DNA of 64,000 bases, from positions 62,001-126,000 of the forward strand of contig JAFUIR010000014.1 in the NCBI GenBank assembly GCA_017468395.1, written 5' to 3'. The notes under the pieces are model-generated. The model made no database searches and was not told the DNA's origin. It saw nothing but the letters and a program-made list of their open reading frames with translations. Position 1 is the first letter of the stretch; every line of letters begins with the position of its first letter. Below, one piece after another: positions 1-64,000 of this stretch. The translations under genes and the position numbers were made by a program. Source of the stretch: Lachnospiraceae bacterium. Its GTDB lineage: Bacteria > Bacillota > Clostridia > Lachnospirales > Lachnospiraceae.

Positions 1-2
1 AG

Positions 3-56
3 GAAAAGTTGCAGGATATTGCGAAAAGAACATATTCAATTTTAAGCAAAATGTAG
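3..56 (+). CDS. C-terminal end of an upstream gene (partial)
   Basis: A short open frame enters from the window edge and stops at TAG (54-56), giving about 17 residues that end in ILSKM. The stop is 19 bases ahead of the next start and just before its ribosome site, the spacing expected inside an operon. The tail is too short to name a family. It could be the end of another signalling gene of the same operon, but that is only inferred from position. Confidence 0.35.
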   Translation, partial: EKLQDIAKRTYSILSKM

Positions 57-75
57 AGGACAGGAAGGGAAGAGT

Positions 76-468
76 ATGAAGATATTATTAGCGGAAGACG
101 ATTTTGTAACAAGAAAATTTATGACAGGCTTTTTGTCAAAATACGGTGAATGTGATGTTACCGTAGACGGAATGGAAGCGGTTGACGCTTTTATGATGGC
201 GCTGGAGGACGGAGAGCCCTATGACCTGGTTTGTCTTGATATTATGATGCCGGTTATGGATGGTTATCAGGCGCTTATGGGAATCCGCAATCTGGAAAAA
301 GAGCGTAATATTCCCAAGGAAGAGGCGGCAAAAGTCATTATGACAACCGCACTGAACGCAGAAAAGAATGTAAAAATGGCATTTGATTTAGGATGTACGA
401 TTTATTCCGGAAAACCCATAGATCAGGAGCGGTTTGATCAGGCACTTCAGAAACTGGGACTGATATAG
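76..468 (+). CDS. cheY: Stand-alone CheY-like response regulator
   Basis: A single receiver domain of 130 residues with no output domain. The acidic pair D8-D9, the phospho-acceptor D55 (in CLDIMMP), T90-T91 and the K113-P114 pair match the conserved receiver residues. A ribosome site AGGAAGGG sits about 8 bases before the ATG. It lies 13 bases before cheA, so it is the natural phosphate acceptor of that kinase. It may signal to the flagellar motor or to another output. The family call is firm; the exact role as motor CheY is inferred from the neighbours, since the flagellar genes are not in the window. Confidence 0.85.
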   Translation: MKILLAEDDFVTRKFMTGFLSKYGECDVTVDGMEAVDAFMMALEDGEPYDLVCLDIMMPVMDGYQALMGIRNLEKERNIPKEEAAKVIMTTALNAEKNVKMAFDLGCTIYSGKPIDQERFDQALQKLGLI

Positions 469-481
469 AAAGGAGAGCTAA

Positions 482-2650
482 ATGGCAGAAGAGTTTAATG
501 CACAGGGTATGCTTGACATATACCTGTTTGAAAACGGACAGCTGCTTGAAAGGCTTCAGGAAATAGTGTTGGAACAAAAAGACGAGGATTGTTTTGACGA
601 GGACAGCATCAACGAAATTTTCCGTGCGATGCATACCATCAAAGGTTCTTCCGGCGTCATGATGTTCGACGAGGTCACAAAAGTATCACACAAACTGGAA
701 GATGTTTTCTACTATCTCAGAGAAGCGCATCCACAGAATGTCCCCCATCTGGAATTGGTGGAACTGGTTTTGCAGGTAGCAGACTTTATTTCGGGAGAAA
801 TGGAGAAACTGGAAAACGGTGACTCGGCAGACGGTATGTCCGGCGAGATAGTCGGACAAATTGATAAGTTCCTGACAGCGCTGAAAGGCGGAGACAACGA
901 GAAGGAAAAAGAAATTGAAGAGAATGTGCATGTGGAGCCCCAGCAATTTTATATTGCGCCTATGGCAACTAGTGCAAGCCGTTTTTATAAAATTTATATT
1001 ACATACCAGCCGGACGTACAGCTTGTAAACGTCCATGCGTATAAAGCGGTTTATTCTTTAAGGGAAATTGCAGAAGATTTACTTCACTACCCGGAAGACG
1101 TTATTTCCGATGATAGCAGTGAAAAAGAGATTCTGGAAAATGGTTTTAAAATTTTATTGCAGGCACAGTGCAGTGAAGCGGATATCCGTGAACTGATTCA
1201 GGAAGGCTACGATATCAAAAAAGTAGAAATCGTAGAATGCAGTGCCAAGGAATATCAGCAGGGATTTGAAAGTATCGGTTCCGAAATCCGAATTGATTTA
1301 GACTCCAGCGTAGAGGAAATTCAAAAGAAGGCGGAAGGTCCCGGCAGTTTTATCATTGCTCCGGCCGGAGAACCTCAGGCGGCAAGCAAAGCCATTGCTC
1401 CCGGTGACTTCGTCATTGAGTCTAAGGAAGTCGGTAAAGGTAAGAAACTGGCGAAAGACAAGCCTAAAAAGCAGGAAAAGACAGCTTTTATCAGCGTGGA
1501 TGTAAATAAAATGGACATGCTGATGGATTTAATCGGGGAATTGGTAATCTCTGAATCCGTAGTATTACAGAATCAGGATTTGAAGGTACCCGGCTTGAAA
1601 CTGGATAACTTCTACAAGGCAGCATCCCAGATGACCAAAATTTCAGCCAGTCTGCAGGACGTTATCATGAGCATGAGAATGATGTCCCTGACAAACACCT
1701 TCCAAAAAATGAACCGAATTGTTTTCGATGTATCCAGAAAATTGGGCAAAGAAATTGAATTTGAGATGATTGGAGAGCATACGGAAGTTGATAAAAACGT
1801 TATCGAAAAGATTTCCGATCCTCTCATGCATCTGGTTAGAAACTCTGTAGACCACGGTATTGAAACTCCGGATGAGCGCGCAGCCAGCGGCAAGACCGAA
1901 AAGGGTAAAGTAACCCTTTGGGCGAAGAAAGAATCCGGTAAAGTTTTAATCGGTGTGCAGGATAACGGTAAAGGTCTTAACCGCGAGAAAATCATGGAAA
2001 AAGCCAGAAAACAGGGACTTTTGGATTGGACGAAGCCCGATAGTGCTTACACGGATAAAGAAGTATACCAGTTTATTACCCTTCCCGGTTTTTCAACGAA
2101 GGAACAGGTAACGGAATACTCCGGGCGCGGCGTAGGTATGGACGTAGTAGTTTCCAACATACAGGCCATCGGCGGAAGTCTGGAAATTGACAGTACGCCG
2201 GGACAGGGCAGTACCATGGTTCTGAAAATTCCTTTGACTCTTTCCATCATTGACGGAATTGTAATGGAAGTGGGAGAGTCTTCCTTTGTAATCGAGACCA
2301 ACTCGGTAAAGGAATTTGTGGGATTGAAAGACCACACCATTGTACAGAATCCCAACGGCGAAGAATTTGTGATGATTCGCGGCGAAGGTTATCCCGTTGT
2401 ACGTTTGGGCGAGTTGTATCAGATTAACGGATACAAGCGGGATGATACCAAGGGAATGCTGGTAATGGTAGAGTCCGAAAAGAAAGTGTTCTGCATGGTG
2501 GTAGACACTTTGGTGGGCAAACAGGAAATTGTTGTAAAGCCCATTCCGGACTATGTAAAGAAAGTAAAAGGTTTATCAGGATGTACGCAACTTGGAGACG
2601 GCAGTGTGGCTCTGATTTTGGATGCGCTGGGCCTGATTGAAAAAGCATAA
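482..2650 (+). CDS. cheA: Chemotaxis histidine kinase CheA
   Basis: Cytoplasmic kinase of 722 residues that takes signals from chemoreceptors and phosphorylates response regulators. Domains in order: HPt with the phosphorylated His51 (AMHTIKGSSG); an acidic linker; a middle domain at about 165-260 in the place of the regulator-binding domain; a Lys-rich linker; the dimerisation helices (about 340-420); the ATP-binding domain with an N-box near 450 (HLVRNSVDHGIE), DNGKG near 493 and GRGVGMDVV; and a CheW-like regulatory domain from about 590 to the end. Ribosome site AAAGGAG is 4-5 bases before the ATG. It is followed by cheW and a chemoreceptor gene, forming one signalling operon. cheB, cheR, cheC and cheD are not in the visible part. 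Confidence 0.96.
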   Translation: MAEEFNAQGMLDIYLFENGQLLERLQEIVLEQKDEDCFDEDSINEIFRAMHTIKGSSGVMMFDEVTKVSHKLEDVFYYLREAHPQNVPHLELVELVLQVADFISGEMEKLENGDSADGMSGEIVGQIDKFLTALKGGDNEKEKEIEENVHVEPQQFYIAPMATSASRFYKIYITYQPDVQLVNVHAYKAVYSLREIAEDLLHYPEDVISDDSSEKEILENGFKILLQAQCSEADIRELIQEGYDIKKVEIVECSAKEYQQGFESIGSEIRIDLDSSVEEIQKKAEGPGSFIIAPAGEPQAASKAIAPGDFVIESKEVGKGKKLAKDKPKKQEKTAFISVDVNKMDMLMDLIGELVISESVVLQNQDLKVPGLKLDNFYKAASQMTKISASLQDVIMSMRMMSLTNTFQKMNRIVFDVSRKLGKEIEFEMIGEHTEVDKNVIEKISDPLMHLVRNSVDHGIETPDERAASGKTEKGKVTLWAKKESGKVLIGVQDNGKGLNREKIMEKARKQGLLDWTKPDSAYTDKEVYQFITLPGFSTKEQVTEYSGRGVGMDVVVSNIQAIGGSLEIDSTPGQGSTMVLKIPLTLSIIDGIVMEVGESSFVIETNSVKEFVGLKDHTIVQNPNGEEFVMIRGEGYPVVRLGELYQINGYKRDDTKGMLVMVESEKKVFCMVVDTLVGKQEIVVKPIPDYVKKVKGLSGCTQLGDGSVALILDALGLIEKA

Positions 2651-2668
2651 AGAAAGGATATGGTGCAT

Positions 2669-3172
2669 ATGGGCGAATATGATAAGCAACAGAATAAATA
2701 TGTAACCTTCCAATCGGGAAATGAATATTTCGCATTGCAGATAAAATATGTGAAAGAAATCATTGTATATCAGGAAATTACCCAGATTCCCGAAAGTGAA
2801 GAGTATGTAAAAGGCCTCATTAACCTGAGAGGTAAGATTATTCCTGTTATTGACGTGCGTATCCGTTTTAAGCAGGAACCGGTGCCTTATACGGACAGAA
2901 CCTGTATTATGGTAATAAACGTAAAAGGTACGGTAGTGGGACTGATTGTGGACAGAGTGGCTGAGGTAGTGGAAATCAAACCGGAAGACGTTTTGGACAC
3001 ACCTACTTTCGGAAACGAAGAAAAATGTCAGAATAAATATGTGTACGCTTTGGGTAAAGTGGGAGAAAGTGTAAAAATGCTGCTTGACCCGGACAGATTG
3101 CTGAAAGATGAAGATGTCTTGGTTCCGGATGTTGAGGATGAAGACAGCAAGGAAGAAGGAGAGGAAGAATAA
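2669..3172 (+). CDS. cheW: Chemotaxis coupling protein CheW
   Basis: Scaffold protein that links chemoreceptors to CheA. The body is one CheW-like beta domain with the typical stretch [18 protein letters not shown] and the later [13 protein letters not shown]. The tail is very acidic ([14 protein letters not shown]). The open frame could start at 2660, but its ribosome site AGAAAGGA (2651-2658) would then be only one base away; the ATG at 2669 has a normal spacing of about 10 and is preferred, giving 167 residues. The stop codon overlaps the ATG of the following chemoreceptor by one base (TAATG), so the two are probably translationally coupled. Confidence 0.94.
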
Positions 3173-4527
3173 TGAACAAGTTAAATAGTATAAGAGTAAA
3201 AGTTTCTACAAAATTAGTTATTTCATTTCTTTTAGTAGATTTGATCATGATGTGGTCCTTGTACGCAGGTTATAACGGTGCAGATGCCATGGCAACTGCG
3301 GCTAATCCGGAGGAGATGTTGAGCCAGTATGGGTTTATGACAGCCTTTTTCTTCATTGCAACATTGATTACCACCACAGGTATTTTAGTGGTAGTAGTAC
3401 CTGCCCTGAAAAAATCCATGAAAGAACTGAAAAATGCTTCCAAGGCTATGGCTTTGGGTAAAACAGATATTACTTTAAAGAAGTTTTCAAATGATGAGTT
3501 TGGTGATATGATTGATGATTTGCAGGTAATTGTCAATCAGATTAATGAACAGGCTCTTGTGACAAAAGAAGTAGCAAACGGAAATCTGACAGCGGATGTG
3601 GAGGTAAAATCTGAGGAAGACGTTATGGGAAATGCCCTGAAAAAAATGGTATCCCAGACTAACTACACCATGAGTAACATCAGAGATGCAGCATATCAGG
3701 TATCAACCAGTTCCGCACAGGTGGCAAGTGCCAGCGAAGCCTTGGCACAGGGTTCCACAGAACAGGCAAGTGCTATAGAAGAGATTACGGTATCCATCGC
3801 AGACGTTGCAGCAAAGACAAAACAGAACGCATCTCAGGCAAATGCAGCAAACGAATTGATTGGACAGGCTATCGAAGACGTACAAAAAGGTAATAAAGAA
3901 ATGCAGGATATGGTTGTGGCTATGCAAGAAATTAACGCAGCATCCGAAAGCATTTCAAAGATTATTAAAGTTATTGACGATATCGCATTCCAGACCAATA
4001 TCCTTGCGCTGAATGCAGCAGTGGAAGCGGCAAGAGCAGGTGAGGCAGGTCAGGGATTTGCAGTAGTTGCAGAGGAAGTTAGAAATCTGGCAGCAAAGAG
4101 TGCGGCAGCAGCTGCTGAAACAGCAGAGCTGATTGAAAATTCTATCCGCAAAGTACAGACAGGTTCTAAGATTGCGAATGAAACAGCCCAGGCTCTCGAT
4201 GAAATTACAAAAGTAGTACAGAAGAGCGAATGCATGATTCATGAAATTGCAGAATCTTCTAATTATCAGGCTACAGCTATTGCACAGATTGACAGGGCGA
4301 TTGAACAGGTATCCCAGGTGGTGCAGACAAACTCTGCCACCAGCGAAGAGTGTGCAGCAGCAAGTTTGGAATTGTCCAGTCAGGCGGCTACAGTTCGTGA
4401 ACTGGTTTCTGTATTCAAATTGGACAGCACAGGTACATCAGGCGCAGTAGAAAATAAGCGTGTAAGTGCGGCAACAAACAATAATGATTCCGTAATTTGC
4501 ATGCAGGATGGTTTTGGTAAGTATTAA
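3172..4527 (+). CDS. Methyl-accepting chemotaxis protein with minimal outside loop
   Basis: Chemoreceptor of 451 residues. Two membrane helices (about 15-36 and 57-79) are separated by only about 20 residues, so there is no room for a periplasmic-type sensor domain. A HAMP-like segment follows (about 80-135), then the long methylation and signalling coiled coil. The highly conserved hairpin tip lies near residues 268-307 and includes [20 protein letters not shown]. It is the last gene of the cheY-cheA-cheW operon and is followed by a terminator. The ligand, if any, must be sensed within the membrane or inside the cell, or this receptor acts by joining mixed arrays. The family call is firm; the sensing mode is inferred. 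Confidence 0.93.
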
Positions 4528-4542
4528 GTTATAAGATGAAGG

Positions 4543-4594
4543 AAAAGCATACTGGCGGCTGGCCTTGGGTCTAAAGGCGTCGGTATGCTTTTTT
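4543..4594 (+). terminator. Rho-independent terminator of the che operon
   Basis: The arms AAAAGCATAC (4543-4552) and GTATGCTTTT (4583-4592) pair perfectly, enclose a smaller GCCTT/AAGGC hairpin, and end in a run of T. It begins 15 bases after the chemoreceptor stop. Confidence 0.8.
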
Positions 4595-4642
4595 CTAAAA
4601 TAAAGAGGTATTAAAAAGCAGATTCTTCCGGGAGGTTTATTC

Positions 4643-7459
4643 ATGGAAAATTTGATTTATGAAGGTGAAAATCAAAAAAGAATAGAGCGTTTTTTGATGG
4701 CAATATACAGCCTTTACTGCGTAACAATCATTATTTTGTCAAACAGGCAGCAGTGGGGAAGTTTTGTGGACTTACTGCTTACTATTATGTTGACCGGCAG
4801 TTGGATTGTATCTTTCAGCCAGCAAAAAAAGTATAACTTCCGGGCGAAATTTGTTGCCTTTATGATACAGTGCAGTGTGGTTTTGTATGCAATAAATATG
4901 GAAACCATAAAAGATGCACTGCCTGTATTTTTTTTGTTTGTGGTGCTGATGGGACTTTACGGAATTGCAGAAATTGTTTTATTTACTCTTATTTCCGGTG
5001 CTGCAATTTTCCTGTGCCACGTTTTTTGGCTAAAAAGTATCCCGGTGGAAACTTTCAGTGATATGATGAATCTTGCGGCTCAAATTGCGAATGTTTTATT
5101 GCTGGAATATGTGGTGTATATTTGGACGAAGAGAAACAAAGAGGGCAGCCTTAGGCTGATTAAAGTGATTGAGGAAATTCAAGCGGTGGAAACCCGCAAA
5201 GACGATTTTGTGGCAAATGTCAGCCATGAAATCAGAACGCCCATTAATACTATTTGCGGTATGAGCGAAATTGTATTGGAAGAGAAGTTGCCTGAAAAAA
5301 TAAGGGAAAACCTGTTGGACATCCAACGAGCGGGGCGTAATTTGAAAGCGGTGGTAAGTGATATTCTGGACTTTTCGGAATTGCAGTCCGGAAATATCGA
5401 ATTGGAAGAAGAAGCCTATAACATTACTTCCACCATTAATGATGTCATAAACATGACAATGGCACGCAACAATGAGAAAAAAGTGGAACTTATCGTAGAT
5501 TGCGATGCCAATATTCCCAGTATTTTGTTGGGAGACGAGAAGAAACTTAGAAGAGTGATTATGAACCTGGTGGACAACGCCATTAAATTTACCAATGAAG
5601 GATGTGTGGCCATCGCTATCGGTTACCGTAAAGAGTCTTACGGTATCAACTTAAATGTATCTATTAAAGATACGGGAATCGGTATTGATGAAGTCAGTTT
5701 GGAAAAGTTGTTTACCAGTTTTAACCAGGTAGATAGCAGCAGCAAGCGTCAGGAAAGCGGAATTGGTCTGGGACTGGCTATTTCCCAGGCACTGGTGCAG
5801 AAAATGGGGGGTGCAATTACCGTAAAAAGTAAACCGGGAAAAGGCACTACGGTCAAATTTTCGGTGCCCCAGAAGGTGGTGGAAGAAACCCCTATTGTTT
5901 CCATCCATGACAAGCAGAATATTAATGCAGCTATCTATATAGATATGGAGCAGTTTAGCGTGACTGCTATTCGTGATGAGTATTCCAATACTATTAAACA
6001 TATGGTGGAGTGGTTTGACGGAAAGAGCCATATATGCAGAAACTTTGCGGAGTTAAAGCGCAGGGAAGAAATAGAAAAATTTACCCATATTTTTATCAGT
6101 ATTTTGGAGTATACCGCAAACACGCAGTACTTTGATGAACTGGCGGAGGAAACCAATGTAATTGTGGTGTTGGATCACTATCATGCGAAATATGTGACCA
6201 ATCCGAAATTGTTGAAAATATATAAGCCCTTCTATATACTGTCCATTGCTTCGGTGCTGAACGGACTGGATAGCGAAAGGGATGAGGCAAGACATAGCAG
6301 CAGTGAGAAGTTTACCATAAGAAATGCCCATGTTTTGGTGGTAGACGATAACCGCATGAATATAAAGGTAATTGAAGGTGTGCTGGCGACTTATAACATT
6401 AAAGTTACAACGGCCACCAGCGGTCAGGAGGCCTTGGAAAAAATTATGTCTGCCAACTATGATTTTGTGTTTATGGATCATATGATGCCGGAAATGGATG
6501 GTGTGGAAACTTTGCAGCGCATCCGGCAGAAAGTGGGCAGTTACTTCCAGAAGGTGCCTATTGTGGCCCTGACTGCCAATGCGGTGGCAGGAACAAGAGA
6601 GATGCTTATAGGTGAGGGATTTAACGACTTTTTGGAAAAGCCTATTGAAAGGTCTGTACTTGAGCGTGTACTAAAGCGCAACATATCCAGTGAGAAAATT
6701 ATTTATCAGAACAAGGCAATGTATAAGGTAGCAAAAGATGAGGGAAAGACTATGGAAAATGCAGAACAAATGAAAATGCAAGGAGAAGCAGTAGTAGCAG
6801 AAGGGGGCTGGGAGGCCTGGCTTGCAGCGGAAGGTGTAGATGTAGAAAAGGGAATTTTGTATTGTAACGGAAAAGAAATATACCTGAAAGTGTTGCAGGG
6901 ATACTGCGAGGAATCCAATGAGTCACTGATAATGGCAGAAGAACTGTTTAAAAAACAGGATTGGACTAATTACACTATCGTGGTACATGGCATCAAAGGT
7001 GCCATGCGAAGCATAGGCGCCGATAAGATTTCCGAACTGGCAAAAGACTTAGAATTTGCCGGCAAAGAATATCGGATTGATTACATAATGGAGCATCATG
7101 AGCAGCTGATGCAGGAATACAAAAATCTCTTTGAAAAACTGCGCAAGAACCCTGCAATTTGCCCTCAGGAAGAAGAAAATCCGGGCACGGAGCCTGTAAT
7201 AGAGCAAAAGAAAGAATTGCCCGTCATTGAAGAGGTGGACTTTGAAGAGAAGTTGTTGCAGATGGAAACAGCCATGTATACCTTAGATGGTGAAACCCTG
7301 AAAAAAGTGGTATCCCAGTTACAGGGATACCAGTATAAGGGAACCCCTTTGGACGAGGCTTTAATGCCGGCAAAAAGAAAAGTGGAGATGTCTGATTATA
7401 TGTCGGCGGTGGAAATGGTAAGAGGACTGAAAGAACGCTTATCCGATAAGGAGAAATAG
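4643..7459 (+). CDS. Membrane hybrid histidine kinase with receiver and HPt domains
   Basis: Multi-step phosphorelay kinase of 938 residues. About five N-terminal membrane helices fill residues 17-162 and there is no large outside domain. Then a dimerisation domain with the phosphorylated His195 (NVSHEIRTPIN), an ATPase domain (about 250-415, with DTGIGI and GIGLGLAIS), a stretch at about 425-545 that looks like a receiver lacking its aspartates, a true receiver (D612 as acceptor, in FMDHMMP), and a C-terminal HPt domain with His782 (VHGIKGAMRSIG). Ribosome site GGGAGG is 7 bases before the ATG. Its stop is 3 bases from the next kinase gene, so the two are co-transcribed. No output regulator is adjacent; the HPt may pass phosphate to a distant regulator. 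The signal is unknown. Confidence 0.93.
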   Translation: MENLIYEGENQKRIERFLMAIYSLYCVTIIILSNRQQWGSFVDLLLTIMLTGSWIVSFSQQKKYNFRAKFVAFMIQCSVVLYAINMETIKDALPVFFLFVVLMGLYGIAEIVLFTLISGAAIFLCHVFWLKSIPVETFSDMMNLAAQIANVLLLEYVVYIWTKRNKEGSLRLIKVIEEIQAVETRKDDFVANVSHEIRTPINTICGMSEIVLEEKLPEKIRENLLDIQRAGRNLKAVVSDILDFSELQSGNIELEEEAYNITSTINDVINMTMARNNEKKVELIVDCDANIPSILLGDEKKLRRVIMNLVDNAIKFTNEGCVAIAIGYRKESYGINLNVSIKDTGIGIDEVSLEKLFTSFNQVDSSSKRQESGIGLGLAISQALVQKMGGAITVKSKPGKGTTVKFSVPQKVVEETPIVSIHDKQNINAAIYIDMEQFSVTAIRDEYSNTIKHMVEWFDGKSHICRNFAELKRREEIEKFTHIFISILEYTANTQYFDELAEETNVIVVLDHYHAKYVTNPKLLKIYKPFYILSIASVLNGLDSERDEARHSSSEKFTIRNAHVLVVDDNRMNIKVIEGVLATYNIKVTTATSGQEALEKIMSANYDFVFMDHMMPEMDGVETLQRIRQKVGSYFQKVPIVALTANAVAGTREMLIGEGFNDFLEKPIERSVLERVLKRNISSEKIIYQNKAMYKVAKDEGKTMENAEQMKMQGEAVVAEGGWEAWLAAEGVDVEKGILYCNGKEIYLKVLQGYCEESNESLIMAEELFKKQDWTNYTIVVHGIKGAMRSIGADKISELAKDLEFAGKEYRIDYIMEHHEQLMQEYKNLFEKLRKNPAICPQEEENPGTEPVIEQKKELPVIEEVDFEEKLLQMETAMYTLDGETLKKVVSQLQGYQYKGTPLDEALMPAKRKVEMSDYMSAVEMVRGLKERLSDKEK

Positions 7460-7462
7460 TAC

Positions 7463-10144
7463 ATGTGGAAAAAATTAGCCAAACTGATATCAGGAAAAGA
7501 TTGTGAATTAAGAGAGAGAATGCTGCGGACCATTATTTTTGTAGGTGGAGCAGCTACCGTAATAGCCACAGTGGAAATTCTTTTTGTAATGGAAGTGACC
7601 CAGTGGCTACCCCTTATGCTGGCAATTCTGGTGATAGGCATGGGAGTTGGAATTGTGGCAACTTTCAAATATCACAACTATGATTTTGCAGCAACTTTTC
7701 TTGGTTTTGTAATTGTGGCAATGGTAATGCCCTCCATGTTTGTTATGAGTGGCGGCGCCCATGGTGGCGCCGGTGTTTGGCTCGCCCTGGGACTTTTATA
7801 CGTTTTTGTTATGTTTAGCGGAAAGAAACTGATTTTTTTCCTGACACTGGGTGTATCAATGTACGCAGTGGCTTATTGGCGCTGCTACAATGAGCCGGAT
7901 ATGGTAATTCCGCTGCCCGATGAAGCCGCGGTCTATTTTGATTCCTATTTTTCTGTGATAGTAGTAGGTGTGATAGCGGGACTTATTTTAAAATCCCACA
8001 TGCAAACCTTTGAGGCTGAACACAAATTAAACATTGAGCAAAAAGAGGAACTGGAAAGAAGCAGTGATGCAAAAAATGTTTTCTTTGCAAGCATGAGCCA
8101 TGAAATCAGAACGCCTATTAATGCCATTATCGGTTTAAATGAAATGATTATGCGGGAAAATCCCACCGGTGCAACCAGTGAGTATGCAAGGGATATACAG
8201 ATTGCCAGTCAAATGTTGCTGAATCAGGTAAATGACATTTTGGATTTGTCCCAAATTGAGACGAAAAAGATGAAGATTATTCCTGCGCAGTATCAGACAG
8301 AAGAAGTTTTCGGTGAATTGGTGGAAGTTGCCCGTGTGCAGGCAGAAAAAAAGAAACTGGAACTGTTTGTGGATATAGATAAAAATCTGCCCAAGGTTTT
8401 GTTTGGAGATGCCAAAAGAATAAAACAAGTTCTGCTGAATATTTTGGATAATGCAGTAAAATATACAGAAGAAGGTTCTGTTACATTGACAGTTCTGGGG
8501 GAAGAACTATCCGGCGGAGAGATCACTTTGAAGATGAAGGTGGCGGACACCGGTATCGGAATCAGAAAAGAAGATATGGATACCATCTACGATTCCTTTA
8601 GCCGGGTGGACGAAAAGAAAAATTCCAGAGTTTTGGGAAGCGGTCTTGGACTTTCCATTACAAAACAACTGGTGGATTTGATGAATGGGGAAATCACCAT
8701 TGACAGTATTTATACCAAAGGATCTATTTTTACCGTTATTTTGAAGCAGAGCGTGGTAGATGCATCGCCTATCGGTATCGTGGATTTAAAACAGAGGGTG
8801 GCAGCAGAAGGAGAAGTTTACAGACCCAGTTTTGCGGCGCCGGAAGCAAGAATTTTGCTTGTTGATGATAACAAAATGAATGCAGTGATAGCTACCAGAC
8901 TGTTATCAGAGACAAAGGTGCAAATTGATACGGCCCATAGTGGGGCGCAGTGTCTGGAAATGACCAAGAAAAAGTATTATCACGTCATTTTGCTTGATTA
9001 TATGATGCCTGATATGAACGGAACAGAAACCATGAAGGCTGTCAGAGTACAGGAAAATGGTTTGTGCAGGGATACAGCTATTGTGGCTCTGACTGCAAAT
9101 GTCCAGTCCGGAGCCCGTGAAGAATATCTGGAACAGGGCTTTGACGGATATTTGGAAAAGCCTGTTAAAGGAAAAATTTTGGAGGCTGAAATTCTGAAAT
9201 TCTTACCTCCTGAAATTATTGAGAAACTGGAAGTTTTTGGAAGTGAAATTGAGGAAGTTAATCAAATTAAAAGAATTACGGGAAGAAAACGTAAAAAAAT
9301 TTATGTTACCACGGAGTGCAGTTGTGATATTCCTACGGAACTTTTGGAAAAATATGATGTTAAGCTGATGTATCTTTACATCCGCACGCCTCATGGCCGT
9401 TTTGCGGATACAAGGGAAATTGATGCGGACAGTCTGACACAGTACATCTCGGCGGACAGCAGTAGTGCCTACGCAGACAGCGGTACGGTGGAAGAATATG
9501 AAGAATTTTTTGCGGATATGCTGACCCAGGCAGAGCAGGTGGTGCACATTTCCATGGCATCCCTTGCGGGCAAAACTTATGAAAAGGCGGTGGCGGCGGC
9601 CAAGGGATTTGACCATGTTCATGTAGTGGACTCAGGACAAATTTCCTGCGGACAAGGTTTAATAGCCATGCATGCGGCAATGCTTGCTAAAGAAGGTATG
9701 CGGGCAGAAGAAATCTGTAAAATCATTGAAAAGGAAAAAGACGGCGTACAGACAAAATTTATTACTCCCGGTGCGGATATTTTCTACCAGAACGGACGCG
9801 CCAAAAGGATAACGGCAAAGGTCTGCCGGACATTTGGTCTTCATCCTTTCATTGCAATCAGACAAAAGAGAGTTGCTGTGGTAGGTTTGCTTGGTGGCAG
9901 TCTGGAGAGTGCATGGAAGCAGGGAATACGCTGGCACCTTCGCAAGAAAAAAAGAATCAGCCGCCGGATAGTGTTTGTGTCCCATGCCGGATGCAGCGTC
10001 AAACAGTTGGAATTTATCAAAAAAGAAATTATGAAATGTGTGCCTTTTGAGCGTATTATTGTGCAGAAAGCATCCTTTACCATTGCTTGCAATGCAGGAA
10101 TGGAAGCCATAGGCATTTCATATTATACATTACAGAAAAAATAA
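7463..10144 (+). CDS. Hybrid histidine kinase - receiver - DegV fusion
   Basis: A protein of 893 residues joining a membrane kinase to a lipid-binding family. Five or six membrane helices occupy about 21-178. Next come the dimerisation domain with His213 (SMSHEIRTPIN), an ATPase domain (about 270-430; DTGIGI, GSGLGLSIT), and a receiver with D468-D469 and acceptor D512 (LLDYMMP). From about residue 612 to the end is a complete DegV domain of about 280 residues, recognised by the opening IYVTTECSCDIPTELLEKY, the HISMASLAGKTYEKA segment and the VVDSGQISCGQGL segment. DegV proteins bind fatty acids (FakB is the studied example). The kinase may thus respond to, or control, acyl-chain status. The last point is inference. 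It is followed 13 bases later by an acyltransferase-like gene. Confidence 0.9.
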   Translation: MWKKLAKLISGKDCELRERMLRTIIFVGGAATVIATVEILFVMEVTQWLPLMLAILVIGMGVGIVATFKYHNYDFAATFLGFVIVAMVMPSMFVMSGGAHGGAGVWLALGLLYVFVMFSGKKLIFFLTLGVSMYAVAYWRCYNEPDMVIPLPDEAAVYFDSYFSVIVVGVIAGLILKSHMQTFEAEHKLNIEQKEELERSSDAKNVFFASMSHEIRTPINAIIGLNEMIMRENPTGATSEYARDIQIASQMLLNQVNDILDLSQIETKKMKIIPAQYQTEEVFGELVEVARVQAEKKKLELFVDIDKNLPKVLFGDAKRIKQVLLNILDNAVKYTEEGSVTLTVLGEELSGGEITLKMKVADTGIGIRKEDMDTIYDSFSRVDEKKNSRVLGSGLGLSITKQLVDLMNGEITIDSIYTKGSIFTVILKQSVVDASPIGIVDLKQRVAAEGEVYRPSFAAPEARILLVDDNKMNAVIATRLLSETKVQIDTAHSGAQCLEMTKKKYYHVILLDYMMPDMNGTETMKAVRVQENGLCRDTAIVALTANVQSGAREEYLEQGFDGYLEKPVKGKILEAEILKFLPPEIIEKLEVFGSEIEEVNQIKRITGRKRKKIYVTTECSCDIPTELLEKYDVKLMYLYIRTPHGRFADTREIDADSLTQYISADSSSAYADSGTVEEYEEFFADMLTQAEQVVHISMASLAGKTYEKAVAAAKGFDHVHVVDSGQISCGQGLIAMHAAMLAKEGMRAEEICKIIEKEKDGVQTKFITPGADIFYQNGRAKRITAKVCRTFGLHPFIAIRQKRVAVVGLLGGSLESAWKQGIRWHLRKKKRISRRIVFVSHAGCSVKQLEFIKKEIMKCVPFERIIVQKASFTIACNAGMEAIGISYYTLQKK

Positions 10145-10157
10145 GAGAGGAGAGGTT

Positions 10158-11480
10158 ATGGCAGTCAAAGAAACAGCGCAAAAGAAAAAAAGTACATTAC
10201 ACCATGGTAACGACTGGTATAAGTTGGATTTGTCTGCCATTGTATACCCTACTTTACAAAGAAGAGACTTCTCGTCGGTGTACCGTTTGTCTTTGCTTTT
10301 GAGAGAGGAGGTAGAGCCGGATACCTTGCAAAAAGCGGTGGATATGGCTTTGCCCAGATTTCCGACTTACAAAGCATCCATCCGTAAAGGAGTATTTTGG
10401 CGCTATTTAGAGCCGAACAACAGACCGGGACCTTTTGTGCAGCCGGACATTAAAAATCCCTGTATGCCCATGCCTTTTAAGGCAAATAACAGGTATTTAA
10501 TCCGTTTTTATTATTACGGTAACAGGATTTCACTGGAAGCCCATCATTCCCTGGGAGACGGTACGGGAGGCATGTGCGTGCTTCTGACGGTGGCAGCCAC
10601 CTATTTACGGCTAAAGGGCTATGAAATCGAAAACGGCGGTTTTGTGAAGGATATTCATTCGGCGCCGGAGGAGGGGGAACTGGAAGATGCTTACATGAAA
10701 TATGCCAATGCCAAGGTGCGTCCTCCAAGACCCAGTGAAAAAGCCTATCATGTCAGGGGAACCAAGGAGCCGTTTTACACCCTGAATATTGTGGACGGTA
10801 TTATGTCTGCTTCGGAGGTCATGGCGGTGGCAAAGAAATATAACGCCACCATTACGGAATATTTAAATGCGGTGCTTCTTTATGCACTTTTGCAAAAACA
10901 GGAAGCGGAATGGCATCTGAGGTTAAAACCGGTGGCCATTGCCATGCCCGTAAATCTGCGCAGATTTTTTCCTTCCAATACTTTGCGTAATTTTATTACT
11001 ATGATTTATCCCAGCGTGGATCCACGCCTTGGAGAATACACTTTTGAGGAAATTGTGGTGCATGTGCACAATTACATGCGCTATTACATTAATGAGAAAC
11101 TGCTAAGGGGGGATATTACCACGAATGCGGCAACCCAGTCCCATCCTTTAATCAGAATCGTGCCCTTATTTTTGAAAGACTTTGTGGTAAGCCGTTTTTA
11201 TGCGGCGGTGCAGGATCAGCATTCTTCTGCGGGACTTACCAATATGGGGGTAATGAAAGTGCCGGAGAGTATGAAATCTCATATTGAGCGGTTTGATATT
11301 TGCATGGGGCAACCTTTTTCCCGCAGAACCAACTGCGCAATCATCAGCTTTGAGGATGTGCTGACCATTAATTTTGCCAGCAGCATCATTGAGGCAGATG
11401 TGGAAAGATACTTTTTTAGGAAATTGGTAAAAGACGGTATTCATGTAAAGATAGAAAGTAATAGGGAAAGGGAGGAGTGA
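10158..11480 (+). CDS. Condensation/alcohol acyltransferase-like protein
   Basis: A 440-residue protein of the CoA-dependent acyltransferase/condensation-domain superfamily. The active-site motif HHxxxDG is present as H129-H130-S-L-G-D134-G135, where the second His is the expected general base, and the rest has the paired-lobe character of the fold. No carrier-protein or adenylation domain is nearby, so it is unlikely to belong to a peptide synthetase; an acyl or acetyl transfer to an alcohol or lipid is more likely. Ribosome site GAGGAGAGG precedes the ATG. It sits between the kinase-DegV gene and a zinc-ribbon membrane protein, 3 bases from the latter. The substrate is not known. Confidence 0.75.
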   Translation: MAVKETAQKKKSTLHHGNDWYKLDLSAIVYPTLQRRDFSSVYRLSLLLREEVEPDTLQKAVDMALPRFPTYKASIRKGVFWRYLEPNNRPGPFVQPDIKNPCMPMPFKANNRYLIRFYYYGNRISLEAHHSLGDGTGGMCVLLTVAATYLRLKGYEIENGGFVKDIHSAPEEGELEDAYMKYANAKVRPPRPSEKAYHVRGTKEPFYTLNIVDGIMSASEVMAVAKKYNATITEYLNAVLLYALLQKQEAEWHLRLKPVAIAMPVNLRRFFPSNTLRNFITMIYPSVDPRLGEYTFEEIVVHVHNYMRYYINEKLLRGDITTNAATQSHPLIRIVPLFLKDFVVSRFYAAVQDQHSSAGLTNMGVMKVPESMKSHIERFDICMGQPFSRRTNCAIISFEDVLTINFASSIIEADVERYFFRKLVKDGIHVKIESNREREE

Positions 11481-11483
11481 CAG

Positions 11484-12188
11484 ATGTCTTATTGCGTAAA
11501 TTGCGGCGTGGAACTGGGCGGCGGTCTGGAAGAATGTCCCCTTTGTAATACGCCGGTAATCAATCCGAAAGAACTGGAAAAAGTAACTGTAAGACCTGCT
11601 TTTCCCAGAGAAAAAGGTCAGGCGGAGCCCATAAGAAAGAAGGATATGTGGCTTTTGATTACGGTGGTTGCGGTAGTGACGGCAGTTACCTGTGTTTTAC
11701 TGAATATACTGGTGTATGACAGTTCTCCTTGGTCTTTGGCTATCGTGGGCGCCTGCGCTCTTTTGTGGGTGATGTTGATTCCGGCTACGGTACCTTTAAA
11801 GTTCCCGGTGTATATCTATTTGTTTTGGGATGGTGTAATGCTGTCGGTGTATTTGTATATGCTGACTTATATGACGGCCGGTCAGGTTTGGTTTTGGCGG
11901 CTTGGGCTTCCTTTTGTAATACTCCTTACGGTGGTGGCAGAAGTTTTTGCTTTTTGTATGAAGCATCTGCCCAGAGGATTTTTGGTTACAGCCCTTTACA
12001 TTATCACATCCATTGGTGTGATATGCAGCGGATTGGAGAGTTTGATAGATTTGATTGTGCTGGAGCGCATCAGTCTGAAGTGGTCGGCTATTGTATTGAC
12101 AGTATGTGTGATTATTGATGCAACCATTGTCACGCTTTTGTCGGTCAAACGTTTTAGAAATGCCATCCGCAGACGTTTGCATTTTTAA
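11484..12188 (+). CDS. Zinc-ribbon integral membrane protein (DUF6320-like)
   Basis: A 234-residue protein with an N-terminal zinc ribbon made by C4, C7, C18 and C21 (YCVNCG...CPLC), a basic linker, then about six hydrophobic helices from residue 52 to about 225. It resembles the DUF6320 group of membrane proteins, though I name that family from memory of its layout rather than from a search. It is the last gene of the operon, 3 bases after the acyltransferase-like gene, and is closed by a terminator. Its role is not known. Position suggests it works at the membrane together with the acyltransferase-like protein. Confidence 0.75.
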   Translation: MSYCVNCGVELGGGLEECPLCNTPVINPKELEKVTVRPAFPREKGQAEPIRKKDMWLLITVVAVVTAVTCVLLNILVYDSSPWSLAIVGACALLWVMLIPATVPLKFPVYIYLFWDGVMLSVYLYMLTYMTAGQVWFWRLGLPFVILLTVVAEVFAFCMKHLPRGFLVTALYIITSIGVICSGLESLIDLIVLERISLKWSAIVLTVCVIIDATIVTLLSVKRFRNAIRRRLHF

Positions 12189-12204
12189 AAGATTAGTATA
12201 AAAG

Positions 12205-12240
12205 AAGGCGAAACCTCCTTTACGGGGTTTCGCCTTTTTT
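12205..12240. terminator. Bidirectional terminator between convergent genes
   Basis: AAGGCGAAACC (12205-12215) pairs with GGTTTCGCCTT (12226-12236) around a short loop and is followed by T residues on the plus strand. It lies between the stop at 12188 and the stop of the minus-strand permease at 12242. The minus-strand side also carries a T-rich tract, so it may serve both operons. Confidence 0.88.
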
Positions 12241-12241
12241 C

Positions 12242-14449
12242 TTAATATGTTTCAGGTATGATTTGTTCTTCCAAAAGTTTGAGGATATCCTCCGGCAGTG
12301 TGTCCGGTTTCACATAACACTGGGTGTAGTGATTGTTTACGGTGCGCACATCAGCAAAGTAGATATAGTTTCTGGAATCATTGAAATCACGATATTGTCC
12401 AAAGTACAAATAAGGGTAAATCCTGTCAATCAGCTTAGGATCGGTGATAACAAATTCCGAATCATAAGAGTAGGTTTTGCCGTAGTAATAATCCTCCACA
12501 ACAACCATTTCTTCCAAGTAAGGCTCTGTTATCTGGGAATTTACATTTCCGGTTTCGTAGCCTTCCATACCGAAGTAGCCGTAGAGTCCGCCGTATCTTG
12601 CCATAGTATTGGCAGAAAGATAAGGAGTCAGGCTCATAATCTGGTCGGAACTTGTGATATAAGGAATGTAATCCGAATACAGGCTCTGGAAATACTCCAC
12701 AGTGCGCGTATAGGAATCGGGTACGCACAACCGGCTATAAAAAGTGGAATTATTGGGACCGCCTTCGTAGGTCAATTCCAGATTAATGCTGTACAAATAA
12801 GAAGACAATTCCTCTATGGTATAGTGGTCTTCAAAATCAGCCCAGAAAGCATCCATAACTTTGGTAATCTGGTCGGGAGTCAGTTTCATGGTCATTTGGG
12901 CATCTTCCAAATAGATTTCCATCTGGTCAGGATAGCCAAGCAGCCCTGCACTTAATTTATAGTTGGTATTTTTGTATTCTTCTGTTTCAATAAAAGGCTT
13001 CATTGCCAGATACTGTGACTGGGGAAGTTTATAACTGCGGTAATAGGTGCGCCCGTTTTCCAGCGCTACTTTTGCATAGAAAGTAAAGTAATTTTCTTCA
13101 TAAGGTAAGTCAGTGGTTTCTTCACTCTTTACGGCAAGTTTCAAAAAATCGTAGCAGATGTCCTTGTCGGTAAGGAGTTCTTTCTGCAGTACCCTTTGGT
13201 TTTCTTCGGAATAACTGAAACCGTAAGTTTCCGGAATAATGGAGGTAGAGTCGTCCGTGTAACGGTACAAATAAATAGCCATACCGGCAATGTCATTTTT
13301 ATTAGGCAGATATTCGTCATAGCCAAACCAGTCCATCTGAAAAGCCATAATGGAAAGTACCCCTGCCAAAGTTACTAAAAACATTTGTATTTTATGTTTA
13401 AAGAAAGCTTTGATGGTAGTGTGGAAAATACTGTTTAAGGCACCGAAAGTAAGGATACCGCCGAGGATTGCACCGAAAATTCCCCAAAACAGTCCGGAAC
13501 TTCCATATATAAATTCTCCAAAGAATATAGACAAAGCAATGGAAATCATAAATGTGGCAATCAGTTTTGCGGGAAGCATGTACCATTTGTTTATAGTGCC
13601 CCTCTCTGCCAGTTCACTGGGGCGTTTCAAATACAGCCGCAGGGAAAGAAGGAGCATGGACACAGACAACAAAATGCTGACAACCATTAATATAGGGTGC
13701 TGTGACAACAGCGCCATAAGTCCGTCCATTTCAAGGTATGAAAAAATGCAAAAAGGAGCGGTAAAAGGAGAAAGCGCATAAAAAAGGTCTGTCAGCACCT
13801 CCGGGGCATTGGTGCAGTAAGTATCCAAAAACTGGGAGGCACATGCCAAAAACAGACCATAAATGCACACAATGGTAAAGCCCATGATAGCCACGTTTGT
13901 AAACATATTCAGCACATTGCCGCTTAAATAAACCGCCACCAGATACAGGTGGTAAAATATAAAGAAACAAATAATTAGCAGTAAAGCGCTCTGCAAATAA
14001 GCAAGCAAAATAGTTCCTGCGTAGTTCCAGGTAAGTATGGAATGCAGGCGGATGAAGGACAAAAGCGGTATGGTGATTCCAAAGACTATAAAAGGCAAAA
14101 ACCATATCAGGAACCCGTGAATGTACTTAACAAAGAAAAGTTTCGTACGGGTGATGGGAACGCTGTGATACAAATCTACCATTCTTTTGGAAAACAAATA
14201 GCGGTAACTGAAAATGGTAAAGCAAATAGCCAGTATCATCATAAACAACTGTGCCATGAAATATCCGCTTGAAAAAAAACCACAGTGCATGGATATGGCT
14301 CTTTCCGGTCTGTCAAGGTAAGTGTTTATAGAGAGCAGATAAAGTACCGGACCGGCCATAAACTGTCCGAGGGCAGACAGGGCAAGCATCCAGGAGGACT
14401 GCTTCATTTCCAGTTTGATTAATTTACGCATAGAGATTTGAGAAGTCAT
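12242..14449 (-). CDS. ABC-2 type transporter permease with large soluble domain
   Basis: Membrane subunit of an ABC transporter, 735 residues. The N-terminal part (about 1-385) has roughly ten hydrophobic helices, including an ABC-2-like start (MRKLIKLEMKQSSW). The rest (about 390-735) is soluble, rich in Tyr, Glu and Asp, and likely lies outside the membrane. Ribosome site GGAGGTGAAAG precedes the ATG. Its start overlaps the end of the ATPase gene by 26 bases, which suggests coupled translation. The operon is headed by a YtrA-like repressor, a layout typical of ABC systems induced by cell-envelope stress or antibiotics. The transported substrate is unknown. Confidence 0.85.
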   Translation of the reverse strand: MTSQISMRKLIKLEMKQSSWMLALSALGQFMAGPVLYLLSINTYLDRPERAISMHCGFFSSGYFMAQLFMMILAICFTIFSYRYLFSKRMVDLYHSVPITRTKLFFVKYIHGFLIWFLPFIVFGITIPLLSFIRLHSILTWNYAGTILLAYLQSALLLIICFFIFYHLYLVAVYLSGNVLNMFTNVAIMGFTIVCIYGLFLACASQFLDTYCTNAPEVLTDLFYALSPFTAPFCIFSYLEMDGLMALLSQHPILMVVSILLSVSMLLLSLRLYLKRPSELAERGTINKWYMLPAKLIATFMISIALSIFFGEFIYGSSGLFWGIFGAILGGILTFGALNSIFHTTIKAFFKHKIQMFLVTLAGVLSIMAFQMDWFGYDEYLPNKNDIAGMAIYLYRYTDDSTSIIPETYGFSYSEENQRVLQKELLTDKDICYDFLKLAVKSEETTDLPYEENYFTFYAKVALENGRTYYRSYKLPQSQYLAMKPFIETEEYKNTNYKLSAGLLGYPDQMEIYLEDAQMTMKLTPDQITKVMDAFWADFEDHYTIEELSSYLYSINLELTYEGGPNNSTFYSRLCVPDSYTRTVEYFQSLYSDYIPYITSSDQIMSLTPYLSANTMARYGGLYGYFGMEGYETGNVNSQITEPYLEEMVVVEDYYYGKTYSYDSEFVITDPKLIDRIYPYLYFGQYRDFNDSRNYIYFADVRTVNNHYTQCYVKPDTLPEDILKLLEEQIIPETY

Positions 14450-15326
14450 AGCCTTTCACCTCCGTTTCACTGATAAAGATTTCTTCTAAGGATAAGGGGA
14501 GCCTTTCATAAAATACAGGGCTCAAAGTGCCCATAAAGGTGTCCAATTCTTCGCTTTTGCCACGCATGGTCAAAGTAAATAAGGAGCCCCGGCGTTCTTC
14601 TTTTAATACAGGGAATTTGGCTTTCAGAATTTCCAAAGAAGATTCATCTTTAAATACGCACTGGATTTTAAAGATGCCCAGTTTCATATTTTCCAAATCC
14701 TGTGTGAATAAAATGCCGCCCTTGTGGAGAAGTCCCACATGTTCACAGATGTCCTCCAGTTCCCTTAAGTTGTGGGAGGCAATAATGGGAGTCAGTCCGT
14801 GTTCCTCGATTTCTTTTATGAAAAGACTTTTTACTGCCTGACGGATAACCGGATCCAAACCATCAAAGGTTTCATCGCAGAGCAGATATTTGGTGCCGGA
14901 GCAAACTCCGAGCAAAACGGACAATTGTTTTTTCATACCTTTGGAAAAGGTGTTGATGCGGCGGTTTTTGTCCAAACTAAGTATACTTAACAAGTTTAAA
15001 AACCTTTCTTCGTCAAAGGCGGGATAGAAGGAGCGGTAATATTGCACCATGTCCATAGGAGTGCCGTTTGGAAAGAAAAACTGGTCGTCGGAAATGTAAA
15101 AAATCTTTGCTTTGGCAGCAGGATTTTCATACACATCTTCCCCGTCTATGAGTACCCTGCCTTCATCGGCCTTAAGTACGCCGCAAAGGGTGCGGATTAG
15201 AGTACTTTTTCCGGCGCCGTTAGTACCGATTAATCCAAAGACATGCTTTTCGGTAATAGTGGCACTTACATGGTCAAGGGCAAGGATATTATCAAATTTT
15301 TTGCTGACATTTTGTATTTCAATCAT
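14424..15326 (-). CDS. ABC transporter ATP-binding protein (YtrB-like)
   Basis: ATPase of 300 residues that powers the neighbouring permease. Walker A is GTNGAGKST, the signature is the shortened form FSKGMKKQL found in the YtrB/YhcG type of ATPase, Walker B is YLLCDETFDGLDP and the switch His lies in ASHNLRELED. A C-terminal region of about 80 residues follows the core. Ribosome site GAGGAGG is well placed. The start overlaps the repressor gene by 8 bases, and the end overlaps the permease by 26 bases, so repressor, ATPase and permease form one tight operon. Confidence 0.94.
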   Translation of the reverse strand: MIEIQNVSKKFDNILALDHVSATITEKHVFGLIGTNGAGKSTLIRTLCGVLKADEGRVLIDGEDVYENPAAKAKIFYISDDQFFFPNGTPMDMVQYYRSFYPAFDEERFLNLLSILSLDKNRRINTFSKGMKKQLSVLLGVCSGTKYLLCDETFDGLDPVIRQAVKSLFIKEIEEHGLTPIIASHNLRELEDICEHVGLLHKGGILFTQDLENMKLGIFKIQCVFKDESSLEILKAKFPVLKEERRGSLFTLTMRGKSEELDTFMGTLSPVFYERLPLSLEEIFISETEVKGYDFSNLYA

Positions 15327-15705
15327 GGGTCACATCCTCCTCATTTTCTGCGTAAACTTCGTGAATTATGGCCGATAGGTCCGATAGGGGCATGCCGGCA
15401 TCCCGGGCTTTTTGGAGCAGAGACATAAAATCCTGCCTGAGGGCCTCGAACTTTCCGGTCTGCCATTCATTTCGGGAAGTAACATAGTTGCCCCGTCCTA
15501 AAATGGTGTAAATATAACCGTCCTGTTCCAATTGCGTGTAAGCACGCTGGATAGTGTTGGGATTTACGGACAGTTCCATGGCCAGAGAGCGCACGGAGGG
15601 CAGTTTGCTGTTGGCTTCCAGACCGCCGCACACAATCAGGTGCTCCATTTTTTCCACAACCTGTTCGTAAATTGGCCGCTTGTCGCGGTAATCCAGTACA
15701 ATCAT
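15319..15705 (-). CDS. GntR family repressor, YtrA subfamily
   Basis: A 128-residue transcription factor: an N-terminal winged helix (YEQVVEKMEHL, LPSVRSLAMELSVNPNTIQRAY, GYIYTILGRGNYV) and a short two-helix tail, the small form typical of the YtrA subfamily, which lacks a big effector domain. The open frame extends upstream to 15960, but those extra residues are hydrophobic and unlike the family; the ATG at 15703-15705, preceded by AGAGG, fits the family length. It likely represses its own operon through the palindrome at 15775-15797. The inducer is not known. Confidence 0.9.
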   Translation of the reverse strand: MIVLDYRDKRPIYEQVVEKMEHLIVCGGLEANSKLPSVRSLAMELSVNPNTIQRAYTQLEQDGYIYTILGRGNYVTSRNEWQTGKFEALRQDFMSLLQKARDAGMPLSDLSAIIHEVYAENEEDVTHD

Positions 15706-15774
15706 AGTTCCTCTCATTCTGTCGCCGTTAGGGTAAAAAATGACGACGGTAACAATGTTTTTACTAAAAAGCGA

Positions 15775-15797
15775 GTGTATTAAGATGGTTAATACAC
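15775..15797. promoter_or_regulatory. Probable operator of the YtrA-like repressor
   Basis: A perfect 9-base inverted repeat, GTGTATTAA and TTAATACAC, separated by GATGG. It lies 70 bases upstream of the repressor start, in the gap shared with the divergent dgt gene. The GTxTA...TAxAC ends agree with known YtrA-type operators. A minus-strand TTGACA (complement of 15832-15837) lies upstream of it, but I cannot pair it with a well-spaced -10 box. Confidence 0.7.
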
Positions 15798-15981
15798 TAT
15801 ATATACACAGCGTAATACATGCGACGGAGAATGTCAAGAAAAAATTCCGGAAAGGTGATTTTTGCAAAAAAAGTGAAAATAAAAAAGGAAAACCAGTTCC
15901 TGTGCGTAATATTATAAATAGAATGTATTTTTTTGACGTTTCATGGGGGCGGAGCACCAATGTTTCGCAGAAAGGGGCAGC

Positions 15982-16986
15982 ATGACCATCCGAGAAAGAC
16001 TGGAGCAGTGGGAAAAAGAATATTTAAGTCCTTACGCGGCATTTAGTATGGATTCCAAAGGAAGAACCAGACAGGAGCAGCAGTGCGACATCCGTCCGGT
16101 ATTCCAAAGAGACAGGGACCGTATTATTCACAGTAAATCTTTCCGCAGGCTTAAGGATAAGACCCAGGTTTTCCTGACCCCGGAAGGGGATCATTACAGA
16201 ACCAGACTGACCCATACATTGGAAGTTTCCCAAAACGCCAGAACCATCGCAAAGGCTCTTAGGCTAAATGAAGATTTGGTGGAAGCCATTGCCCTTGGAC
16301 ACGACCTTGGACATACGCCTTTCGGGCATGCCGGGGAGAGGGCGCTGGACCGGGTTTGTCCCTATGGATTTGAACATAATAAGCAGAGTGTCCGCACTGT
16401 GGAATTTTTGGAAAAAAACGGGCAGGGACTGAATCTGACCTTTGAAGTAAAGGACGGTATTTTGAATCACCAGACCAGCGGAATGCCCTGCACATTGGAA
16501 GGAAAAATTGTACGTTTTTCGGATAAAATTGCCTATATTCACCACGATATGGACGATGCCATCCGTGGCGGTATCCTGACAGAAAAGGATGTGCCGAAGG
16601 AAATCGGCGATGTCATCGGCTATACCACCGGTGAGAGACTGGATCATTTTATTCATGATATAGTTACTACCAGTTATGATAAAAACGATATTTGCATGTC
16701 GGAGCCAGTGGCTAATGCCATGAAGAAACTGAGACAGTTTATGTTTGAAAGAGTTTATCAAAACCCGGTGGCAAAAGGGGAGGAAAGCAAGGCGGAGAGC
16801 CTGATGGAAACCCTGTACGATTACTATTTACACAATATTGACGTGTTACCTGCGGAATTTAAACGTATGATTGACGAAGGCGAACACAGGGAAGTGGTAG
16901 TCTGCGACTATGTAGGTGCTATGACAGACAGATTTGCCATTGCAAAGTATGAGGAAATTTACATACCCAAATCATGGCATTATTAA
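15982..16986 (+). CDS. dgt: Deoxyguanosinetriphosphate triphosphohydrolase-like protein
   Basis: HD-domain enzyme of 334 residues that probably removes triphosphate from dGTP or other dNTPs. Metal-binding residues are H78 (RLTHTLEV), H107-D108 (LGHDLGHTPFGH) and a later Asp in FSDKIAYIHHDMDD. The open frame begins at 15943, but the ATG at 15982 has ribosome site AAAGGGG at good spacing and gives the usual N-terminus (MTIRERLEQWE). It is followed 18 bases later by dnaG, then rpoD, a gene order common in Lachnospiraceae and related Clostridia. The exact dNTP preference cannot be told from sequence. Confidence 0.92.
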   Translation: MTIRERLEQWEKEYLSPYAAFSMDSKGRTRQEQQCDIRPVFQRDRDRIIHSKSFRRLKDKTQVFLTPEGDHYRTRLTHTLEVSQNARTIAKALRLNEDLVEAIALGHDLGHTPFGHAGERALDRVCPYGFEHNKQSVRTVEFLEKNGQGLNLTFEVKDGILNHQTSGMPCTLEGKIVRFSDKIAYIHHDMDDAIRGGILTEKDVPKEIGDVIGYTTGERLDHFIHDIVTTSYDKNDICMSEPVANAMKKLRQFMFERVYQNPVAKGEESKAESLMETLYDYYLHNIDVLPAEFKRMIDEGEHREVVVCDYVGAMTDRFAIAKYEEIYIPKSWHY

Positions 16987-17004
16987 TGGGAATGAGAGAA
17001 TATT

Positions 17005-18777
17005 ATGAGATACCCGGAAGAAATAATAGAAGAAGTCAGAATGAAAAATGACATAGTGGATGTGGTGTCCGGTTATGTGCGTATGCAAAAGAAGGGGAGC
17101 AGTTATTTCGGGCTGTGCCCTTTTCATAACGAAAAATCGCCCTCCTTTTCCGTTTCCGGTCCCAAGCAGATGTATAAGTGTTTTGGATGCGGTGCGAGCG
17201 GAAATGTATTTACTTTTGTCATGAATTACGAAAATTATACCTTTGGGGAAGCCATAAAGATGCTGGCGGACAGAGCCGGTGTCAATCTGCCGGAAATCGA
17301 ATATTCCGAGGAAATGAAACGGAAGGAAAATTACCGGACAAGGCTTTTGGAAGTCAATAAGGAAGCGGCGAAATATTTCTTTTACCAGCTTCGCGCGCCC
17401 CAAGGGGAGATTGGTCTTAGGTACTTGCAGGGCAGAAGGCTGGACGAGGAAACCATTAAGAAGTTCGGGCTTGGTTTTGCAAACAAAACCAGCGATGATT
17501 TGACCAAATATCTGAAACAAAAAGGCTATGACGAAAAACTGATTCAGGACGCAGGACTGGCCTCTTTCGATGAAAGATACGGTATGCATGATAAGTTCTG
17601 GAACAGGGTAATGTATCCCATACAAGACATTAACCACAGAGTCATCGGTTTTGGCGGGCGCGTCATGGGTGAGGGAACGCCCAAGTACTTAAACTCCCCG
17701 GAAACCCAGATTTTTGATAAAAGCCGTAACTTATACGGTTTGAACTTTGCCAGAACTTCCCGGGCGGGAAATATTATTTTGTGCGAAGGGTATATGGATG
17801 TGATTTCCCTGCATCAGGCGGGATTTACCCAGGCGGTGGCATCCCTTGGTACGGCCTTTACGGCGGGACAGGCCAATTTGCTCAGGCGCTATACGGAAAA
17901 TGTGTATCTGGCCTACGACAGTGACGGTGCGGGCACAAAAGCAGCACTTAGGGCCATCGGCATTTTGAGGGAAGTGGAACTGACAGGAAAAGTCATTAAT
18001 ATGCAGCCCTACAAAGACCCGGATGAGTTTATTAAAAATCTGGGCAGGGAAGCATTTCAGGAAAGAATCGATCAGGCGGAAAACAGTTTTATGTTTGAAA
18101 TCCGCATTTTAGAGCGGGACTTTGATTTAAAAGACCCGGAACAAAAAACGAAATTCCACAAGGAACTGGCCAAAAGACTTTGCCAGTTTGAAGTGGAAGT
18201 GGAGCGGGATAACTACCTGGAAGCCATTGCGGAAAAGTACCATGTGGGGTACGAGAATCTGCGGAAACTGGTCAACACTTATGCCGCCCAGACAGGGCTT
18301 GCAAAGCCCGTAGAAAGACCCAAATCCGGTGTGAAACAAAAAAATTCACCGGAGGAAAATGTGAAACAGGTGCAAAGGCTGTTCCTTACATGGATTACGG
18401 ACGAGCCTTCACTATACAGCAAAATTCAAAAATATATTACGCCCCGGGATTTTACCGTGGATTTGTATCAGACTGTGGCGCAGAAATTGTTTGAAGGTAT
18501 CGAAAGCGGTAATTACAACCCGGCGGCCATCATCAGTATGTTTGAGGATGAGGAAGAACAGCGGGAAGTGGCGTCTCTTTTTACTACCAAATTGGAAGCT
18601 GTTAATACCAAGCAGGAGAGAGAGCGTGCTTTCCACGATATACTGGTAGCGGTAAAGAAAAATAGTTTTGCCTACTATTCGGAACAGCTCGGAGCAGACG
18701 TTCAAGCCTTAAATCAGGTGGTAGAAGGCAAGCGGGCACTGCAGGAACTGGAAAAAACGCATATTTCTTTGGATTAA
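17005..18777 (+). CDS. dnaG: DNA primase
   Basis: Makes RNA primers for DNA replication; 590 residues. The N-terminal zinc domain has C38, H41, C59 and C62 (LCPFHNEKSPSF, KCFGCGASGN). The catalytic TOPRIM core has ILCEGYMDV and AYDSDGAGTKAA with the expected Glu and Asp residues. The C-terminal third is the less conserved helicase-binding region. The ribosome site before the ATG is weak (GAGAG), so expression may depend on read-through from dgt. rpoD follows after 26 bases, as in the classic macromolecular synthesis operon. Confidence 0.97.
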   Translation: MRYPEEIIEEVRMKNDIVDVVSGYVRMQKKGSSYFGLCPFHNEKSPSFSVSGPKQMYKCFGCGASGNVFTFVMNYENYTFGEAIKMLADRAGVNLPEIEYSEEMKRKENYRTRLLEVNKEAAKYFFYQLRAPQGEIGLRYLQGRRLDEETIKKFGLGFANKTSDDLTKYLKQKGYDEKLIQDAGLASFDERYGMHDKFWNRVMYPIQDINHRVIGFGGRVMGEGTPKYLNSPETQIFDKSRNLYGLNFARTSRAGNIILCEGYMDVISLHQAGFTQAVASLGTAFTAGQANLLRRYTENVYLAYDSDGAGTKAALRAIGILREVELTGKVINMQPYKDPDEFIKNLGREAFQERIDQAENSFMFEIRILERDFDLKDPEQKTKFHKELAKRLCQFEVEVERDNYLEAIAEKYHVGYENLRKLVNTYAAQTGLAKPVERPKSGVKQKNSPEENVKQVQRLFLTWITDEPSLYSKIQKYITPRDFTVDLYQTVAQKLFEGIESGNYNPAAIISMFEDEEEQREVASLFTTKLEAVNTKQERERAFHDILVAVKKNSFAYYSEQLGADVQALNQVVEGKRALQELEKTHISLD

Positions 18778-18815
18778 GGTCATAATGATAATACGTTGAA
18801 AGGATGGAAACCCTA

Positions 18816-19931
18816 ATGATGGATGAAAACACACAGGCAAAATTTGAGGAGAAAATTAAAGAACTCCTTAATATTGCCAAAAAGAAAAAGAATGTACTGG
18901 AATATCAGGAGATTACCGATTTCTTTGCTGATATGCAGTTGGAAGAAGAACAGTTTGAAAAAGTACTGGAATTTCTGGAGCAAAGCAACGTGGACGTGCT
19001 CCGTATTACCGAGGACGACGATGTGGATGATGAAGAAATCATGCTTATCGAGGAAGAAGATGTTGATGTGGAAAACATCGATTTGTCCGTTCCCGACGGC
19101 GTCAGCATCGAAGACCCTGTCAGAATGTATTTAAAAGAAATCGGTAAGGTTCCTTTGCTTTCAGCAGAAGAAGAAATCGAACTGGCAAAGAAAATGGAAC
19201 TGGGCGACCAGGAGGCGAAAAAGCGTCTGGCAGAGGCAAACCTGCGTCTGGTTGTCAGCATCGCCAAAAGATATGTGGGCCGCGGAATGTTGTTCCTGGA
19301 TTTGATTCAGGAAGGTAACCTGGGTCTTATTAAGGCTGTAGAAAAATTTGATTACCGCAAGGGTTATAAGTTCTCCACCTACGCTACATGGTGGATCAGA
19401 CAGGCTATTACAAGAGCAATTGCGGATCAGGCAAGAACTATCCGTATCCCTGTTCATATGGTGGAAACCATTAACAAACTGATTCGTGTCAGCAGACAAC
19501 TTTTGCAGGAACTGGGCAGAGAGCCGTCTCCCGAAGAGATTGCAAACCAGATGAATATGCCTGTGGAACGTGTGCGTGAAATACTGAAAATCAGTCAGGA
19601 GCCGGTTTCCCTGGAAACTCCCATCGGTGAAGAGGAAGACAGCCATTTGGGCGACTTTATCCAAGACGATAATGTACCTGTTCCCGCCGATGCCGCTGCT
19701 TTTACACTTTTGAAAGAACAACTTGTGGAAGTGCTCAGTACTTTGACAGACAGAGAGCAGAAGGTACTGCGCCTCCGTTTCGGTTTGGATGACGGACGTG
19801 CCCGCACTCTGGAAGAGGTTGGTAAGGAATTTAACGTTACCCGTGAGCGTATCCGTCAGATTGAGGCCAAGGCACTGAGAAAACTGCGTCATCCCAGCCG
19901 CAGCCGCAAATTAAAAGACTATTTGGATTAG
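18816..19931 (+). CDS. rpoD: Primary RNA polymerase sigma factor (SigA/RpoD)
   Basis: Housekeeping sigma factor, 371 residues from the chosen start. Region 1.1 is short and followed by an acidic patch; region 1.2 begins at [12 protein letters not shown]; region 2 holds [20 protein letters not shown] and the -10 recognition helix ([14 protein letters not shown]); regions 3 and 4 end in the helix-turn-helix with [20 protein letters not shown]. An ATG at 18804 also opens the frame, but it directly abuts the AGG ribosome site; the ATG at 18816 has a spacing of 12. It lies between dnaG and trmK. Confidence 0.97.
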
Positions 19932-19944
19932 GAAATCATATAAT

Positions 19945-20769
19945 ATGGTAGTATTGTCAAAGCGCCTGCAGGCTCTTGCTGACATGGTGTCCCCGGGAAA
20001 CCGGGTTGCTGATGTGGGGTGCGATCACGGATTTGTATCTATTTATCTGGTACAAAATCGGATTTCGCCCTATGTGTACGCCATGGATGTGCGGGAAGGT
20101 CCCCTGCAAAGGGCGAAAGAACATATAGCATCCTACGGGATGGAAAACTACATAGAAACCAGACTCTCCGACGGCGTACAGGCACTTTTACCGGGAGAGG
20201 CAGATGCACTTGTCTTAGCCGGAATGGGCGGAAAACTGATGCAGAAAATTTTGACGGAAGGGGCAGAAAAAGTTTCTCTGATGAAGGAACTTATTTTGCA
20301 GCCACAATCTGAAATTTCGGCGTTTCGAGCCTTTCTAAGACAAGAAAATTATGATATAATAGATGAGAAAATGATTTTGGAAGACGGTAAGTACTATCCG
20401 ATGATGAAAGTGGTGCCGAAGGCCGGTTCAAAATCAGGAGAAGAACTTACAAAAAAGCAAGTAAAGGATTCTGACCTTCAGAGATTGGAGGATAAGTTTG
20501 GCAGACTTTTACTTGAAAGAAAAGATTCTGTTTTGATTCAGTATCTTCATTTTGATTTGAAGATTCATGAAGAAATTTTGTCAAAACTGCAACAGGGTGG
20601 GGGAAACGACCAAAAGGCGCAGGCGGCAAGACAAAAAAGGGCAGAAGAAGTGTTGACCGAAATAGAGGATATGAAAAGAGCATTATCCGGAATGGAGGCT
20701 GGCAATGACAATGATTACAGTGAATGTAAACGGAATGAAAGAACAGTACCCTGTAGGGGCAACTTATGA
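19945..20769 (+). CDS. trmK: tRNA (adenine-22-N1) methyltransferase
   Basis: SAM-dependent enzyme of 274 residues that methylates A22 of tRNA. The SAM site is the Rossmann motif VADVGCDHGFVSIYLV (about 22-37), followed by MDVREGPLQRA and the catalytic-region motif LAGMGGKLM. A long Lys/Glu-rich C-terminal coiled stretch (about 165-260) follows, usual for this family. It comes 14 bases after rpoD. Its last 65 bases overlap the next gene in another frame, a long overlap that probably couples translation. Confidence 0.92.
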   Translation: MVVLSKRLQALADMVSPGNRVADVGCDHGFVSIYLVQNRISPYVYAMDVREGPLQRAKEHIASYGMENYIETRLSDGVQALLPGEADALVLAGMGGKLMQKILTEGAEKVSLMKELILQPQSEISAFRAFLRQENYDIIDEKMILEDGKYYPMMKVVPKAGSKSGEELTKKQVKDSDLQRLEDKFGRLLLERKDSVLIQYLHFDLKIHEEILSKLQQGGGNDQKAQAARQKRAEEVLTEIEDMKRALSGMEAGNDNDYSECKRNERTVPCRGNL

Positions 20770-22366
20770 GCAGATTGCGATGGCACATCAGGCGGAATAT
20801 GACGGACTGATTGCGCTTGCGGTTTCAAACGGAAAAATCCGTGAACTTTTCAAAACCGCAGAGGACGGAAGCAATCTGTCTTTTTTTACACTGAAAGATG
20901 ATATCGGACACAAAACCTATGTGCGGACGGCAACTATGGTGCTGATGAAAGCAGTGGCCACTGTAGCAGGGGAAGAGAACGCCGGAAAATGTAAGGTGGA
21001 ATGTGCCATCGGCAGAGGCTATTATATAAAAGGGCAGGCAGGCTTTTTGGTTACTCCCGCATTGGTAGAGCAGATAAAAGAAGAAATGCAGCGGATGGTG
21101 CGTGAAAAAACACCTATACAAAAGAGTGCCTACCCCATTTCCGAGGCTATGGAACTGTTTAGGGAAAAGGGAATGAAGGACAAAGAAAAATTGTTCAGAT
21201 ACCGCAGAAGTTCCTATGTAAATATTTATGAGATTGACGGGTATTTTGATTATTATTATGGCTATATGTTGCCTGATGCAGGCTATATGCCATGGTTTGA
21301 TTTGATTCCTTATGATGAGGGAATGATGCTTTTACTGCCGGGTAAAAAGACGCCCACAGTGGTAGAGCCTTTTTCACCCAGAGAGAAACTGTTCCAGACT
21401 TTAAAGGACTCAGAAATCTGGTGTGAAAAAGTGGGAATTCAGACTGTCGGAGATTTGAATGATCGTATCTGTCACGGCAGTATCAGTGAAATGATTTTGG
21501 TGCAGGAAGCAGAGCAGGAGCGGAAGATTGGAGAAATTGCCAAAGACATCGTAAAGAGAGGCGGCGTGAAATTTATTATGATTGCCGGACCTTCTTCTTC
21601 GGGAAAAACCAGTTTTTCCCACAGATTGTCCATTCAGTTGCGCACCCAGGGTCTGGTGCCCCATCCCATTGCACTGGATGATTACTTCGTAAACCGTGAC
21701 CAGACACCGAGAGATGAAAATGGGGATTACAACTTTGAGTGTCTCGAAGCCATTGATATTGAGCAGTTTAACACGGATATGATGAAACTTTTGGGCGGCG
21801 AGACGGTACAACTTCCCACCTTTAATTTTAAGACCGGTATGAGAGAGTACAAGGGTAACTATAAGACTTTGGGACCTGAGGATGTGCTGGTTATAGAAGG
21901 GATTCATGGGTTAAATGACAGAATGTCTTATTCCCTTCCCAGTGAAAGTAAGTACAAAATTTACATAAGCGCATTGACCAGCATTAATGTAGATGAGCAC
22001 AACCGGATTCCTACTACGGACGGACGATTAATCAGACGAATGGTACGGGATGCCAGAACCAGGGGAACCAACGCAAAACGAACCATCCAGATGTGGCCTT
22101 CCGTAAGACGTGGGGAAGAAGAAAATATTTTCCCTTTTCAGGAAAGTGCAGACGCTATGTTTAACTCGGTGCTGATTTACGAATTGGCTGTTTTGAAACA
22201 GTATGCGGAACCTTTGCTCTTTAGTATCCAGCCCGGGGAACCGGAGTACTATGAAGCAAAGCGGCTATTGAAATTTTTGGATTATTTTTTAGGGGTAAGC
22301 GGCGAAAATCTGCCCAATAATTCTATATGCAGAGAGTTTGTGGGCGGAAGTTGTTTTAATGTATAG
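20705..22366 (+). CDS. Nucleoside (uridine-like) kinase with TGS domain
   Basis: A 553-residue fusion typical of Clostridia: an N-terminal TGS domain (about 1-65), a region like the second additional domain of threonyl- or alanyl-tRNA synthetase (about 75-200), and a C-terminal P-loop kinase like uridine kinase or phosphoribulokinase. The P-loop is GPSSSGKTSF near residue 300, followed by PIALDDYFVNRDQTPRDENG. Ribosome site GGAGG (20694-20698) lies inside trmK, so the start at 20705 is well supported despite the overlap. The phosphorylated substrate has not been settled from sequence; the tRNA synthetase-like front may bind RNA or a nucleotide. Confidence 0.85.
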   Translation: MTMITVNVNGMKEQYPVGATYEQIAMAHQAEYDGLIALAVSNGKIRELFKTAEDGSNLSFFTLKDDIGHKTYVRTATMVLMKAVATVAGEENAGKCKVECAIGRGYYIKGQAGFLVTPALVEQIKEEMQRMVREKTPIQKSAYPISEAMELFREKGMKDKEKLFRYRRSSYVNIYEIDGYFDYYYGYMLPDAGYMPWFDLIPYDEGMMLLLPGKKTPTVVEPFSPREKLFQTLKDSEIWCEKVGIQTVGDLNDRICHGSISEMILVQEAEQERKIGEIAKDIVKRGGVKFIMIAGPSSSGKTSFSHRLSIQLRTQGLVPHPIALDDYFVNRDQTPRDENGDYNFECLEAIDIEQFNTDMMKLLGGETVQLPTFNFKTGMREYKGNYKTLGPEDVLVIEGIHGLNDRMSYSLPSESKYKIYISALTSINVDEHNRIPTTDGRLIRRMVRDARTRGTNAKRTIQMWPSVRRGEEENIFPFQESADAMFNSVLIYELAVLKQYAEPLLFSIQPGEPEYYEAKRLLKFLDYFLGVSGENLPNNSICREFVGGSCFNV

Positions 22367-22375
22367 GAGTTGAAA

Positions 22376-24682
22376 ATGCAAAATACGGGGGAAACCGTTA
22401 TGGAAAAAAATACGTTAAGCACAGAAGAGACGAACTTGTTGAAACAAGAAAAGAAGGCAGCGAAGGCACAGGAAAAAGAGCAGGCAAAAGAACTGGCTAA
22501 AGCAAAAAAGGCGGCAAAAGCAGCGGAAAAAGCAGAAAAGCAGCCCAAGCCGGAAAAGCAGCCCAAGTCGGAAAAGCAGCCCAAGCCGAAAAAAACAGTA
22601 AAATTGCCGGAAATAAAACTGGAGTTGTTCCAAAACGGTCCGGATCAAAATGTGAAATTCGGTATCGGTAAACAGCTTTTGATAGCCTTTTGTATTCCTG
22701 TTATCTTTGTTATTATTGTGGGCATACAGGCCTATGCTTCTTCTTCAAAGGGACTTAGTGAAAACTTTGAGGATGCATCCGGTGAAACAATCCGTATGAC
22801 CACGGAATATTTGGATATGGCCTGTGAGTTTATTTCTAATGAGGCTCTTCAATATGCTTTTAATGCAAACTATAATAAGTATTTTTCGGGTACATATGCA
22901 GAGGGCTCGTCAGAGGCCATAAATATTATGGATCAGGCCAGTGATTCCATTACCACCACGAAAGTATCAAATAGTTTTGTAAATGATATCCATTTGATTA
23001 CCAAAAGTGATGTATCCTATGTGACTACAGCCAAAAGAGGAAGTACCAAAATGGAAGGACGGGAAGGCTTTTTTGAAGAGCAAAAAGAGGCTTTCCAAAA
23101 GGCATATGGTGCCAAAATTCCCAAGTGGATTGACAGTCATGAACTGGTGGATTCGTATTTTAAACTGAATGCGTCAGAGTCGTTGATGACTTATGTAGTC
23201 GGTTCGGAATACGGTAATGCGTACATTATGGTAGACCTGAGCAGAAAAGCCGTTCAGGAAACTTTGGATGGAATGAATCTGGGTAAGGGTAGTATTGTAG
23301 GTGTTATTACCAACGGCGGCAAAGAGTGTGTATCCGGTGTGGAAGAAGAGGCCTTTTTTACCAAGTTGGATAAGTATGCACAGGTGCTGGAAGCAAAAGA
23401 AGACAGCGGAACAGATACTATTAGATATAACGGAAAAGAATATCTGTTTTTATACAGTAAATCCGGTGAAGATGCCTTTATTTTGTGCGCTATGGTGCCT
23501 ATGAGTACAGTAACCGGTCAGGCGACACAAATCGGTATTACAACAGCCATTATGGTATTGGTTGCTACTGCGGTGGCAATTTCGGTAGGACTGTTTATTT
23601 CCATGAAACTTGTGGGAAGTATGAGAAATATGATGCAGTCTTTGAAAACGGTATCGGAAGGCGATTTGACAGTCAGTGTAGAGGCTAAGGGGGCAGATGA
23701 GTTTGCGCTTTTGGCAAAGTCCATGAATAATATGGTAAGTAACACGAAGGGATTGGTAGTTCAGGTTGCAGATTCTACAATGAAACTGGAAACTTCCACC
23801 CATGCTGTTACCAGCGTTTCGGAAGTTATTAACGAGTATTCCGAAAATATTACAGGTGCAATCGGTGAAATTCATGACGGTATGAATGTTCAGGCTGACA
23901 ATGCCCAGGAATGTCTGCATAAAACAGATTCCCTGTCTAAAGAAATTCAGATTATCAGTCAGAGAGTGGAAGAAATCGAGCAAAGCATTATGGCGACCGG
24001 CGACAGAATCAATGAAGGTATGCAGATTATGCAAAGACTTGGTGACAGTGCACTTCAAACATCTGATATAACCGGAAAAGTGGCAGAGAGTATTTTGATG
24101 CTACAGGAAGAATTTGTGCATATTCAGGGATTTGTACAGACTATCGATGCTATTTCGGAAGAGACCAATTTGTTGTCCTTAAATGCCTCCATAGAGGCGG
24201 CAAGAGCCGGTGAAGCGGGAAGAGGATTTGCGGTAGTTGCAGACCAGATACGCAAACTGGCAGATGGTTCTGCGCAGGCGGCTTCTGAAATCCAGAAGAC
24301 AGTAGAAGGAATTAAAAATCAGACAGATGCCAGTGTGGAAAATGCGCAGCAGGCAAAAACATTGGTTGAAATCCAGACGCAGGCCGTGGAAGATGTGCAG
24401 GTATCTTTCCGCAGCATGCAGGAGGAAATGACTGTGGTTGTTGAAAAAATGAAAGAAATTATCAGCAGTACAGAACTGGCTGATGTAGAAAGAGAAGCAA
24501 CCTTGCAGGCAATCCAAAATATTTCTGCGGTTATTGAACAGACGGCGGCTTCTGCGGCAGTGGTAAATAGCACGGCGGAAAATCTGCTTTCCCATGTAAA
24601 TGAATTGAAAGATGCTGCGGTAGTTCTGGACGAAAACATGACCAGTCTTAAATCCGGTATTTCCGTATTTAAGACAGAGTAA
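22376..24682 (+). CDS. Methyl-accepting chemotaxis protein with long Lys/Ala/Pro N-terminal tail
   Basis: Chemoreceptor of about 768 residues. The first 75 residues are cytoplasmic and rich in Lys, Ala, Glu and Pro, with three EKQPKP-type repeats. A membrane helix follows (about 100-120), then an outside sensor of about 260 residues with dCache-like character, a second helix (about 385-405), HAMP, and the signalling coiled coil with tip sequence [20 protein letters not shown]. Start choice: the frame opens at TTG 22370; the ATG at 22376 has GGAG six bases before it, and an ATG at 22400 preceded by GGGGGAA is also plausible and would drop 8 residues. It directly precedes rnpB, which has its own promoter. 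Confidence 0.9.
22535..22588 (+). repeat. Three tandem 18-base units inside a chemoreceptor gene
   Basis: Three copies of an 18-base unit beginning GAAAAGCAGCCCAAG (22535, 22553, 22571), identical except for one base in the middle copy. They encode repeated [12 protein letters not shown]. Such units expand and contract by slippage, so copy number may differ between strains. Confidence 0.9.
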
Positions 24683-24687
24683 ACTGA

Positions 24688-24716
24688 TTTACAAATTCAT
24701 AATAATGTGATAAAAT
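24688..24716 (+). promoter_or_regulatory. Promoter of the RNase P RNA gene
   Basis: TTTACA (24688-24693), a 17-base spacer and TAAAAT (24711-24716) with an extended TG motif just before the -10. The expected transcription start is a few bases before the predicted 5' end of the RNA at 24728. The -35 begins only 5 bases after the upstream stop codon. Confidence 0.8.
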
Positions 24717-24727
24717 ACATCGGTTCT

Positions 24728-25130
24728 ATAAGTAGGACAAATAATCGCGGCCACCGTAGTGTGGGTGAGGAAAGTCCGGGCTTCACAGGGCAGGATGCCG
24801 GATAACGTCCGGTGGAGGCGACTCCAAGGCTAGTGCAACAGAAATATACCGCCAGTGATGCATTAACTTGTATCATCCGGAAGATTGCTTGCAATCTTCG
24901 ATAGAAAACACAGCGTGTTTTCTATTGGTAAGGGTGGAAAGGCAGCTTAAGAGACTACCGTCCGTCCGGTAACGGACGGAGCCATGTAAACCCCATCCGA
25001 AGCAAGATCAAAAAGAAGACGATAGGCTTGCCCGGTCTGTCTTCAGGTAGATCGCTTGACGTGATTGGTAACAATCATGCTAGATAGATGATTATTCAAC
25101 GACATAACCCGGCTTATCGTCCTGCTTATA
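24728..25130 (+). ncRNA. rnpB: RNase P RNA (rnpB), bacterial type A-like
   Basis: Catalytic RNA that matures the 5' ends of tRNAs. The conserved blocks are present: GTGAGGAAAGTCCGGGC near 24764, the early CACAGGGCAGGATGCCGG, a GGGTGGAAAGGCAG block near 24930, and the closing CATAACCCGGCTTATCG near 25103. The ends pair as helix P1 (ATAAGTAGGAC with GTCCTGCTTAT, one G-U pair), which fixes the ends at about 24728 and 25130. Two perfect hairpins (24880-24899 and 24901-24925) lie in the variable region and look like the P12 arm area. About 403 bases, normal size. No protein gene is credible here. Confidence 0.95.
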
Positions 25131-25157
25131 GACTAAAGTATTATATGGCATATTACG

Positions 25158-25187
25158 GACCGCTGATGGATTTTTCCATGAGCGGTC
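25158..25187 (+). other. Hairpin downstream of rnpB
   Basis: GACCGCT (25158-25164) pairs with AGCGGTC (25181-25187); the inner bases TGGA/TCCA extend it. It is not followed by a T-run, so it is not a classic terminator. It might protect or process the 3' end of the RNase P transcript, or mark the leader of the next gene. Confidence 0.35.
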
Positions 25188-25228
25188 TGTCTGATAAAAT
25201 GGGGTTGCAGGAAGGAGGAAAGGCTGTT

Positions 25229-25936
25229 TTGAAAGGAAAAATTTTTTTGTTGGCGGCAGGAATGTGCTTGACCCTTGGCATGACCGGATGCACCGTAAAG
25301 GAAATGAATGAAATATCCGACAAGTCAGCCTTTACGGAAACTGCATCCCAAACGGAAAATCCGGTGGAAAACAGGGTGGCTTCCTTTTCTACGAAAGGTG
25401 CAAAGGGCAGTTGCATTATTTTGTATGCAAAGGACGGAGAATATATAGTGGCCACAGCTTCCCATGTGGCGGAAAAATTAGAGGAAGTGTCTATAGATGG
25501 ACAAGCCGCATTGGTTACAGAGTATGGCAGATCCCCTGATTTTGATTTGATTTTTGTACGCGCACAGATGAATGGCACAGAGGAAGATAAAATGCAATGT
25601 GAGACGGTTACTTTGGAAGCGTACAATGAATTAAAAGAAGGGGATATGATTGTCATTTGCGGAAGCGTGGCGGATGAGAAAGTTTATCAAGAAGGCAAAG
25701 TGCTTAGTCCGTGGATTTACATGGAAGATTTCGGTTATCATATGTTGTGGGGCGAAGTATCCGATGTGAGAGGCGGAATGTCCGGAGGAGGCGTATTTGA
25801 CGGCAATGGCAGGCTTGTGGGAATGATTGTTGGTGGCGATGCGGATAAACAGATTGCGGTAATGCCTATCAGCATTTTGGCGGCAGAATGGAAAAACAGT
25901 GATTTGGATGCGCCTATTGACATCTTTCTTAATTAG
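25229..25936 (+). CDS. Lipoprotein trypsin-like serine protease
   Basis: A 235-residue exported protease with a chymotrypsin-type fold. The start is TTG at 25229, ten bases after AAGGAGG (25212-25218); upstream ATGs in the same frame fall within rnpB. A signal peptide (LKGKIFLLAAGMCLTLGMTG) ends at a lipobox-like C21. The catalytic triad is H79 (TASHVA), D106 (SPDFDLIFV) and S185 (GGMSGGGVF). There is no PDZ domain, so it differs from HtrA/DegP. It may cut or quality-check envelope proteins, but the substrate is unknown. It is separated from the following metal-handling operon by about 100 bases. Confidence 0.82.
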   Translation: MKGKIFLLAAGMCLTLGMTGCTVKEMNEISDKSAFTETASQTENPVENRVASFSTKGAKGSCIILYAKDGEYIVATASHVAEKLEEVSIDGQAALVTEYGRSPDFDLIFVRAQMNGTEEDKMQCETVTLEAYNELKEGDMIVICGSVADEKVYQEGKVLSPWIYMEDFGYHMLWGEVSDVRGGMSGGGVFDGNGRLVGMIVGGDADKQIAVMPISILAAEWKNSDLDAPIDIFLN

Positions 25937-25955
25937 GTGGAAAATAGAAAGGTGG

Positions 25956-25981
25956 GTTTGTGCCGGAGAACGGCGACAAAC
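25956..25981 (+). promoter_or_regulatory. Structured leader before the metal GTPase operon
   Basis: GTTTGTGCCG (25956-25965) pairs with CGGC and ACAAAC (25971-25981) around loop GAGAA with one bulged G. A second short stem TATGC/GCATA follows (25997-26025 region). They lie between the protease stop and the first GTPase start. I recognise no known riboswitch and no Zur-type operator. Confidence 0.3.
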
Positions 25982-26039
25982 GGAAAATAATTGAAATATG
26001 CTGTCAGACAGATTTGACCGGCATAGAAACGAGGTAAAT

Positions 26040-27257
26040 ATGACAAAGATTGATATTGTTTCGGGATTTTTGGGAGCAGGTAAGACAACCTTAATAAAGA
26101 AACTTTTAAAGGAAGCCCTGGCAGACACCAAAGTGGTGCTGATTGAAAATGAATTCGGTGAAATTGGCATTGACGGCGGCTTTTTGAAAGATGCGGGCAT
26201 TGAAATCAAGGAGATGAATTCCGGTTGTATCTGCTGTTCCTTGGTGGGAGATTTTGGCGCATCCCTTAAAGAAGTTTTGGCAACTTATACACCGGAAAGA
26301 GTTTTGATTGAGCCTTCAGGTGTAGGCAAACTTTCCGATGTGATTAAGGCAGTGGAAGATGTGGCAAAAGAAATAGAGGTGGAAGTAAACTCCGCAGTTG
26401 CAGTGGTTGATGCCACAAAATGCAAAATGTATATCAAAAACTTCGGAGAATTTTTCTGCAACCAGATTGCCCATGCAGGTACCATTATTTTGAGCAGAAC
26501 CGGTAAAATGACCCAGGACAAGCTGGAAGCATGCATTGCCATGATCCGTGAACATAATGAAAAGGCGACTATTATCACAACTCCTTGGGAGGAACTGGAA
26601 GGAAAAGATATTTTGCAGACCATCGAAGGGGCAAATAAATTGGAAGACATGATGAAGGAAATGCTGGAACATGCGCATCATGACCATCATCATGAACATG
26701 ACGAAGAGTGTACCTGTGGCTGTCACGGACATCATCATCACGAGCACGAGCACGAGCACGAGCATGACCATCATGGACATTGCTGCCACGAGGAGCATGA
26801 GCATGACCACGACCATGAGCATCATGGACATTGCTGCCACGAGGAGCATGAGCACCATCACGAGCATGACCATCATCACGACCATCATCATGAACATGGC
26901 GAGGATTGTACTTGCGGTTGTCACGGACACCATCATCATGACCATGACCACCACGAACATCACGGACATCATCACCACCATGCAGATGATGTATTTACAA
27001 GTTGGGGCAAGGAAACTCCCACTGTTTATACACAGGCCCAAATTGCTGAGATTTTGGACAAACTTGGGGATGATGAAGAATACGGTTTTGTGCTGAGGGC
27101 AAAGGGTATGGTACCGGCGGCTGACGGAACATGGATTTATTTTGATTATGTACCCCAGGAGTGCGATATCAGGACAGGCAAACCGGAAGTGACCGGAAAA
27201 ATCTGTGTTATCGGTTCAAAATTGCAGGAAGAAAAACTGGCAGCATTATTTCACTAA
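26040..27257 (+). CDS. G3E/CobW GTPase with very large His-rich metal-binding insert
   Basis: Metal-chaperone GTPase of 405 residues. The Walker A is GFLGAGKTT (9-17), the metal-binding CxCC motif is C63-I-C65-C66 (SGCICCSL), and the GTPase body ends near 210. Residues about 212-315 hold roughly 55 His and 10 Cys, with duplicated CTCGCHGHHHH and HGHCCHEEHEH blocks. The CobW C-terminal domain follows. Family members deliver zinc, nickel or cobalt. The frame opens at 25998, but the ATG at 26040 has GAGG before it and gives the standard MTKIDIVSGFLG start. With the next GTPase and a ZIP transporter it forms a metal-supply operon; zinc is the likeliest metal, by inference. Confidence 0.93.
   Translation: MTKIDIVSGFLGAGKTTLIKKLLKEALADTKVVLIENEFGEIGIDGGFLKDAGIEIKEMNSGCICCSLVGDFGASLKEVLATYTPERVLIEPSGVGKLSDVIKAVEDVAKEIEVEVNSAVAVVDATKCKMYIKNFGEFFCNQIAHAGTIILSRTGKMTQDKLEACIAMIREHNEKATIITTPWEELEGKDILQTIEGANKLEDMMKEMLEHAHHDHHHEHDEECTCGCHGHHHHEHEHEHEHDHHGHCCHEEHEHDHDHEHHGHCCHEEHEHHHEHDHHHDHHHEHGEDCTCGCHGHHHHDHDHHEHHGHHHHHADDVFTSWGKETPTVYTQAQIAEILDKLGDDEEYGFVLRAKGMVPAADGTWIYFDYVPQECDIRTGKPEVTGKICVIGSKLQEEKLAALFH
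26676..26985 (+). repeat. Degenerate CAT/CAC-rich repeat encoding the His-rich insert
   Basis: A low-complexity stretch of His codons mixed with GAG/GAC codons. Two related blocks repeat: the stretch encoding CTCGCHGHHHH occurs twice, as does the one encoding HGHCCHEEHEH. The antisense frame reads as a Met/Val-rich open frame, which is an artefact of the His codons. Confidence 0.85.
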
Positions 27258-27273
27258 TTAGGAGGAGCCGTAA

Positions 27274-28203
27274 ATGAAAGCAGTATATGTCATTAACGGA
27301 TTTTTAGAGAGCGGAAAGACTGAATTTATTACTTATACACTGGCACAGCCCTATTTCCAGACCAGAGGAAAGACGCTAATCATTCTTTGTGAGGAAGGGG
27401 AAGTAGAGTACGATGAGGATTTGTTGAAAAAGACCCGCAGTGTTTTGGAACTAATTGAAGATGAGGAGGATTTTACACCGGCCCGTCTTTTGGAACTGGA
27501 GAAAAAGCACAAACCGGATAGAATTATCATAGAGTATAATGGTATGTGGAATTTTAAAAATATGAAACTGCCCTGGCATTGGAAAGTTGAGCAGCAGATT
27601 ACCACTATCGATGGTTCCACCTTCCCAATGTATTATACGAACATGAGATCCCTTTTAGCAGAGATGGTAAGAAAATCAGAGATGATTATTTTTAATCGCT
27701 GCGACGGCATTGATGATTTGGCATCTTACAAGCGGAATATTAAGGCTGTGAACCAGAGCGCAGATATTATTTTTGAAGGCTCTGATGGAGAAATCAGTGA
27801 AATTTTTGAAGATGATTTGCCTTACAGTTTAAATGACAATCCCATTGTTTTGGACAATTACGGTTTTGGTATCTGGTATTTGGATTCTTTGGATCATTTG
27901 GAGAGATACATTGGTAAAACGGTAAAATTTGTCGGTCAGGTTTTGCATCCTGAGAAGTTTCCGGCGAATTATTTTGTGCCCGGACGAATGGCTATGACTT
28001 GCTGCGCCGATGATATGGCATTTCTCGGATTTGCCTGCAAATATGAGGGCGCCGGCGAACTGGCGGACAAAGAATGGGTCATGGTAACTGCGGAAGTAAA
28101 AAAAGAATATCTGGAGGACTACAAAGGAGAAGGTCCGGTTCTTCACGCAATCAAAGTGGAGAAGACAAAAGAACCTAAGGAACCGGTTATTAATTTTGCT
28201 TAG
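27274..28203 (+). CDS. CobW-like GTPase fused to a TIGR03943-like domain
   Basis: A 309-residue protein. The N-terminal half is a G3E GTPase (Walker A GFLESGKTEF at residues 9-18) but lacks the CxCC metal motif of the preceding gene, having ILCEEGEVEYDED in its place. The C-terminal part (about 210-290: YIGKTVKFVGQVLHPEKF, MTCCADDMAFLGFAC) resembles the TIGR03943/YcgQ family that normally pairs with CobW proteins and permeases. Ribosome site AGGAGG is well placed, 17 bases after the first GTPase. Its likely job is in metal delivery or sensing; the fusion is recognised by pattern and would need a profile search to confirm. Confidence 0.8.
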   Translation: MKAVYVINGFLESGKTEFITYTLAQPYFQTRGKTLIILCEEGEVEYDEDLLKKTRSVLELIEDEEDFTPARLLELEKKHKPDRIIIEYNGMWNFKNMKLPWHWKVEQQITTIDGSTFPMYYTNMRSLLAEMVRKSEMIIFNRCDGIDDLASYKRNIKAVNQSADIIFEGSDGEISEIFEDDLPYSLNDNPIVLDNYGFGIWYLDSLDHLERYIGKTVKFVGQVLHPEKFPANYFVPGRMAMTCCADDMAFLGFACKYEGAGELADKEWVMVTAEVKKEYLEDYKGEGPVLHAIKVEKTKEPKEPVINFA

Positions 28204-28213
28204 GAGTTAAAAA

Positions 28214-29005
28214 ATGAATATTAATGTTATTATTGGAATGATGATTCCCTTTGTGGGAACCACCTTGGGAGCAGGTTGTGTGTTTCTTTTGCGCGGGGCT
28301 ATGCCGGAGAAATTGCAAAAGGCCATGCTTGGGTTTGCGTCAGGTGTTATGATTGCAGCCTCCGTATGGTCCCTGCTTATTCCGTCTATGAATATGTGCG
28401 AGTCTATGGGAAAATTGTCTTTTGTCCCTGCGGCAATCGGTTTTTTGCTGGGCATCGCATTCCTTTTAGTTATGGATAAAGCCATACCTCACCTGCACTT
28501 AGATTCCGATGTGCCGGAAGGACCGAAAAGCAGTTTGGGCAAGTCTACCATGCTGATGCTGGCTGTGACTTTGCACAATGTGCCGGAGGGAGCAGCGGTA
28601 GGTATTGTTTTGGCGGGCAGCATTGCTACGGCAAAGGAGAGCGGTACACTGATTACGCTGGCAAGTGCACTGGCGCTGTCCATCGGTATTGCCATTCAGA
28701 ATTTTCCGGAAGGGGCGATTATTTCCCTGCCGCTAAAAGAGGAACTGGGGAAAAAGAAGGCCTTTATTTATGGAATGCTTTCCGGTATTGTGGAGCCGGT
28801 AGCGGCTCTTGTGGCAGTTTTATTGGCGGCCTTTGTGGACCCCATATTACCCTATATGCTTTCTTTTGCAGCAGGAGCCATGCTCTATGTTGTGGTGGAA
28901 GAACTGATTCCGGAATCTTCGGAAGGGAAGCACAGTAACATAGCAACTGTTGGCTTTGCTATCGGTTTTGTACTTATGATGGCGTTGGATGTAGCATTAG
29001 GATAA
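28214..29005 (+). CDS. ZIP family metal transporter
   Basis: Membrane transporter of 263 residues with eight hydrophobic helices and the ZIP metal-site motifs HNVPEGAAVG in helix IV and IQNFPEGAII in helix V. A short His-containing loop (PHLHLDSD) precedes helix IV. ZIP proteins import zinc and sometimes iron or manganese. It lies 10 bases after two G3E GTPases, which supports uptake plus delivery of the same metal. The start is ATG 28214, after GGAG. No metal-dependent operator could be identified upstream of the operon. Confidence 0.92.
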   Translation: MNINVIIGMMIPFVGTTLGAGCVFLLRGAMPEKLQKAMLGFASGVMIAASVWSLLIPSMNMCESMGKLSFVPAAIGFLLGIAFLLVMDKAIPHLHLDSDVPEGPKSSLGKSTMLMLAVTLHNVPEGAAVGIVLAGSIATAKESGTLITLASALALSIGIAIQNFPEGAIISLPLKEELGKKKAFIYGMLSGIVEPVAALVAVLLAAFVDPILPYMLSFAAGAMLYVVVEELIPESSEGKHSNIATVGFAIGFVLMMALDVALG

Positions 29006-29023
29006 GAGCAGGCAGGTTTACAG

Positions 29024-29782
29024 ATGGCAGCAGATACAGAAAAAGACTTGCAGAAGCTAAGGAATCGTTTCCGGGAACTGGCTGATAAGTCATACCATCA
29101 AAATATTTATACTTTCAGTGGATTTCTGGGATTGTCCGAGCAGGATGTTTTTTGGCAGATGGAGAGGGAACTTTCCTTTGTGGGTTATTCTTTTTGGGGA
29201 GAAGACCGCAAAATACTCCGTTTTGGAAATCCTGCGGAAATGGGATATGAGGAAGAGTTTCCTGTGGTGTGTATCCATATGAAGCCCCTTTTGTCCAAAT
29301 TTTCCGACCGGTTTTCCCACAGGGATTTTTTGGGAGCACTGATGAATCTCGGAATTGACAGAAGTACCATCGGTGATATTAAGGTGGGAGAAAAGGAAGG
29401 CTACCTGTTTTGTCAGGAGAGTATTGCCCGGTATATTTGTGAAAATTTGGATAAAGTAAAGCACACCAATATCAAATGTGAAATCGTGGAAGATATAGGC
29501 GAGGTACCAAAGGAAGAGCCGGAAGAAATGGTGGTACTTGCATCAGGTGAGCGTATAGATGGTGTGATTTCAAAAGTATACAATATGTCCCGCAGCGATA
29601 GTCTGGCTATGTTTCGGGAAAAGAAGGTCTATGTGAACGGCAGGCTGTGTGAGAATAACAGCCGCTCCTTGAAGTGTGGGGAGACAGTGAATGTTCGCGG
29701 CTATGGAAAATTTATTTACGATGGCGTGAACTATGAGACGAAGAAAGGGAAGTTATCCTTAAAAATCCGTCTGTTCAGATAG
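29024..29782 (+). CDS. ylmH: YlmH-family S4 RNA-binding protein
   Basis: A 252-residue protein with a C-terminal S4 domain (about 180-245: RIDGVISKVYNMSRSDSLAMFREKKV... KCGETVNVRGYGKF) that binds RNA. The N-terminal part matches YlmH, which binds ribosomes and is involved in rescue of stalled translation in Bacillus subtilis; elsewhere it lies near cell-division genes. Here it follows the ZIP gene instead, so the position gives little clue. The ribosome site is weak (AGGCAGG). A strong terminator follows. Confidence 0.86.
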   Translation: MAADTEKDLQKLRNRFRELADKSYHQNIYTFSGFLGLSEQDVFWQMERELSFVGYSFWGEDRKILRFGNPAEMGYEEEFPVVCIHMKPLLSKFSDRFSHRDFLGALMNLGIDRSTIGDIKVGEKEGYLFCQESIARYICENLDKVKHTNIKCEIVEDIGEVPKEEPEEMVVLASGERIDGVISKVYNMSRSDSLAMFREKKVYVNGRLCENNSRSLKCGETVNVRGYGKFIYDGVNYETKKGKLSLKIRLFR

Positions 29783-29809
29783 AGGGTGAAGGATAAGGAC
29801 TTCCAAGAA

Positions 29810-29842
29810 AAAAAGAACTGTTATTTTGCAACAGTTCTTTTT
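29810..29842. terminator. Bidirectional terminator between ylmH and pyrI
   Basis: A perfect 13-base stem (AAAAAGAACTGTT and AACAGTTCTTTTT) with a 7-base loop, flanked by A-run and T-run, between convergent stops at 29782 and 29853. Confidence 0.93.
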
Positions 29843-29852
29843 TAGTGGTCAA

Positions 29853-30281
29853 TTAATGGTCACGACCTTTTTCTTCGCAGTATTTGCAGCGGTAAACTTC
29901 CTTCTCTTCATCGGCCAAAAAGAAGATATGAGGCAGTTCCTGCTCAATGGAAGTGATACATCTGGGATTTTTGCATCGGATGACATTTTTAATCATCTTG
30001 GGCAGTACCAAATCTTTTTTATCTACGATTTCGCCGTCTTTAATGATATTTACGGTGATGTTGTGGTCGATAAAAGCCAGCACGTCCAAATCCAACTGGT
30101 TAATATCACATTCTACTTTCAAAATGTCTTTTTTACCCATTTTATTGCTTTTAGCATTTTTGATAATGGCCACGGTGCAATCCAGTTTGTCCAGTTGCAG
30201 ATGCTCATAAATATCCATACTTTTTCCGGCTTTAATATGGTCTAATACAAAGCCTTCTTCGATTTTTCCAATGTTTAACAT
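29853..30281 (-). CDS. pyrI: Aspartate carbamoyltransferase regulatory chain
   Basis: Regulatory partner of PyrB in pyrimidine synthesis; 142 residues. The N-terminal nucleotide-binding region includes the allosteric domain (KIEEGFVLDHIKAGKSM), and the zinc site is C103, C108, C132 and C135 (RCKNPRC, YRCKYC). Ribosome site AAAGGAGGG lies directly after the pyrB stop, 13 bases upstream. Its presence means the enzyme is probably of the PyrB-PyrI type that responds to nucleotides. Confidence 0.97.
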   Translation of the reverse strand: MLNIGKIEEGFVLDHIKAGKSMDIYEHLQLDKLDCTVAIIKNAKSNKMGKKDILKVECDINQLDLDVLAFIDHNITVNIIKDGEIVDKKDLVLPKMIKNVIRCKNPRCITSIEQELPHIFFLADEEKEVYRCKYCEEKGRDH

Positions 30282-30294
30282 ATCGTGCCCTCCT

Positions 30295-31209
30295 TTACTG
30301 TGCCAGTTCCAAGAGTGTCAAAATCAGTGCCATGCGGACATAAACGCCGTAGCGCGCCTGCTTGAAGTATACGGCTCTGGGGTCGTCGTCCAGTTCTACA
30401 GAGATTTCGTTTACTCTGGGAAGGGGATGGAGTACCAGCATATCTTCTTTGGCAAGGTCCATTTTGGCTTTGTCCAGAATATAGAAATCTTTGAGACGGA
30501 TATAGTCTTCTTCGTTGAAGAAACGCTCTTTCTGAACCCGGGTCATGTAGAGCATATCAAGATTTGGCATGACGTCTTCCAGACGGATAACTTCTTCAAA
30601 AGGAATATTTTTTGTGCGAAGCATTTCAGTAATATAATCCGGTACTTTCAGTTCTACGGGAGAGATAAAGACAAACTTAATGTTCTGGTAACGTACCAGA
30701 GCGTGAATCAGTGAGTGCACGGTACGTCCGAATTTTAAGTCTCCGCACAGACCGATAGTAATATTGTCTAAGGAGCCCTTTAAAGAGCGTATAGTCAAAA
30801 GGTCGGTTAAGGTCTGGGTGGGATGGTGGTGACCGCCATCGCCGGCGTTGATAACGGGAATGAAAGATTTTTCCGCCGCCACCATGGGAGCACCTTCTTT
30901 GGGATGGCGCATGGCACAGATGTCTGAGTAGCCGGAAATAACGCGGATGGTATCGGATACGCTTTCGCCTTTGGAAGCAGAAGAGGAGGCAGCATCTGAA
31001 AATCCTAAAACCTTGCCTCCCAATCTGAGCATGGCGGATTCAAAACTCAGGCGTGTGCGTGTGCTGGGCTCGTAAAAACAGGTTGCCAGAATTTTGCCGT
31101 CGCAGGCATGGGCATATTTTGCCGGGTTGCGTTCAATATCGTTTGCTAAGTCAAATAATTTGTTAAGTTCATCGACTGAAAAGTCGAGAGGGCTCATTAA
31201 ATGTCGCAT
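30295..31209 (-). CDS. pyrB: Aspartate carbamoyltransferase catalytic chain
   Basis: Joins carbamoyl phosphate and aspartate in the second committed step of pyrimidine synthesis; 304 residues, normal length. Carbamoyl phosphate is bound by S49-T50-R51-T52-R53, and the [10 protein letters not shown] motif and the [10 protein letters not shown] motif are intact. Ribosome site AAAGGAG precedes the ATG. I see no PyrR-type attenuator in the short leader, so control may act through PyrI or elsewhere. The gene pair pyrB-pyrI stands apart from the rest of the pyr pathway in this window. Confidence 0.97.
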
Positions 31210-31263
31210 AAATAGTCTCCTTTATTTTATAGTGTTTTCACATTAGCAGCGGTTGCCTGCTCC

Positions 31264-31299
31264 CCCAAAAAAATCGAAGAGACAATATCTCTTCGATTT
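31264..31299 (-). terminator. Terminator of the nitroreductase gene
   Basis: A perfect 12-base stem (AAATCGAAGAGA / TCTCTTCGATTT) with loop CAATA, followed on the minus strand by seven T residues. It ends 6 bases after the nitroreductase stop and separates it from pyrB. Confidence 0.92.
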
Positions 31300-31305
31300 C
31301 ATAGG

Positions 31306-31845
31306 TTATTTATAGGACAATAAGTCCTCCACAGTTTTGCGCATAGGAGCAGTAGGCTCTTCAGCGGGGTAACCAATGGGAACTAATGCGATTAATTCAC
31401 GATCTTCAGGAAGTTCCAAATAAGCAGCAGCCTTCGCCTCATCAAAGATGCCAAGGATAACAGTGCCAAGACCTAATTCATGGGCTGCCAGACAAAAACT
31501 TTGTGTAGCAATTCCGGCATCGAACATTTGCCAAGTGTCTTTGCGGGGAGTGGTAAAGGAACCATCTCTCTCATAACCGCATCTGTTTTTGAGAACAGTG
31601 ATAGCGATTACCATGGGTGCGTTAGCGATGTGTTCGCCATTCTTAGGATAAGGAGTAGTGCAGTCGGCAGCAATTTTATTTTTTAATTCGCCTTCCACCG
31701 CAATGTAACGGGTAATCTGTGTGTTTTTCCAACTGGGAGCAAAAGAAGCAGTCTCCACAACCTGCGCCAAAACATCATGGGAAACAGGCTTGTCCTGAAA
31801 TTTACGGATACTTCTACGTCCTTTGATACATTCTTTAGCAGTCAT
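31306..31845 (-). CDS. Nitroreductase family protein
   Basis: A 179-residue flavin-dependent oxidoreductase of the nitroreductase fold, probably FMN-bound. Typical motifs are RRSIRKFQDKPV at the N-terminus, ASFAPSWKNTQ (the flavin contact loop) and GLGTVILGIFDE near the C-terminus, ending in ALVPIGYPAEEP. Ribosome site AGGAGG is 6 bases before the ATG. It stands alone between two other units with its own promoter and terminator. The substrate is unknown; this family includes reductases of quinones, nitro-compounds and flavin. Confidence 0.9.
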   Translation of the reverse strand: MTAKECIKGRRSIRKFQDKPVSHDVLAQVVETASFAPSWKNTQITRYIAVEGELKNKIAADCTTPYPKNGEHIANAPMVIAITVLKNRCGYERDGSFTTPRKDTWQMFDAGIATQSFCLAAHELGLGTVILGIFDEAKAAAYLELPEDRELIALVPIGYPAEEPTAPMRKTVEDLLSYK

Positions 31846-31873
31846 ATTTGCCTCCTAAAATACTCTTTTTCCT

Positions 31874-31902
31874 ATGATAACACAACCCTATTTTTGATTC
31901 AA
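31874..31902 (-). promoter_or_regulatory. Promoter of the nitroreductase gene
   Basis: On the minus strand TTGAAT (31897-31902), a 17-base spacer and TATCAT (31874-31879) preceded by TGT. It lies about 30 bases upstream of the start codon. Confidence 0.6.
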
Positions 31903-31941
31903 TGTCAAAATGATGTTTTTTGGGAAATATGAGAAAATGTT

Positions 31942-31970
31942 TTGCATATCCGCACACTATCTACTATAAT
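31942..31970 (+). promoter_or_regulatory. Promoter of the PH-domain gene
   Basis: TTGCAT (31942-31947), 17-base spacer, TATAAT (31965-31970), about 70 bases ahead of the start at 32041. Confidence 0.65.
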
Positions 31971-32040
31971 AATAGAGTGGCAAAAGGAGTATTTTTAACA
32001 TATGAAGTGAAAGAGAAAGTAAAAAGAGAGGGAGAAAAAT

Positions 32041-32424
32041 ATGGAAATGGAATTTGTGGAAAGAAAAAGATGGGTGTTTTTGGGACTTCCTTTTACCTTC
32101 ACAAAGTATTTTGTTAAGGAAGACATGATTACCATTAACGCAGGTTTTTTTAAGAAAGTGGAAAATGACTGCTATATGTATAAAATTCAGGATGTGGAGC
32201 ACACGGCAAGTCTCTTTGAGAGAATGTTCAAACTGGGCACCATTACCTGTTTTACAGGGGATACCACACATCCCCAACTGGTGATTTCCCATGTGAAAAA
32301 TTCCAAGGAAATCAAAAATTTCATTTTGGAGGCCTCTGAAACTGCAAGACAGAAGAGACGCACGTTAAATACGCTGAATATCGGCACCGGTGAAATGGAT
32401 GATATAGACGACGCCGGTATTTAA
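32041..32424 (+). CDS. Bacterial PH-domain protein
   Basis: A 127-residue soluble protein whose body resembles the bacterial pleckstrin-homology fold (strands such as RWVFLGLPFTFTKYFV, MITINAGFFKKVENDCYMYKIQDVEH). The C-terminal acidic tail (GEMDDIDDAGI) is unstructured. No signal peptide. Ribosome site GAGAGGGAGAAAA precedes the ATG. It stands alone between its own promoter and a terminator-like hairpin. Function is unknown; PH domains often bind proteins or lipids. Confidence 0.72.
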   Translation: MEMEFVERKRWVFLGLPFTFTKYFVKEDMITINAGFFKKVENDCYMYKIQDVEHTASLFERMFKLGTITCFTGDTTHPQLVISHVKNSKEIKNFILEASETARQKRRTLNTLNIGTGEMDDIDDAGI

Positions 32425-32493
32425 GGGTAAAATTGGCTGTTACAACGAAGAACTAAATAGTGTATTAAAATCGCAATGTAAGATTTTACAGCA

Positions 32494-32534
32494 GGCATGC
32501 AAAAATGACGCGGTCGGATTTTGTGTGCCTTTTT
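32494..32534 (+). terminator. Probable terminator after the PH-domain gene
   Basis: GGCATGCAAAAAT pairs imperfectly with ATTTTGTGTGCC and is followed by five T residues. Mismatches make it weaker than the others in the window. Confidence 0.55.
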
Positions 32535-32549
32535 CAATTCTGTTATATT
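32521..32549 (+). promoter_or_regulatory. Possible promoter of the LRR lipoprotein gene
   Basis: TTGTGT (32521-32526), 17-base spacer, TATATT (32544-32549), 35 bases ahead of the start. The -35 overlaps the previous terminator stem. Confidence 0.45.
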
Positions 32550-32583
32550 AATAAAAAGTAAAAACAAAAGAGAGGACAAAAGT

Positions 32584-33825
32584 ATGAAAAAGAAAATTTT
32601 ATCAATTGCCATAATGGCAACCATTGCTTTAGCAGCAACAGCATGTGCAGCAGATGAGGAGGAGTACGGCGCTGACTCTACCGTGGAGAGTGGTTTTGAA
32701 GTGTCTGACGACAGTAAGGCGGAGGCAGAGGAAACTTCTGTAGAGACTGCAGCAGCAGAAACTTCTGTAAGTGAGGCTGAAAAAACTCCCGAAGAAACGA
32801 AAGAACCTGTAAAAGAGGAAAAACCGGCACTGCCGGAGACAGATGCCGATTTTTTTGTGTATGAGCAGAAAACAGACGGTACAATTAAAATTACAGATAT
32901 GAAAAAGGATAGTGCCTTAGAGGTTGTGGTGGTGCCCAAAGAGATTGACGGAGCAGCAGTTACGGAAATCGGTGATGATGCATTTGAAAGGTATGACAGT
33001 ATTACAACCTTAGTGATACCGGATAGTGTGACCCAACTGGGTGAGTCGCTTTGTGAAGAAGATTTTAACCTGACAAGTGTGGTGCTTCCAAGTAATCTGA
33101 CTTATCTGCCGTCCCGGGCTTTTACCGGCTGTACGAGCCTTGCAAGTATAGAGATTCCTGATACTGTGACAGAAATGGGGTATGAAGTATTTATGGATTG
33201 CACCGGACTTACAAGTGTAAAGATACCTGATAGTGTGACGGAAATAGGTCAATTTATTTTTTACGGATGTACTAATCTTACAAGTGTAAACATACCCGAT
33301 GGCGTGAAAGATATAAAAGGTGCATTTAGCGATTGCAGCAGTCTTGTAAGCGTAGATATACCCGATAGTGTGGAAGAAATGGATTATGCATTTAGAGGTT
33401 GCAGTAGTCTTACAAGCGTAAAGATACCGGATAAGGTGTCTTGTCTTACTGAAACATTTTGTGATTGCAGCAGCCTTACCAGTATAGAAATACCGGACAA
33501 AGTAGAATGGTATTCCGGGGTATTTACAGGCTGTAGCAGTCTCACAAGTATAGAGATACCTCAGACAGATGGTTGGGTGGACTATCAGGAATTTAGCGGT
33601 TGTAGCAGTCTCACAAGCATTGAGGTGCCGGAGGGTATAACAGATATACAGACGTATGCTTTTAAAGATTGCACCGGTCTTAAAAGTATAAAACTGCCGG
33701 CAAGTTTAACAGGGATAGAGGAAACTGCATTCGAAGGCTGCAGTAGTCTGGAAGTTGTTTATGCGCCGGAAGGTTCTTATGCTGAGGAATGGGCAAAGGC
33801 GCAGGGTATAAAGGTAGAGCATTAA
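32584..33825 (+). CDS. Surface leucine-rich-repeat (BspA-type) lipoprotein
   Basis: A 413-residue exported protein. A signal sequence ends at C21 (ALAATAC, an imperfect lipobox) and is followed by about 80 acidic, Ser/Thr-rich residues acting as a spacer. From about residue 100 there are 12 repeats of about 23 residues of the LRR_5/BspA type, each with the pattern FxGCSSLTSIEIPDSV. The frame opens at 32521, but the ATG at 32584 has AGAGAGGAC before it and starts the signal peptide. Such proteins often bind host or bacterial surfaces. It has no sortase motif, so attachment would be by the lipid. The partner is unknown. Confidence 0.87.
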   Translation: MKKKILSIAIMATIALAATACAADEEEYGADSTVESGFEVSDDSKAEAEETSVETAAAETSVSEAEKTPEETKEPVKEEKPALPETDADFFVYEQKTDGTIKITDMKKDSALEVVVVPKEIDGAAVTEIGDDAFERYDSITTLVIPDSVTQLGESLCEEDFNLTSVVLPSNLTYLPSRAFTGCTSLASIEIPDTVTEMGYEVFMDCTGLTSVKIPDSVTEIGQFIFYGCTNLTSVNIPDGVKDIKGAFSDCSSLVSVDIPDSVEEMDYAFRGCSSLTSVKIPDKVSCLTETFCDCSSLTSIEIPDKVEWYSGVFTGCSSLTSIEIPQTDGWVDYQEFSGCSSLTSIEVPEGITDIQTYAFKDCTGLKSIKLPASLTGIEETAFEGCSSLEVVYAPEGSYAEEWAKAQGIKVEH

Positions 33826-33854
33826 AGGTTTGAAGAATATCAAATAATCATAAA

Positions 33855-33880
33855 AGGGAACTTGATTTTTCAAGTTCCCT
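33855..33880 (+). terminator. Hairpin after the LRR gene
   Basis: A perfect 11-base stem AGGGAACTTGA / TCAAGTTCCCT with loop TTTT, starting 30 bases after the stop. There is no T-run after it, so it may stall or protect rather than terminate. Confidence 0.5.
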
Positions 33881-33892
33881 ATGATACTATTT

Positions 33893-33949
33893 CAAAAGAA
33901 ATTTTAGCATCCTAAGCGTTAGACAGTCGTAGGATGCTATTTCTTTTGT
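33893..33949 (+). terminator. Second hairpin upstream of the MATE gene
   Basis: CAAAAGAAAT and TAGCATCCTA (33892-33914) pair with TAGGATGCTA and TTTCTTTTG (33930-33949). It is followed by TTGCTGTT. With the preceding hairpin it fills the gap to the MATE gene; it could be a terminator or an attenuator of that gene. Confidence 0.5.
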
Positions 33950-34015
33950 TGCTGTTATGGCTGTAAGGGAAAACAAAATGCAAAGATGTAAGACAATCTA
34001 TAAGGAGGTTAGGAC

Positions 34016-35419
34016 ATGGAACTGGATATGACCAAGGGAAGTCCCGCGAAATTAATTGCGAAGTTTATTGTGCCCATTATTATCGGTAACATTTTTCAAC
34101 AGTTTTATAGTATGATAGATACCATTATTGTGGGACGTTATGTAGGATTGCAGGCGTTGGCGGCGGTTGGCTGCACCGGTACCATATCTTTTCTGATTTT
34201 AGGATTTGCCCAGGGGCTTACTACCGGTTTTACAGTGCTGACTGCCCAAAGATACGGGGCCGGAGATATGCAGGGAATGAAGCGCAGTGTGGCCAATGCG
34301 GGGATTTTGGCTACAGGTGTTGCGGTAATCGTGACGATTGTCAGTGCCCTTTGCATGGATATGCTTTTGACGGCCATGAATACGCCTTCGGATATGTATG
34401 ACATGGCAAAAGAATATATTATGATTATTTGCCTCGGTATGTGTTTCACTATTTTTTATAATTTTCTGGCAAGTATTTTGAGAGCCATCGGAAACAGTGT
34501 GATACCCCTTGTGTTTTTGATAATTTCCGCTATTTTAAATGTGGTGCTGGACATAGTGTTTATTGTAAACTTTAGCTGGGGCGTGGCAGGTGCTGCTTAT
34601 GCTACTATTATTTCGCAAGGTGTTTCTGCCGTTCTTTGCTTGGTTTATATTATAAAAGCGGTGCCCACCTTGCATTTGGAAAAAGGGCATTGGCAGCCGG
34701 ACGGGCAGTGTATGAAAAATCAGATTTCTGTGGGACTTCCCATGGCACTGCAGTATTCTATTACGGCTATCGGAACGATTTTGGTGCAGTCTGCCCTGAA
34801 TTTGCTGGGTTCCACGGTGGTAGGAGCTTATTCGGTGGCAGGTAAAGTGGAATCTCTGGTAACCCAGCCTTTTGCGGCGATGGGGGTAACTATGGCTACT
34901 TACGGCGCCCAAAACCGCGGTGTCAACGATTTGGAACGTATCCGAAAGGGCGTCAAAGTGGCAAATATTATGTCGGGTATCTATTCTCTTGTGATTTTTG
35001 GCGTGGTAATGGGGATTTTACCCTATGCCATCCGCTTGTTTGTGACGGAAAATCTGGATGTGGTTTATGAGTATTCCAGAATTTATATGCTTGTTTGTGG
35101 TACTTGTTTTATTCCTCTTGGCATGATTTTCATATTTAGAAATCTGCTGCAGGGATGCGGATTTGGAATTTTGCCGATGATGGGCGGTGTAGTGGAACTG
35201 GTATGTAGATGTGCGGCCGCTTTTGTTGCCACACGGATGCTCAGTTATGTGGGGGTATGTTTTGCCAATGCCAGCGCATGGCTTGTAACAGGTATCTTTT
35301 TTGGGGTGCTGTATCTTATTTTGATGAAAAAGATGCAACGGGAAAAAATGGTTCACGAACTGCGCTCTGACAGCAACTTTTCAAACAGTAGTCCGGCAAT
35401 GGCCCAAAACGGCAAATAG
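34016..35419 (+). CDS. MATE family efflux transporter
   Basis: Membrane exporter of 467 residues with about 12 helices in two halves, typical of multidrug and toxic compound extrusion proteins that use Na+ or H+. The N-terminal stretch (GSPAKLIAKFIVPIIIGNIFQQFYSMIDTIIVG) is characteristic. Ribosome site AAGGAGG is 8 bases before the ATG. The final 67 bases overlap, tail to tail, with a gene on the other strand. Substrate unknown. Confidence 0.92.
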   Translation: MELDMTKGSPAKLIAKFIVPIIIGNIFQQFYSMIDTIIVGRYVGLQALAAVGCTGTISFLILGFAQGLTTGFTVLTAQRYGAGDMQGMKRSVANAGILATGVAVIVTIVSALCMDMLLTAMNTPSDMYDMAKEYIMIICLGMCFTIFYNFLASILRAIGNSVIPLVFLIISAILNVVLDIVFIVNFSWGVAGAAYATIISQGVSAVLCLVYIIKAVPTLHLEKGHWQPDGQCMKNQISVGLPMALQYSITAIGTILVQSALNLLGSTVVGAYSVAGKVESLVTQPFAAMGVTMATYGAQNRGVNDLERIRKGVKVANIMSGIYSLVIFGVVMGILPYAIRLFVTENLDVVYEYSRIYMLVCGTCFIPLGMIFIFRNLLQGCGFGILPMMGGVVELVCRCAAAFVATRMLSYVGVCFANASAWLVTGIFFGVLYLILMKKMQREKMVHELRSDSNFSNSSPAMAQNGK

Positions 35420-35769
35420 TCCAGGCGGATAATGCCTTTAATGTGCCATTTGGAGCGGTTGTAGTCCCAAGGACAGAGAGTTTTTTTGGTAAGCAGACTG
35501 CCACTGATATATTCTCCGGTAAAAATCAGACCGGCGTAGGTCAGTCCCCGGAGGATTATGGGTTTCCCTTTCATCAGACGAAATAGGGGCGCAAGAAAAG
35601 AAGCCATACCGTAAATGGGAAACATATAGAGGGAAGTAGTTCCTTTTAGTTTAAAATCCCTGCGGCGCAGACTGTCAAAGGCTGTAAATACAATTTCAAG
35701 GCACCATCCAAAGATGCCACATTTAATAAAATTTGCAATTAATTTTTTCATATGAAGAAGTATTTCCAC
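35353..35769 (-). CDS. CmpB-like small membrane protein
   Basis: A 138-residue membrane protein resembling the family listed as putative ABC-transporter type IV (CmpB). Hydrophobic segments near 14-30, 46-66 and 80-95; motif ISGSLLTKKTLCPWDY. The start is uncertain: GTG at 35769 begins the frame, and an ATG at 35751 is an alternative; neither has a clear ribosome site. It overlaps the end of the MATE gene by 67 bases in opposite orientation. The protein is a credible family member despite the overlap; no function is known. Confidence 0.65.
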   Translation of the reverse strand: MEILLHMKKLIANFIKCGIFGWCLEIVFTAFDSLRRRDFKLKGTTSLYMFPIYGMASFLAPLFRLMKGKPIILRGLTYAGLIFTGEYISGSLLTKKTLCPWDYNRSKWHIKGIIRLDYLPFWAIAGLLFEKLLSERSS

Positions 35770-35827
35770 AAAAGAGAGAAATATACTGGAAAGTATCTAA
35801 AAGATATTATTCGGGAAGGTGAGACGG

Positions 35828-37180
35828 ATGAATTATAAGCAGACCATGGAGTATCTGGAAAATTTAAGTGCTTACGGCATTGTGCCGGGGCTTGCCAATA
35901 TGGAGAATCTATGTGAAAAACTGGGAAATCCGCAGGATAGATTGCAGGTAATTCATATTGCGGGTACCAACGGGAAAGGTTCTGTTTTGGCTTATCTTTC
36001 TACGATTTTGCAATGCGCCGGATACAAAACCGGAAGATATATATCACCTGTTATTTTTGAGTATAGGGAGAAAATTCAGATAAATCAAAAGCCTATCAGC
36101 CAGAAGAAACTGTGTTATTATGTGGAAAAGGTGAAGTCAGTTTGCGAAGAACTGGTAAAAGAGGGGAAGCCTCATCCTACCCAGTTTGAGTTTGAGACGG
36201 CTCTTTCTTTTTTGTATTTTATGGAAGAGGCATGTGATGTGGTAGTGCTGGAAACAGGAATGGGCGGCAGACTGGATGCCACCAATATTATAAAAAAGCC
36301 GTTGGTAACGGTGCTGGCGTCTATCAGTATGGACCATATGAAATTTTTGGGAAATAATTTGGCCCAAATTGCAGGGGAAAAGGCAGGCATCTGTAAAGAG
36401 GGGTGTCCCGTTGTTTCCATGCCTCAGGATGAGGAGGCGCTAAGGGTAATTGCGGAGCGTGCAGGTCAACTTGGATGTCCCTTACATGTGTCTGAGCCTC
36501 AAAAGGCCGGGAAAATCCGCTACGGCATGGAAGTGCAGAAGTTTTGCTTCGGAAAATATAAGGATCTGGAGATTTCTTTGGCAGGCAAGCATCAGATTGA
36601 AAATGCAGTGTTGGCCATAGAGACTGTAGAAGTGATAAACGGACTTGGCGCAGAGGTTTTCGGAAAGGTTTTACATGTATCTGAGGAGCATCTGCGTAAA
36701 GGACTTTCCCGGACAAAATGGCCGGGACGCTTTAGCGTGGTTGCGAAGAAGCCGCTTTTTGTGGTGGATGGGGCTCACAATGAAGATGCGGCAAGGAAAC
36801 TTGCGGATTCCATAAGGTTTTATTTTACAAATAGAAGAATTATTTATATAATGGGGGTATTGAAGGATAAAGAATATGAGAAGATTATTGCGGAGACTTA
36901 TGCCTACGCAGATCAGATCATAACAATAACCACGCCGGATAATCCAAGGGCGTTACCTGCTTTGGAACTGGCACAGGCGGTAAGGCAGTACCATCCCAAT
37001 GTGACAGCAGCCGGAAGTTTGGAAGAGGCAGTGGAAATAGCCTATTTGCTTGCAGGAAAAGAGGATGTGATTATCAGTTTCGGGTCCTTGTCCTATCAGG
37101 GAAGACTGATGCAGATTGTGGAGCAGCAGAAAGAGGCGAAAAGCAGAAAGAACGGTGGTAAACATGGTAGACAAAAATAA
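35828..37180 (+). CDS. folC: Folylpolyglutamate synthase/dihydrofolate synthase
   Basis: Adds glutamate to folates; 450 residues. The P-loop is [11 protein letters not shown], followed by the Mur-ligase-like motif [14 protein letters not shown] and the C-terminal WPGRFSV... [11 protein letters not shown]. The frame opens at GTG 35819, but ATG 35828 has GGGAAGG at a spacing of 8 and is preferred. It is the first gene of a folate operon and overlaps folE by 17 bases. Confidence 0.95.
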
Positions 37181-37721
37181 AATCGAGCAGGCAGTGAAGC
37201 TTCTTTTGGAAGGAATCGGAGAAGATGTAAACCGAGAGGGGCTGTTGGAAACGCCGCAACGTATTGCCAGAATGTATGAGGAAATTTACGGAGGAATGGA
37301 TGAGGATGCAGCCACCCATTTGTCCAAAACCTTTACGGTGGAAAACAGTGAGATGGTACTGGAAAAGGATATTGTATTTTATTCTACCTGTGAGCACCAT
37401 TTGATGCCTTTTTACGGAAAGGCCCATGTGGCATATATTCCGGATGGGAAAGTGGTAGGTCTCAGCAAACTGGCCAGAACCGTGGAAGTGTTTGCGAGAC
37501 GTCCCCAGATTCAGGAGCAGATGAATGCACAGATTGCGGATGCCATCATGGAAAACTTAAATCCCAAGGGGGTTATGGTTATGGTGGAAGCAGAGCATAT
37601 GTGCATGACCATGCGAGGTGTAAAAAAGCCCGGAAGCAAAACAATGACTGTGGCGGTAAGAGGCGTGTTTGCACAGGATGAAGCTTTGCAGAACCGTTTT
37701 TGGCAGATGATTCGGGAGTAG
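37164..37721 (+). CDS. folE: GTP cyclohydrolase I
   Basis: Converts GTP to dihydroneopterin triphosphate, the first step of folate synthesis; 185 residues. The zinc ligands are C76, H79 and C147 ([19 protein letters not shown]). The start ATG 37164 follows GGTGG; the longer frame upstream lies in folC and is not preferred. The gene overlaps the end of folC by 17 bases, as expected for a coupled operon. Confidence 0.96.
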
Positions 37722-37749
37722 GAGAGTAAATCCGGGAATAGGATACGAG

Positions 37750-38232
37750 ATGGACAGAATAAATAAAATATTAAATCACGATTTATTTATTGAAAATGTG
37801 AAAAAGAACGAAATGGCAGAAGCGGAGCGTCGCTTCTGCCATCATGATATGGTGCATTTTATGGATGTGGCCAGAATCGGCTGGATTATCAATTTAGAAG
37901 AAGGCTACGGCATAGATAAAGAGTGGATTTATGCTGCAGCACTGTTGCATGATATCGGCAGACATGACCAGTATGCAGACGGCACGCCCCATGAGCAGAC
38001 CAGTGCCCGCAGAGCACCGCAAATACTGGAAGAATGCGGTTTTGATGATAAAGAAACACGTGTTATTGTATCTGCTATAGCCAGCCACAGAGACAAAGAA
38101 GTGGCACAGGAAGCCTCCCTTAGAGGTGTGTTATACCGGGCAGACAAACTGAGCCGCCCCTGCTTTGCCTGCAAGGCGGAAACGGATTGCAACTGGAAAG
38201 GTGACAAGAAGAATTTGCAGATGAAGATATAG
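37750..38232 (+). CDS. HD-domain hydrolase in the folate operon
   Basis: A 160-residue HD-superfamily protein. Metal residues are the His in FCHHDMVHFMDVA, H-D in LLHDIGRHDQY and the later His/Asp in ASHRDKE and YRADKLS. The tail has three Cys (SRPCFACKAETDCNW), which may bind a metal. It lies between folE and folP. The pathway needs an enzyme to remove phosphates from dihydroneopterin triphosphate, and no Nudix-type FolQ is present in the operon, so this protein is a candidate. That role is inference from position only. Confidence 0.8.
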   Translation: MDRINKILNHDLFIENVKKNEMAEAERRFCHHDMVHFMDVARIGWIINLEEGYGIDKEWIYAAALLHDIGRHDQYADGTPHEQTSARRAPQILEECGFDDKETRVIVSAIASHRDKEVAQEASLRGVLYRADKLSRPCFACKAETDCNWKGDKKNLQMKI

Positions 38233-38237
38233 TAGTT

Positions 38238-38436
38238 GGTGGGATTAGGGAATGGCCGGAATTATTGGGTTTATACAAAAGTTTTTACGAAGACTGTGAA
38301 AAAACGTCAGTACTTGGATTTACAAGCACTCGTGCGAAGGAAATCCTTAGTACTGTTACGTTTTTTACCAAGTGAGAACGTGTCTGAGTAGAAACTATTT
38401 GTATAAACCAATATTCTAGTCATTCCCAATCCCACC
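38238..38436. repeat. Structured intergenic repeat, copy 1
   Basis: A 199-base nested inverted repeat that fills the gap between the HD gene and folP. The outer arms GGTGGGATTaGGGAATG and its complement match with one mismatch, then GGTTTATACAAA pairs, then AAAAAACGT with ACGTTTTTT, AGTACT with AGTACT, GGATTT with AAATCC, closing on GCAC-TC-GTGC. The right arm carries a 36-base block (38351-38386) that is 33/36 identical to a block of copy 2. No open frame is credible in it. Confidence 0.85.
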
Positions 38437-38464
38437 ACACCAACACCGCAAAAGGAGGATGCAA

Positions 38465-39268
38465 ATGAAAATCGGAAACAGAGATTTTTTGGATACAGGC
38501 AAAACATATATCATGGGCATCCTGAACGTGACCCCGGATTCCTTTTCTGACGGCGGTAAGTGGACGGACGAGACAGCCGCCCTTTGCCGTGTGGAGCAAA
38601 TGATAAAAGAGGGTATGGATGTACTTGATATCGGCGGTGAGTCCACCAGACCGGGATATACCATGCTTTCGGAGGAAGAGGAAATAGCACGGGTGGTTCC
38701 TATTATAGAATCAGTTAAAAGAAGATTTAACATTCCTGTTTCGCTGGACACATATAAAGCAAAAGTGGCCCGGGCAGGTATTGATGCGGGCGCAGATTTG
38801 ATTAATGACATTTGGGGTCTTAAGTATGACGATAAAATAGCAGGTGTTATTGCAAAAAGCGGTGTTTGTTGCTGCCTGATGCACAACCGGAAAGAGGCGT
38901 TATACCACGATTTTATGCAGGATGTGGCGGCTGATTTGGCAGACACCATATATTTAGCAAAAAAGTCGGGCATAGCCGATGATAAAATCATATTAGATCC
39001 CGGTGTGGGCTTTGGAAAAACTTACGAGCACAATCTGGAAGTGATTGATTCCCTGTCAGAGTTGAAGGTGCTTGGTTATCCTCTGCTCCTTGGTGCCAGC
39101 AGAAAATCGGTGGTGGGACTTACCCTGGATTTGCCGGTGGAGCAGCGATTAGAGGGCACTTTGGTAACTACCGTTTGGGCGGTGCAGCAGGGGTGTATGT
39201 TTGTGCGTGTCCATGACATTAAGGAGAACGCAAGGGCAATCCGTATGGCGCAGGCCTTACTAAGATAA
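38465..39268 (+). CDS. folP: Dihydropteroate synthase
   Basis: Joins dihydropterin pyrophosphate to p-aminobenzoate; 267 residues. The family signatures MGILNVTPDSFSDGG and DIGGESTRPG are intact, as are LDPGVGFGKT and GASRKSVV; sulfonamides act at this site. The frame could begin at ATG 38459, but the ribosome site AAAGGAGG (38451-38458) directly abuts it; ATG 38465 has a spacing of 6. The structured repeat lies just upstream. The folate genes around it leave no doubt about function. Confidence 0.96.
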   Translation: MKIGNRDFLDTGKTYIMGILNVTPDSFSDGGKWTDETAALCRVEQMIKEGMDVLDIGGESTRPGYTMLSEEEEIARVVPIIESVKRRFNIPVSLDTYKAKVARAGIDAGADLINDIWGLKYDDKIAGVIAKSGVCCCLMHNRKEALYHDFMQDVAADLADTIYLAKKSGIADDKIILDPGVGFGKTYEHNLEVIDSLSELKVLGYPLLLGASRKSVVGLTLDLPVEQRLEGTLVTTVWAVQQGCMFVRVHDIKENARAIRMAQALLR

Positions 39269-39287
39269 GAAAGGTACAGGTATTCTT

Positions 39288-40109
39288 ATGGACGAAATCA
39301 GAATCAGAGAATTGGAAGTGTATGCCTACCACGGGGTGTTCCCGGAGGAAAACGAAAAAGGACAGCCCTTTTTTGTGAATGCCACACTTTATACCGATAC
39401 CAGAAAAGCGGGACAGACAGATGAACTGGAATACTCCACCCATTATGGGGAAGTTTGCTATCTCATAAACCGCATTATGAAGGAAAATACGTGGAAGTTA
39501 ATTGAGACTGTGGCAGAAAAAGTGGCAGAGGAGATTTTGCTGACTTATCCTTTGGTACAGAAAGTGCAACTGGAAATCCGAAAGCCAAGTGCTCCCATCG
39601 GACTTCCCTTTGGCAGTGTTTCCGTAGCCATTGAGCGGGGCTGGCACAAAGTGTATATTGCCTTCGGTTCCAATATGGGAGATAAAAAGCAGCATATACA
39701 AAATGCCATTAAGGGCTTGAAAACCCACCCTCACATTATGGTGCAGACTGTCAGCGATTTTATTGTGACTAAGCCATACGGCGGCGTGCCGCAGGAGGAA
39801 TTTTTAAATGGTGCAATGGAAATAGAGACGTTGCTATCCCCTGTGGAACTTTTAGATTTTCTGCATGAACTGGAACAAAGAGAAAACCGGGAGCGCACCA
39901 TCCATTGGGGTCCCAGAACTTTGGATTTGGATATTTTGCTCTATGACAATCTGGTGTATGAAGATGAGCAGTTGATTATTCCCCATGTGGATATGCAAAA
40001 CAGGGATTTTGTGTTAAAGCCTATGGCGCAAATTGCTCCGAATATGCGACACCCCATTTATAAAAAGACAATGCAGGAGTTGTGTAACCGGTTGGACAAA
40101 ATAAAATAG
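39288..40109 (+). CDS. folBK: Dihydroneopterin aldolase - HPPK fusion
   Basis: A 273-residue fusion of two successive folate enzymes. Residues 1-120 are FolB, dihydroneopterin aldolase (EIRIRELEVYAYHGVFPEE; LIETVAEKVAEE). Residues 122-273 are FolK, the pyrophosphokinase (AFGSNMGDKK, ENRERTIHWGPRTLDLDIL, IPHVDMQNRDFVL). Fusion of the two is common in Clostridia. It follows folP after 19 bases, and ends the folate operon. Confidence 0.95.
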   Translation: MDEIRIRELEVYAYHGVFPEENEKGQPFFVNATLYTDTRKAGQTDELEYSTHYGEVCYLINRIMKENTWKLIETVAEKVAEEILLTYPLVQKVQLEIRKPSAPIGLPFGSVSVAIERGWHKVYIAFGSNMGDKKQHIQNAIKGLKTHPHIMVQTVSDFIVTKPYGGVPQEEFLNGAMEIETLLSPVELLDFLHELEQRENRERTIHWGPRTLDLDILLYDNLVYEDEQLIIPHVDMQNRDFVLKPMAQIAPNMRHPIYKKTMQELCNRLDKIK

Positions 40110-40227
40110 TTTCAGCCTGTGTCATCCTGCAACAGAATCCGGTGAATTAAGACTTGCTGAATGGCAGTATTTATCATAAAATGTCTATATACAAAAGAGG
40201 CTGTTTTACAGTCGGAAAGGTTAAATC

Positions 40228-41724
40228 ATGTACGCAACATTTTGGGCTTTGGTTCCACCGCTTATAGCAATTGTTCTGGCGCTGGTTACCAAAGAAGTTT
40301 ACAGTTCTTTATTTGTGGGGATTCTGGTGGGGGCTTTGTTTTATGCAGGCTTTAATCCTGAGGGAGCATTGCTGCACATGTTCAACGACGGTTTTGTGTC
40401 GGTGCTGTCAGATACTTACAATATAGGTATTTTGATATTTTTAGTTTTATTGGGAATTTTGGTATGTCTGCTGAACAAATCCGGCGGCTCTGAGGCTTTC
40501 GGACGTTATGCAGCGAAAAAAATCAAAGGAAAAACCGGAGCACAACTTATGACCATTGTGCTTGGTATTTTGATTTTTGTAGACGATTATTTTAACTGCC
40601 TGACAGTGGGAAGTGTTATGCGGCCTGTGACATCCAAGCATAAAGTTTCCAAAGAAAAACTGGCATATCTGATTGATGCTACGGCAGCTCCGGTTTGCAT
40701 TATCGCCCCCATTTCTTCCTGGGCGGCAGCGGTAACCAGTTCCGTGGAGAGGGATGATGGATTTACTTTGTTTTTGCAAGCCATTCCTTTTAACTTTTAT
40801 GCCCTGTTTACCATCCTGTTTATGATTGCGGCAGTTTTGATGAAAGTGGAATTTGGTTCCATGAAAACCAAAGAAGACGCCGTGGAACACATGCAGGATA
40901 TGGCAGAAGAAGTGACCCAAAAGACCGGCAATAAAAACGGAAAAGTCATTGATTTGATTATTCCCATTGTCTCTTTGATTGTCTGCTGCATTATCGGTAT
41001 GATTTATTCCGGCGGCTTTTTTGAAGGGGTGGATTTCATTACTGCTTTTTCCGACTGTGATGCTTCCGCAGGACTCATGCTCGGCAGTTTTATAGCGCTG
41101 GTTATTACGATTATTTATTATATGCTTCGCAGAACCATGAAATTAAAAGAGTGTATGGAATGTGTGCCGGAAGGATTTAAGGCCATGGTGCCCGCTATTT
41201 TGATTTTGGTATTTGCCTGGACCTTAAAGGCCATGACAGACAGTCTGGGGGCAAAAGTATTTGTGGAAACAGCAGTAAAAAACAGTTCCATTATGCTAAG
41301 TCTGCTCCCGGCGATCATTTTTGTGGTTGCTTGTTTCCTTGCTTTTGCCACAGGAACCAGTTGGGGAACGTTCAGTATCCTGATTCCCATTGTAGTGGCA
41401 ATTTTTGCGGAGACAGATTACACCATGATGGTGATTTCCATTTCTGCATGTATGGCAGGTGCGGTATGCGGCGACCATTGTTCTCCCATTTCCGATACCA
41501 CCATAATGGCATCGGCGGGAGCGGAGTGCGACCATGTAAGTCATGTATCCACGCAGCTTCCCTACGTCATTTTGGTAGCAGTGATTTCCTTTGTGACATA
41601 CATAGTGGCAGGTGTGACCAAAAGTGCACTTATCAGTCTGCCAACCGGATGCGTTTTAGTATTCGCAGTTTTATTCTTCCTTAAAGTAACGGGACAGAAA
41701 AAAGCAAATGAGGGAGGACAATAA
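40228..41724 (+). CDS. NhaC-type Na+/H+ antiporter
   Basis: Membrane transporter of 498 residues with about 11-12 helices, of the NhaC family, including the conserved FVDDYFNCLTVGSVMRP and CGDHCSPISDTTIMAS motifs. It exports Na+ in exchange for protons, though some members carry other substrates. A ribosome site GGAAAGG lies 10 bases before the ATG. The stop overlaps the next start by one base (ATAATG), so it is translationally coupled to the PilZ gene. Confidence 0.9.
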   Translation: MYATFWALVPPLIAIVLALVTKEVYSSLFVGILVGALFYAGFNPEGALLHMFNDGFVSVLSDTYNIGILIFLVLLGILVCLLNKSGGSEAFGRYAAKKIKGKTGAQLMTIVLGILIFVDDYFNCLTVGSVMRPVTSKHKVSKEKLAYLIDATAAPVCIIAPISSWAAAVTSSVERDDGFTLFLQAIPFNFYALFTILFMIAAVLMKVEFGSMKTKEDAVEHMQDMAEEVTQKTGNKNGKVIDLIIPIVSLIVCCIIGMIYSGGFFEGVDFITAFSDCDASAGLMLGSFIALVITIIYYMLRRTMKLKECMECVPEGFKAMVPAILILVFAWTLKAMTDSLGAKVFVETAVKNSSIMLSLLPAIIFVVACFLAFATGTSWGTFSILIPIVVAIFAETDYTMMVISISACMAGAVCGDHCSPISDTTIMASAGAECDHVSHVSTQLPYVILVAVISFVTYIVAGVTKSALISLPTGCVLVFAVLFFLKVTGQKKANEGGQ

Positions 41725-43067
41725 TGGATTACAACGAAAAATATTTTGAGAAAAATATAAGTGCGGAAAGTATTATTGAACTGGTAAAAGACGCAAGTAA
41801 TTCCATCGTGGACGGTGCGACCGTGGTCAGAGAGTTGGAAGAGGAAAACAGAGACGGTGCTGCGGTTGTGGTAAACAGCATGGAGGAACTTGCAGGAAAC
41901 ACCCAGATGCTTAACGAAAATGTAACTTCTACCATGGAAGGAACAAAAGAGATAAATAACCAAGTGGCAAACTTGACGGATTTACTTGGGCATATTGTGC
42001 AGACCAGTGAAAAATCAACAGTGGATGCAGTAGAGAGCCTGGGGGAAGTGGAAAATGCCCTGCAGGCAGCCGGCGAAATTGAGAAACTGGCAGGAAGTAT
42101 ACAAGATGCGGTAAGCGGTGATGCAGCCAAGGCCGTGGCAGACATTTTACAGTTTGCATCGCAGATACGGCAAAATATGCAAAATGTCAATGAAAGTATC
42201 GGCATGATTGCGGAGGACTGCGGAGAACTTTGCGATGAAATTCAAATGGTGGATGAGACTGTAAAAAAAGTGGAAGAATCCAACAATAACATGGCCGGTA
42301 ATGTGAAGCAGATGCAGAATATTATGGGATGTGTGATGGAGAATGTGATTGATTGTGAAACCATCGCCGCAACCATGTTAAGTAAATATGAAGAAACTCT
42401 CCGCAACGTAGAAAAAATCGAAAATGTTGTGGAAAAACTGGTGGAAGAACTGGGTGAAGGCGGATTTATGAGCCTGGATGATGTGGTGCCTGGGATGAAA
42501 GTGGTGCTTACTGATGAGGGTAGCGGCAAAGAATGTCATACAGAAGTTGCCGCCGTGCAGGACGGAAAGATTATGCTGGGAGCAACCAAAGAAAATACCG
42601 ACTACTTTGCCCAAAACAATGCCTCAAAATATGAAGTGCGCATTATCGTAAATAATGCCATGTATATATGGAAAGAACAGGAAGTTACCCAAGAACAAAG
42701 CGAAGAGAATTTTTATCGGTTGATGCTGGAGGGAAAACCGAAAGTTGTCAACAGAAGAAAGTATCCGCGACTTGCCATGGAAAATGCCTGTGATGTGTAT
42801 TTGAAAGCAAAAGACTTAAGTTTTCCGGGAAAAATGATTAATATCAGCGCCGGCGGTTTTGCAGTCAGTTGCATGGCTGATGAGTTTGCAGATGCCATAG
42901 GAGAAAAAATACGTATAACTATTCCGGAATTTGAACTGACAAATGCAAGGCAGTTGTCAGGTACCATTATCCGCACGACAAAGGACCGTGAACATTACAT
43001 TATCGGGTGCAGAATGCCGGAAGATAATATGGAAATCAGAGCTTATGTGGAAAAGCAATTAAAATAG
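41724..43067 (+). CDS. Soluble coiled-coil (chemoreceptor-like) protein with PilZ domain
   Basis: A 447-residue protein without membrane helices. Residues about 10-240 form a long alpha-helical region rich in Asn, Gln, Glu and Val that resembles a chemoreceptor signalling coil but lacks the conserved hairpin tip. Residues about 340-447 form a PilZ domain with the c-di-GMP-binding residues RRKYPR (near 343) and NISAGGF (near 372). The middle (about 250-330) looks like a YcgR-type N domain. It probably responds to cyclic di-GMP. The link with the NhaC gene, which overlaps its start by one base, is unexplained. Confidence 0.8.
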   Translation: MDYNEKYFEKNISAESIIELVKDASNSIVDGATVVRELEEENRDGAAVVVNSMEELAGNTQMLNENVTSTMEGTKEINNQVANLTDLLGHIVQTSEKSTVDAVESLGEVENALQAAGEIEKLAGSIQDAVSGDAAKAVADILQFASQIRQNMQNVNESIGMIAEDCGELCDEIQMVDETVKKVEESNNNMAGNVKQMQNIMGCVMENVIDCETIAATMLSKYEETLRNVEKIENVVEKLVEELGEGGFMSLDDVVPGMKVVLTDEGSGKECHTEVAAVQDGKIMLGATKENTDYFAQNNASKYEVRIIVNNAMYIWKEQEVTQEQSEENFYRLMLEGKPKVVNRRKYPRLAMENACDVYLKAKDLSFPGKMINISAGGFAVSCMADEFADAIGEKIRITIPEFELTNARQLSGTIIRTTKDREHYIIGCRMPEDNMEIRAYVEKQLK

Positions 43068-43088
43068 AACCTTCTAAGAGGCTATTTT
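43061..43088 (+). terminator. Terminator overlapping the PilZ gene stop
   Basis: AAAATAG (43061-43067, with the stop codon) pairs with CTATTTT, with an inner CCTT/GAGG pair. The stem contains the stop codon. It is short, with a weak T tract. Confidence 0.5.
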
Positions 43089-43090
43089 CA

Positions 43091-43120
43091 TTGACAAGAA
43101 GAAAGTAAAGGTACTATAAT
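43091..43120 (+). promoter_or_regulatory. Promoter of the zinc-ribbon membrane protein gene
   Basis: A consensus TTGACA (43091-43096), an 18-base spacer and TATAAT (43115-43120), 44 bases ahead of the start codon. It probably also drives the three ABC genes that follow. Confidence 0.85.
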
Positions 43121-43163
43121 AATCGTTGTATAAACAAAAGAATGACCCGAGGGAGGACAAAAG

Positions 43164-44972
43164 ATGGTTTGTAAAAAATGTGGTAATACCATAAATGAAG
43201 GACAAGCGTTCTGCACTCAGTGCGGCACAGCTGTAGAAGAACAGGCTGCCGTGCAAGAGACAGTAGCAGTAGAGGAAGCAGCACCTGTACAGGAAGCAGC
43301 ACCCGTACAGGAAGCAACACCCGTACAGGAAGCAGCACCCGCACAGGAAGCAGCGCCTGCACCTAAAAAGCCCATTGATAAGAAGATTATTTTGGGCGTA
43401 ATTGCAGCAGCAGTAGTAGTACTTGTACTTATTCTGGCAAGTTCTGCATCTGCAATGGGCAACTTCTTTAAGAGAACATTCTCTGAACCGGAAGAATATT
43501 ATGCATATGTAGAAAAAGAAACAGCAAAAACAATTGCAGAATCAGCAGGCAGTTTGTATGAACAGTATGTTGCAAGTCTGAATCTGTATGACAAAGGCAC
43601 AAACGCAGAAGTCAACTTTAAGTTGACAGAAGAAGGCTCCGATATGCTCAGCATGGCAGGACTTGCAGGTGTAGACATGTCATGGCTTAAAGAAGGTAAA
43701 ATGACCATGGATGCTTCTGTAAAGAACGGCTTCTGGGGCGGTAATGCAGCTTTGGTTTTGAATGGCGATAACATTATCAGCGGTGACCTTGTTTTGGATC
43801 TCGAAGAGGAAATGATGTATGTGCAGATTCCTGAATTGACCAAAATGTACATGGGATTCGAAGAAGACGGATTGGATTATATGTTCGATATCACCGGAGA
43901 TGACCTTGATGAAATTCTGGATCTCACAGAAGATCAAAAAACATTGGAAAAAGCACTTCCCAGTTCTGCAAAAGTAGAAAAATTGGCTGAGAAATATATT
44001 AACATTGCTCTTTCTTGTGTTGATGATGTAAAGATGGCTGAAAAGACTCTGAGAGCAGAAGGCGTTTCCCAGGATACTTATCAGTTAAAAGTAACCATCG
44101 ACGACAAGGCTATGAAAGATATGGTAGAAGCAGTTGTCGAAGAGTTAGAGAAAGATAAAGATGTTAAGAAAATCATCGAAGACATTGCAAAAGCATACGA
44201 AGAAGATGAAGAAGATGCTTACGAAGAGTTCCTTGATATGTTAGATTCTTACAAGGATGATCTTGATTATGTTGTTGACAGTGATGATGAAATTGCGATG
44301 ACCGTTTGGGTTGACAAGAGTGGTAATATCTGCGGCAGAAGTTTTGAAACAGAAGATTACTATGGAAACAAAGAAGAAGTAAAATGGGCTATGCCTAAAA
44401 AAGGAAGCAAATTCGGTTATGAATTTGCAATAGAAGATGCTTATTCCAGCATGAAAGTAACCGGTACAGGTAAAGAATCCGGCGATAAAGTAAGCGGCGA
44501 ATTTGAAGTAAAATACAACGGTGCATCCCTTGTTGATATTGCGGTAGAAAAATTCAATACCAAAGATGCTCTGAAAGGTTACCTGAACGGAACATTTACA
44601 GTTTCTCTGTCCTCCGGTCTGAGCCAGATGATGGGATATAATACTGTATTGTCCATGCTTGCAGATACTGAATTTGTGATTGAATCCAACATGAAGAAAG
44701 ATTCTGTGGCTCTGGAAATTACAATCAATGATGATGAAGAAAAACTTGGTACAGTTTCCATGACAGCAAAAACCGGTAAAGGTTCCAAACAGTCTACTCC
44801 CAACGAGAAGAACGTTGTATCTGTCGAGGACTATAATGATTTGGAAGACTGGTGCGAAGAAGTAGATTACGATAAGGTACTGGACAAACTGAGCAAAACA
44901 GATTTACCTTCTGATTTTATCGAAATCTTAGATGATTACGATGATTTGGAAGAACTTATGGATGATATGTAA
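43164..44972 (+). CDS. Zinc-ribbon membrane protein with acidic extracellular domain
   Basis: A 602-residue protein. C3, C6, C17 and C20 form a zinc ribbon (VCKKCG...FCTQCG), then a spacer of about 50 residues with PVQEAA repeats, one membrane helix (about 73-94) and a large outside domain of about 500 residues that is rich in Asp, Glu and Lys. I do not recognise the outside domain. Ribosome site GGGAGGAC precedes the ATG. It lies 20 bases upstream of a three-gene ABC-2 transporter, so it may be its substrate or partner, or act in the cell envelope. Confidence 0.78.
   Translation: MVCKKCGNTINEGQAFCTQCGTAVEEQAAVQETVAVEEAAPVQEAAPVQEATPVQEAAPAQEAAPAPKKPIDKKIILGVIAAAVVVLVLILASSASAMGNFFKRTFSEPEEYYAYVEKETAKTIAESAGSLYEQYVASLNLYDKGTNAEVNFKLTEEGSDMLSMAGLAGVDMSWLKEGKMTMDASVKNGFWGGNAALVLNGDNIISGDLVLDLEEEMMYVQIPELTKMYMGFEEDGLDYMFDITGDDLDEILDLTEDQKTLEKALPSSAKVEKLAEKYINIALSCVDDVKMAEKTLRAEGVSQDTYQLKVTIDDKAMKDMVEAVVEELEKDKDVKKIIEDIAKAYEEDEEDAYEEFLDMLDSYKDDLDYVVDSDDEIAMTVWVDKSGNICGRSFETEDYYGNKEEVKWAMPKKGSKFGYEFAIEDAYSSMKVTGTGKESGDKVSGEFEVKYNGASLVDIAVEKFNTKDALKGYLNGTFTVSLSSGLSQMMGYNTVLSMLADTEFVIESNMKKDSVALEITINDDEEKLGTVSMTAKTGKGSKQSTPNEKNVVSVEDYNDLEDWCEEVDYDKVLDKLSKTDLPSDFIEILDDYDDLEELMDDM
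43275..43364 (+). repeat. Five tandem 18-base units in the zinc-ribbon gene
   Basis: Five imperfect 18-base units (starting at 43275, 43293, 43311, 43329, 43347) encode PVQEAA-type repeats. The units differ by few bases. Slippage could change copy number and thus the length of the spacer before the membrane helix. Confidence 0.9.
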
Positions 44973-44992
44973 TATATATTGGGAGAAAAGTA

Positions 44993-45670
44993 GTGTATCA
45001 AACAGGAATTGAGATTGCAGGAATCAAAAAGAATTACAAGAGCAAGACTATTTTAAAAGATATTACTTTTCAAGCAAAAAGAGGAAGTTGTGTAGGTTTA
45101 CTTGGCGGAAACGGCAGTGGTAAATCTACACTGCTTTCTATTATGGCCGGCGTTTTGAAATCAGACGCCGGTTCCTTTTTGTATGCGGGAGAAGATTTGC
45201 TGCAAAAGAAAGTGCTTGCTGAAAAGGTTATCGGCTATGTGCCTCAGGGGAACCCTCTTATGGAGGAACTGTCAGCATGGGACAATCTCCGTTTGTGGTA
45301 TTCCAAAGAAGAACTGTGCCGCGAACTGGAAAGTGGTGTGCTGAAAATGCTGGGAGTGGATGAGTTTATTAAACTTCCGGTAAGAAAAATGTCAGGCGGT
45401 ATGAAGAAACGTCTCTCTATCGGATGCTGCGTGGCTAACAATCCGGAGATACTGTTGTTGGACGAACCTTCTGCGGCTCTTGATGTGGTGTGTAAGGAAC
45501 GTATTTACAGTTATCTGGAAACTTATAAATCCAAGGGCGGCATTATTATTCTTGCCACCCATGACACACAGGAAATAGAACTGTGTGATAAATGTTATAT
45601 ATTGAAAGACGGAAGATTGAAAGAATATCAGTACGATGGTGATATTCATCATTTGGCAGGCTGTCTGTAA
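44993..45670 (+). CDS. ABC transporter ATP-binding protein
   Basis: ATPase of 225 residues. Walker A is GGNGSGKST, the signature is MSGGMKKRLS, Walker B is EILLLDEPSAALD and the switch His is in LATHDTQE. The start is GTG at 44993, about 5 bases after GGGAGAA; no ATG is nearby. Two ABC-2 membrane genes follow, so it energises that transporter, likely an exporter. It lacks the extra domains of importers. Confidence 0.93.
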   Translation: MYQTGIEIAGIKKNYKSKTILKDITFQAKRGSCVGLLGGNGSGKSTLLSIMAGVLKSDAGSFLYAGEDLLQKKVLAEKVIGYVPQGNPLMEELSAWDNLRLWYSKEELCRELESGVLKMLGVDEFIKLPVRKMSGGMKKRLSIGCCVANNPEILLLDEPSAALDVVCKERIYSYLETYKSKGGIIILATHDTQEIELCDKCYILKDGRLKEYQYDGDIHHLAGCL

Positions 45671-45684
45671 AACAAGGAGTAAAA

Positions 45685-46932
45685 ATGAAAAGTTTTTTGG
45701 TTTATTTTACGATGCAGTTAAAGCGTATTGTAAAAATATTTCCTACCATACTTTGCACCACGCTCCTTCTTTGCAGTGTGCTGGGTTTAGGCGTGGCAAT
45801 GCTGTTGCAGGCAGATGGTGAAGATGAAAGGCAATTAAAAGTATCTGTGGGCTTGGTAGGGGAATTGGATACTTACATGGGGTATGATATTAATGTTATG
45901 CTGGATGTATTGTCTTCCCGGTTTGGTGCGGAATTTGTCAGTGTCACCGAAAAAGAAGCAAGACAAAGGATACATAACGGCACTATGTCGGCTTATGTAC
46001 TTCTTCCCGAAGATTTGGTGGAAAACATATCCATGGGTAAAAATGATAAGCCCATCACCTATGTGACATCGGATGGAAAGCGCGGCATTAGCGGCATCGT
46101 CATGGATGAAGTGGTAACTGTTATAGCCGAATTGATTACCTGTCCGCAAAGCAGTATTTTCGGAATGCAGAATTATTTGCGTGATGTAGGCAGAGAGGAT
46201 GAAATATGGCAGGCCACGGAGGAGTTGAATATTATTTACATAACAGCCCTGATTGATATTTACAAGATGGGCGACAGAGAAATTATAGGAATGGCAAATC
46301 AGGTATCTACAGCAGGGTATTATGCATGCAGTGTTGTAGTTATCTTTCTTATTATGAGCGGTTTAAATTGCAGTTCTCTTTTTTCGGGCAATAAAATGGG
46401 ACTGTGTAAGTTGTTGGTATCAAAGGGGCAAAAAGTAGGAAATCAAGTATTAGGGGAATATTTGGCTTATTTTTTACTATTACTTACGTTCTTTTGTATG
46501 GTAATTGCAGTAGTGCTTGGCGCAGCATCGGCAGGTCTTTTTTCTGTACCTGAATTGGGCGAAATGAATTTGGGCGAAATGCTTCTGTTTGTGCTGCAGT
46601 TTATTGTAGTGGTCGGGGTGATTTCCGCACTGCAATTTTTGGTTTACGAAATGGTAGAGGGCGTTGTGAGCAGTATTTTAGTGCAGTTTATTTTGGCAGT
46701 GGCGTTAGGTTACATCGGCGGATGTTTTTATCCTTTAAGTTTCATGCCGGAAGGTTTGCAACTGCTTGGTGGTTTGTCGCCTGTGGGAGCAGCGCTGAAA
46801 TATGCGGATTTATGTCTGGTACAAGAGGCGGCATGGAAAGAATTGGGACTGTTAGTTATATATCTTGTTCTCTTTCTTCTTTTGACAATATGGATAAGGA
46901 AAAGGCGGGTGGAAAATGAAGCGGCTTTATAA
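45685..46932 (+). CDS. ABC-2 type membrane subunit 1
   Basis: A 415-residue membrane protein. One helix near 20-38, an outside domain of about 160 residues, then five or six helices from about residue 210 to the end, the pattern of ABC-2 exporters. Ribosome site AAGGAG precedes the ATG. Its final 17 bases overlap the next gene, which has the same layout, so the pair probably forms the membrane heterodimer of an exporter. Substrate unknown. Confidence 0.82.
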   Translation: MKSFLVYFTMQLKRIVKIFPTILCTTLLLCSVLGLGVAMLLQADGEDERQLKVSVGLVGELDTYMGYDINVMLDVLSSRFGAEFVSVTEKEARQRIHNGTMSAYVLLPEDLVENISMGKNDKPITYVTSDGKRGISGIVMDEVVTVIAELITCPQSSIFGMQNYLRDVGREDEIWQATEELNIIYITALIDIYKMGDREIIGMANQVSTAGYYACSVVVIFLIMSGLNCSSLFSGNKMGLCKLLVSKGQKVGNQVLGEYLAYFLLLLTFFCMVIAVVLGAASAGLFSVPELGEMNLGEMLLFVLQFIVVVGVISALQFLVYEMVEGVVSSILVQFILAVALGYIGGCFYPLSFMPEGLQLLGGLSPVGAALKYADLCLVQEAAWKELGLLVIYLVLFLLLTIWIRKRRVENEAAL

Positions 46933-48052
46933 AAGTATAAAATGGGGCCTGTTTTTGAATAAGCGCCTGCTGAAAAAAGGAAGTTTTTTACTTGTTCTTT
47001 TGATGGTGCCTTTACTGATAGCGGGCATGCGTATGGCGGCAAAAGAGGAAAGTAATGTGCTTACCATTGCCTTATATGGCGGGCCCGAAGATGAATTGGC
47101 AGGCGAGATTATCGTAAATTTGTTATCCGAAGACAGTATTGTAAAATATGTAAAGGCGGATTCCCAAGAAATGGCAAGGAAGACCGTAGAAAATGGTACT
47201 GCGGATGCGGCTTGGATATTTGTAGACGATTTACAAGGTGCCCTGCAGGAAGTGGCGGTCAGTCACAATTCCAACGTTGTGACCATGGTACAGCGGGAAG
47301 ATAATATGCAGCTTCGGCTGGCAAGAGTGAAGTTGTATTCTGCCATTTATTCTAAATATCTTTACGCCATCTTTGAAAATTTTATGGAAACGAAATTGAA
47401 TGTCACGGATTTGTCAAAAGAGGAAATGATGAAGTACTTTTCCGGTGTACATGTGAGAAATGATTTGTTCCAAATGAGTTACATGAATAAAGATGAGGAA
47501 GTGGCAGAGAGTAACTATTTGCTGACACCCCTTAGGGGAATGCTCTCTGTATGGCTTATGCTTGCGGGAATGGCATCGGTGATGTATTTTTTACAGGACA
47601 AACAAAACGGTCTGTTTGACAGAGTACCCATAGAACGCAGAGGTGCCCTGGCTGTTTCTTATCAGTGGATTGTGGTGTTGGACGGAGCGCTGATGATGCT
47701 GCTATCCATGCTTTTTACAGGTACATTTGTATCTTGGAAAAAGGAAATAATGTGCTTGTTGCCGTTCATTTTTGCGGCGGTAGGTTTTTGTAATCTGCTT
47801 AGGGTACTGTGTGGTAAGATGGAGCGGCTTGGTGCATTGATTCCTATTTTGATTCTGGGGATGCTTGTATTATGTCCTGTGTTTATTGATTTTAAGAGCA
47901 TGAGGATACTGCAGATTTTGTTCCCGCCATTTTATTATTTAAAATCCATAAGCAGCAATGTGTTTCTTTATGAAATGCTGGTATATGGTGCTGTGGTGTG
48001 GATAGCAGGTATATTGATAGAATGGCTTTGTAACAAAAGGAAACGTGTATAA
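46916..48052 (+). CDS. ABC-2 type membrane subunit 2
   Basis: A 378-residue membrane protein, similar in layout to the preceding one: an N-terminal helix (about 19-37), an outside domain, then about six helices from residue 200. It begins inside the end of subunit 1 (17-base overlap). Together with the ATPase it should form a complete ABC exporter. The preceding zinc-ribbon protein may work with it. Substrate unknown. Confidence 0.8.
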   Translation: MKRLYKSIKWGLFLNKRLLKKGSFLLVLLMVPLLIAGMRMAAKEESNVLTIALYGGPEDELAGEIIVNLLSEDSIVKYVKADSQEMARKTVENGTADAAWIFVDDLQGALQEVAVSHNSNVVTMVQREDNMQLRLARVKLYSAIYSKYLYAIFENFMETKLNVTDLSKEEMMKYFSGVHVRNDLFQMSYMNKDEEVAESNYLLTPLRGMLSVWLMLAGMASVMYFLQDKQNGLFDRVPIERRGALAVSYQWIVVLDGALMMLLSMLFTGTFVSWKKEIMCLLPFIFAAVGFCNLLRVLCGKMERLGALIPILILGMLVLCPVFIDFKSMRILQILFPPFYYLKSISSNVFLYEMLVYGAVVWIAGILIEWLCNKRKRV

Positions 48053-48112
48053 TTAGTGCATTAGGGAATGATATATTTAAAGGCGTGCAAAAGCGTGCGG
48101 ATGGGAGTGCAT

Positions 48113-49216
48113 ATGGAAGTAATTTTGAAAAATTTGACAAAGAAATTTCCGAGTCGTGACAAAAAGAAACATGAGGATGTTATTGCGGTCAATGACTTTG
48201 ATTTTGTGATACCGGATGGAAAATTAATCGGGCTTTTGGGGCCTTCCGGATGCGGAAAAAGTACTACACTGAATTTAATCAGTGGTTTGCAAAAACCTAC
48301 CAGCGGCCAGATTTTCTTTGGGGATGATGATGTGACTAATCTGCCTCCCGAAAACAGAGGTATTGGTCTGGTGTTCCAAAACTATGCCCTTTATCCTCAT
48401 CTCACGGTAAGACAGAATATTACATTTCCTTTGGAAAATTTAAAGGGGAAGGATAAACTGACCAAGGAGCAGATGAATGAGAAAGCCTTGGAAGTAGCCA
48501 AAATGGTGCAGATTGACGAACTGATGGACAGAAAACCGGGAGAACTTTCCGGCGGTCAGCAGCAAAGAGTTGCCATTGCCCGTGCTTTGGTAAAAATGCC
48601 CAGAGTGCTTTTGCTTGACGAGCCCCTTTCCAATCTGGATGCGAGACTGAGGCTCCAGACAAGGGAGGAAATCAGAAGAATCCAAAAAGAAACAAAGATT
48701 ACCACTATTTTTGTAACCCACGACCAGGAAGAGGCTATGAGCATTTCCGACATGATTGTGGTTATGAAAGAAGGTGTGGTGCACCAGATAGGAAAACCTC
48801 AGGAAGTTTATGATAAACCTATCAACTTGTTTGTGGCAAAATTCCTTGGCACACCGCCTATCAGCGTATTTGAGGGCAAGGTGCGAGAAAATAAACTGTA
48901 CATCGGTGATGATGCGGTTTTGGATATCGCAGGCGTTCCCAACAAAGATGTCTATGTAGGTATCAGACCGGAAGGGTTTGACCTGAAAGAAGACGGACCT
49001 CTTTGCTGCGCACTTAGAGGCGTGGAAGTAATGGGAAGGGACAGCAGTGTAATTGCAAGTCACAGTGCCTGCCTGAATGAGGTGATCCGCGCCATTATTG
49101 ATACGGATACTGCAGTGGACGCAGAAGGCGATCAGGTAAGATTTGCTTTGGCACCTCACAAGGTACATCTTTTTGACAAGGAAACAGAAGCAAGAATCGA
49201 CTTCGAAAGCAGATAG
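48113..49216 (+). CDS. ABC importer ATP-binding protein, UgpC/MsmK type
   Basis: ATPase of 367 residues of the sugar-importer type. Walker A GPSGCGKSTT, the Q-loop VFQNYALYPHLTVRQN, signature LSGGQQQRVAIARAL, Walker B VLLLDEPLSNLDARLR and a C-terminal regulatory (TOBE-type) domain. The ATG at 48113 follows GGGAG and begins MEVILKNLTKKF, the standard start; the frame opens earlier at 48068. Two permeases and a binding protein follow directly. Some organisms share one such ATPase among several sugar importers. Confidence 0.93.
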   Translation: MEVILKNLTKKFPSRDKKKHEDVIAVNDFDFVIPDGKLIGLLGPSGCGKSTTLNLISGLQKPTSGQIFFGDDDVTNLPPENRGIGLVFQNYALYPHLTVRQNITFPLENLKGKDKLTKEQMNEKALEVAKMVQIDELMDRKPGELSGGQQQRVAIARALVKMPRVLLLDEPLSNLDARLRLQTREEIRRIQKETKITTIFVTHDQEEAMSISDMIVVMKEGVVHQIGKPQEVYDKPINLFVAKFLGTPPISVFEGKVRENKLYIGDDAVLDIAGVPNKDVYVGIRPEGFDLKEDGPLCCALRGVEVMGRDSSVIASHSACLNEVIRAIIDTDTAVDAEGDQVRFALAPHKVHLFDKETEARIDFESR

Positions 49217-49226
49217 GAGCGGCAGT

Positions 49227-50132
49227 ATGATAAAGAAAATTTTCAGTAATAGCGGCCTGAAAGGCTGGCTGTATCTTTTACCGGCCATTCTGTTTTTGGG
49301 TGTGTTTATGGTGTATCCCCTGATCGATGTTTTTATTTACTCTTTTGAAGAGGGGTACAATTCCGCATCCCAGACTTATTTTGGGGTGGGAACCTATAAC
49401 TATTCTTATGTACTTCGTGACCCTTACTTTTTGCAGGCGGTAAAAAATACTTTTATATTGGTTATTATTACAGTGCCCCTTTCCACAGGGATTGCACTGC
49501 TGATTTCTGTGGGTTTAAGTTCTATAAAGCCTTTGCGGAACCTGTTTCAGACCATTTATTTTCTGCCTTATGTAACCAATACGTTGGCAGTTGGTCTGGT
49601 ATTTATGATTTTGTTCAAAAAGACTGCTTATTCGGACGGTTTGGTAAATTTACTGATTAACTGGTTCGGGGGCAGTTCCGTGGACTTTATTGACGGACCG
49701 TACTGGGCTAAAATGTTTGTACTTTGCTTTTATACCATCTGGGTAGTAATGCCCTTTAAGATTTTGATTTTGACCAGTGCCCTTTCTTCCGTAAATCAGA
49801 TTTATTATAATGCGGCAAAAGTGGACGGTACATCTAAGTTCCGCATTTTCAGACGCATTACACTGCCTATGATTTCGCCTATGATTTTTTATCTGGTAAT
49901 CACAGGATTTATCGGTGCTTTCAAGGCTTACAGCGATGCGGTAGCACTTTTCGGCACGGATTTGAATGCGGCGGAAATGAATACCATTGTAGGCTATGTT
50001 TATGATATGCTCTACGGCGACAGCGGCGGATATCCTTCTTATGCGTCCGCAGCGGCAATTATTTTATTTGCAATCGTACTTACCATTACTTGTATCAATT
50101 TGCTGATTAGCAAGAAAAATGTTCATTATTAA
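49227..50132 (+). CDS. ABC sugar-type permease 1 (UgpA-like)
   Basis: Membrane subunit of 301 residues with six helices and the conserved loop YYNAAKVDGTSKFRIFRRITLPMISPMIF that contacts the ATPase. The ATG at 49227 has AGGAGCGG at a normal distance; an upstream start at 49143 would lie inside the ATPase gene. It is followed 10 bases later by the second permease. Confidence 0.93.
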   Translation: MIKKIFSNSGLKGWLYLLPAILFLGVFMVYPLIDVFIYSFEEGYNSASQTYFGVGTYNYSYVLRDPYFLQAVKNTFILVIITVPLSTGIALLISVGLSSIKPLRNLFQTIYFLPYVTNTLAVGLVFMILFKKTAYSDGLVNLLINWFGGSSVDFIDGPYWAKMFVLCFYTIWVVMPFKILILTSALSSVNQIYYNAAKVDGTSKFRIFRRITLPMISPMIFYLVITGFIGAFKAYSDAVALFGTDLNAAEMNTIVGYVYDMLYGDSGGYPSYASAAAIILFAIVLTITCINLLISKKNVHY

Positions 50133-50142
50133 GGGAGGCGGC

Positions 50143-51015
50143 ATGAAGAATATGGATTTTAATAAAATTGAAAAAAGTGCCAAAACCCGCCAGAAAGTAG
50201 TAAGTACCATAACTTACGCACTTTTGGCAATATGGGCATTGGTGGTACTGTTTCCTTTTTACTGGATGATTTTGACGTCCGTAAAAAGTTACGGCTCCTA
50301 TAACTCCGAATATATTCCTAAGTTTTTTACATTGTCCCCCACATTTGAAAACTATGTGGAGGCATTTACGGCGGTGCCTTTGGCAAAATACTTTTTAAAT
50401 ACCACTATTTTTACAGTTTTGACAACGGCTGTTATGCTTGTGGTAATTACACTGGCGGCTTTTGCTTTTGCACGATTGGATTTCAAAGGAAAAAATGCGG
50501 CTTTTGTAATTTTTCTTTCCCTGATGATGATTCCCAACGAACTGGTTATCATCACAAACTTTGTGACCATTACGGAGTGGGATATGCGAAATACCTTTGC
50601 AGGACTGATTTTGCCATCCATTACTTCTGTATTTTATATTTATCTACTGAAAGAAAATTTTGAGCAGATACCGGACAGTTTATACTACGCAGCGAAAGTG
50701 GACGGCACATCGGATTTAAAGTACCTTCTGAAAGTGATGGTGCCTATCTCTAAGCCCACGCTGGTTACCATTACGATTTTGAAAGTTATCGAGTGCTGGA
50801 ACTCTTATGTGTGGCCCAGACTGATTACAGACGATGAAAATTACTTCCTTGTTTCAAATGGTATTCAGGAAATTAGGGAAAATGGTTTCGGACGTGAAAA
50901 CATTCCTGCCATGATGGCAGCGGTAGTGGTAATTTCCCTGCCCTTAATTATACTTTTCCTGATTTTCCGCAATAAGGTAATGGAAGGTGTATCAAGAGGA
51001 GGTACCAAAGGATGA
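50143..51015 (+). CDS. ABC sugar-type permease 2 (UgpE-like)
   Basis: A 290-residue permease with six helices and the EAA-type loop LYYAAKVDGTSDLKYLLKVMVP. The frame starts at 50119 but the ATG at 50143 follows GGGAGG and is preferred; ATG 50152 is another option. Its last bases overlap the binding-protein gene by 4. With permease 1 it makes the channel heterodimer. Confidence 0.93.
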   Translation: MKNMDFNKIEKSAKTRQKVVSTITYALLAIWALVVLFPFYWMILTSVKSYGSYNSEYIPKFFTLSPTFENYVEAFTAVPLAKYFLNTTIFTVLTTAVMLVVITLAAFAFARLDFKGKNAAFVIFLSLMMIPNELVIITNFVTITEWDMRNTFAGLILPSITSVFYIYLLKENFEQIPDSLYYAAKVDGTSDLKYLLKVMVPISKPTLVTITILKVIECWNSYVWPRLITDDENYFLVSNGIQEIRENGFGRENIPAMMAAVVVISLPLIILFLIFRNKVMEGVSRGGTKG

Positions 51016-52637
51016 TGAAAATGAGAAAAAAATGGTTATCCCTTCTCCTTTTGACAGTGCTGACAGTTGGAAGTGCCCTTTCCCTTACGGGATGTCACGG
51101 AAGAGAAGGCTTAGAACCCTTTGTGATTCCTGAGGAATTTGATACCTCCAGAGAGTATGACATTACTTTCTGGGCAAAAAACGACACCAACAAAACCCAA
51201 ACTATGATTTACGAGCAGGCCATTGCGGATTTTGAGGCGCTTTATCCCAATATCAATGTGAATTTGCGCTTGTATACGGACTACGGAAGAATTTACAACG
51301 ATGTTATTACCAATATTGCCACAAACACTACACCCAACGTCTGCATTACCTATCCCGACCATATTGCTACCTATTTGACAGGTGACAATCAGGTGGCCCC
51401 TTTGGAAGAGTTGTTAGTGGACGGGAAATATGGTCTTGGGGGCAGCGAAGTTAGGTTTGATGCCCCTACCAAAGAGGAAATAATTCCGAAATTTTTGGAG
51501 GAATGTGAATTTGGCGGACATTATTATGCCATGCCTTATATGCGTTCCACGGAAGCATGCTATATCAATAAAACCTATGTGGAAGCATTAGGCTACACTT
51601 TACCGGAAAAACTGACCTGGGACTTTGTGTGGGAAGTGTCCGATGCAGCCACCAAGCAGGATGCAGAGGGCAATTATCTGGTAAACGGACAGAAGGTTAT
51701 GATTCCGTTTATTTATAAGTCCACAGATAATATGATGATTCAGATGCTCCGGCAGAAAGACGCAGGCTATTCCACCAAGGAAGGTCAGATGCTTCTTTTT
51801 AACGATACCACGAAAGAACTGCTTTTTGACATTGCAGACCATGTGAAGTTGGGAGCCTTTTCGACTTTCAAGATTTCCAGTTATCCTGCCAATTTCTTAA
51901 ATGCAGGGCAGTGTATTTTTGCTATTGACTCTACGGCAGGTGCCACATGGATGGGAACAGACGCCCCTCTTTGCGACATTAGTGAAGAAAAAATCGTGGA
52001 ATTTGAAATTGAAGTTATGGAAATCCCCCAATTTGACCCGGAAAATCCGGAGATGATTTCCCAAGGTCCCTCTGTTTGTATTTTTAACAAAGAAGACCCT
52101 CAGGAAGTTATGGCATCTTGGCTTTTTATGCAATATCTGCTGACGAACAAAGTGCAGATTGCCTATGCCCAGACGGAAGGTTATGCGCCGGTCACATCCA
52201 AAGCACAGCAGGATCCGCAGTATTTGGACTATTTGAGCCGTGGGGGCGAAGACAATGAACTTTATTATGATGTAAAGATTGAGGCAACGGAGATTTTGCT
52301 TGACAACGTGGACAATACCTTTGTGACACCGGTGTTTAACGGCTCTGCATCCCTTCGTGATGCGGCTGGGCAACTTATTGAAAATACGGTAAAATCCGTG
52401 AGAAGAAAGCAGACCGTGGATGAGGCGTACATGGAAAGTCTTTACAGTGACACCATTTCCCTGTACCGTCTGGACCAGTTGGAAAGTCAGGGAGGAGCCC
52501 TTGGAGCGGATAAGGCGGCTCTTGGGGAAATGCCGGGGACTTCCGTCATATTACTTTCTTCTTTGGGAGTTGCATGGATACTTATTATCCTTTATGTAGG
52601 CTGTCAAATGATAAAAAAGAAGAGAAATAATCAATAA
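51012..52637 (+). CDS. Extracellular solute-binding lipoprotein with C-terminal membrane helix
   Basis: A 541-residue binding protein of the sugar type (family 1). The signal peptide ends in a strict lipobox LTGC with C28. The body (about 40-500) has the ordinary two-lobe layout. Residues about 515-533 (SVILLSSLGVAWILIILYVG) form an added hydrophobic helix followed by basic residues, so it could be anchored at both ends. The start overlaps permease 2 by 4 bases, with GAGGAGG upstream. The substrate is not clear; a sugar, oligosaccharide or polyol is likely from the transporter class. Confidence 0.88.
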   Translation: MMKMRKKWLSLLLLTVLTVGSALSLTGCHGREGLEPFVIPEEFDTSREYDITFWAKNDTNKTQTMIYEQAIADFEALYPNINVNLRLYTDYGRIYNDVITNIATNTTPNVCITYPDHIATYLTGDNQVAPLEELLVDGKYGLGGSEVRFDAPTKEEIIPKFLEECEFGGHYYAMPYMRSTEACYINKTYVEALGYTLPEKLTWDFVWEVSDAATKQDAEGNYLVNGQKVMIPFIYKSTDNMMIQMLRQKDAGYSTKEGQMLLFNDTTKELLFDIADHVKLGAFSTFKISSYPANFLNAGQCIFAIDSTAGATWMGTDAPLCDISEEKIVEFEIEVMEIPQFDPENPEMISQGPSVCIFNKEDPQEVMASWLFMQYLLTNKVQIAYAQTEGYAPVTSKAQQDPQYLDYLSRGGEDNELYYDVKIEATEILLDNVDNTFVTPVFNGSASLRDAAGQLIENTVKSVRRKQTVDEAYMESLYSDTISLYRLDQLESQGGALGADKAALGEMPGTSVILLSSLGVAWILIILYVGCQMIKKKRNNQ

Positions 52638-52642
52638 TGGTA

Positions 52643-52670
52643 TTGATTTATTGGGAGATTTTAGTATAAT
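52643..52670 (+). promoter_or_regulatory. Promoter of the OB-fold lipoprotein gene
   Basis: TTGATT (52643-52648), a 16-base spacer and TATAAT (52665-52670), about 70 bases ahead of the start codon. Confidence 0.6.
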
Positions 52671-52740
52671 AAAGGCGATGTTTATCTATAAACATTTCTG
52701 TAACTATTATGTTAAGAAACAACAGAAAGAGGAGAAAAAA

Positions 52741-53472
52741 ATGAAAAAAATCACAGCATTACTTATGGCAGTATTAATGGTATTTGGTCTTACTGCATGC
52801 GGTTCTGAAGACATTAACGCAAAATCCGAAGGCGTTATGACTTATGCAGAATATGCGGCAGCAGAACTTGATTCCGCAGTTGTAATCGAAGGCTATGTTC
52901 AGGCAAAACAGTCTTGGTGGAACAATTCCGCTACTGTTTATCTGCAGGACGGCGAAGGCGCTTACTTCGTATACAACATGGTTTGTTCCGAAGAGGACTA
53001 TGCAAAACTGGAGCAGGGTACCAAAATCAAAGTTACCGGTTACAAAACAGAGTGGGCCGGTGAAGTAGAAGTGGCTGAAGGCGCTACTTTCGAAATCATG
53101 GATGGTAACTATGTAGCAGAAGCACAGGATGTTACATCTCTGCTTGGCACAGATGAACTGATTGATAACCAGAACAAATTTGTTGCTTTCAAAGACATGA
53201 CAGTAGAAGCAAGCACAGATGCAAACGGTAACGAAGTTGCTTATTTGTACAAATGGGATGGTTCCGGTCAGGACGGCGATGATTTGTACTTTTACGTTTC
53301 TTTGAATGGTGAGAAATATCAGTTCACAGTAGAGTCTTATCTGTGCGACAACACAACAGATGTTTACGCAGCAGTTAAGAACTTGAAAGTGGGCGATGTA
53401 GTTGATATGGAAGGATTCCTTTACTGGTATGAAGGTGTAAACCCTCACATCACTTCCGTAACTGTAAAATAA
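52741..53472 (+). CDS. OB-fold-like secreted lipoprotein
   Basis: A 243-residue lipoprotein. Signal peptide with lipobox LTAC, C20. The rest shows two successive OB-fold-like regions (about 35-110 and 125-240) that each contain a core such as VVIEGYVQAKQSWWN... YLQDGEGAYFVYN. Such modules in secreted proteins often bind nucleic acids or sugars; the ligand here is unknown. The start at 52741 has GAGGAG seven bases upstream, while the frame opens at 52651. It is followed by a structured repeat that acts as its terminator. Confidence 0.82.
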   Translation: MKKITALLMAVLMVFGLTACGSEDINAKSEGVMTYAEYAAAELDSAVVIEGYVQAKQSWWNNSATVYLQDGEGAYFVYNMVCSEEDYAKLEQGTKIKVTGYKTEWAGEVEVAEGATFEIMDGNYVAEAQDVTSLLGTDELIDNQNKFVAFKDMTVEASTDANGNEVAYLYKWDGSGQDGDDLYFYVSLNGEKYQFTVESYLCDNTTDVYAAVKNLKVGDVVDMEGFLYWYEGVNPHITSVTVK

Positions 53473-53485
53473 TAACAGGAACATT

Positions 53486-53739
53486 AAAAGAACTGTTGTA
53501 GAGTAGTTATACTTGGATAGTAATTGTAAAAAGATTTCTGACGCAGACTCTTGAAAAACCTCAGCACTTAGGTGGTGGGCAGATGCTTTCACAGCAAATG
53601 ATTGCTTGCAACTCATGTGTTGTGAAAGTGTCTGAACAGCACCTTATGTACTGTTACGTTTTTCACGAAGTGAGAACGCGTCTGCAAAGAAACTTTTTAC
53701 AATGGATATCCAAAGCTATTACTCTACAACAGTTCTTTT
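53486..53739. repeat. Structured intergenic repeat, copy 2
   Basis: A 254-base nested inverted repeat between convergent genes. The outer arms are a perfect 20-base pair (53486-53505 and 53720-53739), containing AACTGTTGTAGAG and its complement. The next arms (TTGTAAAAAG near 53529 and CTTTTTACAA near 53692) and the inner CTTTCACA/TGTGAAAG also pair. The 36-base block 53649-53684 is 33/36 identical to copy 1. The T-run after the right arm lets it act as terminator for the upstream gene. The 87-residue open frame across it is not credible. Confidence 0.88.
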
Positions 53740-53764
53740 TTGTTGCGTTGATATACAGTCTAAC

Positions 53765-54586
53765 TTATGATGTGGGCTTGCGAAGCGGGCAGGCAGACAT
53801 GGAAATCTTGTCCTTTAACACAGTGAGCCCATTGTCTTCCAGATAGTCCTGCAAAATAGGAAGCGACTGGGAGGAGGTGGGGCCGATGATAATCTCGCCC
53901 ACAAGATCAGAAAGATGCATACCCAGTTTACCGCACATTCTGTTTAAATCCAGCGGATAATATTTTTTGATGCGGTCCATGGAAACATGGTATTTAGGCT
54001 CCACCGCAAACTCGTTGGAGATGAATGGGGAAACTACCAGACGGAATTCCCTTTCACTGGAAAAAGAAGGATGTTTAAAAGCGGCGGACTGCACCCATGC
54101 ATCGTTCATCAGATGCTGCAAAGCAGAGACACAACTTGAGAAATCCCCGCTTTTTTTTATTTGCCTGTAAAATTCCGTTACAAGGCGGTGTTCATGCATG
54201 TCTGACTGATAATATACTTCCTGCAGGGAAATGGCGCCGCCCACCATCCGCTGCATCAAATCTTCATGGAATGCAATGCACACACCTTGTCCCAAATGAC
54301 CGTACCGTTCCCACTGGGAAGCATCGTCACGGTATCTGGAAAAACAAGCCGCATAGGCGGAGTAATGAAATTCTTTTGCCAGTTCCTTTTGGAAAAAGGC
54401 TTCTGCCTTACGGGATTTTTCGTTTTCCCCGTCCTGATTCAAATTATCAATCACTGCTTTACAGATGCCATTCATAAAAAGGCGCATCTCGGCAGCATCA
54501 TTCATATTCAAAATATTGTTAAGGCGCAGTTCTGCGCAGCGGATAATCCCGTCGAAAGCTGCAAAATCAGTATAATGGTATAACAT
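53765..54586 (-). CDS. DUF2971 family protein
   Basis: A 273-residue soluble protein. Features of DUF2971 are present: an N-terminal HYTD motif, NDAAEMR, the CFSRYRDDASQWERYG stretch, and GVCIAFHEDL. The molecular function is not established; some family members lie in phage-defence loci. Ribosome site GGAGG is well placed and includes the stop of the Nudix gene, 3 bases upstream, so the two are co-expressed. It ends 26 bases from the structured repeat copy 2. Confidence 0.8.
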   Translation of the reverse strand: MLYHYTDFAAFDGIIRCAELRLNNILNMNDAAEMRLFMNGICKAVIDNLNQDGENEKSRKAEAFFQKELAKEFHYSAYAACFSRYRDDASQWERYGHLGQGVCIAFHEDLMQRMVGGAISLQEVYYQSDMHEHRLVTEFYRQIKKSGDFSSCVSALQHLMNDAWVQSAAFKHPSFSSEREFRLVVSPFISNEFAVEPKYHVSMDRIKKYYPLDLNRMCGKLGMHLSDLVGEIIIGPTSSQSLPILQDYLEDNGLTVLKDKISMSACPLRKPTS

Positions 54587-54589
54587 AAT

Positions 54590-55243
54590 TTACCTCCACA
54601 AATCAGATACAAAATACATAAGACCGGCCCATGTGTAGACCGAGTAGAAAAGTCCGTCGCTGTCACGTCCTGCTTTCAAAATTTCCTTCGCTTCAGAGAC
54701 AGAAAGAAGAGTAAATCCGTCAAAACATTCGCTTCCCACAGCCCCGTCCTGATTAAGGCAGGAAGTATCTTCCAAATAGATGATTCCGCAAACAAGGGCG
54801 TTGCTTTCGTCTGTCATGCCGGGGGAGGAAAACAGCAGGGGATTTATTACAAAAAAAGAATCCCTTTCACCGGGTATTATGCCCGTTTCTTCCGTGATTT
54901 CTCTTTTGGCAGCAGATAAAAGAGGATTTTCGCTTGCTACATCCTCTGCATCCAAAAGTCCGGCGGGAGGACTGAGCAGAAACTGTCCTGCGGGATAACG
55001 GTACTCCTTGGTAAGTAACAGTTTGGGCTCTTCATTTTTTATATTTAAAATAACCACGCATGTCACGGCATCCGGAAGCATTTGGCGGAAATCTGCATCA
55101 GACTTAATGGCCGCGATGTTTTCCAAAGGGCGCCTTGTAGCATCAAAATAATGCTTTCCTTCTTCATATTGCAAATCAAAGACTTTTATAAATTTCGACT
55201 CAAAAAGAGGCTTCACATTTTCTTTTTTTATCAGAGGTTTCAT
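54590..55243 (-). CDS. Nudix hydrolase, ADP-ribose pyrophosphatase type
   Basis: A 217-residue Nudix enzyme. The Nudix box is the stretch PAGLLDAEDVASENP... AAKREITEETGI; the GLLD-to-REITEE spacing is longer than in the plain motif. The fold and the acidic residues are those of ADP-ribose/ADP-sugar pyrophosphatases, so it probably cuts nucleoside diphosphate sugars. Ribosome site AAAGG precedes the ATG at 55243. The stop (TAA) lies inside the ribosome site of the DUF2971 gene, so the two are translationally coupled. Confidence 0.82.
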   Translation of the reverse strand: MKPLIKKENVKPLFESKFIKVFDLQYEEGKHYFDATRRPLENIAAIKSDADFRQMLPDAVTCVVILNIKNEEPKLLLTKEYRYPAGQFLLSPPAGLLDAEDVASENPLLSAAKREITEETGIIPGERDSFFVINPLLFSSPGMTDESNALVCGIIYLEDTSCLNQDGAVGSECFDGFTLLSVSEAKEILKAGRDSDGLFYSVYTWAGLMYFVSDLWR

Positions 55244-55286
55244 GGTAAATTCCTTTCAAAGTAAAGTACCTGCCTGTATCAATCTT

Positions 55287-55315
55287 ATTGTATTACAAAT
55301 CCGGGAAGATGGCAA
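55287..55315 (-). promoter_or_regulatory. Promoter of the Nudix-DUF2971 operon
   Basis: On the minus strand TTGCCA (complement of 55310-55315), 17-base spacer, TACAAT (complement of 55287-55292), about 45 bases ahead of the start at 55243. Confidence 0.5.
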
Positions 55316-55358
55316 ATAGGGAAAATAAAATAAAAAATAGACGAAATAAATCATATGG

Positions 55359-55387
55359 TTGAAATATTCAGAATATTCGTGTAGAAT
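55359..55387 (+). promoter_or_regulatory. Promoter of the six-helix chemoreceptor
   Basis: TTGAAA (55359-55364), 17-base spacer, TAGAAT (55382-55387), about 36 bases ahead of the start. This is a sigma-A style promoter, not a clear sigma-28 (flagellar) one. Confidence 0.55.
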
Positions 55388-55423
55388 TAATTTTAGGTTT
55401 ATACAAATATATGGGGTGGTTTT

Positions 55424-56821
55424 ATGAAAATTCAAAAGAAAAAAAATAAAAAAATGCTTACTCATGAAAAAATCTATAAAATCATGCAATGGTTACCGGT
55501 GGTGGTGGCATCTGTTTTCTTTTTAATTAACGCATTGAAAGGTAACACTTCTGCCATGATTGCCATCGGAATTTGTTTGGCAGTATTTATAGGGGTTTTT
55601 GTTACTATCAATGTGAAAAAAGTGTCTTTATATAAAAAAGAATATGTGCTTGCCGTAGCATTGCCTACATTGGTGTTTATTATTTCACTTTACAGTGGGG
55701 CATCCTACAGTGACGATTTCCCCTTGTATCTGGCAGTGCTGGCAATGACGGGTATGTTTTTGGAACCCCAATTTACGAAAATGCAGGTTTTGCTGGTAGA
55801 TATTTTTCTGGTGCTTATGTATGTGGTTCATCCGGAAAAATCAGGTGGTCTGTCTCAGTACATATTGTGCGGTGCCTGCTTTACGCTGGCAGCAATTTTG
55901 TTTTATCAGGTTATAAAAAGAGGTCGTGGATTTATCGAAATCAGTCAGGAGCAGGCGAAAGAATCCGAGACACTTTTAACCTCTATCAGAAGTATGGGAC
56001 AGGAATTGCAGGATGATTTTGCGGTTTCTTCCGCCAGAATTGAAACAAGTACAAAAGGGTTACAAAGAGAATCTGCTGCTATTGCACAAGGAGCCGGTTT
56101 AGTTTCTGACAGTTGTAATGTGGTGCAAGGCAAAATTCAGGATACCAAAGAACAGATTTTACAGTTAAACAATGGCGTAAAGCAGTTTGAAATGGCGCTG
56201 GGTGAAAATAAAAATAATATGGAAGCCATGAACCGGCAGGTAGATGCGGTTGGCGAAATCATCAGCCAGTCAGGGGCTGTGTTTAGGGACATGGAAGAGC
56301 AGATGAACCGGGTTGCCGGTATTGCAAAACAGATTAGCGACATCTCTTTTAATTTAACCATCTTGTCTATAAATGCGGCTGTGGAGGCAGCCCGTGCAGG
56401 GGAGGCCGGTGCAGGATTTGAGGTGCTGGCAGCGGAAATGAGGGCTTTATCGGAAAACAGTACCGCCTTTTCCAATCAGGTATCGGATGTGGTAAAGGAA
56501 GTATTGGAAGGTGTGGCAAAAACCTCGGAAAGATTTTCAGGCAGCGAGGAGGCTTTTTCACAGTCTGAAAAGTCTATGTCTGAGTTGGCAAACAGTTTTG
56601 AAAAACTGAATCATCAGTTTGGGGAATTGTATGGAAATATCGAATGTCAAAACCGCAATGTAAGCCAGATTGACTATATTTTTGCGGAACTTAACCAGAA
56701 AGTGGCAGATATGCACAGCAGTTCTTTGGCAAACCAGGATGCGGTAACAGAAATTGCAGATGCCATGACAGTATTTAGCGGCAATGTGGGTGAAATTGTA
56801 AAAAACACCCAGAGCGTTTAA
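55424..56821 (+). CDS. Chemoreceptor with six membrane helices
   Basis: A 465-residue methyl-accepting chemotaxis protein. The N-terminal 170 residues contain about six hydrophobic helices (near 20, 42, 70, 92, 113, 142) and no separate outside sensor, so the membrane part may be the sensor. The cytoplasmic part has the conserved tip [38 protein letters not shown] ribosome site precedes the ATG. The last codons overlap the left arm of the structured repeat copy 3. Confidence 0.88.
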   Translation: MKIQKKKNKKMLTHEKIYKIMQWLPVVVASVFFLINALKGNTSAMIAIGICLAVFIGVFVTINVKKVSLYKKEYVLAVALPTLVFIISLYSGASYSDDFPLYLAVLAMTGMFLEPQFTKMQVLLVDIFLVLMYVVHPEKSGGLSQYILCGACFTLAAILFYQVIKRGRGFIEISQEQAKESETLLTSIRSMGQELQDDFAVSSARIETSTKGLQRESAAIAQGAGLVSDSCNVVQGKIQDTKEQILQLNNGVKQFEMALGENKNNMEAMNRQVDAVGEIISQSGAVFRDMEEQMNRVAGIAKQISDISFNLTILSINAAVEAARAGEAGAGFEVLAAEMRALSENSTAFSNQVSDVVKEVLEGVAKTSERFSGSEEAFSQSEKSMSELANSFEKLNHQFGELYGNIECQNRNVSQIDYIFAELNQKVADMHSSSLANQDAVTEIADAMTVFSGNVGEIVKNTQSV

Positions 56822-56954
56822 TTGAAAAAAACGTAGTGGTACATAAAATAGTGGGGCTACAGATTAAATGATTTGTGAACAATCATTGTAATCTATAGCC
56901 CCACTTTTTAAGTACCGACGTTTTTTTAGGGTCTGTGACAAGAATTTTTACAAT
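56795..56954. repeat. Structured intergenic repeat, copy 3
   Basis: Outer arms ATTGTAAAAA (56795-56804, within the coding end) and TTTTTACAAT (56945-56954). The core hairpin AAAAAAACGT...ACGTTTTTTT (56825-56927) contains GGTAC/GTACC, GTGGGGCTA/TAGCCCCAC, AGATTA/TAATCT and AATGAT/ATCATT pairs. Relation to copies 1 and 2 rests on the arm order and on shared ACGTTTTTT and GTCTG...TTTTTACAATGG stretches; it lacks the 36-base block. Confidence 0.75.
56825..56927 (+). terminator. Terminator formed by the core of repeat copy 3
   Basis: Long nearly perfect stem ending in seven T residues, 3 bases after the chemoreceptor stop. It would also act on the convergent gene, because the left arm has seven A residues, which read as T on the other strand. 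Confidence 0.8.
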
Positions 56955-56976
56955 GGTTATGGAAACATAACTATTA

Positions 56977-58284
56977 TTAACAGCCCATTACTTCGTTAAC
57001 GTTTGCAATAACCTCTTCTTTTTCAAAAGGTTTAGTAATAAATTTCTTCGCACCGCATTTCAATGCTTCGATTAATTTGGATTGCTGACCGGCAGCTGTA
57101 ATCATAATAGCCTTTACAGAAGGATCAATTTCAAGCAACTGCTTTAAGGCTTCAATACCATCCATTTTCGGCATGGTAATATCGAGGGTAACCAAATCTG
57201 CCTTGCGCTGTTTGTAGGCTTCTACCGCCTCTTCGCCGTTGCCGGCTTCTGCGATAACAGAGTATCCTTCTTCTTCCAAAATAGCTTTCAGCATTTTTCT
57301 GGACATCTTGGAATCATCTACAAGGAGAATGGTTCCTTTGGAATCTGCTTTTACGTCATAAACAATGTTTTCCTGGGTTGTATAGGAGAAAGGAGTCTGT
57401 CCCATTTCTACCTGCGCGTTTACTGCGATAACCAAATTGATTTTGCGGTTCTCAATGTAAATGGGAAGCACATAGAAATCACCATTTACAGTCTGGTTTT
57501 TATAGGCAAAAGTAGGTTCCATGTCCAGTTCCATTTCTTTCTGGCTCAGTTCGGTAGCGTATAAACCGCTGTTGATATTGATGAACTCGCAGACTGCATC
57601 AAAAGCATCGTTATCTGCAGCAGTATAAGTTTCACCGGAGAAGTTGCTGGCGATGGTAGCAAAAGCGCCTGCGTCTGTTTCCTCTGCAAGGGCGATGGAA
57701 TAGGTGTCGGCACCTACTGTTTTCTGGCCTGCCAGATAGCAGTAGTCCAGAGATTTTACATGTTGGATTTTTTCAACATAAAAGTCTCTTGTTATGAAGC
57801 GGTTGATGTTTCTCACAACCAGACCTGCCAATTCCGTGACATGATGTTTTGCGGAAAAGGCAAAAATAGGAATAAGAGTGTCCAGTTCATCATTTTTAAG
57901 TGCTGCCATGTCTGTGTCGGAGAAGCCCTTTTCTTTCTGGAAAATGGAAAGAGTTTTGTCCAAAACGGAAGCGGACAACTTCGTACATTCTGACAGGGAT
58001 TCGATAAATTGTATGTAAGGATTTCCCTGTTTCTTTAACAATTCATCAATCTGTGCAGAAGTCAAAAGACCTTTTTCTATGGCAATGTCTCCAAAACGTT
58101 TATCAAACTGCATCTGCAATTTGTTGATGTTCTCTACTTCCTCCTCTGTTAATAAACCTTCCGCAATAGCGATGGTACCCAACTTTACGCGGACGGACAA
58201 CTGTTTTTCAATGGCTGCCTTGTATTCGTCGGGTGTAATAATTGCTTTTTCTACGAGATATTTCCCGAATAATTGACTAAACAT
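56977..58284 (-). CDS. CheX-like and receiver protein with MshEN-like front
   Basis: A 435-residue soluble protein. Residues 1-90 have three repeats of a short motif such as KYLVEKAIITPDEYKAA, resembling the MshEN modules that bind c-di-GMP, although the usual Arg is missing. Residues about 150-310 resemble CheX/CheC phosphatase-type domains (AFATIASNFSGETY). Residues 316-435 form a receiver with D368 as acceptor (VTLDITMP) and K-P in FITKPFEKEE. The ribosome site AGGGAGG is well placed. It likely modulates phosphorylation of a CheY-type protein. The role is inferred. Confidence 0.75.
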   Translation of the reverse strand: MFSQLFGKYLVEKAIITPDEYKAAIEKQLSVRVKLGTIAIAEGLLTEEEVENINKLQMQFDKRFGDIAIEKGLLTSAQIDELLKKQGNPYIQFIESLSECTKLSASVLDKTLSIFQKEKGFSDTDMAALKNDELDTLIPIFAFSAKHHVTELAGLVVRNINRFITRDFYVEKIQHVKSLDYCYLAGQKTVGADTYSIALAEETDAGAFATIASNFSGETYTAADNDAFDAVCEFININSGLYATELSQKEMELDMEPTFAYKNQTVNGDFYVLPIYIENRKINLVIAVNAQVEMGQTPFSYTTQENIVYDVKADSKGTILLVDDSKMSRKMLKAILEEEGYSVIAEAGNGEEAVEAYKQRKADLVTLDITMPKMDGIEALKQLLEIDPSVKAIMITAAGQQSKLIEALKCGAKKFITKPFEKEEVIANVNEVMGC

Positions 58285-58389
58285 ATAGTGTTCCCTCCCT
58301 AATATTTTCTATTATTATACAATATTGTTCAACAAAATACCACTAATAAAAAAGAAATAATTTAAAGTATATTAATAATTGATAAGTTG

Positions 58390-58398
58390 TGCTATAAT
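58390..58398 (+). promoter_or_regulatory. Extended -10 promoter of the hydrogenase operon
   Basis: TGC followed by TATAAT (58393-58398) about 70 bases before the flavoprotein start. No clear -35 box is present at the right distance; the extended -10 element compensates. Confidence 0.5.
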
Positions 58399-58470
58399 TA
58401 TTCAGGTATCGTTTGCACCAAGAAGATAAAAAAGCAACGATCAGGCAAAGGAAAGGCGGATTATCTGTTT

Positions 58471-60306
58471 ATGAGCAGACTAAGCATTGTTACAAAAGAT
58501 AAAGCACAGATTACGGTAGAAGCATTGTATAAAGATTTGGAAAGGCGAATCGTGGCAAGTCCGCCCGGGTTGTGTCCGGTGGAATTAACCGGTGCTTTTA
58601 TCAGAATGTGCATGGCACAGACCTGCGGAAAATGTGTACCATGCCGTGTGGGATTAAAGCAGTTGGCAAGACTATTGGATGATGTACTGGATGGAAATGC
58701 CACTATGGAAACCATAGATGTGATTGAATCCACGGCAGAGAGTATTTATTTATCTGCGGATTGTGCTATCGGATATGAAGCCGCAGCTATGGTATTAAAA
58801 GGTCTGGAGGGCTACAGGGAAGATTTCGTGGAGCATATTTTGCATGGCCGTTGTATTTGTAACAGTAATCAAAATATACCCTGTGTGGCATTGTGCCCTG
58901 CAGGAGTGGATATCCCCGGTTATATTGCCCTTGTAAAAGAAAAGAAATATGCTGATGCAGTCCGGTTAATCCGTAAAGATAATCCCATGCCGGTAGTATG
59001 TGCACTGATTTGTGAGCATCCTTGTGAAAACAGATGTAAGAGAGGTATGGTAGATTATCCTATTAATATCAGAGGTTTAAAGAAAGTTGCCATAGATAAT
59101 GCCGGAGAAGTTCCCATTCCCGAACGCGCCCCGGATACAGGTAAAAAAGTTGCTATTGTCGGCGGCGGACCGGGTGGTTTGAGTGCGGCATATTATTTGT
59201 CGCTTATGGGACACAGTGTTACGATTTACGAACAGAGAAAGAAACTGGGAGGCATGCTTCGCTACGGAATACCCAACTACCGCCTGCCCAGAGAAAGACT
59301 GGACGCTGATATCAATGCTATTTTGTCGGCGGGAATTGAAGTACATACAGAAGTTTCTATAGGTAAAGATATTTCCATGAAAGAACTTCGCAAGCAGTAT
59401 AATGCAGTTTATATTGCAATTGGTGCGCATACTGACAAAAAAATCGGATTACCCGGTGAAGAAAATGCAAAAGGCATTATTTCTGCGGTGGAAATGTTAA
59501 GAGGCATCGGCGATGATGAGATGCCCGATTACAGCGGAAAAAATGTAGTGGTAATCGGCGGCGGAAACGTAGCCATGGACGTGGCAAGAAGTTCTGTCAG
59601 ACTGGGAGCAGATACCGTAACGGTTGTTTATAGAAGAACCAAGGGCGATATGACGGCTCTTGCAGATGAAATTGAAGGTGCTATTGCGGAAGGTTGCGAA
59701 ATTGCGGAACTTATGGCACCGGTGGGCATTGAAATGGATGAAAATAAGAATGTTACGCATCTTGTGGTACAACCCCAGATGATAAGTTCCATCAAAGATG
59801 ACCGCCCTTCCGTTAGGAAAGCAGATACTGCGGAAAAGAAAATCCCCTGTGATTTGATTGTAGTTGCAATCGGTCAGGGCATTGAGTCAAAATCCTTTGA
59901 AGATTTCGGTATTCCCGTAAAACGGGGAGCCATTGAAGCGCTGGATTCCAATGAAATCAAAAATGTCAAAGGAATTTTTGCGGGAGGAGACTGTGTAACC
60001 GGTCCGGCTACCGTTATAAGAGCCATTGCGGCAGGTAAAGTGGCTGCGGCAAACATTGACGAATATTTGGGATACCATCATGAAATTAAATGTGATGTGG
60101 AAATTCCGAGTGTCACTTTTGAGTTTGGCGGAAAATATGGCAGGATTGCGATTCCCGAGAGAGAAGCAAGCGAGCGCAAGAAAGATTTTGAACCTATTGA
60201 ACTGGGCATGAGTTGTGAAGAGAGTTGCCAGGAGGCTGGAAGATGCCTCAGATGCGATCATTTCGGCTATGCTTCATTTAGGGGAGGTAGAACTGAAAAA
60301 TGGTAA
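58471..60306 (+). CDS. Flavoprotein with NuoF tail and GltD-like oxidoreductase
   Basis: A 611-residue fusion. Residues about 40-100 match the C-terminal [4Fe-4S] domain of NuoF/HydB (CGKCVPC with a fourth Cys near 98). The FMN/NADH domain of NuoF is absent. From about 120 it is GltD/NfnB-like: an N-terminal iron-sulfur part (CVALCPAGVDIPG; CALICEHPCENRC), an FAD site (VAIVGGGPGGLSAAYYL near 228) and an NAD(P)H site (VVVIGGGNVAMDVARSS near 360). It overlaps hydA by 7 bases, so it likely passes electrons between NAD(P)H and hydrogenase. The ATG at 58471 follows GGAAAGGCGG. Confidence 0.85.
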   Translation: MSRLSIVTKDKAQITVEALYKDLERRIVASPPGLCPVELTGAFIRMCMAQTCGKCVPCRVGLKQLARLLDDVLDGNATMETIDVIESTAESIYLSADCAIGYEAAAMVLKGLEGYREDFVEHILHGRCICNSNQNIPCVALCPAGVDIPGYIALVKEKKYADAVRLIRKDNPMPVVCALICEHPCENRCKRGMVDYPINIRGLKKVAIDNAGEVPIPERAPDTGKKVAIVGGGPGGLSAAYYLSLMGHSVTIYEQRKKLGGMLRYGIPNYRLPRERLDADINAILSAGIEVHTEVSIGKDISMKELRKQYNAVYIAIGAHTDKKIGLPGEENAKGIISAVEMLRGIGDDEMPDYSGKNVVVIGGGNVAMDVARSSVRLGADTVTVVYRRTKGDMTALADEIEGAIAEGCEIAELMAPVGIEMDENKNVTHLVVQPQMISSIKDDRPSVRKADTAEKKIPCDLIVVAIGQGIESKSFEDFGIPVKRGAIEALDSNEIKNVKGIFAGGDCVTGPATVIRAIAAGKVAAANIDEYLGYHHEIKCDVEIPSVTFEFGGKYGRIAIPEREASERKKDFEPIELGMSCEESCQEAGRCLRCDHFGYASFRGGRTEKW

Positions 60307-62033
60307 ATATTACAATTAATAACTGTAAATTGCAGGTGGAAGAGGGAACTACAATTCTGGAGGCGGCAAGAGGAGCCGGCATTGAAATTCCTACTTTGTG
60401 TTATTTAAAAGAAATTAACGAAATCGGTGCATGCCGCGTCTGTGTAGTGGAAGTGGAAGGTACGGATAAACTGGTAACGGCCTGCAACAATAAAGTGCAG
60501 GAGGGAATGGTGGTACATACCCATTCCGGTAAAGTCAGGAAAGTGCGCAAGGCCAATGTAAAGTTAATCCTGTCCCAGCATGATTTCAGATGTGCCAGCT
60601 GTATCAGAAGCGGTAATTGTTCGTTGCAGAAAATTGCAAATGAATTGAATATTAGTGAAGTACCTTACCATATGGAACCGGAAAAAGCAATTGAAAATAA
60701 GAAGTTCCCATTGATCAGAAATGCCGAAAAATGCATTAAGTGTATGAGATGTGTCCAGATTTGTGATAAAGTTCAGGATATGCACATTTGGGACATTAAA
60801 AATACCGGTGTAAGAACTACCATAGGGGTATGTAACGGAAAAACTTTGGAAGAATCGGATTGTACCTTGTGCGGACAATGTCTGGTAAACTGCCCCGTAG
60901 GTGCCTTGCGAGAGCGTGACGATGTAGGAAAAGCACTGGATGCTGTAGAGGATAAAGATATCATAACCGTAGTGCAGATTGCACCTGCCATTAGAGCGGC
61001 ATGGGGCGAGGCTATGGGAATGGACCGTGACAAAGCAACTATTAATAAACTGGCAGATGCGTTAAAGAAAATCGGATTTGATTATGTGTTTGATACCTGC
61101 TTTGCGGCAGATTTGACAATTATGGAGGAAGGAAGCGAATTTCTGGAAAGATTGCCGGAGATTAAAGAAAGCAGATTGCCAATGTTTACTTCCTGTTGTC
61201 CGGGCTGGGTGAGATTTGTAAAAAGCCAGTATCCCCATATGGTAAAAAGGCTGTCTACGGCAAAATCACCGCAGCAGATGTTTGGCGCCATTACCAAATC
61301 TTACTATGCGAAACTGCTTAACGTAGACCCGTCCAAAATTTTCTGTGTGTCGATTATGCCTTGTATTTCGAAAAAGCAGGAATGTGACCTTCCGAATATT
61401 AATGCTACGGAAGGTCAGAAGGATGTAGACGTGGTTTTGACAACCAGGGAACTGACCAGAATGTTAAGGGCCTACCATATTAAGCCCGAGGCTTTAACGG
61501 ATGTGGAATTAGACAGACCCTTAGGAAAATATACCGGTGCGGGTGTTATTTTTGGCGCAACCGGAGGCGTGATGGAAGCGGCGCTCCGCTCCGCATACTA
61601 TCTGGTAAGTAAACAGAATCCGCCTGCGGATGCCTTCAAAAATATCCGTGGCAGGGAAGGCTGGAAAGAAGCGGAATTTGACATTAACGGTACGGAGATT
61701 AAAGTTGCAGTGGTAAGCGGACTTGGTAACACCAGAAAACTTATGGAAGCAATTTGCAAAGGTGAGGCAGTATATGACTTTGTAGAAGTGATGTCCTGCC
61801 CCGGCGGCTGTATAAACGGTGGCGGTCAGCCCATTCATGACGGTTGCGACATGGTAGAAGACAGAACGGAAGTTTTGTATGGTCTGGATGAGATAAATGA
61901 ACTGCGATTCTCTCATGAAAATCCCGCTGTCCTTGAATGTTATGAATCTTTCTTAGGAAAGCCCTTATCACATGTTTCGCACAAATTACTGCATACGGAG
62001 CATGAGACAAAAGAACAATTTGAAACTGTTTAA
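60300..62033 (+). CDS. hydA: [FeFe] hydrogenase, group A catalytic subunit
   Basis: A 577-residue iron-only hydrogenase that makes or uses H2. Ahead of the active site are a [2Fe-2S] domain (C34, C45, C48, C62), a His-Cys3 [4Fe-4S] site (HDFRCASCIRSGNC) and a two-cluster ferredoxin domain (CIKCMRC, CTLCGQC). The H-cluster motifs are intact: TSCCPGW with C299 and C300, MPCISKKQE with C355, and EVMSCPGGCINGGG with C500. The maturation genes hydEFG are not in the window. The ATG overlaps the end of the flavoprotein gene by 7 bases. Confidence 0.95.
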   Translation: MVNITINNCKLQVEEGTTILEAARGAGIEIPTLCYLKEINEIGACRVCVVEVEGTDKLVTACNNKVQEGMVVHTHSGKVRKVRKANVKLILSQHDFRCASCIRSGNCSLQKIANELNISEVPYHMEPEKAIENKKFPLIRNAEKCIKCMRCVQICDKVQDMHIWDIKNTGVRTTIGVCNGKTLEESDCTLCGQCLVNCPVGALRERDDVGKALDAVEDKDIITVVQIAPAIRAAWGEAMGMDRDKATINKLADALKKIGFDYVFDTCFAADLTIMEEGSEFLERLPEIKESRLPMFTSCCPGWVRFVKSQYPHMVKRLSTAKSPQQMFGAITKSYYAKLLNVDPSKIFCVSIMPCISKKQECDLPNINATEGQKDVDVVLTTRELTRMLRAYHIKPEALTDVELDRPLGKYTGAGVIFGATGGVMEAALRSAYYLVSKQNPPADAFKNIRGREGWKEAEFDINGTEIKVAVVSGLGNTRKLMEAICKGEAVYDFVEVMSCPGGCINGGGQPIHDGCDMVEDRTEVLYGLDEINELRFSHENPAVLECYESFLGKPLSHVSHKLLHTEHETKEQFETV

Positions 62034-62058
62034 CTAACGGAAGATGGGGAAGATAAGT

Positions 62059-64000
62059 ATGGGTAAACAAAAGACAAAAATAATGAAACGGGTACAGTGC
62101 ATATTGGGCTTTATGATGGTAGGTGCATTTCTGTTCTTTGTGTTTGGGGAAATCTGCCTGCCGCCTGAAAATGGCTGGGAAGAGAGTACCTTTCATGTGT
62201 TCGATGTACCGTGGGAGCAGGTGCTTGCAGACGGAAGCAAAGTAGCGGTTACTGTTCCGGGAGAATGTGAAACGAAGCAGGGAGAGTGGGTAACCATTGA
62301 AACTATGCTTTCTGCGCAGCAGGAGGAAACCTGGGTTTGTGTCCGCAGTATGCAGCAGGATATGAAGATTTACGTAGGCGAAGAACTGCGCAAAGAATAT
62401 TCCACCCTGAAAACGCAGCCCTTTGGAAAAACAAGTACCATGACCTATGTGTTTTTTCCGCTCTATGAAGGGGACGGAGGCGAAACTCTTCGCATAGAGT
62501 TTATAAGTGATTCCTCTTATTCAGGTTATGTAAGCGAAATGTATGCAGGGGATATGTATGATATATCAAAGCATTTTTATTCCCTGTATGCCCCTTCTGC
62601 GATTGTAGCAGCCCTGATGGTTCTGGTGGCAGTGATTGTTATCTTGGGTAGTATGTTTGTACAATTTTTCTACAAGAGGGATGTGGAACTGTTGTATCTT
62701 GGAATTGCCATTTTGATTGCAGCTACATGGCTTCTTATGGAATCAAAACTACGTCAGTTTGTATTGCCTAACAGTTCGGTGGCTATGCTGATGGGATTTT
62801 TGATGATTGCCATACTTCCTTACCCTTTTATGTCATACATCAATAACATACAAAAGAACCGTTATCAGGGCGAGTATTTGGTAATCGGTATCGGCTCCAT
62901 AGTTAATATTGCGGTTGTGGTAAGTTTACAGGTGCTGAATATCAAGGATTTCTTTGAGACCATGGCATTTTCCCATATTATGATTCTGGCGCTGATTGCC
63001 ACCATGGCGGTTACTATTGTGCTGGACGTTATAAAAGGCTATGTAAGAGACTACCGTGAAGTTGCAATCGGATTTGCGGCGCTGATGTTTGCGGGTGTGT
63101 GTGAAATCGGTTTGACTTATATCGTAGATGCACAACTTAATGGTATTGCGCTTTGCATAGGTCTTGTAATATTGCTGATGGCAGCAGGCTTAAAAACAAT
63201 CCGTGATATGTTTAACATCGAAAAAGAAAAGCAGATTGCCATTGCTGCCAGTGAATCCAAGGCACAATTTCTGGCAAATATGTCCCATGAAATCCGTACT
63301 CCCATCAATACGGTAATTGGTATGAATGAGATGATTTTGCGGGAAAATAAAGACGATACCATAGAAGAATATGCGTACAATATAAAAAGTGCCAGTCAGA
63401 TGCTGCTGAGCCTGATTAATGATGTTTTGGATTTTTCCAAAATCGAAGCGGGCAAACTTCAGATTGTGGAAAACGATTATTATCTTGCATCTATGCTGAA
63501 TGATGTAATACTGGGAACCCAAACCCGTGCGAAACAGAAAAATTTGGAAGTGAAACTGGAAATTGACGAGACTATGCCGGCTATGCTCCGGGGAGATGAA
63601 ATCCGAATTAAGCAGATTTTGAACAATCTTTTATCCAACGCCGTAAAGTATACGGAAAAGGGAAGCGTGTCCTTTAGCGCCAAAGGGTTACGGGAAGAAA
63701 ACAGTTTTTCTTTGGTACTTTCTGTTGAAGATACCGGTATGGGAATTAAGAAAGAAGATATGGACAATCTTTTTGCCAGTTTCCAACGTCTGGAATTGGC
63801 TAAGAACCGCTACATAGAAGGTACGGGGCTGGGGCTGAATATTACCAAGCGCTTAGTGGATATTATGAAGGGTAGCATTGAGGTAAAGAGTGAGTATGGA
63901 AGCGGAAGCTGCTTTACGGTCATACTTCCCCAGCAGATTGTGGATGATAGTGCCATGGGAAAAGTCGGTCAGAGACGTAAGCCAAAGGATGCCGTGGTAC
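62059..64000 (+). CDS. Membrane sensor histidine kinase (3' end cut by window)
   Basis: An open frame of at least 647 codons that runs off the window. After an N-terminal membrane helix (about 9-28) comes an outside domain of about 150 residues, then seven or eight helices (about 180-375), a layout like 7TMR-DISM receptors. The kinase core has His410 (NMSHEIRTPINTVIGM) and an ATPase domain with DTGMGI and GTGLGLNIT. A receiver would be expected downstream, as in the two related hybrid kinases near the start of the window. It starts 26 bases after hydA. Confidence 0.9.
   Translation, partial: MGKQKTKIMKRVQCILGFMMVGAFLFFVFGEICLPPENGWEESTFHVFDVPWEQVLADGSKVAVTVPGECETKQGEWVTIETMLSAQQEETWVCVRSMQQDMKIYVGEELRKEYSTLKTQPFGKTSTMTYVFFPLYEGDGGETLRIEFISDSSYSGYVSEMYAGDMYDISKHFYSLYAPSAIVAALMVLVAVIVILGSMFVQFFYKRDVELLYLGIAILIAATWLLMESKLRQFVLPNSSVAMLMGFLMIAILPYPFMSYINNIQKNRYQGEYLVIGIGSIVNIAVVVSLQVLNIKDFFETMAFSHIMILALIATMAVTIVLDVIKGYVRDYREVAIGFAALMFAGVCEIGLTYIVDAQLNGIALCIGLVILLMAAGLKTIRDMFNIEKEKQIAIAASESKAQFLANMSHEIRTPINTVIGMNEMILRENKDDTIEEYAYNIKSASQMLLSLINDVLDFSKIEAGKLQIVENDYYLASMLNDVILGTQTRAKQKNLEVKLEIDETMPAMLRGDEIRIKQILNNLLSNAVKYTEKGSVSFSAKGLREENSFSLVLSVEDTGMGIKKEDMDNLFASFQRLELAKNRYIEGTGLGLNITKRLVDIMKGSIEVKSEYGSGSCFTVILPQQIVDDSAMGKVGQRRKPKDAVV

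Follow-up and report, generated by a model that had tools for sequence, protein, structure and literature searches.

A dispersed family of nested palindromes occupies three gaps of the 64,000-nt stretch of DNA analysed here (the window; Lachnospiraceae bacterium, GCA_017468395.1, contig JAFUIR010000014.1, forward strand 62,001-126,000). To judge from comparisons between genomes, the arms of these elements stay with their locus, and cores are often nearer to paralogs than to orthologs; the conserved core appears to be exchanged between copies. Arms that match each other and are particular to their copy, around a core of this kind, fit DNA that moves or recombines better than they fit an ordinary regulatory RNA. 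We favour, at a probability of about one half, a palindromic DNA element that is non-autonomous and would have its core copied between sites by some route.

Nested palindromes in the window and their relatives

The three regions fold far better than expected by chance. Region 38230-38445 (w1) reaches -91.6 kcal/mol (z -10.24), region 53480-53745 (w2) -121.8 kcal/mol (z -13.40) and region 56790-56980 (w3) -64.3 kcal/mol (z -7.51), and for none of them did any of 200 dinucleotide shuffles fold as well. The long stems that a sequence-only reading had placed at 38238-38436, 53486-53739 and about 56795-56954 are thereby confirmed. Its count of 33 equal bases out of 36 between 38351-38386 and 53649-53684 is also correct, and the match around this block extends to 51 nt at 86% identity. 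The kinship it had proposed among all three gaps goes beyond chance by the E values of model R1 (Table 1), which was built with w1 and w2 among its input and without w3. A common order of arms, claimed for all three, holds for w1 and w2; since w3 lies on the minus strand, it shows this order only once reversed. The MCP gene (55424-56821) ends within w3, where its stop codon lies.

Table 1. Coordinates of element copies and related features in the window (tab-separated).
Feature	Position	Strand	Match to model
Copy w1: outer palindromic arms and core; HD-domain/folP operon junction	38235..38444	+	
w1 core, short inner hairpin type	38289..38391	+	R1, E 1.2e-26
w1 GNRA-type mini-hairpin GT-GAGA-AC	38372..38379	+	
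Copy w2: full nested palindrome, convergent genes on either side	53486..53739	+	
w2 outermost stem, 5' half; same stem as in the plain terminator-like hairpin 29808-29843	53486..53498	+	
w2 outermost stem, 3' half with T-run	53727..53741	+	
w2 core, long inner hairpin type	53543..53689	+	R1, E 7.8e-38
w2 GNRA-type mini-hairpin GT-GAGA-AC	53670..53677	+	
Copy w3: inverted, decayed, no recognisable mini-hairpin; overlaps 3' end of MCP gene	56795..56954	-	
w3 core	56797..56936	-	R1, E 1.2e-9
Comparison hairpin, not an element: A-run and T-run, stem equal to w2 outer stem	29808..29843	.	

Each copy is a nested hairpin, composed of locus-specific outer arms, a conserved asymmetric core and a variable inner hairpin. 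The core carries a mini-hairpin whose loop is of the GNRA type in 111 of 113 copies. Conserved internal loops are present, and by eye many inner hairpins contain a C-GA-G / C-GA-G tandem. Sequence comparison also reveals derivatives from which the core is deleted.

Searches for further copies in this and related Lachnospiraceae genomes found many, dispersed and intergenic, in the chromosomes of these gut bacteria. With a covariance model, the own genome (2.6 Mb) yields 20 distinct copies at E<=1e-3, the two weakest of which are doubtful, and 26 of the 37 genus genomes sampled contain copies. Among 24 genomes of other families the model gave one weak match (E 5.5e-4). Across the order, 21 of 295 genomes hold copies; they belong to 10 genera, all of one family (f1), and the asymmetric core is kept across these genera.

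Rfam searched at gathering score with the window and 20 loci returned no match to the elements (only RNase P, a T-box and an L10 leader elsewhere), and the w1 gap gave none at E<=5. A known RNA was accordingly rejected as their identity, which agrees with the earlier statement that no known small RNA was recognised. A phage or plasmid origin was likewise rejected: IMG/VR contains none of three exact patterns, which divergent members could escape, and a distant blastn of w2 only against plasmids and phages found no match. In the open-access papers covered, by title and opening lines of the abstract, no such family is named for Lachnospiraceae.

Covariation of the core

Is the fold maintained as RNA or as DNA? 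Two-sided changes in stems commonly count as proof that an RNA is functional, and the core has them in abundance: at 13 of 26 core pairs in a MAFFT alignment (A2) and at 25 of 26 in an alignment fitted to the model (A3), with scores that none of 500 shuffles reached in either case. Core cells with two-sided changes number 530 and those with one-sided changes 14, with 16 GT and 15 AC cells. RNase P of the genus, used as a control, shows 232 two-sided and 80 one-sided cells, 219 GT and 46 AC; wobbles (GT) make up 0.5% of core cells vs 8.4% in RNase P, the two alignments differing in depth and divergence. Elements are oriented evenly with respect to gene direction, both in the own genome (10/20) and in other genomes (42 vs 36). 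Two-sided changes, scarce wobbles and an orientation blind to genes together point to maintenance of the element at the DNA level.

The opposite reading is a structured RNA, be it a 3' UTR element, an attenuator or a small RNA, in which the helices covary because the fold is the function. It would account for the strong covariation, the conserved internal loops and the GA tandems. The nearly invariant GNRA loop is an RNA hallmark and counts against a DNA element, as does a mild wobble excess in the proximal arms (GT 117 vs AC 62; 128 vs 109 when longer arms are counted). Set against these points are the near absence of wobbles and of one-sided changes in the core relative to RNase P, the even orientation and the empty Rfam result, and we consider a structured RNA unlikely; the regulatory RNA family that the sequence-only reading had offered as one of two possibilities finds no support here. 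A further point against the DNA element is that between orthologs the two arms change only partly in step: 25 one-sided breaks were counted vs nine compensated changes, four of them from one pair.

Why does it matter which molecule carries the signal? Template switching, ectopic repair and hairpin recognition are DNA-level processes that could imitate RNA covariation, and a two-sided signal with scarce core wobbles and no strand preference makes this family a natural test of them. For annotation, gaps of this kind would be easily mistaken for regulatory RNAs.

Sites, arms and the exchange of cores

Between two close species (G017 and G027), arms follow the locus and cores often do not. Of 13 orthologous sites, 10 have a core nearer to that of a paralog and 2 an arm nearer to that of a paralog; the paralog being picked as the best match among 30 or 53 candidates, these counts are raised. 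Two copies of the own genome (L138 and L139) have cores that are 98% identical and distal arms at 0.47 identity (random 0.45), and distal arms at random identity are seen in some own and G032 pairs. The G017 pairs with the most similar cores have distal arms at 0.59-0.78, above random, which speaks against the favoured reading. At one site the arms are equal and the inner helix is different. Most sites are common to G017 and G027, and five of six further G027 sites checked in G017 also carry the element or a remnant, which indicates slow movement between these species; no clean empty site was found.

Positions are, by sequence comparison, lineage-specific at the two genes tested, where none of 49 loci outside the own genome holds the element. 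The w1 gap at the HD-folP junction measures 230 nt; of 25 relatives that have an HD gene upstream, 22 show a gap of 9-97 nt. The own copies lie in 8 convergent, 10 co-directional and 2 divergent gaps, among the last C6:396559 (L136). Convergent gaps are enriched (8/19 with the element vs 35/233, p 0.004). Replication direction was rejected as a factor, the element strand agreeing with the GC-skew strand in 10 of 20 copies.

Could these be terminators of the host? On this account, bidirectional terminators or mRNA stabilisers would have grown long, their arms kept palindromic by template switching during replication and their cores homogenised by gene conversion, with no dedicated mobility. The outer stem of w2 resembles a host terminator, and an orthologous gene in another genome (G006) ends in a hairpin that shares its base with the stem of w2 and 29808-29843. 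The enrichment of convergent gaps and the many sites common to two close species fit as well, and PMC8794818 describes template switching as able to create and mend stems. However, the operon junction that contains w1 is short in most relatives, co-directional genes flank 78 of 119 copies in other genomes, and the asymmetric core has been kept across genera, so that we find this account doubtful. A stem followed by a T-run is present in w2 and absent in w1; over the 20 own copies, over-extension of the arm alignment made automatic terminator calls unreliable. Simple insertion of all copies into existing terminators suits w2 and does not suit some G032 arms (L119, L121), whose pairing runs for about 50-90 nt and is seldom interrupted. 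Usual terminators are shorter, and insertion into terminators probably does not explain all copies.

Mobility and comparison with known systems

The analysis found no autonomous copy and neither a transposase nor a recombinase. The Y1 transposase (PF01797) is absent from the own genome (92.7% complete) and present in 12 of 41 genus genomes; of the 12 genomes that have at least 10 element matches, several of them incomplete, 2 encode it. As it does not track copy number, it was rejected as a partner. Among 727 neighbouring ORFs of at least 100 aa at 83 loci, none has similar ORFs in more than four other loci. Flanks were inspected by eye only; some G017 and G036 copies have a TTGC-type repeat on both sides, and many G017 and G027 copies have common ends (CAGCC..GGCGTGACTTGC). 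We infer mobility from the dispersed, intergenic, multi-copy and, at two genes, lineage-specific occurrence. To this extent the earlier proposal of small non-autonomous mobile elements stands, and is the better half of its two readings, with neither a transposase nor a target duplication found to complete it.

How might a palindromic DNA element pass on its core? The hairpin would be extruded from single-stranded DNA and, by its fold, be recognised or cut. Another chromosomal copy would then be the source from which the core is copied, either by a dedicated structure-specific enzyme or when hairpin breaks are repaired (SbcCD-type) with a paralog as template. Arms could be kept complementary by template switching between them or by selection on the DNA hairpin. 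Sites tend toward gene 3' ends and, in at least one case (w2), lie within a terminator-like hairpin. A bolder version, to which we give little credence, has palindromic docking arms chromosome-wide with exchangeable cores. The core would travel as single-stranded DNA into locus-bound arms, moved by a structure-specific enzyme or by the repair of hairpin breaks, and position and core would have separate histories. If a core does move between fixed arms, this would be a new route of DNA transfer within a chromosome.

Among known systems, integron attC sites keep their structure with sequence left free, and have asymmetric bulges and a variable inner part. The element shares all three traits, but its outer arms vary too. 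By analogy, the copies could be recombination sites that fold as single strands and are served in trans by a tyrosine recombinase, and the exchange of cores between sites would fit; no cassette array was noticed around them, and we regard such an origin as highly improbable. Some insertion sequences target hairpin loops, for example IS1397 in REP loops. An insertion of this kind would split the stem of a palindrome into separate halves, such as those of w2; unlike such sequences, the copies studied have no coding capacity. In ERIC, NEMIS, YPAL and other stem-loop repeats the arms are conserved in sequence, whereas here the core is what the copies have in common and the arms vary from locus to locus. 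These repeats are otherwise similar, being long hairpins of comparable size, multi-copy and often intergenic (PMC2267715).

The REP/REPIN system differs in its end tetranucleotide (GTAG or CGTC), since GTAG at the stem is absent from the element consensus (A1/A2) and CGTC lies within the core stem, not at its end, and in its RAYT/Y1 transposase, here absent from the own genome and from 10 of 12 copy-rich genomes, several incomplete. REPs measure 20-50 nt (PMC8266576), compared with about 150-260 nt for the element; the copies in the window extend over about 160-254 nt. Like the element, REP/REPIN sequences are dispersed, mostly intergenic palindromes with a strand-asymmetric, irregular stem, and they form inverted doublets, which here occur in several species.

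Nested palindromes in the window and beyond

All three gaps of the window hold the long nested stems described in the sequence-only reading, and these are far more stable than shuffled sequence (z -10.24, -13.40 and -7.51 for copies w1, w2 and w3, respectively). Their sequences are related, as had been claimed, with the amendment that w3, which contains the MCP gene's stop codon, is decayed and lies in inverse orientation; w1 and w2 have a 51-nt block in common (86% identity). Read in the + orientation, a copy runs from an outer arm through approximately GCAGAC-YYTTGAAAAACGTCRGYACTTRG, an inner hairpin of variable length, CYTTAGTACYGYTACGTTTTTCAC, a mini-hairpin GY-GARA-RC and GYGTCTGC to the other outer arm.

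Location of the elements and associated features
Feature	Location	Strand	Description
w1	38235..38444	+	element copy
w2	53486..53739	+	element copy
w3	56795..56954	-	element copy
Plain hairpin	29808-29843		same stem as AAAAAGAACTG..CAGTTCTTTTTT
RNase P RNA (RF00010)	24729-25132	+	about 56-nt insertion relative to the model, containing hairpin GGAAGATTGCTTGCAATCTTC, which at its tip is similar to the TTGCTTGCAA tip in the elements' long inner hairpins
L316	G027:C250, near base 2921		ortholog of a doublet site in G017; the left arm is present in its outer part and is followed by other sequence
Inverted doublets, G017/G027	L066-L075, L079, L107, L217, L222, L225, L227
Inverted doublets, further loci	L290, L292, L293, L294

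How widely is the element dispersed? BLAST with w2 as query recovered more copies from the source genome, including derivatives (L011, L013, L020) that keep the arms and lack most or all of the core. A covariance model of the core trained on 17 cores (R1, E<=1e-3) finds 20 distinct copies in its 2.6 Mb, leaving out antisense matches to the same palindrome, in agreement with the proposed dispersed family. Arm pairing is slight in the two weakest of these 20 (E 1.1e-4 and 9.9e-4). R1 matches occur in 27 of 61 genomes, namely 26 of 37 in the genus (source genome included) and one, weak (E 5.5e-4), of 24 from other families; since at most 51 candidates per genome were scored, under stricter filters, per-genome counts are lower bounds (G017, at least 50) and zeros are soft. 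In an order-wide sample, with about ten candidates per genome scored, matches at E<=1e-6 were obtained from 21 of 295 genomes, representing 10 genera of a single family. The named relatives, with 5 loci in all, are MAGs of Lachnospiraceae recovered from the rectum of sheep and the colon of roe deer; viral, phage and plasmid collections gave no match with the queries used. Several species carry inverted doublets with cores about 100-650 bp apart, and some of those in G017 and G027, two of the compared genomes, enclose a small GC-rich hairpin (GCGGCG..GTTTAC..CGCCGC type) adjoining one element.

Gene context and orientation

At w1, 230 nt separate the HD-domain gene from folP. The former lies upstream of folP at 26 of 30 loci, own included (the best 30 of 39 genus genomes with folP), with a gap of 9-97 nt in 22 of 25 relatives and of 186, 285 and 781 nt, measured to the match start, in the other three. 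The element is absent from all 49 non-own loci of the two genes tested. The case for gain is weaker at w2, because a search of 1.5 kb in each of 20 relatives failed to locate its right neighbour; the orthologous gene of genome G006 terminates in AAAAAGAACTG..CAGTTCTTTTTT, a stem that recurs in the window as a plain hairpin.

Orientation relative to genes is even. The GC-skew strand and the majority coding strand are each followed by 10 of the 20 own copies, and among the 119 of 150 copies from other genomes with two neighbours called (simple ORF calls, doublets counting twice), 42 lie between genes parallel to the element, 36 between genes opposed to it, 28 between convergent and 13 between divergent genes. 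Of the gaps occupied by own copies, 8 are convergent, 10 co-directional and 2 divergent; convergent gaps account for 8 of 19 (one left out) versus 35 of 233 in a background that contains the elements too (p = 0.004).

Pairing of the core as DNA or RNA

Two-sided changes affect 13 of 26 core pairs in a MAFFT alignment, whose covariation score was matched by 0 of 500 shuffles, and 25 of 26 when 115 matches, 6 antisense ones among them, are aligned to the model. Here, 530 cells are two-sided (526 if identical rows are counted once) versus 14 one-sided, and mismatches are few (GT 16, AC 15 among 2913 cells). RNase P RNA of the genus, used as control (30 sequences, 101 pairs), gives 232 versus 80 and GT 219, AC 46 among 2613 cells (4.8:1), a comparison that serves only as a guide because the alignments differ in depth and divergence. 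This rarity of intermediates is an unusual feature of the core pairing. A hand register of 101 copies, 12 of 113 being left out for poor register, yields GT 13 and AC 39, 37 of the latter at one doubtful pair. Arm mismatches stand at GT:AC 128:109 with free extension (113 copies) and 117:62 within 25 nt of the core (147 copies, 23 skipped).

Of 113 copies, 111 have a GNRA loop in the mini-hairpin, and Watson-Crick pairing holds in 223 of the 226 cells of its two pairs. The motif is compatible with RNA, and also with the very stable mini-hairpins that exist in DNA. With moderate confidence, we read the core pattern together with the even orientation as maintenance at the DNA level.

Arm and core histories and a possible mechanism

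The close species G017 and G027 offer 13 element pairs at sites with matching flanks. Of 306 arm pairs compared, 259 are unchanged Watson-Crick, 25 one-sided breaks, 9 compensated double changes, 5 double changes with a one-side mismatch and 8 mismatched in both; thus, on this short scale, one-sided breaks are more frequent than compensated changes, 4 of the latter coming from one element pair whose arms are closer to paralogs. Mean core identity is 0.877 to the ortholog versus 0.944 and 0.953 to the best paralog, and mean arm identity 0.899 versus 0.824 and 0.801; a paralog is closer in core sequence at 10 of the 13 sites, in arm sequence at 2 of the 13. Five of six more G027 sites have an element at the equivalent position in G017 (one with only a remnant of the second copy, one with agreeing arms and a different inner helix in G017 sequence containing some N, another with three adjacent pairs altered together); at the sixth, the flanks lie on different G017 contigs. 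A G017 cluster searched in G027 gave a single matching site, its element truncated by other sequence. Locus L316 represents a deletion or rearrangement ending inside an arm.

Within the source genome, L137, L138 and L139 represent a second core subtype (TTTAACTACGTC helix) and differ in their distal arms; core identities are 0.93-0.98 and distal-arm identities 0.47-0.57 (random 0.45). Among seven G032 pairs with cores >=0.97, two have distal arms at 0.43 and 0.51 (random 0.47) and five at 0.62-0.65; the best 14 G017 pairs range from 0.59 to 0.78. The histories of arms and cores are therefore at least partly separate. Ectopic gene conversion is compatible with this, and so is a core that moves into arms. 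At L119, L121 and other G032 loci the element occurs singly; its arms are paired along about 50-90 nt, with few breaks, and vary strongly from locus to locus.

What process could produce this? We favour, at about one chance in two, a palindromic DNA element that is non-autonomous and has its core copied from one site to another. Sequence comparison establishes that the element is dispersed, that a site is specific to the lineage, that core pairs change on both sides and that arm and core have partly separate histories. The hairpin would be extruded as single-stranded DNA and cut, or recognised as a fold, and the core then copied from a paralog. Template switching, which is able to form stems as well as repair them (PMC8794818), would account for the arms without an enzyme, but leaves unexplained an asymmetric core conserved over 10 genera.

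Among the papers listed in searches of the open-access literature, no title or start of an abstract describes this family. By size, tag and transposase (PMC3733652, PMC8266576), the element is not a REP. The likeness to REP elements and to attC sites lies in strand-asymmetric folded DNA, and the element may work in a somewhat similar way.
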